Of a stretch of DNA of 64,000 bases, positions 1 through 64,000 are shown piece after piece. The notes beneath the pieces were generated by a model. The model saw only the letters and a list, made by a program, of their open reading frames with translations. It had not been told where the DNA came from and did no database searches. The stretch's first letter is position 1; every line of letters starts with the position of its first letter. The DNA comes from Cephalotus follicularis (taxonomy: Eukaryota > Streptophyta > Magnoliopsida > Oxalidales > Cephalotaceae), in NCBI GenBank assembly GCA_001972305.1, contig BDDD01000172.1, positions 252,214 to 316,213 of the forward strand. The letters run 5' to 3'. Made by a program: the position numbers and the translations under genes.

Positions 1-591
1 CAACAAACAATCCAGCCAGCAATGATCAAGTTCTTGAACTCTCCCTTTCTCTCACTTAGCTTAGAAAAGGTAAATTGATATTGACCAATGAAGTCAATGA
101 TCAATCCACCCTAGATAATCTCTTGCTTGGTGTATATCAGATGAAAGGAACACACAATCTGCACAGAAATTCGAGTTCTTGCCCAGCAAAAGTCCCTCAA
201 CCTCTCATTTTCATTTTCTGCAGAAATGCTTATTACTAGCCTACATTTCTCTCTCCCAATCTCCCATTCACTTAGGATCATGGCCTTCACTCCCTGGGAG
301 TCCGAAGCCATGATTCCCACTGCCCACAAAGTGAACCTATGACTTGGAACAAGTTTAACATAAGGAATAAGGTAACCAGTCTCACAGCCTCCATGCCAGG
401 CATCCAACCTTATGTCAGGGCATCACTAGTATAAATAGGTAAATAACTACTTCAATTATGTGATAAAATACAAGTGATATAGCCATAACAAATTTAGCAC
501 GCATCATATATAAGGAAAAAGATTGTTCCATTCATGGTAAGATATAATATGACAATCCATCTAATGGCTTGTCGGGTCACTATATCTAACA
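1..591 (-). repeat. copia-2 LTR fragment, cut by the window edge
   Basis: This stretch matches 59468-60568, the right part of a full copia-2 LTR, and ends with the same terminus (ATATCTAACA). Relative to that copy about 490 bp is missing near 325, where the text jumps from the block ending GATTCCCAC to the block starting GCCCACAAAG; the lost part includes the TCGA-pair motifs and the upstream half of U3. Other copies lie at 29277-30130, 41719-42073, 55978-56794 and 59150-60568. No coding sequence is supported; the apparent reading frame at 111-407 (minus) is LTR sequence. Confidence 0.85.
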
Positions 592-661
592 TTTATCTCC
601 ATCAATCATTCTTAATTCCCATAGCCAAGGACCCTATCTTGGAGTATCCAGAATATGCCGA

Positions 662-675
662 CTCTGATACCAAAC
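662..675 (-). other. primer-binding site of a minus-strand gypsy element
   Basis: Read on the minus strand this is TTTGGTATCAGAG, complementary to the 3' end of initiator methionine tRNA, the usual primer of plant LTR retrotransposons. It directly follows the LTR terminus at 676. Positions 592-661 are all that is left of the element's internal region; beyond them a copia-2 LTR begins. Confidence 0.8.
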
Positions 676-1435
676 TGTCACGTCCCGAACCATGACGGAA
701 ACCACCACAACCCAACACGTGAGCACCTTCCTTTCAATCCTTAAATCTCATTATCCAAAAGTGCTATAAATTTAAAACTTTAGAATTTTATGAAAATCGG
801 GCATGTAGTATCCGTGTATCAGACTATACCCCCTGTAAAGATAACATAATTTATATGTTGGGCTCAACCCCCAGCAAACCACACTCCCGTAGGAGGAAAT
901 AAAAAAAATACAATACACATGCGGAATAATCTTTCTAATACCTCAAAGGATGAACCCATCCATTTTCAAAACATCAACACACAAATATATATATCTTATG
1001 CACTGCCATAAGCCAGCAGGTCAATACTGTTCAATAGAAAATCTTATACAACATCTTTTAATTTACATTAATCACATTATACAAAGTAGGTCGGAAGAGA
1101 TACATTGTCATTTGATCCTTACTCTGTTTTGGCCCATCTGCTTACCTTCAAGCATTACCTATACCTGACCCATCCATTACAGTGAATGGGTCAGCAACTT
1201 GAAGGTTGTGTACAATATACATATGCATTACATAATAAGTATGCAACAGATATATATGATTTCATGAGAATGCATAAATGTTCATAAGCTACAATATTAG
1301 AAATTCACATTCATGACATGCTAACTCATTCATCTGATAACCATCTAGAGACTAACTAAACATATATACTGTCCCATACCAATATATATAAGTAGTTAAC
1401 CACATGCCACTTAAATTCATAACTATGTCAGTTCC

Positions 1436-1542
1436 TAACCATACCATTTCTTAACCATAACCGTACGATCTATAACCGTACGTTTCATAACCATTCAATC
1501 TGTAACCGTTCAATCCGTGACCGTACAATCCGTAACCGTACC
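1436..1542. repeat. 15-bp minisatellite, about 7 units
   Basis: Degenerate units of the form CGTAACCGTACAATC run head to tail inside the LTR at 676-3602. Units vary in the YGTAACCRT core. Confidence 0.8.
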
Positions 1543-1734
1543 AGCTCATTTCAATCTGATAGTTCATTACGAACTGTATAGGGGTTGTCTTGAGCCTCCT
1601 CTGTCGAGGTAGAACAGACATGCAAGGACATACGGGGTCATTTGTGTCCTCTCAAATCCAACCCAAATAGAGTGTCTGCCGTAGGTTCACTCCTCTATCA
1701 GTACTAGTCCTTTTTCAATGATAGGGATCTTATA

Positions 1735-2060
1735 GTCCCAGTCCCAATAGAGGTCTAGTCGTGTGTCCACAAAGTTCCAGTCATGTGTCCACTACGAATG
1801 ACCAAGATCAATTCATTCAATTCCATTAGTGGTCCAATCAAGTGTCCACAAAGGTCCAGTCGCGTATCCACCACTAATGGCCAATGTCAATTCATTCAAT
1901 TCCATTAGTGGTCCAGTCGTGTCTCCAAAAAGGTCCAGTCACGTGTCAAGTACTTATGGTCAATATCAATTCATTCAATTCCATTAGTGGTCCAGTTGTA
2001 TGTCCACAAAGGTCCAATCATGTGTCCACTACTAATGGTCCATATCAATTCGTTATAGTC
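1735..2060. repeat. 79-bp tandem repeat, about 4 units
   Basis: The block ATTCATTCAATTCCATTAGT recurs at 1811, 1890 and 1969 with a decayed fourth copy near 2048, giving a 79-bp period. Each unit also contains CCATTAGTGG and, further on, CCACTAATGG, an inverted pair that could fold into a hairpin. Confidence 0.85.
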
Positions 2061-2135
2061 CATTCAATAACAATCCCTTCGATCACAATCCATTCCATAA
2101 CAATCCATTCAATCACAATCCATTCATTCCCAGTC
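2061..2135. repeat. 15-bp minisatellite, 5 units
   Basis: Five consecutive 15-bp units near CATTCAATCACAATC. Translation of this block gives a spurious repeated pentapeptide (SITIH), which is an artefact of the repeat. Confidence 0.9.
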
Positions 2136-2268
2136 CTTTGAACGTCCTGGTCTGATATACTAGTCCCTTGTAGGTCCTAGTCCGATAACGATACAATCCC
2201 AGTCCCTCGAAGGTCCTGTTCTGACATACTAGTCCCTCGTAGGTCCTAGTCCAATAACGATCCAATCA
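2131..2268. repeat. 69-bp direct repeat, 2 units
   Basis: Two copies begin CAGTCCYT at 2131 and 2200 and share CATACTAGTCCCT-like and GTAGGTCCTAGTCC blocks. Confidence 0.8.
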
Positions 2269-3418
2269 GATATGATATCGATACGATCAATAACGATACG
2301 ATATATAACCATGACCATAGCTATTCTTCCCTGATCGAAATTCACCCTTACGTTCACCAACCATATCAATCCATGTCGTTCTATGGATAAACTCTTCTTA
2401 GTATACTTTCCCAAGGTAGAGCAGACTAAGCACTCCTAGTGTCCATAGGCAAGGATTAATACCTTAGTGAGTAGACCAGATGATGTTCATAGGTTGAACA
2501 TAGAAGGCAAGAACACGTATATATATAAGCCCAATCAGGCTTCACAAAAATGCTAGATTGCTATTATAGCATCCTTGAGGTTCACAATCACAAACCATAG
2601 CCCTTACAGACTTCTCGTTGAGAGCAGAGTCTGAGACCCCATAGGTATTTAACCATAAAGCCCCTTTTGTAGGACTTAGCCTCATGACAGGGCTTCAGAT
2701 AATCTACCTTCATCCCTCGGATGTTGGTCTGCTCTGCATTCAATAGCGCAAGTCTGCTTGGCAGCCTTAAGGACAGGTCTGTTCGGCATTCAATAGCGTA
2801 GGTCTGCTCGGCAACATTAAAGACTATACTGGTCTGGTATTAGAATCATTTGGGAATAAAACCCATGTAAAACAACGTAATTTGGCTGAAACAAGGCGTT
2901 AGGCATTGACACCATCGATGCGCTCCAATGCATTGTAACACATAAGGCGTCGACGCTTTAATCAAAAGCGTCGACAGCTTGGCCATTTCCTTTAAGCGTT
3001 AACAGACTCTATCATTCGCGTTAACACAGTGCGTTAGCTAACGCACAAATGTAAAGGTATCATATAACACATCGACCAATCACCCTCAAGGCATCAACAG
3101 ATCAACACGAGGAGTCATCACTTTTAGCCAAGCGTTGACGGTTTGACCCAAAACAGTGGATATGATGAACAACATCAAAACCAGATTAAATCCATCAAAG
3201 CATATGTAGATCATAAATGTTATTAATTGAGCTTACGAATTAGGAGGACTTGCAGCAGAATCGATGAACATCCACCTCCTCCAAGCTTCTCTCACTGTCA
3301 CGAGCACAACTCTTTCTTGCGCCAACAGAGTTCTCTTTCTTTCACACGTCGGTGGTGAGGACCTGGTCGCTTGCCATCACTCTTGGTCCGGTGGCTTGCG
3401 TCGTTGACTTCTCTGGTG

Positions 3419-3465
<47 letters not shown>
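3419..3465. repeat. (CT)n microsatellite
   Basis: An almost uninterrupted CT dinucleotide run within the gypsy LTR at 676-3602. Confidence 0.95.
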
Positions 3466-3467
<2 letters not shown>

Positions 3468-3602
3468 GCTCACATTCTCTAGCACAAATAATGCGCCTCT
3501 CGCGTCCTGGCGCTTTCTAGCGCCTTCTAGGCGTGTTTTGTTCGGTTTTTTGTTTTTTGTTTTTTTTTAATAACAATACACTATAAAATTCGGGCCATTA
3601 CA

Positions 3603-3887
3603 ATAACACAGCACTGAGCAGAGAAGCGAAGGTAGTCTGGTTAAAGCGTCAACACTTTTAATGGACTGTCAATGCTTTACGGATAAGCGTCGACGCTTAG
3701 AATGAACACGTCGACGATTTTCTAGCAAATTCTGCAGAACTCAGCCAATTTCAAAGCTTTAATCTTTTTATCTTCAATTTGCACCAATTGGACTATTCTT
3801 TATGTACTTTGATCATTTTGCTCTTGTTCTTGAAAGTCAATAAAATACAACCAAAGTAGTCTGTTCTAAGCATAAAAACATAATAAA
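3603..3887. other. non-coding spacer with one TCGA pair
   Basis: No gene is seen. It carries degenerate GCGTCAACACTTTT motifs and a TCGACG pair at 3690 and 3711 (21 bp apart). It lies between the end of one gypsy LTR and the target duplication of the solo LTR at 3893. Confidence 0.6.
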
Positions 3888-3892
3888 TAAAT

Positions 3893-6800
3893 TGTGACAC
3901 CCCGTGTCACATTTACGAGGCTGATTTATAAAACTCGTGAGCGTGCAAAACATGCGAGTAGAATATTAGTGTTATTATCATTATATTAACATTATAAGTA
4001 TAAAAAAAACAAACAAAAAAAAAACAAAAAAAAATCCAGAAGGCGCTAGGCGCACCTTCTGTTTTAACAAACAGTGTAACGGTCGCATAGCGCCCGTATG
4101 AAGAGATCAGAGAGGGAGAGAGTTGAGGTGAGAGAGAGGGAGAGACGCGGGAGATAGGCACCGGAGGCCAGGAATAGCGACGAACGACGAGCTTCCACTG
4201 CCAGGTAATCCTTCCTCTTCTTCTTTCTCTTCTTTCTCCCTTATCTTTTCTTCTCTTCCACGCCAAAGAGCCACTGCCGTTGCTCCTCCACCTCCGATAC
4301 CATCACGGGTGGGGATGGTCTTCATCGTGGGGATCACCTACACCCATTTCGACGGTGGCTGTGGCGTCATTTGGCCAGAATCGACCGGATTCTAGGCGCT
4401 GAGTCAACTCAGTCGCCCTACCGCCTGTGACGCCACGTTTGGCGCCGATTCCCGGTGAGTCTCGGCCACCAATGAGTAGCCGGGATGCTGTGGAGGCTAG
4501 GGGTGGCGTTACCAGTGCAATGGCGACTCGGCCAGAGCTCCGGCGCGGTGACAACCGCCGAGTCTGACCGAGTTTCGGGTGGAGATGTGTAGGCCTGGTG
4601 GTTTTGTGACTTTTTTGTGAAGCGGCCTAAATTGTTGGTTGACCGGCGAGTTGACTCAGTGAGTCAAACTCACTGCCCGTGGTGGCTGCCCGTTTCCGGG
4701 CGAGTCGCCGTGAGTTTCGATCAGTAATGTGAGTTGATCAGTTGTTTTAGGGGTTGTTTTGGGTATCGACGGAACTTTGGCAGGTTGATCAGAAATTGGC
4801 CAAAGCTCCGGTGACTCACAGTGTTAACTGCGTCTGTGTAGAAAGTAACGGATATGTGTTGTTAATGCAGTGTGACGGTTGATAGAGTTTCGAAATGATG
4901 ACGAGAACCCGATAGTCGATTCAAAGCTTAACGGGGTTAGTCCGTGGTAGTATTGGCTTTGATATAGTGAGTAGAACATCTCCTTCCTTTATCTTATTTG
5001 TTATTGCTATTCATTGATGATGAGTGTGATTCTTTTATTGAAATTCTTAAATGTCATGTTTGTTGATGGCATGACTTGTTGATAGCCTTTATTGTTGGAT
5101 TTCATCTTGCGATATGACTTGTTTCTTGATGTGTCCATCACTGGTCATGCTTTGATTGTACTCTTAATTGTATATTGTTGATAGACCTTATTGTTGACTC
5201 CACCATGTGAATGGCTATATGACAATTTCATCGTTAGTTATTCGGGAACCCTTTGAGTATTCTTGTTTGAACTTCTATATTGATATGAGATCTTTGTGAT
5301 CGTATCTTCATTACGCCTCGTGATGTCGTATCCGCATTGGCTCCTGCGGGCATATATTGTTTCCGTTGTTGTTGTTATATTTGTTTAACTTCTACGAGGA
5401 TCTATTTTGTTCTATTACTACTGTTATATTCATTCTAGCTCCATATCATCATGTTTGAGTTTTGTTGTTGGATATGTGCCCTTTTGTGGTTCTATTATGA
5501 AATGGCTATTGAGGGCCGCTACTTAGCAGGCCCATTGGTCTATGATGGGGTGTTATGTGGAAACTGCCCCCGGGTTCCATACCTGGATCTGCGGCATACT
5601 ATTGTCTATGATGGTATGCTGAGTGTGAGTGCAGTAGAGCTGCTCCATTATCCTCCTATTGGACTGTGTTTAGTTGTTGATATATATTGCACACGGGTCC
5701 CTCGGATGAGGTTGCGTGTGCGTGCGGGTTTTCTCGGTGAGGGCTAGGGTCCGTGGGGTATATGTCGGCCCCTCGTACGAGGTATGGATGTTATGCTTAC
5801 CATAGGCACTCTGGAGCGGTGTATGATGGATGATGATCGCATCTTGTAGCCTATTGGCCTGATATTATTGCTGCAGCGGTTATGATATGACGCCATGTGA
5901 TTTGGCGGGGATATGAGACAGTGACTTGATTGGTACCAGCATCCTCTTATATGGTTATGATTCTTTGGGCACATTAGATTTTTGATATTGATACTGTCAT
6001 TTGAGTTATGATTATATCGTTAACCTTTGATATCCAGATGCTTGATATTATTGCCTTTATTATGATATTTGTTCAGTGGACTTCCTTGTTGAGTCCCTGG
6101 TTGTTTCATTGCGAGTCCATCGTATTGTATAGTATTGACTTGAGCTTTGAGATGATCTTGATTTCTTTTGTGGATCTTGTTATCATTACTTGACTTATGT
6201 TTATATTATGGAGCTAATTGTTGAGTATCGAGATTTCCTTCTCGGATTTCATTTTTACTTGTGTATCTTGATTCCTTTTTGTGAGTTAACATTTGTGATC
6301 TCGATATCCTAGGTGGATCTTGCTGTCCTTTGTGGATCATGAGTTCTTATGGATCTTAATTTCTTTTGTGATCCTTGATTTCATTTATTGCCATGGATTT
6401 ACATTGCATTCTACTTTGAGCTTGTGTTGTTTCTTCTTTTATTCGATATATATATTTATGGGAGATGTATTCTTTTGGTTCTACTCACTTAGTCATTTGG
6501 ACTAACCCCCCTCTCTTTTCTTTCCCTTCCATATAAAGGCAAGATGGTAAGTGATTGCTAGTTTGTTGCTGTGGATGATTGACCACGGAGGCAGGGCATG
6601 CTACCAGGATTTTAACACATGCATAGCATACTACATCAGAAATTAAATTACGAATTTACTCATGTTTTATATTAATGATTTCATTTTATGGTTTTGCTTT
6701 TAAATGGCTGAGCCATTACATATTTGTTTTGCATGTTTGGATAAAATGGTTGAGGCTGAGCCCAACCTATGTTTACTGCTTTAAAATTTGTGGTTAGCTG

Positions 6801-7092
6801 AGGGCTGAGCCTATTTTAAAACTGTTGATTCCTCCTTCGGGAGTGTGTATATAAACTGTGTTTTTCTTTACAGGGGGCATAGTCCTATAAACGGATACTA
6901 CATGTCCGATTTTCGTAAAAATTCAAGTGTTAGAAAAATTTTCAAAGTTTTGGAAACGTTTAACTTTTTGATTTCCAAGTTTAAAGTAAGTTTTATAAAA
7001 TCCATATGGTGACTTCCGAAAGGAAGTTGTCATGTGGAACGTCATATCCGTTTTCGGTAGGATATTGGTTGTTGTAGGGAATGGGTGTGGCA
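3893..7092 (+). repeat. solo LTR of a Ty3/gypsy element with 5-bp target duplication
   Basis: A 3200-bp unit from TGTGACACCCCG to GGGTGTGGCA, flanked by TAAAT on both sides (3888-3892 and 7093-7097). No primer site follows the right end, so this is a solo LTR left by recombination between two LTRs. It contains GGTCTATGATGG and TATTGTCTATGATGG (5538-5610), the reverse of a motif repeated in LTR-B, and the hairpin-forming TTAGTCATTTGGACTAA near 6489. Frames at 5451-5747, 6008-6193 and 6320-6505 have no recognisable domains and are taken as chance. I see no TCGA pairs in it. Confidence 0.9.
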
Positions 7093-7097
7093 TAAAT

Positions 7098-7671
7098 CCT
7101 TAAAAATAACATATTTTTATGCTAAAAAAGAACCCTTACTACCCATAAACATTCATAAAAGAGAAAATGAGATAATATTATATACACACCATGCCATTCA
7201 TCAATACAATACAGTACAATGTCATATATACAAATACATACAATTCCTTACATTTAAAACTCAGGGCTTACATATGTAATAAAAGTTAGGCCGTGAAACA
7301 CGTATTAAATCCCTGAGGCCAATCAAGGAGTCCTTGTGTGGATTGGATATGTCACGTATTTGCAATAAGAGGGGAATATAGTGGCACATCCACATCCGCA
7401 AACATGAATCTTGCTTATCATCGATCAGATATTCCAGGTGAAAAGGTTGAAATAACTGGGGCAATGGTTGAAACACAGGAGTGGGTGGGGATGAATATGA
7501 AAATGAAGACGAAGATTAAGTTGAGGAAGAGGATGTGTATGATTTTGAGTAGCGATGAGTATTGTATGTTATAACGTATACTATGATATGAAATGTAATT
7601 GTTTTATTCACCTGAAGTTTAATTTATATATTTGTATGACATAGAGTTTTTTTTTTCTTTTGTGATCAAGT
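7098..7671. other. AT-rich stretch without a recognised gene
   Basis: Short frames on both strands (for example 7338-7574) show no domain I recognise. An AG preceded by a long T-rich tract (7650-7670) could be a splice acceptor for the reading frame that follows, but nothing upstream confirms it. Confidence 0.4.
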
Positions 7672-7974
7672 ATGCCTAGGAGCAGGCAACTACAGTCACA
7701 GAGTATTGATGACCCTAGTAAGAGTACTAGTTGGGTAGGCACAGACAAAGGGTGATCTCCCTATAGTAGCCCACACACCCACATTGGTGAGAGCTCGACT
7801 CCTATGCCCAGCACGTCGAGCCCCAGGGGTGGCCACTCTGATGTTGGCAATGCTTCGTCTATGTCCCCTACCACCGCTCTAGGCTCACCTGTGCCTTTTA
7901 CTGCTGGGCCTTCTACTCCTCCCACCAATAGACCATCATCTACAACGCCCCGAAACAACCCCTTATCACTTTAA
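7672..7974 (+). pseudogene. Ser/Thr/Pro-rich reading frame with one stop, unrecognised
   Basis: From an ATG at 7672 the frame reads about 100 codons, very rich in Ser, Thr and Pro, broken once by TGA at 7753 and ending at TAA 7972. Composition and near-continuity are more gene-like than the surrounding AT-rich DNA. It begins just after a pyrimidine tract ending in AG, so it may be a second exon. It runs across the proposed start of element D near 7940. I cannot assign a family; a low-complexity linker of a transposon protein or a fragment of a host gene are both possible. Confidence 0.3.
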
Positions 7975-8777
7975 GATTTATTACATTACATGGTATGGAA
8001 AATTCGGATATTATAGAAATTATTGTGCATATGGATATGTATGGCATGAGGGTATTTCTAATACCCGTATGGTTTTATTGTATGTCTGTTTACCGTATTG
8101 ATATGCATAGGGATAGATATTAGAATAGAGACTATAAATAGAGACCTAACTCACTTCAACCTCTCATTCTCCCCCTTTCCCACTCTCTCCCTTGTTTCCC
8201 TTTCTCTCTCTTAAACTCACCCCAAAACAACTGCCAATAGTCAAGAATCATGGGGTTACGGTATATATTTGATCAGAGACTTGATTGACACAAGATTGGA
8301 ACTCCACAAGCCAAGAACTTAAGTTCTTTCTCACTTTACTCAACCTAGGACCAAATTTAAGCTTCAAATCTTTGGTAGAAACCTTCTCTACCTAAATATG
8401 CTATGATTTACACATGTATCACATATACGAACTGTTTCTATGGATTTAAAGTGAATTAATTGAAATCTTAGGGTTTATAGGATAATTTGGGGGTTTTCGC
8501 CTAAAATGGAAATGGAAATGGATGGATTTGAATGATTGAAAATGGTTTTAAGGGCACATAAATGGTTAATAGGACTTGTATTGAACATGGATTGAAAAGA
8601 TTTGAAATAAAGGATTTGATTGCAAAGTTTTGGCTAAGAACCTTAGGTTCTTGTAGGCAACGCACTGATGCTTTCCCTGTAAGCGTTGTCACTTTGTCCT
8701 TGTTTCAAACTAATATCGAGTTTAAACAGTCAGCGCTTTGCCTTTGTTGGCAGCGCTTGACTAAACGCCACAACTTA
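7940..8777 (+). repeat. element D, part 1 (old LTR-like repeat)
   Basis: Begins near ACAACGCCCCG, a decayed form of the TGTAACGCCCCG start seen in gypsy LTRs here, and has a TATA box (TATAAATA, 8133-8140) followed by a pyrimidine-rich leader (8160-8220), the layout of an LTR promoter. GGGTATTTCTAATACCC near 8048 can form a hairpin. It is interrupted at 8775-8777 (TTA) by the PIF/Harbinger element and resumes at 13604. Degenerate GCGTTG/GCGCTT motifs at 8660-8770 look like worn relatives of the TCGA motif. Confidence 0.5.
8133..8140 (+). promoter_or_regulatory. TATA box of element D
   Basis: TATAAATA, about 25-30 bp before a CT-rich leader, as in LTR promoters. Confidence 0.5.
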
Positions 8778-9363
8778 AGCTCCGTTTGGTATTGTTGTGT
8801 GTTGTGTAAAATCACTTTTAAAACTGCTGTGGCTAAAAGTGTTGTGACTAAAAGTGTTGTGGATCTTACAAAAGCGTTTGGTAAACAGAGTGACCAAAAT
8901 CACTTTTTAAGTGAAAAAATTGTGTATGTGTTTGGTTATTTTTTTTTTTAAAAGTGCTTATGTAAAATGACTGAAATGAGTATAATTGTAAATTTATTTA
9001 ATTAACAAAACTATCGTTTAATACAACTATTATGATGATAATAAATGAGTTTTTTTATTACCTTTAGTTTTTTCCTATTTTTTAATTCAAATTTCTATAT
9101 TTCGACATTATTTAACTAGACTAATAAGCATTTATGTTATTTATTTTTACAAAGGCTTTGGTATCTTTTTGTTATTTTTCAAATTTAATTATTATTTACT
9201 TATTCATCGAATATAATTTATAATATTCCACAAAAAAAAAAATAAAATACTAATAACTAGCATAAACAGTACAAGTGTACACATTGCACTTACATATTTA
9301 ATATATATAATTTATGTCCTTCACAAATAAAACGTAAGAAGTTTAGCACAATAACATAAACTA

Positions 9364-10144
9364 TTAACAATCCTCCATTAAACTGTTGGTAATTTGATTA
9401 CGTAAAAGCTCCATCTCTCTTCCTTCTTCATAAACAGTTTCTGATCTATCAATTCCTTCACTCTGAATGATCTCTAAAACATCTTCCAAACCAAATGCGA
9501 GATCATTTTTGAACATTTCAAAGTGTGGATCTTTACCACCAATCCTTTTAATGAAATTATGTAATGTCATTGTTGCAATAACTATTTTTACTTGTTTGTC
9601 ATATGGATATGAGGGCATACTCTTTATAATTTTCCGTTTCTTCTTCCAAACCCCAAATGTCCTCTCAATAACACTTCTAAGGGATGAATGTGCATGGTTA
9701 AAGATTTCACGAGGCCCTGAAGCTTGTCTCCCACTTTGAAATTCAGGTAGATGGTACCTTTCTTCTTTATATGGTCCAAGATAGCCTTTCTTTGGAGGAT
9801 ATCCAACATCTACCACATAATATTTACCTACAAATTTTATGTTATAGTTATCACATTTCTAAAATGATAATTGTTAATTAAATAAATAAAACAACCACAA
9901 TAGCTAGTTACTACAAAGTTCACAATTTTAAAATCCATAAATTACCTTCTGGAGGATGTGGAAAATTAATATGTTGACGACGAAGAGCTGCATAAAAAAT
10001 TCGGGTGTCATGTGCTGATCCAGTTCCACATTCAATCTCTTTAACACACGCATCACAAAACATGTTAACCAAAGCCGGGGTCCAATTTGCCTTATCAACA
10101 TCATTTACTGATCCAGTTCCAGTGACTTTGTTTCCCTTTCCCAT
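9364..10144 (-). pseudogene. PIF/Harbinger transposase remnant fused to a Myb/SANT-like start
   Basis: Two exons fit: 10144-9946 and 9827-9364, joined across a 118-bp intron with GT...AG ends (CAGAAG then GTAATT; TTTGTAG then GTAAAT), giving about 220 residues. Residues 1 to about 40 (ANWTPALVNMFCDACVKEIE) are the start of the plant Myb/SANT-like DNA-binding protein that accompanies these elements. The chain then jumps into the DDE_Tnp_4 domain: SAHDTR supplies the second acidic residue, YYVVDVGYP and GYLGPYK follow, and SVIERTFG supplies the catalytic Glu. The segment with the first Asp (the usual AIDGTH region) is gone, so this cannot be an active transposase. In the family the two proteins are separate genes, so one deletion probably joined them. 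The C-terminus (LMEDC) is intact. Confidence 0.85.
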
Positions 10145-11113
10145 CTATAGCTACACAATCATCTATTAATAAATTGGGTAGAGATAATGATGAAATAAGT
10201 AAAATTGGGTATTCATAAAAGGGTGGATACCATGTTTATTCATAATTTGGGTAGGATTTGACTTTACTAATATCTAGACTATATTAAAACTTGCTAGTAA
10301 ATAAAGTAAAATGAAATCATCATCATAACATTGTCTTGGAATCTTGGAAGGGTAAACTCATATTATAGGGGCTATTTGTTAATATAAAATTAGTGACATG
10401 TGCAGGAGTGATCTAAATAATCACCAATCACTTAATTACATATTTCTCCAGCCACCAAACAAATCCTGACTTCATCCACTGAAACAAAATTTTTAACCTA
10501 ATAATGTCAGTAATCACAATATATCAAACACATCAATGATAGAATAGCATCAAGAACAAATATCAAAATTCTATTGTAGTTTCTATTATAACTATAATAT
10601 CTCTTATAGTGTGGTTTATTTTTTAGCACAGAGCAATCGAAGATGATGATTTTAACATGTCAAAGAATATGTTAAAAGAAAAGCACAATAACATATTCAT
10701 ATTCAATTGGTTTTGTTCTTTCTTTTGGTTTCACAACAAAACCATTTTTCCTTTCTCGCTATCCAAAAGTATATAATGCATATGGGGAGGGAGGGGCCAT
10801 AATTATTATGTTCTAGATATTAATAAGAGTAAGTCAATCTTGCTTGAATGATTGGTTAATTCAACAATCCAATGACAGTACTAGTTCAATGAGGTCCCTG
10901 GATTCTAATGCATATGCAATGCCTTCTCATATATTACACAAGATCTAGAGGCAAATATGACACCAGTACGAAATTGCCTTGAAGATGCCATGAAGAAATG
11001 GTCCATTGAAACAGACTAATAGGTGTATATATATATATATATATATTCAAGCCAATGTCATTGGAGACAGGTATGATTTCTTGTTATTTTGGCACCTGAC
11101 ATTCTGTTTACAG

Positions 11114-12327
11114 CTCACTATCTAGATGATTCTGTAACCATATGGTATCTCCCTGCATAAAACCTTCTCAAACTTCACCTCCCTTGGATGCATATTACAT
11201 CGAAAAGATAGAAAGTCCAACAAACGTGACTCTTTTTCCAAGCTTTGAAACCAAAGTCCCACCAAATCTTCCTAAAATGTTGCTTAAAAACACCCAATCC
11301 AAACACCCTTTTAGGCATATAAATAGCCACAACACTCACTATGCAGCATTGCCATAAGGTTCATGGCAGAGTCTCTCCTTTGCATTATATTTGCTCATAT
11401 ATAAGTAAAAAAGAAAAAAAAAAATTGCAAGAACTGGCATGAACCTTATGGCAGTTTAATGCTTCACCAATTGTTTCTCCCTCTATTAACAAACAATATG
11501 TAAAAGCCATTAAAGAAGAATTTTTATTTGCAAGAAATTTCGCCCAATGCTTCACTAACAAATATAGAACTGCCATTATTACAGCCCAAAATCCAAAGAA
11601 AGAGATAGAGATATATGAATGTGTTTATCCACAAAAACCCTTTCCTAAAACCTTTAAAAAAATAGCAAAAATAGTTTCCTTGCCTGGGTTACAGAAAATT
11701 AGTAAAGCACACATGTAACCCTCACTATCTAGATGATTCTGTAACCATATGGTATCTCCCTGCATAAAACCTTCTCAAACTTCACCTCCCTTGGATGCAT
11801 ATTACATCGAAAAGATAGAAAGTCCAACAAACGTGACTCTTTTTCCAAGCTTTGAAACCAAAGTCCCACCAAATCTTCCTAAAATGTTGCTTAAAAACAC
11901 CCAATCCAAACACCCTTTTAGGCATATAAATAGCCACAACACTCACTATGCAGCATTGCCATAAGGTTCATGGCAGAGTCTCTCCTTTGCATTATATTTG
12001 CTCATATATAAGTAAAAAAGAAAAAAAAAAATTGCAAGAACTGGCATGAACCTTATGGCAGTTTAATGCTTCACCAATTGTTTCTCCCTCTATTAACAAA
12101 CAATATGTAAAAGCCATTAAAGAAGAATTTTTATTTGCAAGAAATTTCGCCCAATGCTTCACTAACAAATATAGAACTGCCATTATTACAGCCCAAAATC
12201 CAAAGAAAGAGATAGAGATATATGAATGTGTTTATCCACAAAAACCCTTTCCTAAAACCTTTAAAAAAATAGCAAAAATAGTTTCCTTGCCTGGGTTACA
12301 GAAAATTAGTAAAGCACACATGTAACC
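11114..12327. repeat. 607-bp tandem duplication, two copies that look identical
   Basis: Positions 11114-11720 and 11721-12327 are head-to-tail copies with no difference that I can see; all translated frames in the two copies are identical. Each unit contains GCCATAAGGTTCATG and its inverse CATGAACCTTATGGC about 90 bp apart. Parts of the unit recur in decayed form at 12696-12783 and 13100-13160, so the sequence has been copied before within this transposon. Confidence 0.95.
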
Positions 12328-12695
12328 TATCTCTATAATGTCTACGTAAGCCAAAATACAGCTTCAATATAATAATATCACATGAAAAACCTACGTTTGT
12401 AGCAATTGGCACAAAACAACTCATTTTAATCCATTCATACAGAAATAGTGACTCGTCCAACACCAGGAAAAAACTAATGAAATAGAACATTTGTTTTAAA
12501 CACTGAAAACCAAAGGACTTGAACAACAATTTGAGTGTATGACAAGATAGGTGAAGAACATTCATTAATCACTTACAACATCGACACACGAGTACAAAAA
12601 TGTGGCTTAACAGTGGCAGCAATCATTTGTTTTTTCAACAATAGGTGGGTCAAGCACACACTGCTAATAGAATCTCAATTGAACAAAGAAATATA

Positions 12696-12783
12696 GAATG
12701 TGTTTATACAAAGAAAGAGATAGAGATGTATGAATGTGTTTATACAAAGAAAGAGATAGAGATATATGAATGTGTTTATACAC
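12696..12783. repeat. 36-bp tandem repeat, about 2.5 units
   Basis: GAATGTGTTTATACA starts at 12696, 12732 and 12768. The unit also contains AAGAAAGAGATAGAGAT, which appears once in each 607-bp unit. Confidence 0.9.
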
Positions 12784-13603
12784 AAGCCGGGGTCCAATTA
12801 TGGTTTTTGAAAGCTAGAACATCTTATGACAACTAAGTAAATGCATCTGATATATACTTTTGGATAGTGAAAAAATAAAAATGGTTTTGTTGTGAAACCA
12901 AAAGAAAGAACAAAAACAACCCACCTCTGCATATTTAACGGCAAACATCACAACACCACTTTAGTTATAACACTGCTACACTTGCACAACCTTCCCTGGA
13001 GCTATGAAACAACATGATCCATAATACTGTAAGTCCTTCCCAACTGGACCTAAGTAAAAAATTTCGAAGAAATTGATTTTAACACTGCTACACTGCTCCA
13101 GAATTTTTATTTGCAAGAAATTTTGCCCAATGCTTCACCAACACATATAGAACTGGCATTTTACAAGAATTTGTTGCTTCACCAACACAAACAAGATATA
13201 TGACAAACACAAATTTGCTAAAAAAATTTAATGGTTTCACCAAGACAGATTCTTCAAAATTTTAAGATTACAAAGAATTTGTTAGGTTACAAAGAAAAAA
13301 AAGGTAAAGAAGGCACGAAGAAGAAGACTTGTCGGCGTGAGAAAAGAAAAAAAAAGTTTTATGTTGTGAGGTTGCAAAGAGAAGAGAGGTTGCGAAGAAA
13401 AGGTGAGAAAACAGCTTTCTAAAAATAGATTATCTCCACCACAGGTTTCTACCGTGGCGTGAGAAATAGATTTTTAAGTTGTAAAACGAAAATCACTTTT
13501 TTCTTAATTGATTTTATAAATCCATAACCAAACGCATTAAAAACAGATTCTCGCTGGGAATAATAGATTTTGATTCCTCAACTCACTCCCAAACAGGCAC
13601 TTA

Positions 13604-14300
13604 GTCCTTAAGCATTGTTACCTGGGCCTTCTTCCAAATTATTTTAAAGTCTCTATATCTAAGTGTTGATGCTCAAATTTCGACTGACAACACTTAAGCG
13701 CAAAGCATAGCCATTTTAGCTTTAAATGCCACCGCTTAGGCATGCAGTTTTTCAAAATTGTTTTCAAAGCATGTTTTTCAAATATTTTTTTCACGGGTCT
13801 TTTTCTAGGCTCGTGTAAGGTAAATACTAGGTTTATTTCCAAGTTTTAAAGATGTCATTGTAAGGGTAAGCGTAAGGTAGGGTCTATAAATGTGTTCACT
13901 GTAGAGTGAAGAGTAACTTCTAGTCAGGTTGCTAGGCGTCTACTTGCAGTCGACTGTTCCCTCAGCTAGAAGTTACGCATGACACGTGTTTGGTTGAGCT
14001 CCTAGCAGTACTACAAATAGGCAAGAAAATCCTAGTTGGGCTCCTATCGGTCCTATAGGTGACTAGAGGTATAACCGTGTGCCACCTTCGGGAGGGTCTA
14101 TACTCATGTACGGATAAATGGACTTTGTGACCGGTTGAGCTCCTATCGGTACTACCAATAGGTAATTGGGTCTAGTGAGCTCCTAACGATACTACCAATA
14201 GGCACTAGATGTCTAGTCTCGAGCATGTGTCACTTCAGGTAGGAGTTCCAGACTCATATTGATGGACGATATGATGGCATGGTATGGTATGACTTGTATG
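13604..14300 (+). repeat. element D, part 2
   Basis: Continues element D after the PIF insertion and ends at the SIRE target duplication GTATG (14296-14300). It has four copies of an imperfect palindrome with arms CCTATcGGTA and TACCaATAGG (starts near 14001, 14043, 14142, 14182), each next to GAGCTC or GGGCTC. No gene is seen. Confidence 0.5.
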
Positions 14301-14820
14301 TGAAATAAAATAATAGCTCTTGCAATATACAAGAGGGTGTGTGTGTGTGTGTGGGGAGGGGGGGGTGACTTGAATATTAGAGTAAATACAAACAAATAAA
14401 AATTTAAAGTAAAGAGAATACAGATAGAAAGATTCTCTTTTTTTAGAGTTGTTCGGGTAACTCTTGCCTATGTCCACTTTTCCCAAGGGAGATCCTTGAG
14501 TTTCCACTAGCTCGAATTACTGCTCGAATTGATTAAGGAAGCAATTCGTTACACCTCACAGTTTTGTGATTGACCTCAATCACTAGACCTTGACCTGAAG
14601 ACCTTTAGAGGATTCACTCTCCTCTTTTACAAGTGTTTGTAAAGTGTTTACAATGTAACCTCTCAGTACGTTTGAATTGGCTTACAATTAAGAACAAGAG
14701 AGAATTACAGAAAGGACTCAGGAAATAAAGCTTTGAAACTAAGAGCACTTTGGACTTATTAACTTTGCTTGATTGCTTGAATTCTTTGTTTCTAGGTGAT
14801 TTCTGAAGGCTTGGACCTTC

Positions 14821-14830
14821 CTTTATATAG
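14821..14830 (-). promoter_or_regulatory. TATA box of the SIRE LTR
   Basis: CTATATAAAG on the minus strand. The matching site in the other LTR (near 26255) reads CGATATAAAG, one base different. Confidence 0.75.
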
Positions 14831-14924
14831 CCAAAAAATCCATGTATCCGTTGCTTAAATCATGGAGGTTGAGATTTGAAAAACTGATGATTTGCTGTAA
14901 ACTCTGTTATGTAGCCGTTGGAGC

Positions 14925-15550
14925 AAAGTCGTCGATGTCTTTGATAAGCGTCGATGCCTTTACCAGTTAACTAGCCGTTGCGAGCATCCAAGGCGTAATT
15001 TTTGTTGCAAGACGTCGATGTCTATAAATGGTGTCAATGTCTTTTCTGGAGTTGTCGCCAGTCTTTGAAGATATGAGCAACACATCGATGTCTGTAATGG
15101 GCATCGATGTCCTTTCTGGAAACAGAAAAGTTATGAGAAACACATCGATGTCTTTGTAAAGGGATCCATGTCTTTTGATTGGACGTCGATATCTTCATAG
15201 AATCAGATGGATGCTTTTCTTCAAAAATGACCTGTAACTTTTTGGCATAAACACATCGATGTCTTTGTAAAGGGATCGATGTCTTTGAGTTAAACAGTTG
15301 ATGTCTTCTCTGAAATAGATCGATGCCTTTGAATGAAAACTACCTGTAACTTTCTATGCTAAAGATGTCGATGTCTTCTCTGAAAGGGATCGATGTCTTT
15401 AGTGAAAAAATGGTCTGTAACTTTAGGTGCTAAAGACGTCGATGTCTTTTGAGAGAGAATAAGATCGATGTCTTTCATGAATAACCACCTGTAACTCTTG
15501 GTTCTTTAAAGGCGTCGATGTCTTCCTTCAACGGCGTCGATGTCTTTTAT
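14925..15550 (-). promoter_or_regulatory. TCGATG motif array in SIRE U3
   Basis: At least 15 exact TCGATG cores, nearly all in the form TCGATGTCTTT, plus variants with one change, over about 620 bp. They come as pairs 19-22 bp apart (for example 14932 and 14951), occasionally 26. All lie upstream of the TATA box in the element's direction, so they occupy the enhancer region. The other LTR has the same array at 26360-26960. Confidence 0.8.
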
Positions 15551-15663
15551 GTAAAATTGTCTTTTTGCCTTTTGTGAGATTTCAAGTATCTTGCACATAA
15601 AATAAACTTGTTAAAAGCAAATATGTTATCATCAAAACTAGGATTGAGACTAAAACGTCAACA

Positions 15664-15677
15664 ATCTCCCCCTTTTT
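15664..15677 (-). other. polypurine tract of the SIRE element
   Basis: AAAAAGGGGGAGAT on the minus strand, directly before the 3' LTR: the plus-strand priming site for reverse transcription. Confidence 0.85.
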
Positions 15678-16146
15678 GATGATGACAAAAATTTGCGCAT
15701 AAAAGTATACAAAAGAATGATATAAAAAAGAATGATATGTGTTGAAAGTAAAAAATAAGATTGAAAAACTTACTAAATCTTGCAAAATTTTCATTTTTAA
15801 AGCTATCTCCCCCTTTTTTGGATAGCATCAAAAAGACAAATGCAAAAGTAAGCTCCCCCTTAAGAAGAGAGGGACGTGACACATTACATCATAAGAAGAA
15901 TATATCATCAAGATTCAAAATATCATAATAGCAAGAATGTTAAAATTATAGCAAACTCAGAATGTCATACAAAACATAAACATTAGCTTTCGTAAAAACA
16001 ATACAAACACTTGTTCAAAGTACACACCATAACACTTGTTCAAATTACAAAACATAAATTGTTCAAATTACACAACATAAACGAAATCAAGATTCAGAAT
16101 AAGCAGATTCATCTCAAGAAGTTTCTTCGCATTTGTCAATCATTTT

Positions 16147-17457
16147 TTATTCGGCAAGCTTTCGTTCTAGACGTTTGAGACGTCTCTTGGTTACATGTAA
16201 ATCATAGTATATTGTGTCTTCAATCGTCTCAAATTCTGTGCGAATTATCTTGTGATCTTTCTCCAAGAGATCAATTCGGGAGTTGAGAGAATTGAACTTG
16301 CCATCGATTGACACTTCCATTGAATCGAATCGGACATTTAGAGCATCAAAGCAAGAACTCATAAACTCAACAAGACGATCATACTCAGAGGTAGAAGTGG
16401 AACCACGAGTTTGAGAACGAGGACGAGAAGGAGCAGCTTCTTGACCAGTTTCTTGAGCTTCCCATAGAGGTATTTCTTCTTGCTCCTCTAGGTTGATTCT
16501 CTGACTTTGATCACTTTTAGGACAGTAAGTCAAATTCCCTTCCTGCTTCTTCCAACCCATTCAATTAAAAGTGCTTTTGTTGTAGGTGTCTTCCTTTTTA
16601 AATTTTGTTCCAATCTCCCCCTCAAGACAAACTTCATGGTAAAGGAAGATTTTGGTTAAAATGCAACCAAAAGGAAGGACAGATTTCTATTAGGTAAAAG
16701 CAAGGACCATTGTATGGAGAATAAGCAATGGATAGCAAAACTAGATTTTGGAAATGATTCACCACATTAAAAATGATTACATCCTAGTGAGTTTTGCATA
16801 TCCACCACCAGTAGGAAGTAGCTAGTGAACAATAAGATGGTGTAAGAGACGATGATCGACATATAGTTTATTTGTACAAAGAGCCATATTAGGATGAATG
16901 TTTGGATCATTTGGGTAAAGGAATGACAAAATATCATTTGGGTGGAATCCCTCAACTTTCGGCCACTTCTTGTATTAAAAAATATACAAGCCGGTGTGAG
17001 GAATATAAAGGATCGAGGCAAGAATCCTAGCATCTAGGAAGATTCTTTGGCCTTTAACGGAGGAAGACAGGGAAAACTCTTCATTAGGAGTAGAGACAAT
17101 ACGTAAATTCATATAAAACTCTTTGACAAGCTTAACATAAAACAAATCTTGGATTTGAACAAGAGGAAGAAGATGCAAATTGTCAACCCAAGAAACGAAA
17201 TCAAATTCATTTGAACAAAAGGATAAATCTATGTTCCTACCTCCCATTACCCTTTTATCAACAAAAATAGCACTTCGGAGGGGAATGATTTCCTTGGATT
17301 CGGAATCCGATTCAAGAGCAGCATCGGGAGAAGGTTCCCGAATATTAAGTTTACATTTTGAAGCAAGTTTTTCTTGCTTGGAAGAGCTAGCAGCCCTCTT
17401 TTTACCAACACGTTTTATCTTAGTCATTTTAGCAAACAGGTGAAGTGCACAACACAA
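16147..17457 (-). pseudogene. third ORF of the SIRE element (plant transposon protein type), broken
   Basis: Lies after pol and before the 3' LTR in the pol direction, the place of the env-like or extra ORF in SIRE/Maximus elements. The first part (17457-16785) starts near MTKIKRVGKKR, a basic stretch, then an acidic Ser/Asp/Glu patch, then a domain with DFVSWVDNLHLLPL, FYMNLRIV and GQRIFLDARILASIL. This resembles the domain family called putative plant transposon protein. In-frame stops occur after TGLYIF and inside LIVH-LLPTGGG. The second part (16560-16147) starts MGWKKQEGNLTY and ends in a heptad-like helix (FDALNVRFDSMEVSIDGKFN), a likely coiled coil. Between them some sequence seems deleted. 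Not env: no signal peptide or membrane anchor is seen. Confidence 0.7.
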
Positions 17458-17639
17458 AAAGTTAAAACTGAAAGAAATAAGGAATTGGAGGACAAAAATT
17501 GAACTTTGATGATGAGAGAAGGAGCAGAGTATGTTTTTTTAAGACTAGAAAGATTTTTAAAATTTTAGAAAGAAAAAAAAATTGCAGAGAAATCGTCCAG
17601 ATGTGTAATAGTGAGATATAAAAGTAGTCAATGTGTTTT

Positions 17640-17890
17640 TATGAATAAGTCGGTGACTGATAGAAAGACGTCGATGTGATTTCAAAAGCGTCGACGTGTT
17701 CTTTAAAAAAAACTTAATGAAAAGCATCGATGTGGAATAAAAGAAAACGATGCCTTTTGAAAAACATCGATGTGTTTTTAAAGAGATCGACGTGTTTTAT
17801 AAATGAACATCGACATTTTATAAAGAGATCGACGCATTTTAAAAACATCAATGTGATTGAAAAGGAATCGATGTGTATTGACAGAAACAG
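17640..17890 (-). repeat. TCGA motif array in the spacer between pol and the third ORF
   Basis: About ten TCGAYG motifs, with pairs such as 17671/17691 spaced 20 bp. The spacer is AT-rich and non-coding; frames through it encode only the repeat. Its place just upstream of the third ORF would suit a promoter or processing signal, which is inference. Confidence 0.75.
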
Positions 17891-17976
17891 CACAATAGAA
17901 AACAGTAAAAACAAATAGTCAAAATCAAACACATACATTTAAACAATCAATCAAACAAAAACATGAATAAAAACAT

Positions 17977-20096
17977 TCAATCAAAGTTACATAAACCTAG
18001 TTCTCTTCTAAACTTAGAAAAGGTATTTTCATCTAAAGGTTTGGTAAAAATGTTAGCTACTTGTTTTTCCGTAGAGACATTATAAGTCAATATCTCCATT
18101 TTCAACATGTTCTTTTAAAAAGTGATACCTAATGTCAAAGTGTTTTGTCTTTGAATGATGAACAGAGTTCTTAGCAAGACAAATACTACTCATATTATCA
18201 CATTTTATAGGTACATGTTTCACAAAAACACCATAATCTATCAACTGTTGCTTTTGCCATAAAATATGTGCACAACAACTACCTACAACAATATATTCTG
18301 CCTCAGTGGTAGAAAGAGCAACAGAATTTTGCCTTTTACTAAACCACGATACAAGCATACTCCCTAGGTATTGGCATGAGCCACTAGTGTTCTTACGATC
18401 AACTTTATAACCACCAAAGTCAGCATCCGAGTATGAATCTAGGTCAAAACTAGTGTCTCGAGAATACCATAAACCTAGAGTAGGTGCATATGCAAGGTAT
18501 TCCAGAATATGTTTAACAGCAAACAAGTGTGATTCTTTAGGGTTTGATTAAAAACATGCACACAAACAAACACTAAACAAAATATCGGGTCTACTAGCAG
18601 TTAAATATAATAACGAACCTATCATGCTTCTATAAAGCTTTTGATCAACATTTTTACCTTGTTCGTCATTGTCAAACTTTGTAGAAGTGCATATAGGAGT
18701 CTTACTTGTTTTTGAATTCTCTATTCCAAACTTTTTGAGTATTTCCTTTACGTACTTAGCTTGGTTGATGAAGATTCCTTCTTTGGTTTGCTTAACTTGA
18801 AGCCCAAGGAAGAAGTTGAGTTCTCCCATCATACTCATTTCAAACTCTGACTTCATAATGTTAGAAAACCCCTTCCACAAAGATTCGTTAGTTGATCCAA
18901 AAATAATATCATCAACATATATTGGTACTACTAGTAAATCATTTTCTTTTGATTTTGTAAAAAGTGTTATATCAACATTTCCACGTTTAAAATCATTTAA
19001 ACCAAAAAATTTGTTAACCTCTCATACCAAGCATGAGGAGCTTGTTTAAGACCACACAAAGCCTTGTTGAGTTTAAAAACATGGTTTGGAAAGTAAGGAT
19101 CCTCAAAACCTTGAGGTTGTTCCACATATACTTTTTCTTTTATAAAACCATTCAAAAAAAGCACTTTTTACATCCATTTGATATAATTTAAAATCTTTAA
19201 AACAAGAAAATGCAAGTAACAAACGTATAGATTCTAATCTAGCAACAGGTGCATACGTTTCATCATAATCTATACCTTCTTGTTGTGAATAACCTTGAGC
19301 AACTAGTCTAGCTTTATTTCTAACTATTACTCCTTGATTATCCAGCTCATTTTTAAATATCCATTTAGTCCCTATCACCGAATGATCCTTAGGTCTAGGC
19401 ACTAGAAATCAAACCTTATTACGTTCAAACTGGTTTAACTCCTCTTGCATAGCTACTATCCAGTTTTCATCTTTTTCAGCTTCTACAAAGTTCTTAGGCT
19501 CAAAGTGAGAAAGAAAAGCAACATAATTACAAGTATTTACATTAGACCTAGTCATAACACCATGTTGAATATTAGCAATTATGGCCATATGAGGATGATC
19601 TTTAACTACTTTAAAGGTCTTATCTACAAGATCTTGTTGGTAGCTATTCTTAGAATCTATATCTAAGTTCTCAGAAGGTTCATGAAATTCTATGCTATTT
19701 TGCGTACATGTACTTACATCAATTGACTCATCAAAGACAATATGCATAGACTCTTCTACTAGCAATGTACGTTTATTAAAACATCTATAAGCTCTACTAG
19801 TAAGAGAGTATCCGAGAAATATACCATAATCCGCTTTTGAGTCGAACTTACCAAGTTGATCCTTTCCGTTGTTGTGAATGAAACACTTGCATCCGAAGGC
19901 ATGGAGTGACTTATGTTAGGCTTTCTCTCTCTCCATAACTCGTATGGAGTCTTTTTGAGAATTGGCCTTATTGATGTTCTATTTCAAATGTAACATAAGT
20001 GTTTGTGGCTTCGGCCCAAAAATATTTTGGAAGGTTATTTTCGCAAAGCATGGTTCTAGTCATTTCTTCTAAGGTTTTATTTCTCCTCTCAACAAC
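17977..20096 (-). pseudogene. SIRE pol: integrase C-terminus, reverse transcriptase, RNase H
   Basis: In pol order: VVERRNKTLEEMTRTML (end of the integrase core) from 20096; the plant copia linker (LVEESMHIVFDESID, 19765); RT from GTKWIFKNELD (19380) through DYDETYAPVARLESIRLLLA, CGLKQAPHAW and the YVDDIIFGS catalytic loop (18895-18921); RNase H from 18526 with SDADFGGYKVDRK, ALSTTEAEYI and KHFDIRYHFLKEH; final DENTFSKFRRELGL with stop at 17977. Frameshifts lie near 19150 (an extra base in a T run) and 19015, with stops near 19402, 18550 and 18079. The piece continues at 24606 beyond the inserted gypsy element; joining the two restores the integrase context GVVERRN. Confidence 0.9.
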
Positions 20097-20805
20097 TGTG
20101 ACGACCCATCCCTCAGGATAACCACCTCGGACAAATGGCCCGGCAGGAAGGAGGAATTTCCCAGCTCCTCTAAGCCAAAACAACGCCAAAACTCAAGGCA
20201 AGGAAGAAACAAAACGGGAAATGGCAAAACTGTAAATAACCCTTACATAAAACCATCCCAAAACTCACCGTTTAACTACAGGAAACACAACAACCACTGC
20301 CCAAACGCACCATTTCACTCACCGTTTAACTACAGGAAACACAACAACCACTGCCCAAACGCACCATTTCACTAAAGAAACATGCCAGGGGAGGACATGC
20401 CCGGGGAAGACATGCCCGAGGATGGCTCGTCCGGGGAAGGCATGTCTTAGGATGGAGGTGCAGGCTTGGCTTGTGATACGTCTTGTTGTGTTGGGTGTTG
20501 TTGGCATCCCCTGCACAGGGACCCCAGGCAAGATGTAGTGTTACGTTCTCTGCCCTGGCTCCCTCCCCTGGCATGTTCCTTTAGTGGAACGGTGCATTTG
20601 GGCAGTGGTTGTTGTGTTTCCTTTAGTTAAACGGTGAGTTTTTGAATGGTTTTATGTAAGGGTTATTTACAGTTTTGCCATTTCCTGTTTTGTTTCTTCC
20701 CTGCCATGAGTTTTGGCATTGTTTTGGCTTAGAGGAGATGGGAAATTCCTCCTTCCTATCGGGAGATTCGTCCGAGGTGGTTATCCTGAGGGATGGGTCG
20801 TCACA
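20097..20805 (+). repeat. rearranged 5' LTR with inverted end
   Basis: Positions 20097-20393 are the reverse complement of 20560-20805, the last part of the LTR; about 165 bp separate the arms. The left arm also has a 54-bp direct duplication (units start 20265 and 20319). About 1.75 kb of the LTR that is present in the 3' copy is missing here. Confidence 0.85.
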
Positions 20806-20820
20806 GTTAGTATCAGAGAG
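20806..20820 (+). other. primer-binding site of the nested gypsy element
   Basis: GTTAGTATCAGAGAG follows the LTR end; it differs by one base from the TGGTATCAGAG match to initiator methionine tRNA. Confidence 0.75.
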
Positions 20821-20964
20821 ACTGGCTTGTGGTCCTAGTGCATGCTTTTCCTTCATGTTGTGTGTTGATGCTTTCTGGGGTTGTATATGTTGGGTTTTGC
20901 CTTTCATGCATGGCATACATATGGAACGTGTTGTTATGGTAGTTTCTTGCCTTGTGTGTGAAGG

Positions 20965-22356
20965 ATGATGCATCGTAGTGGCGCCAGATGTCGCGGCCGG
21001 ATTAGGGGCAGGGCAACCTCCAGACTAGCTGGGGATCGGGAACCACAGAATGTTCAGCCAGATGTGCAGGCAAATCTTGGAGTTAAGGCCAGGGAAGGCA
21101 GGCCGGCAGAGGTCAAGGATCATGCTGGGTAGTCTACTGCTCAAGCACCTCCTCTGGTTGTTGCGGGAAGTCAGTCTGAGCTGCTATAGGCTTTTACCAT
21201 TTGGGCTCAAACCATTGGGGTAGCCAGACCTCAACCCTTGCCACTTGAACGTATGCAGCACCTTGGAGCTATTGTTTTTGAGGGATTTGGGAACCCCGCT
21301 GATGCAGAGACTTGGTTAAACCATATGGAGCAGATATTTGAAAGGATTGATATATCCGTGGACCATCGGGTAGGCAATGCGTCCTTTTTGTTGGAGTAAG
21401 GAGCCTTGCATTGGTGGAAAGCTTTGAGTGCTAGGTTTGAGGATCCTCTGGAGATCACCTGGGCTGTGTTTAAGAAAGTGTTCCGCCAGCATTTTCTTCC
21501 TCGTACCTATGTCCATGAGCGGAGGAAGGAATTCTTGTGTTTGTATCAGGGTTCTATGTTAGTGGCACAGTACGAGCATAAGTTTTTGGAGTTGTCTCAT
21601 TTTACTCCTGCTTTGGTGGTTGATCAGGAGGAGAGATGCCAAAGGTTTTTGGATGGCTTAAGGCTGGAGATACAACATACAGTGGCAACCATTGATTGGA
21701 ATGTTTTTGGAAATCTGGTGGAGTCGGCCATGAGGGTCGAGCTAAGCACAAATGAGCAGAGGAGCGGACAGGATCAAGGACATAAATGGTTTATTTAGAA
21801 TCTTGAAGTGGAGGAGAGTTCCTCCAAGAATCAGAGGACGAGGGGACCCTTGTCTACCAGTGGACCAGTTGGTAAGGGGAGTTGGGGAGGATCACCCCAG
21901 CAGCGGACTCAGGCTCCGGTCCCTAGTTTTTCTCATGGAACTCCTGAGATGGAGAGTGCAGCGACTTTTTCGTCACCCTCACGTTGTCAACAGTGTGGTC
22001 GACACCATTTTGGTGAATATGGAGTGGAACATCGTTCATGTTATCGATGTGGTCAGACTGGGCATTTAAGGAATCAATGTCCTTTGGGGTTGCAGAGTGC
22101 AACGAGAATGCAAGGATTTGCATCATCGGATGTACAGTCGACGGCCAGAGAACCAGCGCAGAGGACCAATCAGTTGGGTGCACTGGGTAGTGGAGCTGCT
22201 GCTTGGCAAGCCTTTAGTTCGGGAGCTGGTAGCAGTAGACCATTTGGAAGACATATGGCTACCGCAAGGGTGTACAATTTGAAGATGGGCACAGGCCTTA
22301 CCACTCCTGTTGAGGCTGATGGTAAGTTGCTTCCTCGGATCATGTTTTGGTTATAA
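20965..22356 (+). pseudogene. gypsy gag (retrotransposon gag plus zinc knuckle), four stops
   Basis: One frame runs from ATG 20965 to TAA 22354 (about 463 codons), broken by stops at 21130, 21187, 21397 and 21796. A Gly/Arg-rich start is followed by the capsid-like gag domain (LGAIVFEGFGNPADAETWLN, ALHWWKAL, ITWAVFKKVFRQHFLP, FLELSHF, ERCQRFLDGLRLEI) and a CCHC zinc knuckle CYRCGQTGHLRNQC, with an extra CQQCGRHH before it. Close relative of the gag at 47716-49086, so Tekay/Del-like. After RVYNLK the frame ends within about 30 codons and the 3' LTR follows: protease, RT, RNase H and integrase are entirely absent. Confidence 0.9.
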
Positions 22357-22409
22357 GTGTTCCACCTGTGTTTTAAATTTTGGGGACAAAATTCCTAAGG
22401 TGAGGAGGA

Positions 22410-24605
22410 TGTAATACCCGGTACATGTTTTTAGAGGATTATATTTTAAGGCCTTGTTTGGCTCATGGGAAGGATTAAGTGGGATTGGTAGCTTATTTAA
22501 AACATGTGGACAAGAATGGTTTAAGTTTTATATTAGTATTTGGGTTAGCTTCTTGAGGAAGCTTGTTGTTCCCAAGGTGGTGTTGGGATAAGAAGTTGTT
22601 GGAGTTGGTAGTTCTTCTTGGTAAGTGAGTTCGGTTTTTGGAGAGAGAGAAAGAAAGGGAGAGCTCTTGTCTTCTTCTTCTTTCTTCGTTGAGCGTTGGA
22701 ATCTTTGTCTTGCTTTTGAGCTTTGGAGGTGAGCTCCTACCTTCTCTGGTTTTGGTAAGGGCATGGTGGTACGTTGTGCTCGGGCCGGGGAAGAGGATGA
22801 TGGCCTGGTTTGGCAGGTTATGTTATGTTTATATATGTGTTTATGTTTCTTCCTGGGTTGATTCATGTTAGTTTTGCAGATGACGGTCCCGTTGCTGAGA
22901 CGGAGCACCTCGAGGTTGGCCGGCGATAGCGTGTGTGGTGTTTCTGTGAGTGGGACATTCTCCTCTTTCTTTTATTTGATATTTACGTGTGCCTGTTATT
23001 GTCCTCTGGTTGAATTTTTTTCCTTGGGGATTTGGATCCCGGTTATCTTGTATATTGTGTTCTTGATCTGTGGTGAGCTTGAGAGCTTGGATGGTCCTCG
23101 GGATAGGTGTGTGTTTCGCCTGGTATGGCTGCAAACCATGGATACTGTGGTGGATAGCGAGCTGAGGCTCGGATAGATACTAGCGGACGAGGTCCAGATA
23201 GATACTAGCGGATGAGGTCCGGATAGATTCTAGCAGGCGAGGCCTGGATATGTGTGTGTGTGTGGTGTCATGGTGTAAGACGGCAGACCACGGGATGTGG
23301 TGATGTGTGTTTGTGTTCCTCTTCCTTATTTGTTGTCCCTGACACGGTTATTATTACTCGTTGATAATGATATAATCTTCCATTGGATTCTTATACTTGT
23401 TTATATTTGACTCTCTTGACAGGCGCCGAGGAGCTGGATGTTATCATGTGGTTGAGTTGTACATTCTTGTATTGTCCCCTGATATATTCTTGTTTCTCCC
23501 AGTTGGGTATGACCTGATATATGTTTCCTTGTGAGTCCAGTGGTTGTGGATGCTCTGGAGAATGCTTGTTCTTGCTCACTAGTCATTTGGACTAATCCCC
23601 TCCCAGTTGTTTTGCAGAGGAAGCTGCTGTGACTGCCAGGGCAGTCTTTTGGGTTGACAAGGTAGTCTGTGGGGGATGAGCAGAGCTGCCGACTTCACGG
23701 GCTCGTCCTTGCATGCATTCATGGGGGCATATGGGTCTTAATCTTTTGTTGTATGGTCCTCGGCCTAAGGAGGAAATGATATTCTTTTGTATGGGTCCTC
23801 GGCTTTGGAGCAGGGGACAATATTTTGTGAACAAGATATATATTATTTTGGAATGATAATATGATGTGTTCTTGAGATGATTTATTATGTTTAATGAAGA
23901 GATTTCGTGTTTTTACTTGAAACGCTGTGTTACGATCTTCTGCTTGTTTACCGAGAAGTTTACCTGAGGTAGGGCAAGTCGGGGGAACTCCCTGGGGCGG
24001 GGGGCCAACCTGTGGGGCATGTGTCCTGACCTCAGGGTTGTTAGTGCTGGGACGATTTATGTTGTGGTCTGGCACTTGTCGTCGGGCTCTGTCCGAGGAG
24101 AACATGTTGTCCAAGGAGACGTCCGAGGAGAACGTGTTGTCCGGGGAGGACATGCCCGGGGATTACATGCCCGGGGAGGACATGCCCGAGGTTAGTCATC
24201 CAATGAGGACATGCCCGAGGATGGCTCATCTAGGGAAGGCATGTCTTAGGATAGAGGTGCAGACCTGGCTTGGGATACGTCGTCTTGTGTTGGGTGGTGT
24301 TTGCATCCCCTGACCAGGGACCCCAGGCAAGACTTAGTGTTACGTTCTCTACCCTGGCTCCCTCCCCTGACATGTTCCTTTAGTGGAACGGTGCGTTTGG
24401 GCAGTGGTTTTTGTGTTTCCTTTAGTTAAACGGTGAGTTTTGGAATGGTTTTACGTAAGGGTTATTTACAGTTTTTCCATTTTCTGTTTTTGTTTCTTCC
24501 CTGCCATGAGTTTTGGCGGTATTTTGGCTTAGAGGAGATGGGAAGTTCCTCCTTCCTACCGGGCGATTCGTCCAAGGTGGTTATCCTGAGGGATGGGTCG
24601 TCACA
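22410..24605 (+). repeat. 3' LTR of the nested gypsy element
   Basis: 2196 bp from TGTAATACCCGG, after a purine tract (22400-22409), to GTCGTCACA. Contains a GT...AG-rich leader region (22730-22760), a repeat of ACTAGCGGAYGAGGTCC (23180-23250), the hairpin sequence TAGTCATTTGGACTA near 23581, and a block of CATGCCCGGGGA repeats (24110-24215). No TCGA pairs are seen. Frames inside it have no domains. Confidence 0.85.
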
Positions 24606-25464
24606 ACACCATTTTGTTCAGGAGTTCTAGGAGTTGAAAATTCATATTTAAAACCATTTTCTATGCAAAAGTTATCAAAAATGTGATTTTCAAACTCTTT
24701 ACCACGATCGCTTCTTACTTTCAAAATAGGAAATCCTTTTTCTTTTTGAACTTGTTTACATAAATTTGTAAAGAATGTAAAGACTTCACTTTTATGTGCT
24801 AAAAAGAAAACCCATATGTACCTAGTGTAGTCATCAACAATAACATAAGCATACGACTTACCACCTAAGCTTCTTATGTTTATAGGTCCAAAAATATCCA
24901 TATGAAGTAGTTCGAGTGGCCTAGTAGTTGAGACAATGTTAATAGATTTAAAACTTGTTCTAGTTTGTTTTCCTTGTTGACAAGCGTCACAAATCTTATC
25001 TTTTTGAAAATTTAATTTCGGAAGACCTTTAACTAAGTCAAGTTTTAATATCTTTGAAATTGTTCTCATACTAACATGTCCAAGCCTTCTATGCCACATC
25101 CAACTATCTTCGTTTAAAGAAACTAGGCATTTAACGTTTTGGTTTTGAAGATCATCTATGTCTATTACATAAACATTGCCTTCTCTTTGTCCTATAAACT
25201 TAGTGGTATTATTGTATTTGTCAATGACTCTACATGATAGATTTTAGAAAATAACTCTACAATTCTTATCACACAATTGACTTATGCTAAAGAGATTGTG
25301 TTTGAGTCCTTTAACATGCAATAAATTAGTAATGGTAATATATTCGTTACTTATGGATCCGGTTCCAATGATTTGTCCTTTTTGTTATCTCCAAAGGTTA
25401 CGTTTCCTCCGTCTTTTGGTTCCCAGGTTACAAAAAGACTTTTGTTACCCGTCATGTGTTTGGA
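24606..25464 (-). pseudogene. SIRE protease remnant and integrase N-terminus
   Basis: Upstream part of the SIRE pol, read on the minus strand. The protease begins LDSG at the end of the gag frame and is cut at once by TGA where the family has Cys (DSG-stop-SKHMTG), followed by frameshifted remnants up to about 25100. From 25099 a clean frame gives the pre-integrase zinc region (WHRRLGHVSM, CDACQQGKQTRTSF), then the integrase core with HMDIFGPI, VDDYTRYIWVFFL and VRSDRGKEFEN, that is both Asp residues of the DDE triad, and the start of PEQNGV with the Glu. The insertion at 24605 falls one residue later. Confidence 0.9.
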
Positions 25465-26175
25465 TCATCCGCTATCAAGGTACCAACGATTCCTTTTTGA
25501 TAATGTCTTTAGGCACATCTCATTTTCATCTTCGTCGTCATCGAGATCATCGATTGCCATCAATGCCAATTGTGCTATTTCTTGGTTCTCCTCCTCTTCG
25601 GAGCTGGATTCATCACTGTCCGACCATGTAGCTAGCATTGCTCTCTTCTTTTTGATTGTTTCTTTGGCTTTCTTTAATCTCGGACATTCACTTTTGTAGT
25701 GTCCGGGTTTGTTGCATTCGAAGCATATGATTTCTTCTTTCTTCGTCTCAGATTTTGAAAGAGTTGACTTCTTGAAGTTTTTGCTGCCAAACTTCTTCTT
25801 TGCTAAGAACCTTTTCAATATCCTTGTTATTACAGCCATCTCATCATCACTCTCTTCTTCGCTTGAATTTACTATAGAAGATTTGAAAGCTATGACTTTC
25901 TTTTTCTTCTTGTCTTGTTCTTCATCATCTTCATGATTTTTTATCGTCATTTCGTGTGTCACGAGTGATCCAAGAAGCTCTTCAAGTGGCAATGTGTTAA
26001 GGTCCTTTGCTTCCTCTATGGCAGCGACTTTAGGCATCCAACTCTTAGGTAGACACCTGAGTATGTTTCTTACCATCTCACTATTAGTGTAGCACTTATT
26101 TAAAGATTGCAGTGAGTTTATAATATTGGTAAAGCGAACAAACATACTAGAAATATTTTCATTTTCTTTCACTAA
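25465..26175 (-). pseudogene. SIRE gag, N-terminus deleted
   Basis: An open frame of about 237 codons containing the gag UBN2-type domain (FVRFTNIINSLQSL, RNILRCLPKSW, LEELLGSLVTHEM), a Lys/Asp/Glu-rich linker, a CCHC zinc knuckle CFECNKPGHYKSEC and an acidic stretch before the protease start WYLDSG. The frame begins inside the domain: the first part of gag, the leader, the primer site and the end of the 5' LTR are all missing, because the LTR joins gag directly at about 26172. The apparent ATG at 26181 lies at this junction and is not a natural start. Confidence 0.85.
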
Positions 26176-27088
26176 GAGCACTTTGGACTTTGTAACTTTG
26201 CTTGATTGCTTGAATTCTTTGTTTCTTGGTGATTTCTGAAGGCTTGGACCTTCCTTTATATCGCCAAAAAATCCATGTATCCGTTGCTTAAATCATGGAG
26301 GTTGAGATTTGAAAAACTGATGATTTTTTGTAAACTCTGTTATGTAGCCGTTGGAGCAAAGCCGTCGATGTCTTTGATAAGCGTCGCCTTTACCAGTTAA
26401 CTAGCTATTGCGAGCATCCAGGGCGTAATCTTTGTTGAATGACGTCGATGTCTATAAATGGCGTCGATGTCTTTTCTGGAGTTGTCGCTAGTCTTTGAAG
26501 ATATGAGCAACACATCGATGTCTGTAATGGGCATCGATGTCCTTTCTGGAAACATAAAAATTATGAGAAACACATCGATGTCTTTGTAAATGGATCCATG
26601 TCTTTTGATTGGACGTCAATATCTTCATAGAATCGGATCGAGGCTTTTCTTCAAAAATGACCTGTAACTTTTTGGCATAAACACATCGATGTCTTTGTAA
26701 AGGGATCGATGTCTTTGAGTTAAACAGTCGATGTCTTCTCTGAAATAGATCGATGCCTTTGAATGAAAGCTGCCTATAACTTTCTTTGCTAAAGACGTCG
26801 ATGTCTTCTTTGAAAGGGATCGATGTCGTTAGTGAAAAATGACCTGTAACTTTAGGTGCTAAATACGTCGATGTCTTTTGAGAATAAGATCGTTGTCTTT
26901 CATGAATAACCACCAGTAACTCCTGGTTCTTTAAAGGCGTCGATGTCTTCCTTCAATAGCGTCGATGTCTTTTATGTAAAATTGTCTTTTTTCCTTTTGT
27001 GAGATTTCAAGTATCTTGCACATAAAATAAACTTGTTAAAAGCAAATATGTTATCATCAAAACTAGGATTGAGACTAAAACGTCAACA
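26172..27088 (-). repeat. SIRE 5' LTR, truncated
   Basis: Matches 14735-15663 of the 3' LTR; the last 434 bp (U5 side) are lost. The two LTRs differ by scattered substitutions and small indels, for example an 8-bp unit lost in the array near 26990 relative to 15445 and a TATA mutation. Ends CGTCAACA at 27088, followed by the target duplication GTATG. Confidence 0.9.
26360..26960 (-). promoter_or_regulatory. TCGATG motif array in the SIRE 5' LTR
   Basis: Second copy of the U3 array, again with TCGATGTCTTT units in pairs about 19-22 bp apart; a few cores have mutated (TCGTTG near 26891, TCCATG near 26593). Confidence 0.8.
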
Positions 27089-27506
27089 GTATGGATTTGT
27101 AACTAGTTTAGCTCTTATCGGTGCTACTGATAGGCAAGTAGTTCTAGTCGAGCTCCTAAAGCTACTACCGTTAGGTATCTAGATGTTCTTAACCTCAAGT
27201 TTTTGTCAGGTTGGACTTATGGATATTGTATGTTGGTTAACTACTTATATATACTGGTATGAGATTGTGTATATATCTAGTTAATCACTTGATTGCCTGA
27301 TAGATGGATGGATAAGAGTGTATACTTAGGTTAACGGTCTAAATAAGATTCTATCAGACGGTTTTATATATGGACTCATTAAGTGTAATTATTCACGCAT
27401 ATTGCCATGACATGCATTGATATCTGCTATAATTGTTCATATTATCAACATAAGGGTTGTATTTCTGCGGGGCTCTTGGGCTGACGTATCCTTCAGGATG
27501 TGGCAT
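27089..27506 (+). repeat. element D, part 3
   Basis: Continues element D after the SIRE insertion. It holds two more of the palindromic units (near 27114 and 27164) and ends near GGATGTGGCA, similar to the ends of the gypsy LTRs in this window. Removing both insertions gives a repeat of about 1.95 kb. Confidence 0.45.
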
Positions 27507-28679
27507 ATTTGTTAGAGTGGCTGCGTGTGGAAAGATCCAATTATGGACATAAGGGTTCTAGGGTTACAATTTAAAATTTTTCATTTACTAAGTCCCCAAG
27601 CAATGGGACTTCCTAAAACCCTAGTTCCATATTTGTACCAATTGTCCAAGGATCTCTAATGTAGCTTCCAATTGAACCAAACTTATTTTCCAAGCAACAT
27701 TAGGGTATGGATTGGAGTTAGGGTTTCACTAACCCTGGTTTCTACCAACCATAGATTTAAGTTGGGGTTTGCACACGAAAACTCTAATTCAACATCTCCA
27801 AACCCTAAACCCTAGAAACTGAAACCCTTAGGGTTTATTAGGGTTCCCTCATGAACACACTAGGGTTTGGCTAGGGTATGAAAACCCAAGCATGAACCCA
27901 AAACCCTAAGGCATCAACAACCATTAAAAACAAAGAAGAAAAGAGAAGTTTAGAATCCATTATCTAAGCTTCCACTCCTTCCTTCAAGTGCTCCCTCTCC
28001 ACTTTGATTCCAAGGTTCAAGTCTTCAACAAAATTGATCACCAACTCACGAAAAAGAGGATATGTGAAGGCTTAAGTGTTTAACATAATCTAATCTCCAC
28101 AATAAGTAAAGATTGAGTTTAAGATGAAAACTATCTCCACCTATAATGAAGTTTGAAGGGTAAGAAGAGGTTGATTGAGTTATTTTCTCTTTGAGAGCTC
28201 CAAGCTCTTGGTGTGTTCTCTAATGGAGATAAACCACATGGCAAAGAATGAAGAGAAAGGAGAAGAGAGAGCTTGGTTTCTACGGGTAAGAAGGATTAGA
28301 GAAAGGAAGGTATGCAAGTAAGTTACGTGGAAAAAATCTTTTACACTTGCCTTAATGATAAATGACAATTACCTAACTTTTCTTACTTTCCTTTTTCTCT
28401 CTTATTGCACACTTAAGGCCGACCCTTGCTCCCCAAGGAATACCCAGTGCTTTGGCTAAGCAAAATTATGCCAAGCCTTTCACAAAATGCCTATAAAATG
28501 CACCTAAGAAAAGTCAATACTTGTAGGCTATAATTTTGGGCAATTTGTAGCACATTGGGCCAGCCTACCTTAAGGAATTTTAAAGGCCCAATTCGGCCTA
28601 CCAAGGGATAGAAAATCCCAAGCCCAATAAGCCCCCAAGTCGATAAGAGCTCTCTCGAACAACAAATCCCCAATGCACT
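27507..28679. other. non-coding stretch with telobox cluster
   Basis: No gene is seen. Positions 27548-27910 hold at least a dozen AACCCTA or TAGGGTT motifs on both strands, including AAACCCTAAACCCTAG near 27803. The remainder (27920-28679) is AT-rich; short frames on the minus strand have no domains. Confidence 0.6.
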
Positions 28680-29276
28680 TATCAGTTAAATTCAATCAAC
28701 CCTTTGCTCATAATATTTTATTATGGTGATGCTTGGAATCATTTCTAAAGAAATTATATTTATATCCAGCAAACTAAAATGTTCACCTGCAAAGTAACAT
28801 CTCCCAGATGCTAACCTCTCACTAAATGACATGTGTCCCACACATGTCAACCTGTTCCAAAATCAGGTGGGACCCGAAAATCCAGTTGGATTCCGGTACG
28901 ATGACATGTTTCCCAGAACATCCCAGATTTCTGGTACGAGCATTCTAATAGTCCCGACTATTAAAATATTCCCATTATGATTCCCAGTCATCCCCTAGAT
29001 TCATGGACCGAAGTTCCATGTCTATATCATCCGTTAGCCAGTTAACCAGCACTTTATCCAGTCATCGGTTTATGTGTCATGTACCCCTCATCATTCTTGG
29101 CTCCGGCCGTGGCCTAGGGTTTGGATCAATGTCATCCCTTGCTAAAACCACGATAACTATAAATCTATGATTGCACTGAGACTATCGGCAGACCTCATCG
29201 GAAACCCCATTTCCAGTCTGCCTATGCTTAGCTAGGACTTTAAGTCTGCAGCGGTCATAGATATTATAGAGCATGT
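28680..29276 (+). repeat. HX repeat, left part
   Basis: Reverse complement of 54600-55130 at moderate identity (for example ATCCAGCAAA, GACATGTGTCCCAC, CACTGAGACTATCGG). HX is an old repeat of unknown class that was the target of later insertions. Its continuation is found at 42074-42179 and 38022-38868. It is cut at 29277 by a copia-2 LTR. Confidence 0.65.
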
Positions 29277-30130
29277 TGATGGAATCGGATATACCGAGTC
29301 CGGTGCCAAAAAGGACATAGGTGTGTAGGGTGTAGAAGAAAACTTTAAACATACAATCATGCAGCGGACGAACACCCAATAAAACATAAACCAATCCATA
29401 ATGACACGTCCACAGATCACATGGATCACCACAGCATCTAATAAATTGAATTGGTGTCACCATTGCATCCAATGGTGACACACAAGCATGGCATAAAGGA
29501 GAAGGACCAAGAATTATACCAGTGGGTGTTGGCTCCTTCGTTCTTTACCGCTACTAGCTTGAGAAGATCCCCCTTTATGTTCTCCAAGCCTCAGGAACAA
29601 CAAGAAATCCAACCAGCAATATCAAAGTGCTTGAACTCACTCTCTCTCTCACTTAGCTTAGAAAAGGAGTATTGATTATGACAAATGAAGTCATTAATCA
29701 ATCCACCCTTGATAAGCCTGTGCTTGGTGTTTATCAGATGAAGGAACACTCACTTGCAGAGAAGAATTCGAGGTCAATTGCCCAGCAAAATGTCTCCACC
29801 CTCCCTTTCTCTTTCTGCAGAAATGCTTAATACCAGCCTCAATTTCTCTCTCCCAATCTCCCATTTACTTAGGATCATGGCCTTCACTCCCTAGGAGTCC
29901 GAAGCCATGAATCCCACGTTTCCATAACGTGTAAAATCAAGAGAAAACGGCTAAGGATGTGAGAGAAGTAGTGCCCACGAAGTGAGATCGTGCACTGGTT
30001 GCACAATCTGCTCAAAGATGTCGACTCCTTCCAAAGGACGTCGACGCCTATGCAACATGGCACTAAAGCACATCGATGCTTTCTAAAAGACATCGACGTC
30101 TTTATCAAAGAAAAGCATCGACGTCTATCT
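29277..30130 (-). repeat. copia-2 LTR, truncated
   Basis: Starts at the exact LTR terminus TGATGGAATCG and follows the copia-2 LTR up to a TCGA array at 30021-30130, where it stops and gypsy LTR sequence begins. The matching right end of a copia-2 LTR lies at 41719-42073, and its right flank CCTGT nearly equals the left flank CATGT here, so the two may be the ends of one old insertion separated by later events. Confidence 0.8.
30015..30130 (-). repeat. TCGA pairs in the copia-2 LTR
   Basis: Pairs at 30021/30041 and 30073/30093, each exactly 20 bp apart. Confidence 0.8.
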
Positions 30131-30659
30131 AAAAGACATCGAATACACTGCGATATATATATATATACTGTACTACATCATAATGCATTCATTCATGATA
30201 CTCATTATCATATACCTCGAACTGCATTTATGAGTTTATTCACTTAGCCGAGTGAGGACAAAGGCTACCCCTACTGTAAGCGATTGATGGAGTGGGATAT
30301 GATATGGAGCACGTAAGGAGACTTAAGGAGAAGACTGAGTTGTTTCTCTTATTTTATGTACTGGATCAAATGAACAATGACTATGTTAATTGGATTATTG
30401 TAACGAAGTTTATTTTATCATCTTGTACTGTTTTATCACGCTCCGTTATGGGCGATCAGCTATGATGTTAGGTTTTATATAAACTTGTTGGGTATCACGT
30501 AGTATGGGATGCGTGATACATATTTAAATTCAGCTTATTTCATGTTATTGCTTCCGCTATTGAAGATTTTGTTTATACGTTTTATCGCATCAGCTGAATT
30601 ATGTTGTGTTGATTGCCTTACTGCTTTAATGATGTCCTCTTGGAAAACGGGGTGTGACA
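30131..30659 (+). repeat. 5' LTR stump of the gypsy element (LTR-A)
   Basis: Matches 37509-38021, the last part of LTR-A; about 2.2 kb of LTR upstream is gone, replaced by a copia-2 LTR stump. A TA run marks the junction. Confidence 0.9.
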
Positions 30660-30662
30660 GAG

Positions 30663-30674
30663 TGGTATCAGAGC
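30663..30674 (+). other. primer-binding site
   Basis: TGGTATCAGAGC, perfect complement of the initiator methionine tRNA 3' end, three bases after the LTR. Confidence 0.95.
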
Positions 30675-30769
30675 ATATTCCATATATGCTTAGCTAGGAT
30701 ACTTTCCTTGGCAATCAATAAATTGTTTCCTAAAGTCGTGACTAACCGTTATCCTTCTTATAGGAACAA

Positions 30770-33475
30770 ATGGACCAAAGGAGAAAACGTTCTAGGGCTA
30801 GAGCTGTTGGAGCCAATGCCCTTGAGGAAGCGAATATGCCGCAAAGAGTGAATGTCCCTCAAGATGATAGGGACCCGATGACCCGGATTACGGATTACTT
30901 CCAGTAGCAGATGGCCTTTAATATGGCTAATGCGGAGGAGATGCGCCAGTACTACGCGCAAGCTCTGCCGCAACGTAGAGCTCCCGATCACTACCCGGGA
31001 GAGCATAGTAATCAGTTTGGAAGGGACATTGAAAGGTTTATGAGATAGAATCCACCCAGTTTCTGGGGAGAACTTGATGCTACCGTGGCTGAGAGATGGC
31101 TGCAGGACTTGGAGAAAATCTTTGAGGTAATGGACTGTACCGATACTCAAAAACTGAAGTTTGTTGTATACCGACTATGGGGTGAGGCCACTCATTGGTG
31201 GGAGATGGTCAAGGCAAAATGGGAATCTCAGAGGCTTGGCAGTACATGGGAAAGATTCTAGACAGAATTCTTGGAGACATATGTACCACGGATTGAACAG
31301 GAGCGCCGGGAGACGGAGCTCTTGGAGTTGTGACAGGGAGAAATGACGGTGACCGAGTATCAAGCAAGGTTCATGGAGCTAGCCAGACATTCCCCTTATC
31401 TGGTAGCCGATGAAGTGAAGAAGATACGGAGATTTCTGAGGGGTCTACGACCGAATCTTCGGTCAAGGATCAGAGCTATGGAGTTGGGAACTTTCGTGGA
31501 GGTTGCTCAGAAAGTGAGATTGCTGGAGAGCATATCCAACGAGGACCGAGCAGAGAGGGCCGGAGCACAACAAAATAAATAGAGCTCGACGAGACCAGCT
31601 TCTTCAAAATGGCAGGGCGGTGGATCTCCGACGAAATCATCGAAGAACAGATATGGGCAAACTACCACACAGGGTACTCCTAGTTAGGGGAGTAATGCGG
31701 GAACTTGAGCTTGTTATCACTGTGGTCGTAAGGGCCACATACAGAAGGATTGCTGGAGGATGAACGGACTATGTTTGAGGTGTGGGGCATCTGGCCATTC
31801 TGTGAGAGATTGCCCGAAGAGTCAGGCTACAACGCCTACTGGACCAGCTAGTAGTGGCGGGGCCGCAGCGGGGCCTTCGCAGCGGAGGGACACAGGCAAA
31901 GGCATTGCGAAAGGTAGAGTTTGTACCCTTTCACAGACAGAGGTTCCGGAGTCTACCTCGGTCGTTGGAGGTACACTGTATATTCATGGTTTTTCTTCTA
32001 GAGTGTTGATGGACCCTGGACCATCACATTCTTTTATTTCATCACAATTTGCATCATGTTTAGATGTAATACCAGACTGCATGCCATATACCTTGGATGT
32101 GAGCACACCTGCTGGAGTTTCCATGTATACAGATACCTTATCTAGGGGTTGTGAGATGTCTATGGCAGGCATTTCCTTGTATGTAGATTTGATAGTATTG
32201 CCTATCCGCAACTTCGATGTTATTTTGGGGATGGATTGGCTGTCAGCACATCATGCTTACATGGACTGCTACAGCAAAACGGTCGATTTTCGTCTGCTCG
32301 ATTGTATTGTTTTCCAGTTTAAGGGAGACAAGGGGTTTTCTACACCGATTATATCCTTCATTCATGCATCGAGATATCTCGAGAAAGGATGCGAAGGATA
32401 TCTTGCTCATGTAATTGACTTGAGGAAAGATAAGGGTTTGAGCCTTGAGGAGATCCCAGTGGTGTGTGAATTTCCAGATGTATTTCCTGATGACTTTGGA
32501 TCTTTGCCACCGAAGAGGAATATGGAGTTTGTTATCGATCTTATACCAGGTACAGCTCCTATTTCTAAAGCACCATATAGAATGGCTCCTGCAGAATTGA
32601 GGGAACTAAAATTTTAGTTACAAGATCTGATCAATAAGGGTCTTATTCGACCCAGTGTTTCTCCGTGGGGTGTACCTGTACTGTTTGTCAAGAAGAAGGA
32701 TGGGTCGATGAGGCTCTGCATCGACTACAGAATATTAAACAATGCAACTATCAAGAACAAGTATCCCTTACCCCACATCGAGGATTTGTTCGATCAGTTG
32801 CAAGGGGCGAGAGTATTCTCAAAACTTGATTTGAGGTCAGGTTATCACCAGTTGAGAGTGAGGGAGGGAGATATTGATAAGACTGCTTTCCGGACAAGAT
32901 ACGGTCACTACGAGTTCCTTGTGATGCCTTTTGGTGTTACCAATGCACCAGCTGCGTTCATGTCATTGATTAATGATGTGTTTCGATCGTACCTGGACCA
33001 GTTTGTCGTTATGTTTATTGACGACGTACTAGTATACTCAAAGAGTGAGGAAGAGCAAGCTTGCCACCTGAGGTTGGCTTTGCAGATTCTTCGAGAACAA
33101 CAGTTGTATGCCAAATTCAGTAATTGTGAATTTTGGCTTGACCGTGTGATCTTTCTTGGTCACATTGTATCTGGAGAATGTATGGCGGTGGATCCGTCAA
33201 AGATAGAGGTGGTACGAGATTGGCCACAACCAAAGAATGTGACGGAGGTACGCAGTTTTCTTGGCTTGGCGGGGTATTACAGGACGTTTATCCAGAACTT
33301 TTCAAGGAAAGACGAGCCCTTGACTAGACTGACCCAGAAGAAGACCTTGTTTGTCTAGGATGAAGATTGTGAAGCTAGTTTCAGTGAACTGAAGGATCGG
33401 TTGGTTTCCGCTCCTATCTTGGCATTACCCGAGGGTAATGAGGACTTTACAATCTATAGTGATGCATCGGTAAAG
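30770..33475 (+). pseudogene. gypsy gag, protease and reverse transcriptase, many stops
   Basis: A single frame carries gag (from MDQRRKRSRARAV; SFWGELDATVAERWLQDLEK; ATHWWEMVKAKW; PYLVADEVKKIRRFLRGLRP), two CCHC knuckles (CYHCGRKGHIQKDC and CLRCGASGHSVRDC, 31709-31815), a protease and RT. At least nine in-frame stops (30905, 31046, 31259, 31331, 31580, 31685, 31706, 32615, 33356) break it. The protease active site reads DPG (32012-32020) where the family has DSG or DTG, so it was dead even where open. RT is well preserved: [49 protein letters not shown] and the FIDDVLVYS catalytic motif, then FLGHIVSGE. The frame shifts by one base near 33476 inside RNase H. Confidence 0.95.
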
Positions 33476-34240
33476 GCTTGGGCTGCGTGCTGATGCAACG
33501 AGGAAGGGTGATCGCTTATGCTTCCAGGAAGCTGAAGCCGTATGAAGAAAACTACCTAACTCATGACCTTGAACTTGCAGCTATTATCTTCTCCCTTACG
33601 AAGTGGAGACACTATCTTTATGGGGCGCAGTTTGAGATCTTTACCGATCATAAGAGTTTGAGGTACCTGTTTTGTCAAGACACACTGAACATGAGACAGC
33701 GCATGTGGGTAGAGTTCTTTAATGATTATGACTGCAGTATCCAGTACCACCCGGGGAAAGCGAATGTAGTCGCTGATGCCTTGGGCCGCAAGGCTATGGT
33801 TGCCAGTGCAATGGTGTCGCAATGGAAGATGTTAGAGGACTTCCAAGAGTGGTCTCCGTTCAATCAGTCACCGGGGATTTTTGTGGCCGACATGCAGGTC
33901 CAGCTAGTGTTACTGGATCATATCAGGGATGCACAACCACATGATCCGGAGTTGCAACGAATTCGAGAGAACCTGGACTCGGAATCCGAGTTTTGAGTAC
34001 ATGTTGTTGGTATTCATAGATATTGGGGACGTGTGTGTCTTTCGAATGAACCAGGATTGAAGAATGAGTTACTTCGCGGGGCTCATAAATCTCTGTACAC
34101 TATTCATCTTGGTAGCACTAAAATGTACCAAGATATGAAGAAGACTTACTGGTGGCCCGACATGAAGCGCGAAATTGCTGAATATGTCGCGAAGTGTTTG
34201 ACTTGCCAGAGGGTCAAGGCCAAAAACCAGAGGCCGGCAG
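33476..34240 (+). pseudogene. gypsy RNase H and integrase zinc region
   Basis: After the shift, RNase H continues from [18 protein letters not shown] with [22 protein letters not shown] and the closing [17 protein letters not shown] stop at 33994 follows a linker. The integrase starts with its HHCC zinc region (HKSLYTIHLGSTKMY, YWWPDMKREIAEYV, CLTCQRVKAKNQRPAG). At about 34240 roughly 40-50 bp that normally encode the linker before the catalytic core are deleted, and the frame shifts again. Confidence 0.9.
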
Positions 34241-35258
34241 GATGGACTTTGTTTTTGGGTTTCCTCTTACTAGGCATCGTCATAATTTCGTGTGGGTTAT
34301 TGTTGATAGACTCACCAAATCAGCACACTTTTTACCTACTCACGGCACTGATTCCGCAAGCAAGTTAGCTCGATTGTATGTGAAGGAGATTGTGAGGCTG
34401 CACGGTGTTCCAGTGAGCATCATTTGCGATAGGGATTCGATCTTCACTTCCAACTTCTGGAAGAGATTCCAGACAGCCTTCGGAATAAGATTGAATCTCA
34501 TTACTGCTTTCCACCCTCAAACCGTCGGACAGTCTGAGCGTACCATCCAAACCTTGGAGGATATGCTTCGGGCTTGTGTGATCGATTTTGCTGGAACCTG
34601 GGAAGACCATATCCCTCTGATAGAGTTTTCTTATAATAACAGCTATCACGCGAGTCTTGGTATGGCTCCATATGAGGCACTGTATGGGAGAAAGTGTAGG
34701 TCACCCGTCTGTTGGGACGAAGTTGGTGAACGACCATTGCTTGGGTCGGATTTGGTGGAGGAGACTTCGGAGAAAGTAGAGTTCATCAGAGAGAAGTTGC
34801 TAGCAGCACAGAGTCGGCAGAAGAGCTATGTCGATAGTGTGAAGAGAAGGCCTTTAACCTTCAATGTTGGGGATTACGTGTTTTTGAAGGTATCTCCGTG
34901 GAAAAGGGTGCAAAGATTCGGGAAGAAGGGCAAGCTAGCGCCATGGTATATTGGTCTTTTTGAGATTCTGGAGAGCGTTGGGGAGGTAGCTTATCAGCTA
35001 GCCTTGCCTCCTACCTTGTCAGGTATACATGATGTCTTCCATGTATCAATGCTACGAGGTTATATCCGAGACCCATCACATGTCCCGGATTATGACTCGG
35101 TTACGGTGAGGGATGATCTTTCCTGCGAGGAGTCACCCGTGGGAATCTTTGATTGGAAGACACAAGTATTAAGGAACCGGACCATTCCGATGGTAAAGGT
35201 CGAGTGGCAATTTCATCGGCCGGATGAAGTGACTTGGGAACGTGAGGATGACATCTGA
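34241..35258 (+). pseudogene. gypsy integrase core and chromodomain-like end
   Basis: An open frame of about 340 codons from MDFVFGFPLTRHRHNFV. The catalytic triad is present: Asp in WVIVDRLTKSAHF, Asp in IICDRDSIFTSNFW, Glu in QSERTIQTLEDMLRA. Then the GPY/F-like region (HVSMLRGYIRDPSHV follows PPTLSGIHDVFH) and a chromodomain-like tail (VGIFDWKTQVLRNRTI, VKVEWQFHRPDEVTWERED) typical of Tekay/Del chromoviruses. Ends at TGA 35256. This is the longest intact coding stretch in the window, but it lacks its own start and zinc domain. Confidence 0.9.
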
Positions 35259-35327
35259 GAACGTTACCCGCGTTTGTTTTAGTGTGGTGTTAATTTCGAG
35301 GACGAAATTTCTTGAAGGAGGGGTGGA

Positions 35328-38021
35328 TGTAACACCCAGTATTTTCTTTATTGTAATGTTTCGTTTAAGATGTAATCTTATGCTTGAATTAATGAAAATG
35401 TTTGAGATTTCAGCCTCAAAGATGTTTCCAAACCCTAAATATTGTTTTAGGGAAAGAAATGTGTATGTTAAACCAAAAATGGCGCGGTTTTGGGACAATC
35501 GCGTTGATGTCTTTGGAAAGACATCGACGCCTATGGGAACCCAGATGCACGTGAATGCATGGGCATGCATGTCGATGTAGGGTTAAGACATCGGCACCCT
35601 CTTATGAAAAAGGAAAAGACATCGACGTCTAAGGAAAGACGTCGACGTCTTTGAAAAGAATATCAGTCACATTATGAACTGACAGGATAACGTGCAAGGG
35701 ACGGTATCCAAGACCTCTGGCAGGCGCTTTGAGGCACGAGAAAAGGGACATGCTGAACATGCACAATGACCTCCTGTCCTGCAAGGATGAAGAGAGAATA
35801 CTTGTGATTACATGCAAGGACTTAGCAGCCAAAGGGGGACCCCTAGTGCACCATGCAACCAGGTTCGAGGGAGGTGTAGAAGGTGAGAATCTTGCCTTAA
35901 TGCAGATGGAAACAAAAACCCCACTCTGCATAAAACTCCCTTCCCTCCCTGGAAACGAGAGAGCTGAAGAAGAGAAACGGAAACACTATGAGAAAATTGA
36001 GAGAACAGAGAAAGAGAGAGAGAAGATAGAACCACCAGTGTTGAGCACTTGGAGCTTGGACCTTGGATCTCCTGGGATTGCAACCTGGGCGAGTCGGAGC
36101 TACTGTGAGCAACCCTTGGAACTCAAAGAGGTGGACTTTCCAGTTCCTAACTTGGAACAACAAGGTAGGGGAAAGTGATGATTCTTATACATGCATTTTG
36201 AGTTTTAGGATAATGATTGCCATTGGTGAATTTAATGTTAATGGATGAATTGTAATCTCTGGAACTGTTGTGATGACTACTGTGATGTACGGAGTGAACA
36301 TGCATGTGCAAATTTCATGAATATTCCAATTGGTTTATATAATGGATGATTTGGGTAATAACCTGGTGTGTAAAAACTATGGAAATGACGTTCTGGGCGG
36401 ATTAGACGTCGACGTCTACCTAAAGACGTCGATGTCTTCGCGTGTGAATGAAACAGACATCGATGTGTGAGTAAAAACATCGACGCCTTTTCTGGGTGTT
36501 CATAGAACAGTGGTGTTTACTGCAGATGGTGAATTGGCCACTTGTGGTTACATGTTTATTTACGGATTGATGTTCTGGTTACATATCCTGAGAACCAGTA
36601 GCATGTCTTATGCCTTGAGAGGGTGAGTCTTGATTATACGAGGGTTTAGGGACCGGATTTTTCCCCCTAGAATCAAGATTTGTGAACTGATACCTCCTGG
36701 TTTCATAAATACATCGATGTCTTTGGAAAAGCATCGACGTCTTTGGTCCAAAAATGCCTGGGAATAACTGTACGAGAGGTTGACGCCTTAGGGTAAAGAC
36801 GTCGATGCCCTGGGAATAAGCATCGACGCCTATCCCCCTGTTTAAAGAAATTTCGCTCGAATGGGACCCGTTAGACCCGAAACGACTCTAAAAATGATTC
36901 TAGATGCATTCTGATCATATGTTTGCATTATTACTGAACTGTGAATTGCATTATGGTTGATTGCTAAAAAGGGTGTTAACTATTTTGAAAAGCTTGTATG
37001 ATTATTATAATCATTATTGCACGAAAATGTATATTTGTCAACATACGAATATATATATTTTCGAAATGACTGGGGAAAGTATTTTCCAAAGACGGGGAAT
37101 TATTTTAAATGATTGGTTACACAATTCAAAATGTATTGTTTTAAGTTTTATAACTTATCACAACCTAAGAACGGAGTTATATATTTTAAACAAATATATT
37201 TGATCAAGTAATTACATTTTATTGCTTCACTTGTACTATGCAATGTTTGTGCTTGTTGATTATGAGCCGCTGTGCTAATAACCTATTGATTGTTTGGCCG
37301 TTGTGCTAAGCAACCTGTACAGAGGACTTACTCCAAACCGTTCGTAAACGGGGATGGGGTAAGAGTGCATGACGTTGGGGCCAGGAGGTGGCGACGGCCA
37401 TGCCGACTTGTTTGTCTGGTTCCTTTTGGGACACACTTACTGTTTGTGTTGATGTAGCCTTACGAGGTTATACCTGTACTGTGAACATGCATATACTTTA
37501 TACATGTATACACTGCGATATATATATATTGTACTACATCATAATGCATTCATTCATGATACTCATTATCATATACCTCGAACTGCATATATGAGTTTAT
37601 TCACTTAGCCGAGTGAGGACAAAGGCTAACCCCTACTGTAACAGATTGATGGAGTGGGATATGATATGGAGCACGCAATGAGACTTAAGGAGAAGACTGA
37701 GTTGTTTCTCTTATTTTATGTACTGGATCAAATGAACAATGACTATGTTAATTGGATTATTGTAACGAAGTTTATTTTATCATCCTGCACTGTTTTATCA
37801 CGCTCCGTTATTGGCGATCAGCTATGATGTTAGGTTTTATATAAACTTGTTGGGTATCACGTAGTATGGGATACGTGATACATATTTAAATTCAGCTTAT
37901 TTCATGTTATTGCTTCCGCTATTGAAGATTTTGTTTATACGTTTTATCGCATAAGCTGAATTATGTTGTGTTGATTGCCTTACTGCTTTAATGATATCCT
38001 ATTGGAAAACGGGATGTGACA
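35328..38021 (+). repeat. LTR-A, 3' LTR of the gypsy element (2694 bp)
   Basis: TGTAACACCCAG to GGGATGTGACA. TCGA pairs occur at 35504/35524, 35622/35642, 36409/36429, 36460/36480 and 36714/36734, each exactly 20 bp apart, and a triplet at 36782-36830. A TATA-like CATAAAA (35929-35935) precedes a purine-rich leader ending ACAAGGTAGGG (near 36168), which looks like a 5' splice site. The frame at 35729-36178 spans the leader; the second copy has it too, but it has no known domain. A near-identical LTR is at 42180-44887. Confidence 0.95.
35500..35650 (+). repeat. TCGA pairs in LTR-A
   Basis: Near-perfect inverted unit TTGATGTCTTT GG AAAGACATCGA at 35504, and a second pair at 35622/35642. Further groups in the same LTR: 36400-36490 and 36710-36835. 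Confidence 0.85.
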
Positions 38022-38868
38022 CGTGGCTAGAGCTGGGGAAAGCTGAAATCAAAGCCAAGTGGTTACTACACATTACATACTAGCCGCTCAGGTCTAAGGA
38101 CACAACGCAGGTCACGTATGGCCTACTAGTCTCCATCGACTATACACTACCGAGACTATAGGAATCCTATTGACATAGGTAAGACCATCCAAATAGTTTT
38201 TCCTATGGTGGGTCAGTTCAGTGTCATGCTTTATATCACGCACCCCGCATTAGTTTGAGGGTAAACCCAAATTGCAATGAGATGATCCATCCACTGCTAT
38301 ACCCTCGAGCAAGCATAACATGGAAAGTCTGTCCGGTTCATCAATTGCCTTAGGAAAGTGAACCTATGACTTGGAATATTTTGTCATAAGGGAGTAAGAA
38401 TCTCATTCTCATAACCTCCCATGCACGAGATCCAACCCCTCAAATGAAAGGGCACCATATTTGTATTCAGTTTACATGGTGGTTAACAGATCCAGTAATA
38501 TGGTTTGGGATGCTTACATATAGCATATGCCAATTTCATTGTAATATGCACAATAAAACATGAATGAAACTAAGAATGTATAGACTTAAGAGTGTGTCAT
38601 ATGTTAATACATATGGGTGAAGCCACCTCGTGGTTTGCAGGGACACCTTTATCTAACAATATTTACGTGTTCAAGTACAGATGGGTCAGAGGATAGCAGC
38701 AGTGAGCATGGACATAAAAATCAGTGATGATGAAAGTATTGTTAGGTTAGGGGTGTCCCTGTATGCCACTATATGGCTCGTTGGTTGTATATATACACTC
38801 TTGATTTATAAAATTCTGAATTCTATTCATAATTCATGTACATATTTCTTTATTGGAAAGACTGTGTG
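38022..38868 (+). repeat. HX repeat, right part (copy 1)
   Basis: 847 bp between LTR-A and LTR-B, begins with the LTR-A target bases CGTGG. The same 847-bp spacer follows the second LTR-A (44888-45734), and its first 450 bp recur inverted at 51415-51864. A 69-codon frame at 38681-38890 occurs in both copies and has a hydrophobic stretch, but runs into LTR-B and is not supported as a gene. Confidence 0.85.
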
Positions 38869-41659
38869 TGTCACAACCCGTTCCCGCTAACTCTATGGGA
38901 CACGTGCCCTGACCGGGGATGGCGCTCCTCTTGCCAACAACCCTCTTAAACTGTAACTGCCTGAGGAGAAAGCCTGGGCTGGGCTGGGCGCGTAGCTAAC
39001 AGGGCAGCCGGGGCAAAGGATCCAACACCTCACCTGCTCATGCCCCGCGCACAACTTAAAACCAAGGCTCCAAACGTGCCGCATCACTTATGCCCAAAGC
39101 TTTACTCAACCAAGGCTCCAAAACGCACCGCATCACTTAAGCCTCACGTGCTCCTCACATGGCCACTTAACTTAACGCGCAAAGCATGCCCGGGGAGAGC
39201 ACACACGTGCAACCCTCGAGCTCACACACAACCACCTGTGGTCCAACATGCCCGGGGACACTCCTTGTCCTCGGGTCTTTCTCTTTCCCAGGCTAAAACA
39301 TCCTTAGCCCAAGTTCCAAAACGATGCGCATAACTAACGCCCTGGGGAGAAAACAACATAAGTGTCTGGGGAGAACCCACGCACGCCTCACGAGCTCACT
39401 TAAACTCCCCTGGAGACTATGCATACATAAGTTGTCCCTCGGCATACAACCCTGCTCAGCTCAACAACAAAACTAACATCAAAACGCACAGCATAACTTA
39501 AACATAAGGCGCTTAACAAACAACTCGTCATGGGCCTTACTCTTACATGGCACCCCTGGCCACTCTCTCCAGGGACACCTTCCCTGTTCCCTTGTCAAGG
39601 CCCAACATCAACATCACCCTGGGGACACCCTGCCTCCCAGAGGGTAAGCTCTTTAAACAAAACCCTTGCTCTTAGGCATAACATAACACCCCTACTGGGC
39701 TCATCCCCCGCTACTAGCTTGAGGACTCTCAAGCTCTTCTTCCAGGCTTGGGATCACAAAACTCAAAACATGAAAACTTCATAAAAACACATGATAAACA
39801 CATCTGTCATCTCAAAACATCCATAACATATCTTAGAAGTATAAAACGATTACATATTTAGCCTTTGGCATACATACACTGCCTCCCCTAATAGGTAAAA
39901 GAACAACAAACAAAGCTTACTGTCTATACAAAAGGTATACTCTCAGCTACTCTACTACAAAAGAAGGGTAAAGAAACCCAAAGAATGCCCCATGCTATGC
40001 AATGCTAAACGCCCGAGCTGACGTTCCATGCTGCTGAGCTCAAAAACTACCTCGTTAAGCTATCTACTGCTGGGCTGGAGGGTCTCTTCCGGCTGGCTGG
40101 TCTGCAAAAAAATCTGTGAAAGGATTAGTCCAGTTGACTAAGTGAATGAGAACAAAACATCCTCTGGTACATTCTTGTAAATGAATGTGCTAAAAGAAAG
40201 CATACCATGAGCATGAAAAACTATCCTAACTTGAGAAAAGACTATAACAAAACATATGTCATGGCATACAATAAAGAAACGCTCAAAGTACTTGAAAACA
40301 ACCTACTTTTTCTCTGCTTAGCTGAGTCTAGAACGTTCATAAAAGCTGAAATAAACTTAAGAGTACAACTGATTAAAAGAAAGATATATGATAAAGAACT
40401 GGGGTCCTTCCCAGCTAAACACCCGAGAACAACTAAGATATGAACTAGCTTTTCTTTGCAATGCTGATCTAGGCCAAATCCTGGTGGTTACATAATATAG
40501 TTGCACACTTATAGTGGCGCTGAGATGATCTAGACCAAAGACTGCTTGGCAGTAACTGCCGAGAATCCATTGTTCCCTTCTGTGCTTGCTATTTCTTTGT
40601 TTTTCCTACTTATCTGGGCTGATGGCATAACTACCGAGGACAAAGTCCTCCTCTAGAAGACTTACTGAAACGCTCTAATCTCTATTTTAGCAACTTAGCT
40701 CTGCTGTACTCAAACCTCAAACACCATCATAGACAATAGCGTAAAGGAGATCCAGGTAGGACCTGGGGACAGTCTCGCCCGGCTTCCTATCATAGACAAT
40801 AGTAGACCGAGGAGGTTGGAGCTATGTACATAGTGCTCGGCTGCACTCATACCCTAAACACCATCATAGACAATAGTGTAAAGGAGATCCAGGTATGGAA
40901 CCCGGGGGTAGACTCACTCAACTTCCCATCAAAGACAATAGTAGGCTGAGGAGTGGGGTTGAGCACGTACGCGTTACCTTACTGGAGAGTGACTAATTCA
41001 CTTGAAGAACTTGAGCTTTAGTGCTCGAGAAACTCTCTTTCTCTCTCTTCTGGCAAAGGAAACATACAAAGACGCTAGGGAACAAATTTTCGTTAGAAAG
41101 CTCTCACTGTACTAGGAATTAGAAACCTAAAGAGTTATCAAGAACATCATGAAACAACTAGAAACATAGAAAAGATGTCCCACTCACAGTTCTTGCTACT
41201 TCCTTGGACGCTAACATCTCTTCTTTTCTGCTACACTCTTCCTCTGGCTTTACTGCTTCTTTCCTCGTCCGCTTGTTCTTCTTGCTGGGGTAGGACGCTT
41301 TGAGCTCCCTCTGGTCCAGACGTTAAGAACGGAAAGAAGAAGAAGAAAACTAGAACTCTCTCTCTCTCTAAAACTCTCTAACCTGCTGAAGCTAGAAGAA
41401 AGGATGGCTATAACTCAAAAAGTCTCCACACTAATCCCAACTTAAGCCGTCTTTTGTCTTGGAAGTTGGAATCTTCCTCAAGAAGCTTTGCACTTAAGTC
41501 CTCCAACTATTACTAATCATGTATTACACTTGGGCTTATAACAACATCAACACTTAACTTTCATCTCTTACTCAAATAAGTCCAAAGCCCATAAAAACAA
41601 AAATTATACACCATAAAAAGTTTTTCTCTTAAGCTCCAAAAAAGCTACGGGGCGTTACA
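38869..41659 (-). repeat. LTR-B copy 1 (full length, 2791 bp)
   Basis: TGTCACAACCCG to GGGGCGTTACA, minus strand. The only one of three LTR-B copies without a large internal deletion. Contains CATGCCCGGGGA (39186, 39248), four ATCAWAGACAATAG motifs (40728-40935) and TTAGTCCAGTTGACTAA (near 40125). After it come 24 bp of LTR-B internal sequence, then a junction to copia-2. Confidence 0.9.
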
Positions 41660-42179
41660 TCCTCCCCACCTTAAGAAAACACGCTCCCAGCGCGCACCCC
41701 GTATTTGCCCTAGTCTCCAACATAGATGGTAGTGAGAGAATCCATCCCCCGATTCCATGAGCAGGCAACATACGCGCAAGTCTATCCCGTTCACTAATGC
41801 CCACAAAGTGAACCTATGACTTGGAACAAGTTTGAAATAAGGAATAAGGTAACCAGTCTCACAGCCTTCATGTCAGGCATCCAACCTTATGTCAGGGCAT
41901 CACTAGTATAAGTAGGTAATGAACTACTTGAATTATGTGATAAAATACAAGTGATATAGCCATAACAAATTTAGCACGCATCATATATATATATAAGAAT
42001 AAGATTGTTCCATACATGGAAAGATATAATATGACAACTCATCTAATGGCTTGTCGGGTCACTATATCTAACACCTGTCTCCTTCAATACGGGTGTGACA
42101 ATCCCCTGTTGTGCACTCCCCCATACATCTCAATGCATCTCCCACAAGGCCCAAAGACAACCCTTTTTCCAGCTCGTGG
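41660..42179. other. duplication junction, copia-2 LTR end and HX piece
   Basis: 41660-41683 matches the polypurine side of the LTR-B element (47588-47611); 41684-41718 is unplaced; 41719-42073 is the right end of a copia-2 LTR (ending ATATCTAACA); 42074-42179 is HX sequence also found inverted at 54469-54570, ending with the LTR-A target CGTGG. This marks the border of a tandem segmental duplication. Confidence 0.75.
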
Positions 42180-44887
42180 TGTAACACCCAGTATTTTCTT
42201 TATTGTAATGTTTCATTTAGGATGTAATCTTATGCTTGAATTAATGAAAATGTTTGAGATTTCGGCCTCAAAGATGTTTCCAAACCCTAAATATTATTTT
42301 GGGGAAAGGAATGTGTATGTTAAACCAAAAACGACGCGGTTTTGGGACAATCGCGTCGATGTCTTTGGAAAGACATCGACGCCTATGGGAACCCAGATGC
42401 ACTTGAATGCATGGACATGCACGTCGATGTAGGGTGAAGACATCGACACCCTCTTATGAAAAAGGAAAAGACATCGACGTCTAAGGAAAGACGTCGACGT
42501 CTTTGAAAAGAATATCAGTCACATTATGAACTGACAGGATAACGTGCAAGGGAGGGTATCCAAGACCTCTAGCAGGCGCTTTGAGGCACGAGAAGGGGGA
42601 CATGTTGAACATGCACAATGACCTCCTGACCTGCAAGGATGAAGAGAGAATACTTGTGATTACATGCAAGGACTTAGCAGCCAAAGGGGGACACCTGGTG
42701 CGCCATGCAACCAGGTGTGAGGGAGGTGTAGAAGGTGAGAATCTTGCCTTAATGCAGATGGAAACAAAAACCCCACTCTGCATAAAACTCCCTTCCCTCC
42801 CTGGAAACGAGAGAGCTGAAGAAGAGAAACGGAAACACTATGAGAAAAGTGTCAGAACAGAGAAAGAGAGAGAGAAGATAGAACCACCATTGTTGAGCAC
42901 TTGGAGCTTGGACCTTGGAGCTCCTGGGATTGCAACCTGGGCGAGTCGGAGCTACTGTGAGCAACCCTTGGAACTCAAAGAGGTGGGCTTTCCAGTTCCT
43001 AACTTGGAACAACAAGGTAGGGGAAAGTGATGATTCTTATACATGCATTTTGAATTTCAGGATAATGATTGCCATTGGTGAATTGCATGTTAATGGATGA
43101 ATTGTAATCTCTGGAACTGTTGTGATGACTACTATGATGTACGGAGTGAACATGCATGTGCAAATTTCATGAATATTCCAATTGGTTTATATAATGGATG
43201 ATTTGGGTAATAACCTGGTGTGTTAAAACTATGGAAATGATGTTCTGGGCGGATTAGACGTCGACCTCTACCTAAAGACGTCAATGTCTTTGCGTGTGAA
43301 TGAAAAAGACATCGATGTTTGAGTAAAAACATCGACGCCTTTTCTGGGTGTTCATAGAACAGTGGTGTTTACTGCAGAAGGTGAATTGGCCACTTGTGGT
43401 TACATGTTTATTTACGGATTGATGTTCTGGTTACATATCCTGATAACCAGTAGAATGTCTTACGCCTTGAGAGGGTGAGTCTTGATTATACGAGGGTTTA
43501 TGGGCCGGATTCTTCCCCCTAGAATCAAGATTTGTGAACTGATACCTCCTGGTATCATAAAGACATCGATGTCTTTGGAAAAGCATCGACATCTTTGGTC
43601 CAAAAAAGCCTGGGAATAACTGTACGAGAGGTTGACGCCTTAGAGTAAAGACGTCGACGCCCTGGGAATAAGCATCGACACCTATCCCCCTGTTTGAAGA
43701 AATTTCGCTCGAATGGGACCCGTTAGACCCGAAACGACTCTAGAAACAATTCTAGATGCATTCTGAGCATATGTTTGAATTATTACTGTACTGTGAATTG
43801 CATTATGGTTGATTGCTAAAAAGGGTGTTAACTATTTTGACAAGCTTGTATGATTATTATAATCATTATTGCACGAAAATGTATATTTGTCAACATATGA
43901 ATATATATATTTTCGAAATGACTGGGGAAAGTATTTTCCAAAGACGGATAAATGTTTTAAAGGATTGGTTACACAATTCAAAATGTATTGTTTTAAGTTT
44001 TATAACTTATCACAACCTGAGAACGGAGTAATATATTTTAAACAAATATATTTGATCAAGTAATTACATTTTATTGCTTGACTTGTACTGTGAAATGTTT
44101 GTACTTGTTGATTATTAGCCACTGTGCTAATAACCTGTTGATTGTTTGGCCGTCGTGCTAAGCAACCTATACGAAGGACTTACTCAAAACCGTTCGCAAA
44201 CGGGGATGGGGTAAGAGTGCATGACGTTGGGGCCAGGAGGTGGCGACGGTCATGACGACTTGTTTGTTTAGTTCCTTTTAGGACACACTTACTGCTTGTA
44301 TTGATGTAGTCTTACGAGGTTATACCTGTACTGTGAACATGCGTATACTTTATACATGTATACACTGCGATATATATACTGCGATATATATATACTGTAC
44401 TGCATCATAATGCATTCATTCATGATACTCATTATCATATACCTCGAACTGCATTTATGAGTTTATTCACTTAGCCGAGTGAGGACAAAGGCTAACCCCT
44501 ACTGTAACAGATTGATGGAGTGGGATATGATATGGAGCACGCAAGGAGACTTTAGGAGAAGACTGAGTTGTTTCTCTTATTTTATGTACTGGATCAAATG
44601 AACAATGACTATGTTAATTGGATTATTGTAACGAAGTTTATTTTATCATCCTGTACTATTTTATCACGCTCCGTTATGGGCGATCAGCTATGATGTTAGG
44701 TTTTATATAAACTTGTTGGGTATCACGTAGTATGGGATGCGTGATACATATTTAAATTCAGCTTATTTCATGTTATTGGTTCCGCTATTGAAGATTTTGT
44801 TTATAAGTTTTATCGCATAAGCTGAATTATGTTGTGTTGATTGCCTTACTGCTTTAATGATGTCCTCTTGGAAAACGGGGTGTGACA
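42180..44887 (+). repeat. LTR-A copy 2, a solo LTR with target duplication CGTGG
   Basis: 2708 bp, a few percent different from 35328-38021. Flanked by CGTGG at 42175-42179 and 44888-44892. No primer site or internal region follows. TCGA pairs as in copy 1 (42350-42505, 43255-43340, 43560-43690). Confidence 0.95.
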
Positions 44888-45734
44888 CGTGGCTAGAGCT
44901 GGGGAAGGCTGAAATCAAAGCCAAGTGGTTACTACACATTACATACTAGCCGGTCAGGTCTAAGGACACAACGCAGGTCACGTATGGCCTACTAGTCTCC
45001 ATCGACTATACACTACCGAGACTATAGGAATCCTATTGACATAGGTATGACCATCCAAATAGTTTTTCCTATGGTGGGTCAGTTCAGTGTCATGCTTTAT
45101 AGCATGCACCCCGCATTAGTTTTAGGGTAAACCCAAATGTCAATGAGATGATCTATCCTCTGCTATACCCTCGAGCAAGCATAACATGGAAAGTCTGTCC
45201 GGTTCATCAATTGCCTTAGGAAAGTGAACCTATGACTTGGAATATTTTGTCATAAGGGAGTAAGGATCTCATTCTCATAACCTCCCATGCACGAGATCCA
45301 ACCCCTCAAATGACAGGGCGCCATATTTGTATTCAGTTTACATGGTGGTTAACTGATCCAGTAATATGGTTTGGGATGCTTACATATAGCATATGCCAAT
45401 TTCATTGTAATATGCACAATAAAACATTAATGAAACTAAGAATGTATAGACTTAAGAGTGTGTCATATGTTAATACATATGGGTGAAGCCACCTCGTGGC
45501 TTGCAGGGACACCTTTATCTAACAATATTTACGTGTTCAAGTACAGATGGGTCAGAGGATAGCAGCAGTGAGCATGGACATAAAGATCAGTGATGATGAA
45601 AGTATTGTTAGGTTAGGGGTGTCCCTGTATGCCACTATATGGCTCGTTGGTTGTATATATACACTCTTGATTTATAAAATTCTGAATTCTATTCATAGTT
45701 CATGTCCATATTTCTTTATTGGCAAGACTGTGTG
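44888..45734 (+). repeat. HX repeat, right part (copy 2)
   Basis: Same length (847 bp) and nearly the same sequence as 38022-38868. Its last five bases, GTGTG, are the target duplication of the LTR-B element. Confidence 0.9.
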
Positions 45735-47587
45735 TGTCACAACCCGTTCCCGCTAACTCTATGGGACACGTGCCCTGACCGGGGATGGCGCTCCTCTTGC
45801 CAACAACCCTCTTAAACTGTAACTGCTAGAACAACAAACAAAGCTTACTGTCTATACAAAAGGTATACTCTCAGCTACTCTACTACAAAAGAAGGGTAAA
45901 GAAACCCAAAGAATGCCCCATGGTATGCAATGCTAAACGCCCGAGTTGACGTTCCATGATGCTGAGCTCAAAAACTACCTCGTTAAGCTATCTACTGCTG
46001 GGCTGGAGGGTCTCTTCCGGCTGGCTGGTCTGCAAAACAGTCTGTGAAAGGATTAGTCCAACTGACTAAGTGAATGAGAACAAAACATCCTCTGGTACAT
46101 TCTTATAAATGAATGTGCTAAAAGAAAGCTTACCATGAGCATGAAAAACTATCCCAACTGGGGAAAAGACTATAACAAAACATATGTCATGGCATACAAT
46201 AAAGAAACGCTCAAAGTACTTGAAAACAACTTACTTTTTCTCTGCTTCGCTGAATCTAGAACGTTCATAAAAGCTGAAATAAACTTAAGAGTAAAACTGA
46301 TTAAAAGAAAGATATATGATAAAGAACTGGGGTCCTTCCCAGCTAAACACCCGAGAACAACTAAGCTATGAACTGGCTTTTCTTTGCAATGCTGATCTAG
46401 GCCAAAGCCTGGTGGTTACATAATATAGTTGCCAACTTATAGTGGCGCTAAGCTGATCTAGGCCAAAGCCTGCTTGGCAGTAACTGTCGAGAACCCATTG
46501 TTCCCTTCTCTGCTTGCTATTTCTTTTTTTTTCTTACTTATCTGGGCTGATGGCATAACAACCGAGGACAAATTCCTCCTCTAGAAGACTTACTGAAATG
46601 CTCTAATCTCTATTTTAGCAACTTAGCTCTGTTGTACTCAAACCCCAAACACCATCATAGACAATAGCTTAAAGGAGATCCAGGTAGGACCTGGGGACAT
46701 TCTCGCCCGGCTTCCTATCATAGACAATAGTAGACCGAGGAGGTTGGATCTATGTACATAGTGCTCGGCTGCACTCATACCCTAAACACCATCATAGACA
46801 ATAGTGTAAAGGAGATCCAGGTATGGAACCTGGGGGCAGACTCACTCAACTTCCCATCATAGACAATAGTAGGCTGAGGAGTGGGGTTGAGCACGTACGC
46901 ATTACCTTACTGGAAAGTGACTAATTCACTTGAAGAACTTGAGCTTTACTGCTCGAGAAACTCTCTTTCTCTCTCTTCTGGCAAAGGAAACATACAAAGA
47001 CGCTAGGAAACAAATTTCCCTTAGAAAGCTCTCACTGTACTAGGGATTAGAAACCTAAAGAGTTATCAAGAACATCATGAAACAACTAGAAACATAGAAA
47101 GGATGTCCCACTCACAGTTCTTGCTACTTCCTTGGACGCTAACGTCTCTTCTTTTCTGCTACACTCTTCCTCTGGCTTTACTGCTTCTTTCCTCGTCCGC
47201 TTGTTCTTCTTGCTGGGGTAGGACGCTTCGAGCTCCCTCTGGTCCAGACGTTAAGAACGGAAAGAAGAAGAAGAAAACTAGAACTCTCTCTCTCTCTAAA
47301 ACTCTCTAACCTGCTGAAGCTAGAAGAAAGGATGGCTATAACTCAAAAAGTCTCCACACTAATCCCAACTTAAGCCGTCTTTTGTCTTGAAAGTTGGAAT
47401 CTTCCTCAAGAAGCTTTGAACTTAAGTCCTCCAACTATTACTAATCATGTATTACACTTGGGCTTATAACAACATCAACACTTAACTTTCATCTCTTACT
47501 CAAATAAGTCCAAAGCCCATAAAAACAAAAATTATACACCATAAAAAGTTTTTCTCTTAAGCTCCAAAAAAGCTACGGGGCGTTACA
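45735..47587 (-). repeat. LTR-B copy 2, 3' LTR with internal deletion
   Basis: 1853 bp. Compared with 38869-41659 about 930 bp is missing; the junction is at 45826/45827, where ACTGCT joins AGAACAACAAAC. Confidence 0.9.
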
Positions 47588-47715
47588 TCCTCCCCACCTT
47601 AAGAAATTTCGTCCTCAAAATTCCTCAAGTAAAACCTTAATAAAAATTGTTCTATCACCTCTGTCTTCTCTGCAACTATGCTCAACTAACAGATACTATA
47701 ACTTAAATTATCCTA

Positions 47716-49086
47716 CTAAAGGAGAAGCACAGAACGCAATATCTCACCTGGTGGCATATCTACTGCTGTCATGTTTGTCCCTCTAAGAAGGGAGTATACG
47801 CTTGTTGTAGCCCCTGATCTGCTACCACCAGCTCTGGCTATACTGGTGTGGGGTGCTGTATAACTCGTTCTCTGCGTTCCTGATGGCTGAGATGATTGGG
47901 CCATACCACTAGCCGTGGTCTGCTTCTTCACTGGTGCTGCCACAGGCATCAATGCTTCGCTAAGAGATCTCTAAGGGCAATCTCTGTTCATGTGCCCTTC
48001 CTCGCCGGACCTGTAACATGCAGAACTTCCCTTCTAGCATTCTACTGAATTCAGCTTGCTACAAACTTCACACTGAGGCACCTTGTTGCTCTGATAAGAG
48101 CTCCCTTGAACACTGCTAGCAACTGGAGCCGTCTGTGTCTGCTGAGAACCTCCTCCTCTGACGTTGCCTGAGGACTGAGGTCCCCACTGTTTCTGAGCCT
48201 TGGAGGGGTTCTCTGCCTGCTCGAACTGAGATGAGGATCTCTTCCGCCCTTGCTCTTGACGAATCTGCTGGTCTGCAAGGCTCGACTCTACTCTCTTGGA
48301 AACTTCCACCAAGTCGCCAAACACCAACCACGGGGTGACAGACACCATATGTCTGATCTCGGGTCTAAGGCCGTCAAGAAACTTCTGACATCGCTCCTCT
48401 TGATCTGCTAACAGGGCTGGAGCAAAATGGGACAAGTCCATAAAACGATACTCGTACTGAGATACAGTCCCATTACCTTGCCGCAGGTACAAAAACTCCT
48501 TTCTCTTCTCTTTGACGAAAGTGGGTGGAAAGAAGTACTGTCTAAACTCCTTCTTGTACTTCTCCCACGTGATCTTTGCCAGGCTCTCGTGCTGAGCTAC
48601 AAGAGCATCCCACCATCTTCGTGCACCTCTTGCAAGAAAGAAAGACGCATTCCTTGCCCTCGTGTCCTCTGCTATCTCCAACTGAGCGAAGATCTCTTCT
48701 AGGTGGTTCAACCACGCATATGCATCCATGGGGTCTCCTGTTCCCTCAAAGGATGTTGCTCCCAACCGTTGCATGGGTTCCATAGGAAGAGGTTGAGGTC
48801 TGGCCAAACCCATAGTTTGAGCCCACATCGTCATCGCCTGCATCATCTCTGTAGGTCCACTAGTAGGTGCTGGAGGAGGTGTACGCGCAACTGACTGCGC
48901 TGCTCAGACTTGCTCCTCCAGTACCAGCTGCGCTCCCTGCTCTTCAACTTTCACATGCGCTTGTTCCTCTGGCGCTTCCATAGGAACCTCTTGCTCCACT
49001 GTCTGGTGAGGAATCGTTCTTCCTCTGCCTCTACCACGACCTCTGCCGCGATCTACACAACCTCCGCTATGTGTCCTAGGTGGCAT
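47716..49086 (-). pseudogene. gypsy gag of the LTR-B element
   Basis: One frame from MPPRTHSGGCVDRGRGRGRG (Gly/Arg-rich start, 49086) to 47716, with in-frame stops at about 48903, 48034 and 47971. The middle part, 48846-48034, is the gag capsid-like domain: LGATSFEGTGDPMDAYAWLN, FFLARGARRWWDALV, ITWEKYKKEFRQYFFP, SHFAPALLADQEERCQKFL. The zinc knuckle reads CYRSGEEGHMNRDC: the second Cys is Ser, so metal binding is lost. After the knuckle the frame runs to SLLRGTNMTAVD and stops before any protease motif. Closely related to the gag at 20965-22356. Confidence 0.9.
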
Positions 49087-49202
49087 CGCCTTCTACAGCA
49101 ACATGCTAACGTGTCATGAAAACGTCGCAACCTATATGCAATGAATGAATGCAACCCACCCCACCAACTAACAAAGAAAGCACAAAGAAAAGCAAACCTT
49201 CT

Positions 49203-49213
49203 CTCTGATACCA
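49203..49213 (-). other. primer-binding site of the LTR-B element
   Basis: TGGTATCAGAG on the minus strand, three bases from the 5' LTR. Confidence 0.9.
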
Positions 49214-49216
49214 GGC

Positions 49217-51373
49217 TGTCAGGACCCGTTCCTGCTAACTCTATGGGACACGTGCCCTGACCGGGGATGGCACTCCTCTTGCCAACAACCCTCTTAAACT
49301 GTAACTGCCCAAGGAGAAAGCCTGCGCTGGGCTGGGCGCGCAGCTAAAAAGGTAGCCGGGGCAAAGGATCCAACACCTCACCTGCTCATGCCCCGCGCAC
49401 AACTTAAAACCAAGGTTCCAAACGCACCGCATCACTTATGCACAAAGCTTTACTTAACCAAGTCTCCAAAACGCACTGCATCACTTAAGCCCCACGTGCT
49501 CCTCACATGGCCACTTAACATAACGCGCAAAGCATGCCCGGGGAGAGCACACACGTGCAACCCTCGAGCTCACACACAACCACCTGTGGTCCAACATGCC
49601 CGGGGACACTCCTTGTAGAACAACAAACAAAGCTTACTGTCTATACAAAAGGTATACTCTCAGCTACTCTACTACAAAAGAAGGGTAAAGAAACCCAAAG
49701 AATGCCCCATGCCATGCAATGCTAAACGCCCGAGCTGACGTTCCATGCTACTGAGCTCAAAAACTACCTCGCTAAGCTATCTACTGCTAGGCTGGAGGGA
49801 CTTTTCCGGTTGGCTGGTCTGCAAAACAGTCTGTGAGGGGATTAGTCCAACTGACTAAGTGAATGAGAACAAAACATCCTCTAGTACATTCTTATAAATG
49901 AATGTGCTGAAAGAAAGCTTACCATGAGCATGAAAAACTATCCCAATTGGGGAAAAGACTGTAACAAAACATATGTCATGGCATACAATAAAGAAACACT
50001 CAAAGTACTTGAAAAAAACTTACTTTTTCTCTACTTAGCTGATTCTTGAACATTCATAAAAGCTGAAATAAACTTAAGAGTACAACTGATTAAAAGAAAG
50101 ATATCTGATAAAGAACTGGGGTCCTTCCCGGCTAAACACCCGAGGAGAACAACTAATCTAGGAACTGGCTTTTATTTGCTATGCTGATCTAGGTCAAAGC
50201 CTGCTGGTTACATAATATAGTTGCTAACTTGTAGTGGCACTGAACTGATCTAGGCCACAGCCTACTTGGCAGTAACTGCCGAGAACCCATGGTTCCCTTC
50301 TGTGCTTGCTCTTTCTTTGCTTTTCTTACTTATCTGAGCTTATGGAATAACTACCGAGGACAAAGTCCTCCTCTAGAAGACTTACTAAAAGGATCTAATC
50401 TCTATTTTAGCAACTTAGGTCTGCTGTACTCAAACCCTAAACACCATCATAGACAATAGCATAAAGGAGATCCAGCTAGGACCTGTGGACAGTCTCGCTC
50501 GTCTTCCTATCATAGACAATAGTAGACCGAGGAGGTTGGAGATATGTACATAGTGCTCGGCTGCACTCATACCCTAAACACCATCATAGACAATAGTGTA
50601 AAGGAGATCCAGGTATGGAACCCGGGGCCAGACTCACTCAACTTCCCATCATAGACAATAGTAGGCTGAGCAGTGGGGTTGAGCACGTACGCATTACCTG
50701 GAAAGTGACTAATTCACTTGAAGAACTTGAGCTCTAGTGCTCGAAAAACTCTCTTTCTCTCTCTTCTAGCAAAGGAAACATACAAAGACGCTAGGGAACA
50801 AATTCCCATTAGAAATCTCTCACTGTACTGGGGATTAGAAACTAAAAGAGTTATCAAGAACATCGTGAAGCAACTAGAAACATAAAAAGGATGTCCCACT
50901 CACAGTTCTTGCTACTTCCTTGGACTCTAAGGTATCTTCTTTTCTGCTACGCTTTTCCTCTGGCTTTACTGCTTCTTTCCTCGTCCGCTTGTTCTTCTTG
51001 CTGGGGTAGGACGCTTCGAGCTCCCTTTGGTCTAGACGTTAAGAATGGAAAGAAGAAGAATAAAACTAGAACTCTCTCTCTCTAAAACTCTCTAACCTGC
51101 TGAAGCTAGAAGAAAGGATGGCTATAACTCAAAAAGTCTCCACACTAATCCCACCTTAGGCCGTCTTTTGTCTTGGAAGTTGGAATCTTCTTCAAGAAGC
51201 TTTGCACTCAAGTCCTCCAACTATTACTAATCATGCTTTACACATGAGCTTATAACAACATCAACACTTAACTTTCCTCTCTTACTCAAATAAGTCCAAA
51301 GCCCATAAAAACAAAGATTATACACCATAAAAAGTTTTTCTCTTGAGCTCCAAAACAGCTACGGGGAGTTACA
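49217..51373 (-). repeat. LTR-B copy 3, 5' LTR with internal deletion
   Basis: 2157 bp. About 630 bp is missing relative to the full copy; the junction at 49615/49616 joins CTCCTTGT to AGAACAACAAAC, the same right-hand breakpoint as in copy 2. Ends GGGGAGTTACA. Confidence 0.9.
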
Positions 51374-51378
51374 GTGTG

Positions 51379-51864
51379 GCTCATCCCAATCAACCAAAAG
51401 GAAAAGAATAATTATTCGTAATTAACTGTATGTCATATAGTGCCCTGTCACACCAAAGGGTTGGATCTCGTGCCAAGGAGGTTATGAGAATGAGATCCTT
51501 ACTCCCTGTTACAAATGTTCCAAGTCATAGGTTCACTTTCTTAGGGCCATTGATGAACCATGAATACTTGTCACGTTATTCTTGCTCCCGGGTTAGCAGT
51601 GGAGGATGGTTATCTCGTAGCCATTTGGGTTTATCCCTAAAGCTAAATGTGAGGTGTATGCTAGAGAGCGTGATACTGAACTGACCCACCAATATGAAAC
51701 CTATTTGGATAGTCAATACCTAATGTCAATAGGATTCCTATAGTTTCGGTAGTGTATAGTCTATGGTGACTAGTAGGTCTATAGCCTGCGTTATCTCCTT
51801 TGACCTGAGCAGCTCGCATGCATTGTGTGGTGACTGCTTAACTTTGATTTCTGCCTTCCCCAGC
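51379..51864 (-). repeat. inverted HX, part 1
   Basis: From about 51415 this is the reverse complement of 38027-38480 (for example CAAGTCATAGGTTCACTTTC, CATTTGGGTTTA, TAGTGTATAGTCTATGG). Interrupted at 51864 by a solo LTR and resumed at 54469. Confidence 0.85.
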
Positions 51865-54468
51865 TGCATTATCCCATTTCTATGCTTGTGTGTTTATCGT
51901 TATATGTTGTGTTTATGTCTTCTATTTATTGCCATGGTTTTTGGACCGTTTGATTTTATGCTGAAAATCCTTTGTTATTGTTTTCTGGGCGATAAGAGTC
52001 GACGCCTTCATCAGAAACGTCGATGCTTTGGCATTGTGGAACACATCAATGCCCTTAGCCTTGACATCGACACTTTTGTTTTTTTTAAAGGTGTAAGCGT
52101 CGATGCCTTACCTTTAACGTCAACGCTTATGTCGAGTTTCCTTATCTGTTTGGACCGTGGCTCACTTATGGAAAGAGGATTTAAGCCATAATGCGCCATC
52201 CGGGTTTTCCTTACTTGTTTGAACGCGTTTTCTACATATGGAAAGAGTTTTTACTTCATTCATTCTACCATTAAAACACACTATTTGTCACATTTCATCT
52301 TTAAAAATTGCACCATCTGCATGTTTTACAAAAAATGGAAACTCCATCTCTTGCAAACGTTTCTGCACTGTGTTTCCATCATCTTCAGGTATGATGTAAT
52401 ACAAGTTTTGTTTTCATCTTTTATAATGCTATTACTATCAGATATATGTTTATCTTGTTCAAAACTTACTGCTAATCCATGGAAGTTGTTGTATAGTGTG
52501 TAAACCAGAAAATAATTTTTAAACAATGGTTATTGCATACATGTAACCTGTAACTTGTATATTTATGCATCGAAATATTATACTGATATTTTCTGTCATA
52601 AGATCCATGTTGTATAATCTACATACCACTGTTTTATGAATTATGCAAGGAAAACTAGATTATAGTTCAGGATTCATGCAAACTGCTATGTATCAGGAAA
52701 ATATGTTCTCTAAAAGTTGTTAATACATGTTGTATATGATCATGCATTGATATACTAACTTATAAGCCATACTTCATAGCCTGCATATTGTTGTTTATGA
52801 CTCATGTTTAAGAAATTGGGGTTTTGTTCATGATTTTCAAACTAATTTCTGCAACTGGTTTCATGTTTTTGACGTAAAGTGTCGACGCCTATCGTAAGCG
52901 TCGATGCCTGTGTATGTAAAGTCTGTTTTAAACGCCATGCATGTGTCTATGCGTCGACTGTTTTGTTTATCTGTCGACGCTTATGGCTTAAACGTCGACG
53001 CTTTTAGTTAAACGTCGACGCTTCTGTCGTGTTTTGCTGTTTTGTTCTTCAACACTTTGTTTAGTCTTTTGGTCATTGCTGTGTCAAAACCATCGACGCC
53101 TATGTTAAGCGCCAACGCTTTGGACATGCACGTCGACGCTTTTGGTGCATAACGTCGACGCTTTCTCTGGCAGTTTTTGATAATTGCAATTTATATGTTA
53201 TGTGATGTTTGGGCTGAAATGTCTAGGTCTTGATATCATCTTTGGTGGAGATTAGGATACTCCTAGTGTGCTTTTGTTATGTATTCGGATTTGTTTAGAT
53301 TATTCGAACGGCTAAGGTACGAATATTTCTCGTTTCTTGGCTGTTCTCTGATTTTATTGAATGGATTTCAATATTACTTTTATGTACGGATTTTCGTTAT
53401 CAGATACTGACTTTGATTTTATAAAGTATGTTTTATTACTAAAGTTAATATTACTGATTTTATAATATGGGCATGATTTTCACTATCGAAAATGTGTTAA
53501 ATGGACATGGCTTTCACCATCGAAAGTATGTTATCTTTCATATACATATATGATTATGATTTCAGATATGTTCAGAAAATGTTTATAAAATTTGTTTATA
53601 AATTGTTTTAGAATAAAACAATGTTTTTAGCATAATAACATACAGAGAAAAACTTACCTATGAGGTATCATAGGCATGTTCTTTGGCACGGAGGAAATGA
53701 CACCTACCGTGGCGGTGTGAATATATCTTGAGGGTAGGGTATGGATCCTTTTAAGGCATATGAGCCGACTCTAGTTATTGTCAGATTCATATTCATATTT
53801 TGGATTGATTGTGTAGTGTCGTACACGTCTTTCCGTCAGAGCATATGGGCCTCGTGAACCCCTTGCATATTTATATGTATACACATCAGATTCTCTATTA
53901 TGGAATTATGAAATCAGATGAAGATTTGGATTATGATTTATGATACTATGCTTTTCAGAAAGTTACGAAGATTTTTATAATTGTTTTATTTAAATATTCT
54001 GCTTTACATTATAAAGAATATTTAATCATGTTATTTGTTGATCTCAAAGTTCAGATATTTTTTTATCTTTTAAATGTCCGTTTACTGTTTTACTTTCCTT
54101 ATCCGTATTGAAGTTTGCTCACCCGCGTTTTCTTTCCATGCGGCAGCTTTTCAAGAGCATCATGGGAATGTGTGTGAGAGATGTCACCCTTGTTGGAGGA
54201 TCACTTTGGAGTTTGATCCGGTTATGTTTTCCTTAGTAATGTGGTCGTTCTTGAACCAGTCCTTTGAACAATGTTATGTTTTTCAGATTATGGTTCTGAT
54301 TTTAGATTATGTTAAAGTTTTTAAATTATGTTTTAGTTTATGATATGTTTTGGATTATGTCTTAGACCACCACGTATTTTGAATAAAGATAAGATTATGC
54401 TTTGAGTTCATGTTTAGATGAGTTCTGTAGTATGACCTGTAAGGGCTCCCACCTTCGGGGGAGTTACA
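51865..54468 (-). repeat. solo LTR with target duplication CCAGC
   Basis: 2604 bp from TGCATTATCCC to GGGGGAGTTACA, so on its own strand TGTAACTCCCCC...GGGATAATGCA. Flanked by CCAGC at 51860-51864 and 54469-54473. The related HX sequence at 38030 has this site once and uninterrupted (GAGCTGGGGAAAG). TCGA motifs lie at 51995-52135 and 52870-53165, including 52974/52995/53015 and 53133/53155. No coding sequence is supported. Confidence 0.9.
52870..53165 (-). repeat. TCGA motif group in the solo LTR
   Basis: About nine TCGACG or TCGATG cores, most spaced 19-22 bp; here the usual continuation is GCTT rather than GTCTT. Confidence 0.8.
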
Positions 54469-55130
54469 CCAGCACTAGCCACATGCTGGTAAAAGGGTTG
54501 TCTTTGGGTCTTGTGGGAGTTGCATTGAGATGTATGGGTGACTGCGCAATAGGGGATCGTCACACCCAGGCTGAGGGTGACCGACTCTATTTATCTATGT
54601 ATGTTGTACACTTAAAAGTCCTAATCAGGCATAGGTGGACTGGGAATGAGAGGTTCTTGTGGGAGGTCTACCGATAGTCTCAGTGCGATCATAGATTCAT
54701 AGTTATCGCAACAACACTGGGGGTGACATTCATCCAAACCATAGGCTGTGATCGGATCAAGTATGACGAGGGAAACATGACACATATGCCGAGAACTAGA
54801 TAAAGTGACTGGCTATTCAGACCATGATAGATAGACGTGGTAATACACAGATCCGGGGGGTGACTGGCGCTCACACCGGGGCTGTTTTGATAGTCGGTGA
54901 CTATTAGAATGGTCGTACCAGAAATCGGGATGTTTTGGGAATTTATCTTCATATCGGAGATCGACAGGTTTTCGGGTCCTGCCTGACTTTGAATAGGTTG
55001 ATATGTGGTGGGACACATGTCATTAAGTGAAAGGACAACATCAGGGAAGATGTTGCTTTGCTAGTGAGTATTTCATTTGCTGGATTTAGATCCATGCAAT
55101 GCCACGATGAAATATTCCATGCAGAGGGTT
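54469..55130 (-). repeat. inverted HX, part 2
   Basis: Reverse complement of 42074-42179 (at 54474-54570) and of 28680-29276 (at 54600-55130). At 54480 it shows the uninterrupted form of the LTR-A target: CAGCATGTGGCTAGTGCTGG read on the minus strand. Confidence 0.8.
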
Positions 55131-55159
55131 TTGAAAATTGAAGAGATTGTCTCATCTTT

Positions 55160-55560
55160 GTCTTAGGCATCGACGCCATGAAGAGCATGCTTCGATGCCA
55201 TGCCTAGTTAAGTCGCTAGGCATTAACGTCACGAAGAGCATGCGTCGACTCCATAACTAGATTGAGTCCCTGGACGTTAACGCTATGGAGAGCATGCATT
55301 GACGCTTCAAAAACCAGTGACTTAAACATCGATGCCATGAAAAGCATGCGTTGACTCCATAACTAGATTGAGTCCCTGGACGTTAACGCTATGGAGAGCA
55401 TGCGTTGACGCTTTGAAAACTAGTGACTTACGCGTTGACGCTATGAGGTTTATGCTTCGACGTTAAAATGAGAAGAGACTACGTGCCCGTTTCATCTTAT
55501 CGTTGGCGTTGAAGCCCGGATAGGATGAGACGCATGGCGTTGACACCATGACAGGCTGAT
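55160..55560. repeat. TCGA-type motif block with a 106-bp tandem repeat
   Basis: GCATGCGTYGACTCC occurs at 55238 and 55344 as the start of a 106-bp unit. The block has many RTYGACGCY and GTTGACGCT motifs next to AGCATGCG. No gene is seen. Confidence 0.8.
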
Positions 55561-55664
55561 ACACGGTATCTCACCAAACTTAAGAGAAGTTGGTGACTTT
55601 TGGGAAGTGTGTTCAAGAACCTAGAGAGTTGACTTGGACACTTTATGAGAGAGAAGTCAAAAAC

Positions 55665-55672
55665 TATAAATA
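55665..55672 (+). promoter_or_regulatory. possible TATA box
   Basis: TATAAATA followed by a CT-rich stretch (55708-55745). A promoter of an old LTR or of a lost gene; no convincing coding region follows. The frame at 55696-55914 has a hydrophobic start but nothing else to support it. Confidence 0.35.
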
Positions 55673-55977
55673 GCTAAAGGACAATAGGTCAAAGCTTGCT
55701 GAACACACTAGACCCTTTCTCTCTCTCTCCCTCTTCCCTGATGCCGTCTCTCTTCTTTCTACTGCTAGTGTACACGTCGATGTCATTCGCCTACGCGACG
55801 ACGCCAAAATCTCCTGGTTCGATTTGCAGCCATTTTCAACCCTTCTTTCACCCCTCAAAGTTCATTATATGTGGAGATAACTTGTACACTGCACCTTATC
55901 TTTACCTAGAGTGATTTAGTGTAGGATAAACACTTGGCTTTCATCCTTGATCTTCCTTATCCGTGGCGTAAGGAGGA

Positions 55978-56794
55978 GCCTTGGAGGGGTTAAACCGACT
56001 CCAGTGCATAAATGGACATAGGGTGTAAGAGTGTAGAATAAAATTTTTAACAAACAATCATGCAGCGGAAGAACACACAATATAACAAAACAAGTCCATA
56101 AAAGGCACGTCCACGGATCCCATGGATCACCACAACATCAATAGAATTGAATTGGTATCACCATTACATCCAATGGTGACACACAAACATGGCAAGAAGA
56201 AGAGGGGGCCAAAGGTTATACCAGTGGGTGAAGGCTTCTTCTTTCTTTGCCGCTACAAGCTTGAGTAGATTCCCTTTAATCTTCTCCAAGCCTCAGGAAC
56301 AGCAAGCACTCCTTCCAGCAAACACCAAGAGCTAGAACTCACTCACTCTCTCACTTAGCTTAGAAAAGGAGTATTGATTATGACCAATGAAGTCAGTAAT
56401 CAATCCACCCTAGATAAGCCTTGCTTGGTGTATATCAATTAAAGGAACACACAGTTGCAAAGAAGATTTTGAGGTCCAATTTCCCAGCAAAAGTATCACC
56501 CTCCTCGTTTTTTTTCCTTTCATTTCTGCAGAAATGTTTTATACCAGCCTCTGATTCTCTCTCCCGGCCTCCCATTTACTTAGAATCATGGCCTTCACTC
56601 CCTTGGAGTCCGAAGCCATGATTCCCACGTTTCTAAAACGTGCAAGAACGGGAGCTGGATGCTGGAAACGAGGGAGAGATCGTGCCCACGATTTGAGCTC
56701 GTGCACTGGTTGCACGTTCTGCTCAAAGACGTCGACGCCTTCCAAAAGACGTCGACTCCTATGCATCGTGGCACAAAAGCACATCGATGCTTTC
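55978..56794 (-). repeat. 3' LTR of copia-2, truncated
   Basis: Nearly identical to 59150-59966. Joins gag at about 56794 in the middle of a TCGATGCTTTC motif. TCGA pair at 56732/56752, 20 bp. Confidence 0.85.
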
Positions 56795-57263
56795 CTACAT
56801 ATAGATCATGGTCCATGACAAACCCTAATTGAGCCAGCTGCTCAATCATGTCTATCATCTTCAATCCATGCTCATGGACTGAAGCTCCCTCTTGCATCTG
56901 AGCCTTAAAGAGTTTGCGAGATAGATTGAACCTTTGAGTCCTACACTCGGCTCCATAAATCTCTTGGAGATGGAGTAGTATAGCAGATAAGGTCTCAATC
57001 TTTTCATTTTGACGCTGAAGCTCAGGTGTCATCCCAAGAAGGGCAAGACATCTAGCATGCTCGTCATCCTCTAGCCATTTGGCTAGTCGCTCGCTCTCTT
57101 CGGGTGTCGGATCTTCACCCAGTGAAGGAGGCCCCCCAGTCATCACATAGGCCATTTTATTGGCCGTAAGGACGATCTTGAAGTTGCGGTGCCAATCGTT
57201 GAATTTGGGCCCCTCAAGTTTGTTTGCCTCAAGTATACGGGACATTGCATTTGATAAAGCCAT
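56795..57263 (-). pseudogene. Ty1/copia gag, N-terminal part
   Basis: About 156 codons from MALSNAMSRILEANKLEG, with GPKFNDWHRNFKIVL, WLEDDEHARCLALLGMTPEL, LHLQEIYGAECRTQRFNLS and MIDMIEQLAQLGFVMD, the conserved start of the copia gag family common in plants (UBN2-type). It is open, but at DLYV it runs into LTR sequence and continues for about 65 meaningless codons to 56595. The rest of gag and the zinc knuckle are missing. It might still be translated as a chimera; that is inference. Confidence 0.9.
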
Positions 57264-59136
57264 TCTAGCAACCTAGATAAGGAAATATAAGCATAAGTTA
57301 GCATTTATTCCAATTTTAATATATGACAACCATAACACTTGGTCTTTAGTGCTTATGGTCCCTTCCACTATTCTAATCGTATCCCATACCCCCATATGGA
57401 ATTCGAGAAGTCAAACTTCCTAGTGGGGATTGGAATCCATCGCAATTATATTATAGCCTCAGCTAGGGCATGACAAACTATAATACATCCAATGGGTAGG
57501 CTTTCTTGCCAATTTGTATCCAATACAAGATCCAATCATAGTATTTGGCCTTAGATTCAATATGGCCTCAGCTAGGTCATGAAAACCATCAGAATCTTGA
57601 TAAGTCCATTACCCACAATTTTCATTGGAATGCACTACTTTTAACACCCACACGTAGGCGTGTCCAAGTGCTAAAACATAGCCACCCTTTGCGGTATCCA
57701 ACACCGACGTTGACATAATATCCCCAAGTCATCAGCCTCAGCTAGGGCATGACATACCAACAACCCAGGAACACTACTCAACGAAAATTGTGGAAGGCCA
57801 CGGGGAACCACTCCATGGGTTCCTACGTTAAGACTTATTATTGAATTTGAGGGAATTTGCGGTCTCTTGTTTTAATTTCCAAGCCATTAATTAATTCATT
57901 GGTTATATTAGCCAATTCCAATTAATTACGGCTGATCATGCAAGACGTGTATCTTATGCACCTTGGACATATTTCTAAAATATGTCAACGGATCTTGGCC
58001 AGGACATTATAATGCAATGACTTGAGCCCAAAGTCATTACAAGGTCTTCCTAGGTGTAAGGATATAAATCTATTTATTACATCATCAACCATGCATACAT
58101 GGCCTTCAAAAGTCTTGTACTTCATTTCTCCTTCTTTCCTCCATCTCTCCTTGCAAAGTCTTCTATTACAAAAAGGAACAATACATTTTCGAAAAGAAAA
58201 TTTACATTTAAAAATACAAGGAGAAATTATAAAAGTAAGGAAAAATAAATGGTGCACGCAGGCACCTTATTACAGACCTTTAAAAAATAATAAATAAATT
58301 AAAATCCATCCACACTTAGAAAACATTAAACTAGGTCAACGTCCTTTTCGGGCCATCCATTGTGTATAAGATCTATATTATATCCAATATAATAAAACCA
58401 TAAATAAAACTAATGCCATTTATGATAACTAATTACACAATTTAATTCAATGATTGTTAATTGATCAAACTACCACTAAATCAAGCAATGATTTTAATCT
58501 TCCAAGTGCCAGAATGTATAAAATCCAATTTTATCAAAAATCATTTTTTTTTAAAAGACGTCGATGCCTTTCCAAAAGCATCGACGTGTTTTCTGGAAAA
58601 CTTTGAACAAGGCGTCGATGCCAAAAACAGAGCATCAACGCATTTTACAAGAACATTTGAAAAAGGCGTCGACGTCCAAAAAATAACATCGACGCGTTTC
58701 ACAAAGTATGATCCAGACATCGACATCTATAACGAGCGTCGACGTCTTTGCTGGGAATTTGACATGACATCGATGTCTTACCAAAAACATCGACGTCTAA
58801 CCTGGAAATTGCACATGACATCGACGTCTACCATAAGACGTCGACGTCTTTAGCCCCCTAGGCTTTTCTGCATTTCGAAAAATGCTGAAATCAATGGTTT
58901 AGACTATAGAATACCATTCTGGCATTCCATAAATGCACCATGCATGTTCCAAACTTAATTCTAAACACATTTAAGCAACATTCCCAGTACAAAAACACAT
59001 TGAAATCCAATTTCATGTCATTTTCATTAAGGCACTTAGAAAATTTTAGTTTGATCACAAAAACACATCCAATGATTAAACCATTAATCAGAACATCATC
59101 TATGGCATACATATTCAATTAAGGATGCTGTGGGAT
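57264..59136 (-). other. copia-2 leader, non-coding
   Basis: An unusually long 1.9-kb region between primer site and gag. It carries three copies of GCCTCAGCTAGGGCATGAC (57456, 57565, 57735) and a series of TCGA pairs at 58555-58850. Frames such as 57985-58257 and 58022-58297 have no domains. Confidence 0.75.
58555..58850 (-). repeat. TCGA pair array in the copia-2 leader
   Basis: Pairs start at 58561/58581, 58615/58635, 58669/58689, 58770/58790 and 58821/58841, each exactly 20 bp apart, plus one at 19 bp near 58717/58736. Pair starts recur about every 50 bp. Confidence 0.9.
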
Positions 59137-59148
59137 GCTCTGATACCA
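59137..59148 (-). other. primer-binding site of copia-2
   Basis: TGGTATCAGAGC on the minus strand, one base from the LTR end. Confidence 0.95.
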
Positions 59149-59149
59149 C

Positions 59150-60568
59150 TGATGGAATCGCATAAACCTACTCCAGTGCCAAAATTGACATAGGGTGTAA
59201 GAGTGTAGAATAAAATTTTTAACAAACAATCATGCAGCGGAAGAACATACAATATAACAAAACAAGTCCATAAAAGGCACGTCCACAGATCCCATGGATC
59301 ACCACAACATCAACAGAATTGAATTGGTCTCACCATTACATCCAATGGTGACACACAAACATGGAAAGAAGAAGAGGGGGCCAAAGGTTAAACCAGTGGG
59401 TGAAGGCTCCTTCTTTCTTTGCCGCTACAAGCTTGAGTAGATTCCCTTTAATCTTCTCCAAGCCTCAGGAACAGCAAGCACTCCTTCCAGCAAACACCAA
59501 GAGCTAGAACTCACTCACTCTCTCACTTAGCTTAGAAAAGGAGTATTGATTATGACCAATTAAGTCAGTAATCAATCCACCCTAGATAAGCCTTGCTTGG
59601 TGTATATCAATTAAAGGAACACACACTTGCAGAGAAGATTTTGAGGTCCAATTGCCCAGCAAAAGTATCACCCTCCTCGTTTTTTTTTTCTTTCATTTCT
59701 GCAGAAATGTTTTATACCAGCCTCTGATTCTCTCTCCCAACCTCCCATTTACTTAGAATCATGGCCTTCACTCCCTTGGAGTCCGAAGCCATGATTCCCA
59801 CGTTTCTAAAGCGTGCAAGAACGGGAGCTGGATGCTGGAAACGAGGGAGAGATCGTGCCCACGATTTGAGCTCGTGCACTGGTTGCACGTTCTGCTCAAA
59901 GACGTCGACGCCTTCCAAAAGACGTCGACTCCTATGCATCGTGGCACAAAAGCACATCGATGCTTTCTAAAAGATATCGACGTCTTTATCAGGGATACGC
60001 ATCGATGTCTTTATAAAAGACGTCGACGCCTTCTGGCTAGTGAAGCATAAAGAGTCTAACTCCTTTAGTGTTATCATGTCCCTTCGAATATTGGTTAAGT
60101 AAGATCAAACATAAGTGTTTCCACAAAATTTAAGATCCACACAACCGACATTTGACACCAAGACTTAATATGTCCAACATATTAAAGACCTAGTCATGAT
60201 AAGGCTGTCCAACACAGATGGTAGTGAGAGAATCCATCCCCCAATTCCATGAGCAGGCAACATACGCGCAAGTCTATCCGGTTCACTAATGCCCATATAG
60301 TGAACCTATGACTTGGAACAAGTTTGACATAAGGAATAAGGTAACCAGTCTCACAGCCTCCATGTCAGGCATCCAACCTTATGTCGGGGCATCACTAGTA
60401 TAAGTAGGCAATTAAATAAACTACTTCAATTATGTGATAAAATACAAGTGATATAGCCATAACAAATTTAGCACACATCATATATATAAAAGAATTAGAT
60501 TGTTTCATACATGGTAAGATATAATATGACAACCCATCTAATGGCTTGTCGGGTCACTATATCTAACA
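59150..60568 (-). repeat. 5' LTR of copia-2 (complete, 1419 bp)
   Basis: TGATGGAATCGC to ATATCTAACA. TATA box GGTATAAAAC on the minus strand at 59710-59716; TCGA pairs at 59905/59925, 59957/59977 and near 60003/60024 lie upstream of it in U3. Confidence 0.9.
59710..59716 (-). promoter_or_regulatory. TATA box of the copia-2 LTR
   Basis: TATAAAA on the minus strand, about 190 bp downstream of the nearest TCGA pair in the direction of transcription. Confidence 0.6.
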
Positions 60569-60874
60569 AAGACAATATGTAACTGTATCATTTCTTTAAT
60601 CCTAATTATGTTTAAGTCATGGGATAACCTTCATTGACACCAATGGGGTCTTCATTGTAGGAGAAGTACCTCGCTAGTTTACCACCCAGCTCCAGCTCAA
60701 ACTAACTTGATGCTTTCAGACAGGCATAGACATAGATCCTTTTCGATCCAGTGGCGTGGGCAGCGAAGATCGGTGGTTCGCATAAGGGATTATTCGAGCT
60801 AGGCAACTACATACACACCTAAGATGTGCTTCCTCCATCACACTCTGCATATGGTCCCCTCGACACTCCATAGA

Positions 60875-60912
<38 letters not shown>

Positions 60913-61180
60913 AGCTCTCACATAGTTGTATGATACTATTTTGAAAACTATTTGTTAACAGTTTTGCATACATTTAACCCTTTACATCCTTTCTTGTAGA
61001 CAATTTTAGTTGTATTTTTTTTGTTAGCATGGTTGATGTGTTTGTGAATTCAAAAGATTGTTGACATGCGTTTATTGGTTGAAAACAGGACGAAGTCTAG
61101 GATGATTAAATTTGTGATTTGTTTTTGGCTTTCCAAGTGGCTTTTTAGGTGAATTTATTAAAACAAACAGAGTATGTCTA
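60569..61180. other. non-coding stretch with CT/AC microsatellite
   Basis: No gene is recognised. A CT run followed by an AC run occupies 60870-60912. Confidence 0.7.
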
Positions 61181-61189
61181 GGTTTTTGG

Positions 61190-61515
61190 ACAATATCGAT
61201 TGCCATAGCAATCGCTAACAAAAATTAAAAAAAACAATTCTTTTAGGAAGTAGTAGCGATTGTTGGCAATCGCTATTGACATTCAAAGATTGTTGTAAGT
61301 GCTACCGATGACGTCATCATTGCATTGGTAACGATTGCTCTGGGTAGTAGTGATTGCAAATAAGCAATTTCTACTACTGAATATCAGCGATTGCCTGATA
61401 TCGCAATTGTTGTATTCTACATCGACAACGTTTCAAGCGATTGCATTGGAGAGTGCCAATGCAATCGCTATTGAACCAATAGCGATTGCCCTAAAGACAA
61501 TAGCTATTTCTCGGG
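61190..61515. repeat. array of GCGATTGC / GCAATCGC inverted motifs
   Basis: A dozen or more copies of AGCGATTGC or its reverse, several as inverted pairs, for example GCGATTGTTGGCAATCGC near 61258 and GCAATCGCTATTGAACC followed by AATAGCGATTGC near 61462-61490. Intervening sequence differs between pairs. Confidence 0.85.
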
Positions 61516-62224
61516 CAATCACTTGATAGACCGGCTACGCAATTGACCCGATGAAAACCGGTTGACCTGGCCGGGTCATTAAACTCTTAAAAGTTCCAAC
61601 CTTTGCATCCATTGGGTTTCGAACTTGAAGTTTTGAAAAAAAAAACCTTAAAGTGTTATAAGTTATAATCACTAGACTATAACATTTTTATCAAGATTAC
61701 ATGCAAATACAATGTATTTATTGTTTCAATGTGAACAACTTATCATAACAACTACACAAAAGATCTCATTCTCTCATTGATTAAAAATCGATTTTGAATC
61801 CTCTTGATCAAAAATCGAATTTGTTGATTCCTCTTGATTAAAAATCAATTGAAGCTTGATTGATCCAGAGAACTTGAGTTATTACTCCTATTTCTGAATT
61901 TTTTCAAAGATCAAGCTCAAACTGATTTGGTAAAGTTTCTCAATCTCAAATGTACAATAGATACATGGTTTACATGCTTTATGCAACTGTTAGTGTGTTA
62001 ATTGATTGACGGAACTGTTTGATTGAATTGAAATGGATTTAATTTAATAATTGGGGTTTTTATGCCTAATTCTTGAATCTATGGATTCAATGGCCTAAAT
62101 TTGGTTTAGAAGTGTTAAGAATATGTTTTTAAAATTGCCCAAACACTTACACTATTTTAAATTGGGTTTACCACTGAACTGAAATAAAAAAGGAATGATT
62201 TTGGATTGTTTTACATAATCACAT
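61516..62224. other. AT-rich stretch, no gene seen
   Basis: Contains GACCGGCTACGC and CCGGTTGACCTGGCCGGGTC near 61530-61580 and several GATTAAAAATCRATT repeats (61775-61850). Nothing coding. Confidence 0.6.
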
Positions 62225-62280
62225 AGACGATTTTCCCACAAACGTCGACTCAATTAATGTACATTGAATTTCTGGGTTTG

Positions 62281-62650
62281 TCCATGAATGTGCCACGATG
62301 CTTTTTCCCAAGTATCAACGCAACGCTAAGCCCTTTTACAAAACCAAATGTGCCTCGATGATTTTTCCCAAGCATCGACGTAGAGCTAAAACCTTTTATA
62401 AAACTGAATGTGCTTCGATGTCTTTCCCAAACATCGACACAACGCTAAACCCTTTTGCAAAACTAAATGTGCCTTGATGTCTTTTCCAAACATCGACGCA
62501 ATGCTAAATATTTTTTGTCCCGATGATTCTTCCCAAGCATCGACACACCACTAAACCCTTTTATAAAACTGAATGAGCTTTGATGTTTTTCCCAAACGTC
62601 AGCGAAACGCTAAACCCATTTATAAACTGAAGTGCTTCAATGCCTTACCC
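62281..62650. repeat. 60-bp tandem array, 6 units, each with a TCGA pair
   Basis: Units read roughly AAACTGAATGTGCYTCGATG, then TTTTTCCCAAGCATCGACG, then CAACGCTAAACCCTTTTAT. Unit starts are near 62285, 62345, 62405, 62463, 62513 and 62570. Within units the TCGA cores are 18-20 bp apart (62355/62375, 62415/62434, 62520/62540) and form inverted arms. Confidence 0.9.
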
Positions 62651-64000
62651 TGCTTCTTCTTGTGAAAATGCATTTCATTGCTTTAATAGGAGGCTTTTGA
62701 CTGAACATGTCTAGAACCTTTCCAAGGCTAGTATACACTGTTTTAACACTATTTTTAATGAGACTTGATCATGGATCGATTCTCACTTATACTGAACTAT
62801 TTTCTACACAAATGAACTGAAACCCTATTGACCGATTGGTTGTATTTGTCAAACCCCGAACTTTGATAATTTGATATATTGTTGTATTTTTTATTATCAA
62901 TATACATTGAATTATATTATGCTTAATTCTCAAATTAAATCCAAGAATAGGGAAAAGAGTGGCTTATCATATGTCAATAGTTGAGTGTTAAATTATGGTT
63001 ATTCCACCCAGCTACACCTGGATTGTTGCTTCTATAACCAAAGGCTGAATCATATATCAATTGGACAATTGTTCTATTATTCCCTTATGCATTGCCACTG
63101 AAATAAATGCATTTGAATTGTTGATTGCCACCAATATATTCTAAGTTGATAGCTCAAATAATGTCCAAAAGCCACTGTTGTTCACCTCCTTAATAATCAG
63201 CAAAATTTCTCTTCATAATCTCCACCGATAGCATCACCACTTAATATCTCATTCTACAAGCAACATCATTCAAAAACCCAACGATTACACTAGAGAGAGG
63301 ATTGAGAATGGAAGTTGAAATTGAAGATTAAAGCTCGGTTTTGTAAAGAAAGTGGATGGATCTCAATTATAAAATTCGAATTTCCTTGAAGATAGCGGCA
63401 TTCGTGACTTGCATGTAACTTGGAACAATTGAATTGAGTTTTCATGGTAGATTTGAAGCTGAATTTTAAGAAAGGAAACTTGTTTTGGCTAATGAGACTT
63501 GCTTGGAGACTGGAAGTTGTTGAATTCATCAAATTCTTCATCAAATCTTGTTCGAGGTAGGGAATTTGTATATTTTATGAATACATAATCTGCAGTGAGC
63601 GTAATGTTAACATTTTGTGTCATAGATTGTGCTTTAAAAGTCAATTTTAGTGTTAAAGTGTGAGTTTATAGTTTCACTTGAGTTTCCCTTTAATTTCTAG
63701 AAAACAAAATGAATTGATCATGCATGTGTTAAGAGTATAGCCTGAATTGTGAGTTTGAATATATTTTTAAGTGAAATTGATAAAGATTTTGAAAAACTCA
63801 GTTTTCTGGAAAAATCAAGTCAATATCCTTTTGAAATCGTGTCGACTTGTTCATTATTTATGGGTTGAAGTTAAGATTTAAACCCAACATGTCGATGTAT
63901 ACTTGTTTTCACGTCAACGACTCATGTTGAAAATCCAATGAGTCAATGCAATATCCTCATTACGTTGACGTCTAATTAATCGAGTTCTATGAGTAAAAAT
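62651..64000. other. non-coding stretch to the window end
   Basis: AT-rich, no gene recognised; the minus-strand frame at 63290-63544 has no domain. Scattered single TCGA motifs (GTGTCGACTTG, CATGTCGATGTA) appear at 63840-63900. Confidence 0.6.

Follow-up and report, generated by a model that had tools for sequence, protein, structure and literature searches.

Paired TCGA-cored palindromes recur in Ty1/copia and Ty3/gypsy retrotransposons of a Cephalotus follicularis locus

Why should unrelated LTR retrotransposons of one plant carry the same short palindrome, twice over, at nearly the same spacing? The question is raised by a single 64-kb stretch of Cephalotus follicularis DNA (64,000 bases, hereafter the window), which is the basis of all results given here. 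We directly observe the motif, its pairing, a kept TCGA core, its presence in copia and gypsy elements and, for two elements (copia-2 and copia-B), its site upstream of a TATA-like box in one of the LTR copies. We propose, at about even odds (a probability of roughly 0.5), that the arrays serve LTR retrotransposons as palindromic cis-regulatory boxes, the Cephalotus version of the 'repeated motif' (RM) boxes, gained separately or by way of a cassette. Such boxes have so far been described from Sireviruses (PMC2829016, as far as that account goes); what is new is that a Ty3/gypsy LTR, a solo LTR and another copia element carry the same word as well, in pairs.

Results

A paired 18-bp palindrome

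TCGA occurs 244 times in the window, and its pairs at spacings of 19, 20, 21 and 22 bp number 9, 24, 10 and 8 (51 together), with at most two pairs at any other single spacing from 4 to 18 or from 23 to 30 bp. Dinucleotide shuffles (100 at each of three block sizes) yield means of 1.5–2.1 pairs at 19–22 bp (maximum 6) and 0.4–0.6 at exactly 20 bp (maximum 3). A preliminary description, made from the letters of the window, had noted such pairs and had suggested a genome-wide comparison with shuffled sequence; on the 64-kb window the pairs stand far above chance, at 51 against about 2, and 24 at exactly 20 bp against about 0.5. The 51 rows count second copies of the same elements, as identified by self-BLAST; once 17 such rows are removed (non-redundant here means without 26171–27088, 29277–30142, 42176–45826 and 55988–56794), 34 remain, 16 of them at exactly 20 bp, and two of the 34, at 7795 and 16304, lie within no array.

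Every TCGA of the arrays is the centre of an 18-bp palindrome, AAAGRCRTCGAYGYCTTT. Matches at 14 or more of the 18 positions number 106 in 6.1 kb of arrays, the intervals being drawn by hand around the matches, against 3 in the remaining 57.9 kb. After removal of duplicate copies, 33 of 49 runs are made of pairs, in lists whose extension admits units with 10–12 matches of 18 and so converts some lone units to pairs; ten runs are single, several of them likely chance matches (22067, 25148, 47942, 58329 and 60726). Among 68 sites chosen by 12 arm columns alone, second copies counted, the TCGA core is present in 57, and the CpG positions flanking the core are CA or TG in about half. Chance is excluded as the source of the motif and of the pairs.

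The pair had been described as TCGAYGYCTT...AAGRCRTCGA, an imperfect inverted repeat, which it is; this was half the picture, each core being the centre of a palindrome of its own. Eight of nine examples listed at exactly 20 bp are exact; the ninth, 35504/35524, keeps the spacing but has TTGA as its first core. Although 20 bp is the commonest spacing, it varies by family: the one pair within the LTR at 676–3602, the pair 3683/3704 and parts of the solo LTR at 51865–54468 have 21 bp, and the copia-2 LTR has mostly 19 and 22 bp. The reported absence elsewhere largely stands: no match at 14 or more of 18 falls in 3893–6600, 22410–25000, 38030–42170 or 45830–51860, but there is one each at 9151 (in 6600–14700), 22067 (in 18000–26300) and 60726 (in 60100–62180). 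This check was made by coordinate stretches, a PIF element and an LTR-B of the earlier account not being located as such. Because most other stretches of the same window lack the motif, an effect of base composition is argued against.

Array growth is in part tandem duplication of pair-containing blocks (51–54, 59 and 70 bp). With such growth taken into account, the repeated gain first supposed comes closer to 5–8 independent events than to one event per pair. In 32 consecutive gaps longer than 23 bp, helical phase is absent (P 0.94; at 10.4 bp, R is 0.11). When all 129 distances above 23 bp are taken together, R has a weak peak of 0.31 at 9.6–9.8 bp and falls to 0.19 at 10.4 bp (computed without a null); tandem duplication can produce such a peak. 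The earlier reading of 20 bp as two helical turns thus applies to the pair spacing alone, since the longer gaps show no phase.

Hosts of the arrays

The features are collected in Table 1. As the preliminary description had held, the hosts are unrelated, pairs occurring in both Ty1/copia and Ty3/gypsy elements.

Table 1. Arrays and host elements in the window, by position
Feature	Position	Strand	Remarks
One pair, 21 bp, in LTR 676–3602	2943..2981		LTR of a minus-strand element; primer-binding-site-like word 661–672
Pair 3683/3704 (21 bp) and decayed unit 3642	3642..3721		Outside LTR 676–3602; no recognised element
copia-2 3' LTR	14738..15663	-	Starts TGTTGACG immediately after AGGGGGAGAT
Array, U3 of copia-2 3' LTR	14925..15547		20 units, mostly pairs
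Four polypurine tracts AGGGGGAG	15666, 15807, 15853, 16615	-	Within 15662..16622
187-codon open frame between pol and 3' LTR	16978..17538	-	Position of the Sirevirus env-like gene
Linker array	17621..17878		Runs of 4 and 8 units; between pol frames and env-position frame
copia-2 pol remnants, several frames	18083..19915	-	RVT_2 18551–19021 and 19106–19408; retroviral SH3-like 19412–19915
copia-2 gag and integrase	24581..26289	-	gag PF14223, zinc knuckle; integrase PF13976, PF00665
Array, second copia-2 LTR (26171–27088)	26358..26972		LTR 95% identical to 14738–15663
Array, second copia-B LTR copy (29277–30142)	30014..30149		From self-BLAST and motif matches
Ty3/gypsy internal region	30663..35327	+	Primer binding site 30663, RVP_2, RVT_1, integrase, SH3_Tf2-1
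LTR-A, 3' LTR of gypsy element	35328..38021	+	Starts TGTAACACCC after AGGAGGGGTGGA; ends GTGACA, then CGTGG
LTR-A array near start	35497..35652		Three pairs: 20, 19, 20 bp; middle weak (10 and 13 of 18)
LTR-A further array	36402..36833		Four runs: 20, 20, 20 and 22/21 bp
Solo LTR-A copy	42180..44887	+	5-bp target duplication CGTGG; same arrays at 42349–42504 and 43254–43685
Solo LTR	51865..54468		5-bp target duplication CCAGC; pairs at 51992–52130 and 52875–53165
Degenerate pairs (22, 22, 21 bp)	55163..55808		Partly 54/106-bp tandem repeat; no recognised element; weakest member
One pair and one unit, truncated third copia-B LTR copy (55988–56794)	56725..56794		
copia-B leader array	58554..58851		Six regular pairs (20, 20, 20, 19, 20, 20)
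copia-B LTR	59151..60040	-	Right end not fixed; array 59898–60033
Decayed pairs in 59-bp tandem repeat	62217..62650		No recognised element

In the 926-bp 3' LTR of copia-2 the units lie 116–738 bp in and a TATA-like box at about 834 (14823–14829, minus strand), so that the array stands about 95 to 720 bp upstream of it; in the second LTR copy the TATA pattern is not matched anywhere. The linker array includes the pair 17671/17691 of the preliminary description. Several published Sirevirus features are found in this element: multiple AGGGGGAG tracts in the linker (four, minus strand; PMC2829016), with one other copy in the window, at 8169; an AT/TG junction after the terminal tract, in the twelvemer AGGGGGAGATTG at 15662; and a copia-type gag-pol (PF14223, PF13976, PF00665, PF07727) with an extra frame after pol. 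That frame is a putative env by position, its one Pfam match, to PF20167, being weak (E 2.4e-5, below the gathering score); frame 18083–18547 has no Pfam match. The twelvemer recurs upstream at 16611, which is unusual against the description in PMC2829016. The 5' junction CA/ATTGG-TATCAGAGC is absent, with no TATCAGAGC near 26170, and may have been deleted from this degenerate copy.

The copia-2 boxes likewise compare closely with published RM boxes: a palindromic box in at least eight copies (weak units counted, the 3' LTR holds 20 and the linker 12), clustered upstream of the TATA-like box, with linker copies before the env-position frame. The core is not CGG-CCG but TCGA, as in Tnd-1. The observed/expected ratio of CpG is 1.15 in the copia-2 array and 1.0–1.9 in four other arrays against 0.62 in the window, at an array G+C of only 0.39–0.47. 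The copia-2 arrays are a variant, with a TCGA core, of the known Sirevirus RM boxes as these are set out in PMC2829016.

Some 180–320 bp separate the copia-B LTR array from a TATA-like GGTATAAAACAT downstream of it, at about 59716, and the leader array lies between the primer binding site (59137, minus strand) and gag; the second LTR copy (about 29277–30142) again has no match to the TATA pattern. At 59137, TATCAGAGC is preceded by CA/GTGG, where CA/ATTGG or AGTGG would be expected of a Sirevirus, and the truncated copia-B region contains no AGGGGGAG.

In the gypsy element, the internal region has no match at 14 or more of 18, and LTR-A contains eight TATA-like matches, so its promoter cannot be placed. 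The same word in LTR-A means that a restriction of the boxes to Sireviruses fails here. For the LTR at 676–3602, whose ends follow the preliminary description, no target duplication was found. The stretches at 55163 and 62217 are weak cases.

The pair behaves as a dyad

We compared the two members of each pair with partners swapped within families (45 pairs, that is, the hand-made list of 46 used below for flanks without 15432/15458, which are 26 bp apart; copia-B leader and LTR, and copia-2 LTR and linker, count as separate families). Pair members are complementary at 511 of 810 column pairs against 494.3 (s.d. 6.1) in swaps (P 0.002), with no excess of direct identity between them (P 0.58) and no complementarity excess between 28 neighbours from different pairs (P 0.53). 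The mean minimum free energy of pairs is −11.74 against −10.77 (s.d. 0.30) in within-family swaps, none of 400 being as low; against swaps over all families P is 0.013. The earlier choice between a binding site and a hairpin stays the leading idea, with a pair that behaves as a dyad, but it had missed the unit, the 18-bp palindrome.

These signals favour a hairpin, in which the pair would be kept as an inverted repeat because a transcript or single-stranded DNA folds; in RNA the palindromes of a pair are predicted to form a stem of up to about 17 bp, which by analogy would feed or modulate small-RNA silencing, palindromes of maize Sireviruses being described as small-RNA hot spots in the relevant parts of PMC5311732 and PMC10760457. 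Arrays also fold below dinucleotide shuffles in 12 of 12 stretches (z −2.0 to −9.1; four control stretches, 0.46, 0.45, −2.52 and 0.43), which is no independent test, because any array of palindromes folds well. Yet among the eight families with at least three pairs, only two show raised complementarity on their own, the copia-B leader at P 0.004 and LTR-A at P 0.018, while the other six give P from 0.35 to 1.0; without the copia-B leader the overall P is 0.055, and without LTR-A 0.032. Only two of five column pairs tested are significant (P 0.005 and 0.001; a third is near at 0.056, the others 0.51 and 0.82), the arms inside one unit do not covary (P 0.69), and folding alone leaves unexplained why unrelated elements carry identical letters. 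We consider folding as the cause rather unlikely.

Flanks: convergence or exchange

That flanks are not generally alike between families, as first described, is upheld by 156 comparisons across 13 stretches (median z −0.09), a few of which set one element against itself. Among the 14 rows displayed, six, one of them within a single LTR, nonetheless beat all 40 nulls, against about 4 of 156 expected by chance; LTR-A array 2 and the copia-B leader align over 87 columns (score 68, best null 63, z 2.97). CTGG stands immediately to the right of 8 of 46 pairs (0.56 expected) and to the left of none, in a hand-made list that splits longer runs into pairs and excludes units 3642, 36773, 52967 and 53086; the pairs concerned belong to five arrays in four elements (copia-2, LTR-A, the solo LTR at 51865, and copia-B LTR and leader). 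The near-constant offset of CTGG and such cross-family alignments hint that a cassette is to some extent shared by descent, and pure convergence would then be less likely. On this reading an ancestral 38-bp pair with a short CTGG flank would have been copied between elements, whether through template switching during reverse transcription or through gene conversion, before it multiplied. We hold this descent to be unlikely, given the flank comparisons as a whole, the rank of TCTGG (sixth or seventh among enriched words over the full 20-bp flanks, 6 against 1.0), the non-independence of CTGG copies within one array, and a side that does not track element strand.

A functionless hairpin or minisatellite that spreads by itself and inserts repeatedly into hosts would account for the tandem blocks and for the stretches at 3642, 55163 and 62217, which lie in no recognised element. 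Against it, units in second copies correspond by eye apart from small deletions and a truncation, no empty site was seen in the window, and the core is kept while neighbouring CpGs vary; we give this idea very little credence indeed.

Searches for the word and its reader

The paired pattern had no matches in viral contigs and one match in each of 18 prokaryote contigs, all bacterial by title, which are probably chance matches. A protein search with one frame of the copia-B leader array returned one candidate and none with E up to 10. A literature search for the literal sequence gave nothing on the word or, judged by title, on plant transposons (one title concerned a lupin marker); searches on Cephalotus with retrotransposons (by title) and on REM factors with RdDM produced no paper on the subject. 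In PMC8282616, Cephalotus does not occur, and 'palindromic motif' occurs twice, both times on LTR ends. Among the ARF, bZIP C-box, NRE/RWP-RK, WRKY, DREB and IDD sites considered, none fits the word, because the variable Y/R positions would break their cores.

Discussion

We propose that the working unit is a dyad of roughly 38 bp, two AAAGRCRTCGAYGYCTTT palindromes with centres 19–22 bp apart, whose TCGA core and AAAG/CTTT arms would most likely be recognised by a dimeric, sequence-specific nuclear protein of the host. Two such dimers would lie next to each other at a distance of about two helical turns, and the bound pair would set the activity of the nearby LTR promoter. Each family would have multiplied the box internally, in part at least through tandem duplication of blocks that hold a pair. 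Different families would have acquired it independently or received it as a short cassette, since on this proposal one and the same host protein works with it. We infer the binding, the host origin of the protein and the direction of the effect. More tentatively, and short of an even chance, one host DNA-binding protein or an RNA-folding constraint may have driven at least four unrelated Ty1/copia and Ty3/gypsy families to the same 38-bp double palindrome, spaced by about two helical turns, as a convergent composite box across superfamilies.

If gypsy elements of one genome use the same word, one host factor probably reads all, and the specificity of the word (18 bp, twice) suffices to fish out that reader. 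If true, this would supply an example from nature either of retrotransposon promoters that converge or of a cassette that passes between superfamilies, and in both cases one could learn how elements gain access to the host transcription machinery and how silencing picks them out.

Comparison with known systems

Repeated promoter boxes of parasitic DNA that are read by host factors are familiar from Tnt1 U3 and from ocs/as-1 elements, which differ from the Cephalotus boxes in sequence and spacing.

For VANDAL DNA transposons, the account in PMC5735166, so far as it bears on this, describes VANC targets as short motifs (YAGTATTAY) in non-coding regions, tandemly multiplied, that share one orientation and are recognised by a protein of the element itself; there the motif is not presented as a palindrome (the main text nowhere uses the stem 'palindrom'), whereas the Cephalotus unit is one. 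The tandem multiplication resembles array growth here and would suit a similar factor, for instance the product of copia-2 frame 16978–17538, that bound the boxes for anti-silencing while other families took a free ride. That frame has only its weak PF20167 match, however, and VANC21 motifs are rare outside their own family in the same account, whereas the present word spans superfamilies; we judge an element-encoded reader very unlikely.

The parallels first drawn missed the RM boxes of Sireviruses (Bousios et al. 2010; PMC2829016), whose positions the copia-2 arrays occupy. As portrayed in the parts of that paper relevant here, these are palindromic, present in many copies (8 to 32), divergent in their flanks and CpG-rich, defining CpG islands; most of them precede the TATA box in the LTR's upper half, with extras in the linker before env, and their reader is not identified in the paper. 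One of them, Tnd-1 ACAATCGATTGT, is TCGA-cored like the Cephalotus arrays; the other 12 of 13 published cores are CGG-CCG. A pairing at about 20 bp is not described there, copia-B has an additional leader array, and RM boxes are called Sirevirus-specific against classic Ty1/copia, in sections that make no mention of gypsy elements, whereas the Cephalotus word also stands in a gypsy LTR; the symmetry of Tnt1 box I is mentioned in the same source.

LTR palindromes of maize Sireviruses, as covered in portions of PMC10760457 and PMC5311732, are likewise clustered in the LTR cis-region with strong predicted folding; theirs differ in sequence (CACCGGACNNNGTCCGGTG). One such palindrome is the most abundant motif of structured regions in both Copia and Helitron elements of maize (PMC10760457, in the section concerned), and sharing of a motif across superfamilies thus has a precedent.

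Pairing of a short palindrome

The window is a nest of retrotransposons in which TCGA occurs 244 times, compared with about 153 in shuffled sequence. The preliminary description had these tetranucleotides paired about 20 bp apart, and the pairing stands: 51 pairs are spaced by 19–22 bp (1.5–2.1 in shuffles) and 24 by exactly 20 bp, the modal distance (0.4–0.6 in shuffles). With second copies of the same elements left out, using intervals taken from self-BLAST, 34 of the 51 and 16 of the 24 remain. Alignment of the 98 paired cores gives the consensus AAAGRC-R-TCGA-Y-GYCTTT, an 18-bp palindromic unit; the remaining 146 unpaired TCGA have no such flanks. Positions matching the motif at ≥14/18 number 109 (about 2 in shuffles), with 106 inside 6.1 kb of arrays, the boundaries of which we set, and 3 in the other 57.9 kb.

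TCGA is present in 57 of 68 sites chosen by the 12 arm letters alone (≥10/12; second copies included), and the core CG in 75 of 87 sites chosen without it (≥13/16). In those 87 sites the dinucleotide next to the core is CG in 35 and CA in 32 on the left, and CG in 30 and TG in 51 on the right. As the core is conserved while the adjoining dinucleotides vary, we read the core CG, from sequence, as a putatively contacted base step and not as neutral methylated CpG; the alternative that the reader of the motif tolerates R/Y comes to the same.

Extension to weak neighbouring units (≥10/18) yields 49 non-redundant runs, of which 33 are pairs and one has eight units; the others are 10 singles, 2 triples and 3 quadruples. 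Of the 264 sides of strong units, with second copies counted, 136 have such a neighbour 18–23 bp away; no other 6-bp bin tested between 12 and 113 bp holds one on more than 70 sides. Spacers between pairs vary in length, and a search of the window's arrays for a 10.4-bp period in gaps other than the pair spacing found none. Regular blocks of 51–54 bp in the leader of the copia-B element, 70 bp in the LTR of copia-2 and 59 bp at 62285 show that pair-containing segments underwent tandem duplication.

Host elements

Motif-bearing elements and neighbouring repeats (window positions).
Feature	Position	Description
(a) copia-2	14738–15663 (−), 3′ LTR	Ty1/copia; gag, integrase, RT; two LTRs, 95% identical
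(b) copia-B	59151–60040 (−), LTR, right end approximate	copia; U3 and leader arrays, the latter between primer binding site and gag
(c) LTR-A	35328–38021	3′ LTR of Ty3/gypsy element; RVP_2, RVT_1, integrase, SH3_Tf2-1; primer binding site 30663
Second LTR-A copy	42180–44887	solo LTR; target duplication CGTGG
(d) LTR	676–3602	ends from preliminary description; no target duplication found
(e) Solo LTR	51865–54468	target duplication CCAGC
(f) Three motif stretches, no assigned element	3642, 55163, 62217	last two degenerate
Other tandem arrays	1455–2309	within LTR (d); 15, 30, 69, 79 bp
Tandem duplication	11114–12327	607 bp, perfect; two copies, 100% identical; of very recent origin or else an artefact of assembly
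Inverted and direct copies	20094–20808, 24165–24605	15-bp repeat ACATGCCCGGGGAAG; short-motif array of a different kind from the TCGA palindromes

CGTGG also directly follows the full LTR-A gypsy element, and the flanks after the two copies (38022–38960 and 44888–45826) are homologous for 0.9 kb; the sequence therefore seems to record one gypsy insertion that was later duplicated, with a solo LTR all that is left of one copy, rather than two gains.

Possible shared descent, and folding

Self-BLAST (E 1e-10) between the arrays of hosts (a)–(e) found no match longer than 100 bp. In pairwise comparison of 13 stretches on both strands, with nulls that keep the motif bases and shuffle the rest, the median z was −0.09 over 156 tests (best, 4.3); 6 of the 14 rows shown exceeded all 40 of their own nulls, with about 4 of 156 expected by chance. 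One exception carries weight: CTGG immediately adjoins 8 of the 46 pairs on the right (for example, 15045, 15115, 36491, 53166 and 58592), in five arrays of four elements, against 0.56 expected, and none of the 46 on the left; it may belong to a larger box or be left over from a shared cassette. Across 20-bp flanks as a whole, CTGG is one among several mildly enriched words.

Pair members are mutually complementary beyond the expectation from family membership (P = 0.002), a modest effect due chiefly to LTR-A and the leader of copia-B; identity within pairs, complementarity between neighbouring pairs and complementarity inside single units are not raised. In all 12 stretches the array strands are predicted to fold better than shuffles, as is 1 of 4 controls; palindromes would do this in any case. 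The preferred reading is that the arrays act as palindromic cis-regulatory boxes close to LTR promoters, most likely read by a dimeric host protein; the rivals are hairpin-dependent small-RNA biology, cassette exchange and an element-encoded factor.

Comparison with Sirevirus boxes

Among the 120 matches listed of 412 for the copia-2 gag frame (25465–26289, −), at least 86 are Cephalotus follicularis proteins and one is from Camellia; the top match, 100% identical, is the window's own protein, and the best one named as Cephalotus follicularis is 91% identical. On this basis the window is assigned to that carnivorous plant. The copia-2 3′ LTR directly follows AGGGGGAGAT and the linker between pol and this LTR holds four AGGGGGAG tracts, features that are diagnostic of Sireviruses according to the 2010 paper (PMC2829016); the Sirevirus 5′ junction feature was sought in copia-2 and not found. 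A second full AGGGGGAGATTG twelvemer lies at 16611–16622 (−), about 950 bp upstream of the 3′ LTR; in the 2010 paper, 0 of 63 upstream tracts carried a complete junction (PMC2829016). A frame at 16150–16560 (−), after the env-position frame, shows weak HSBP1-like similarity (E = 4.4e-5, under the gathering score).

The LTR array of copia-2 is placed 95–720 bp upstream of a TATA-like box; the second array occupies the linker, with the pol frames on one side and, on the other, the frame in the position of an env-like gene. This layout is the one published for the repeated motifs of Sireviruses (PMC2829016). Judged by sequence, the copia-2 arrays would fit the Sirevirus box class except in their core. 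That definition excludes the LTR-A arrays, whose host is a gypsy element. Sirevirus specificity of the boxes was stated by comparison with classic Ty1/copia elements (PMC2829016), and the gypsy case therefore extends that statement. The box class is already known, as is a palindrome reported in maize as common to two superfamilies (PMC10760457); what is notable here is a motif common to copia and gypsy LTRs together with its strict pairing.
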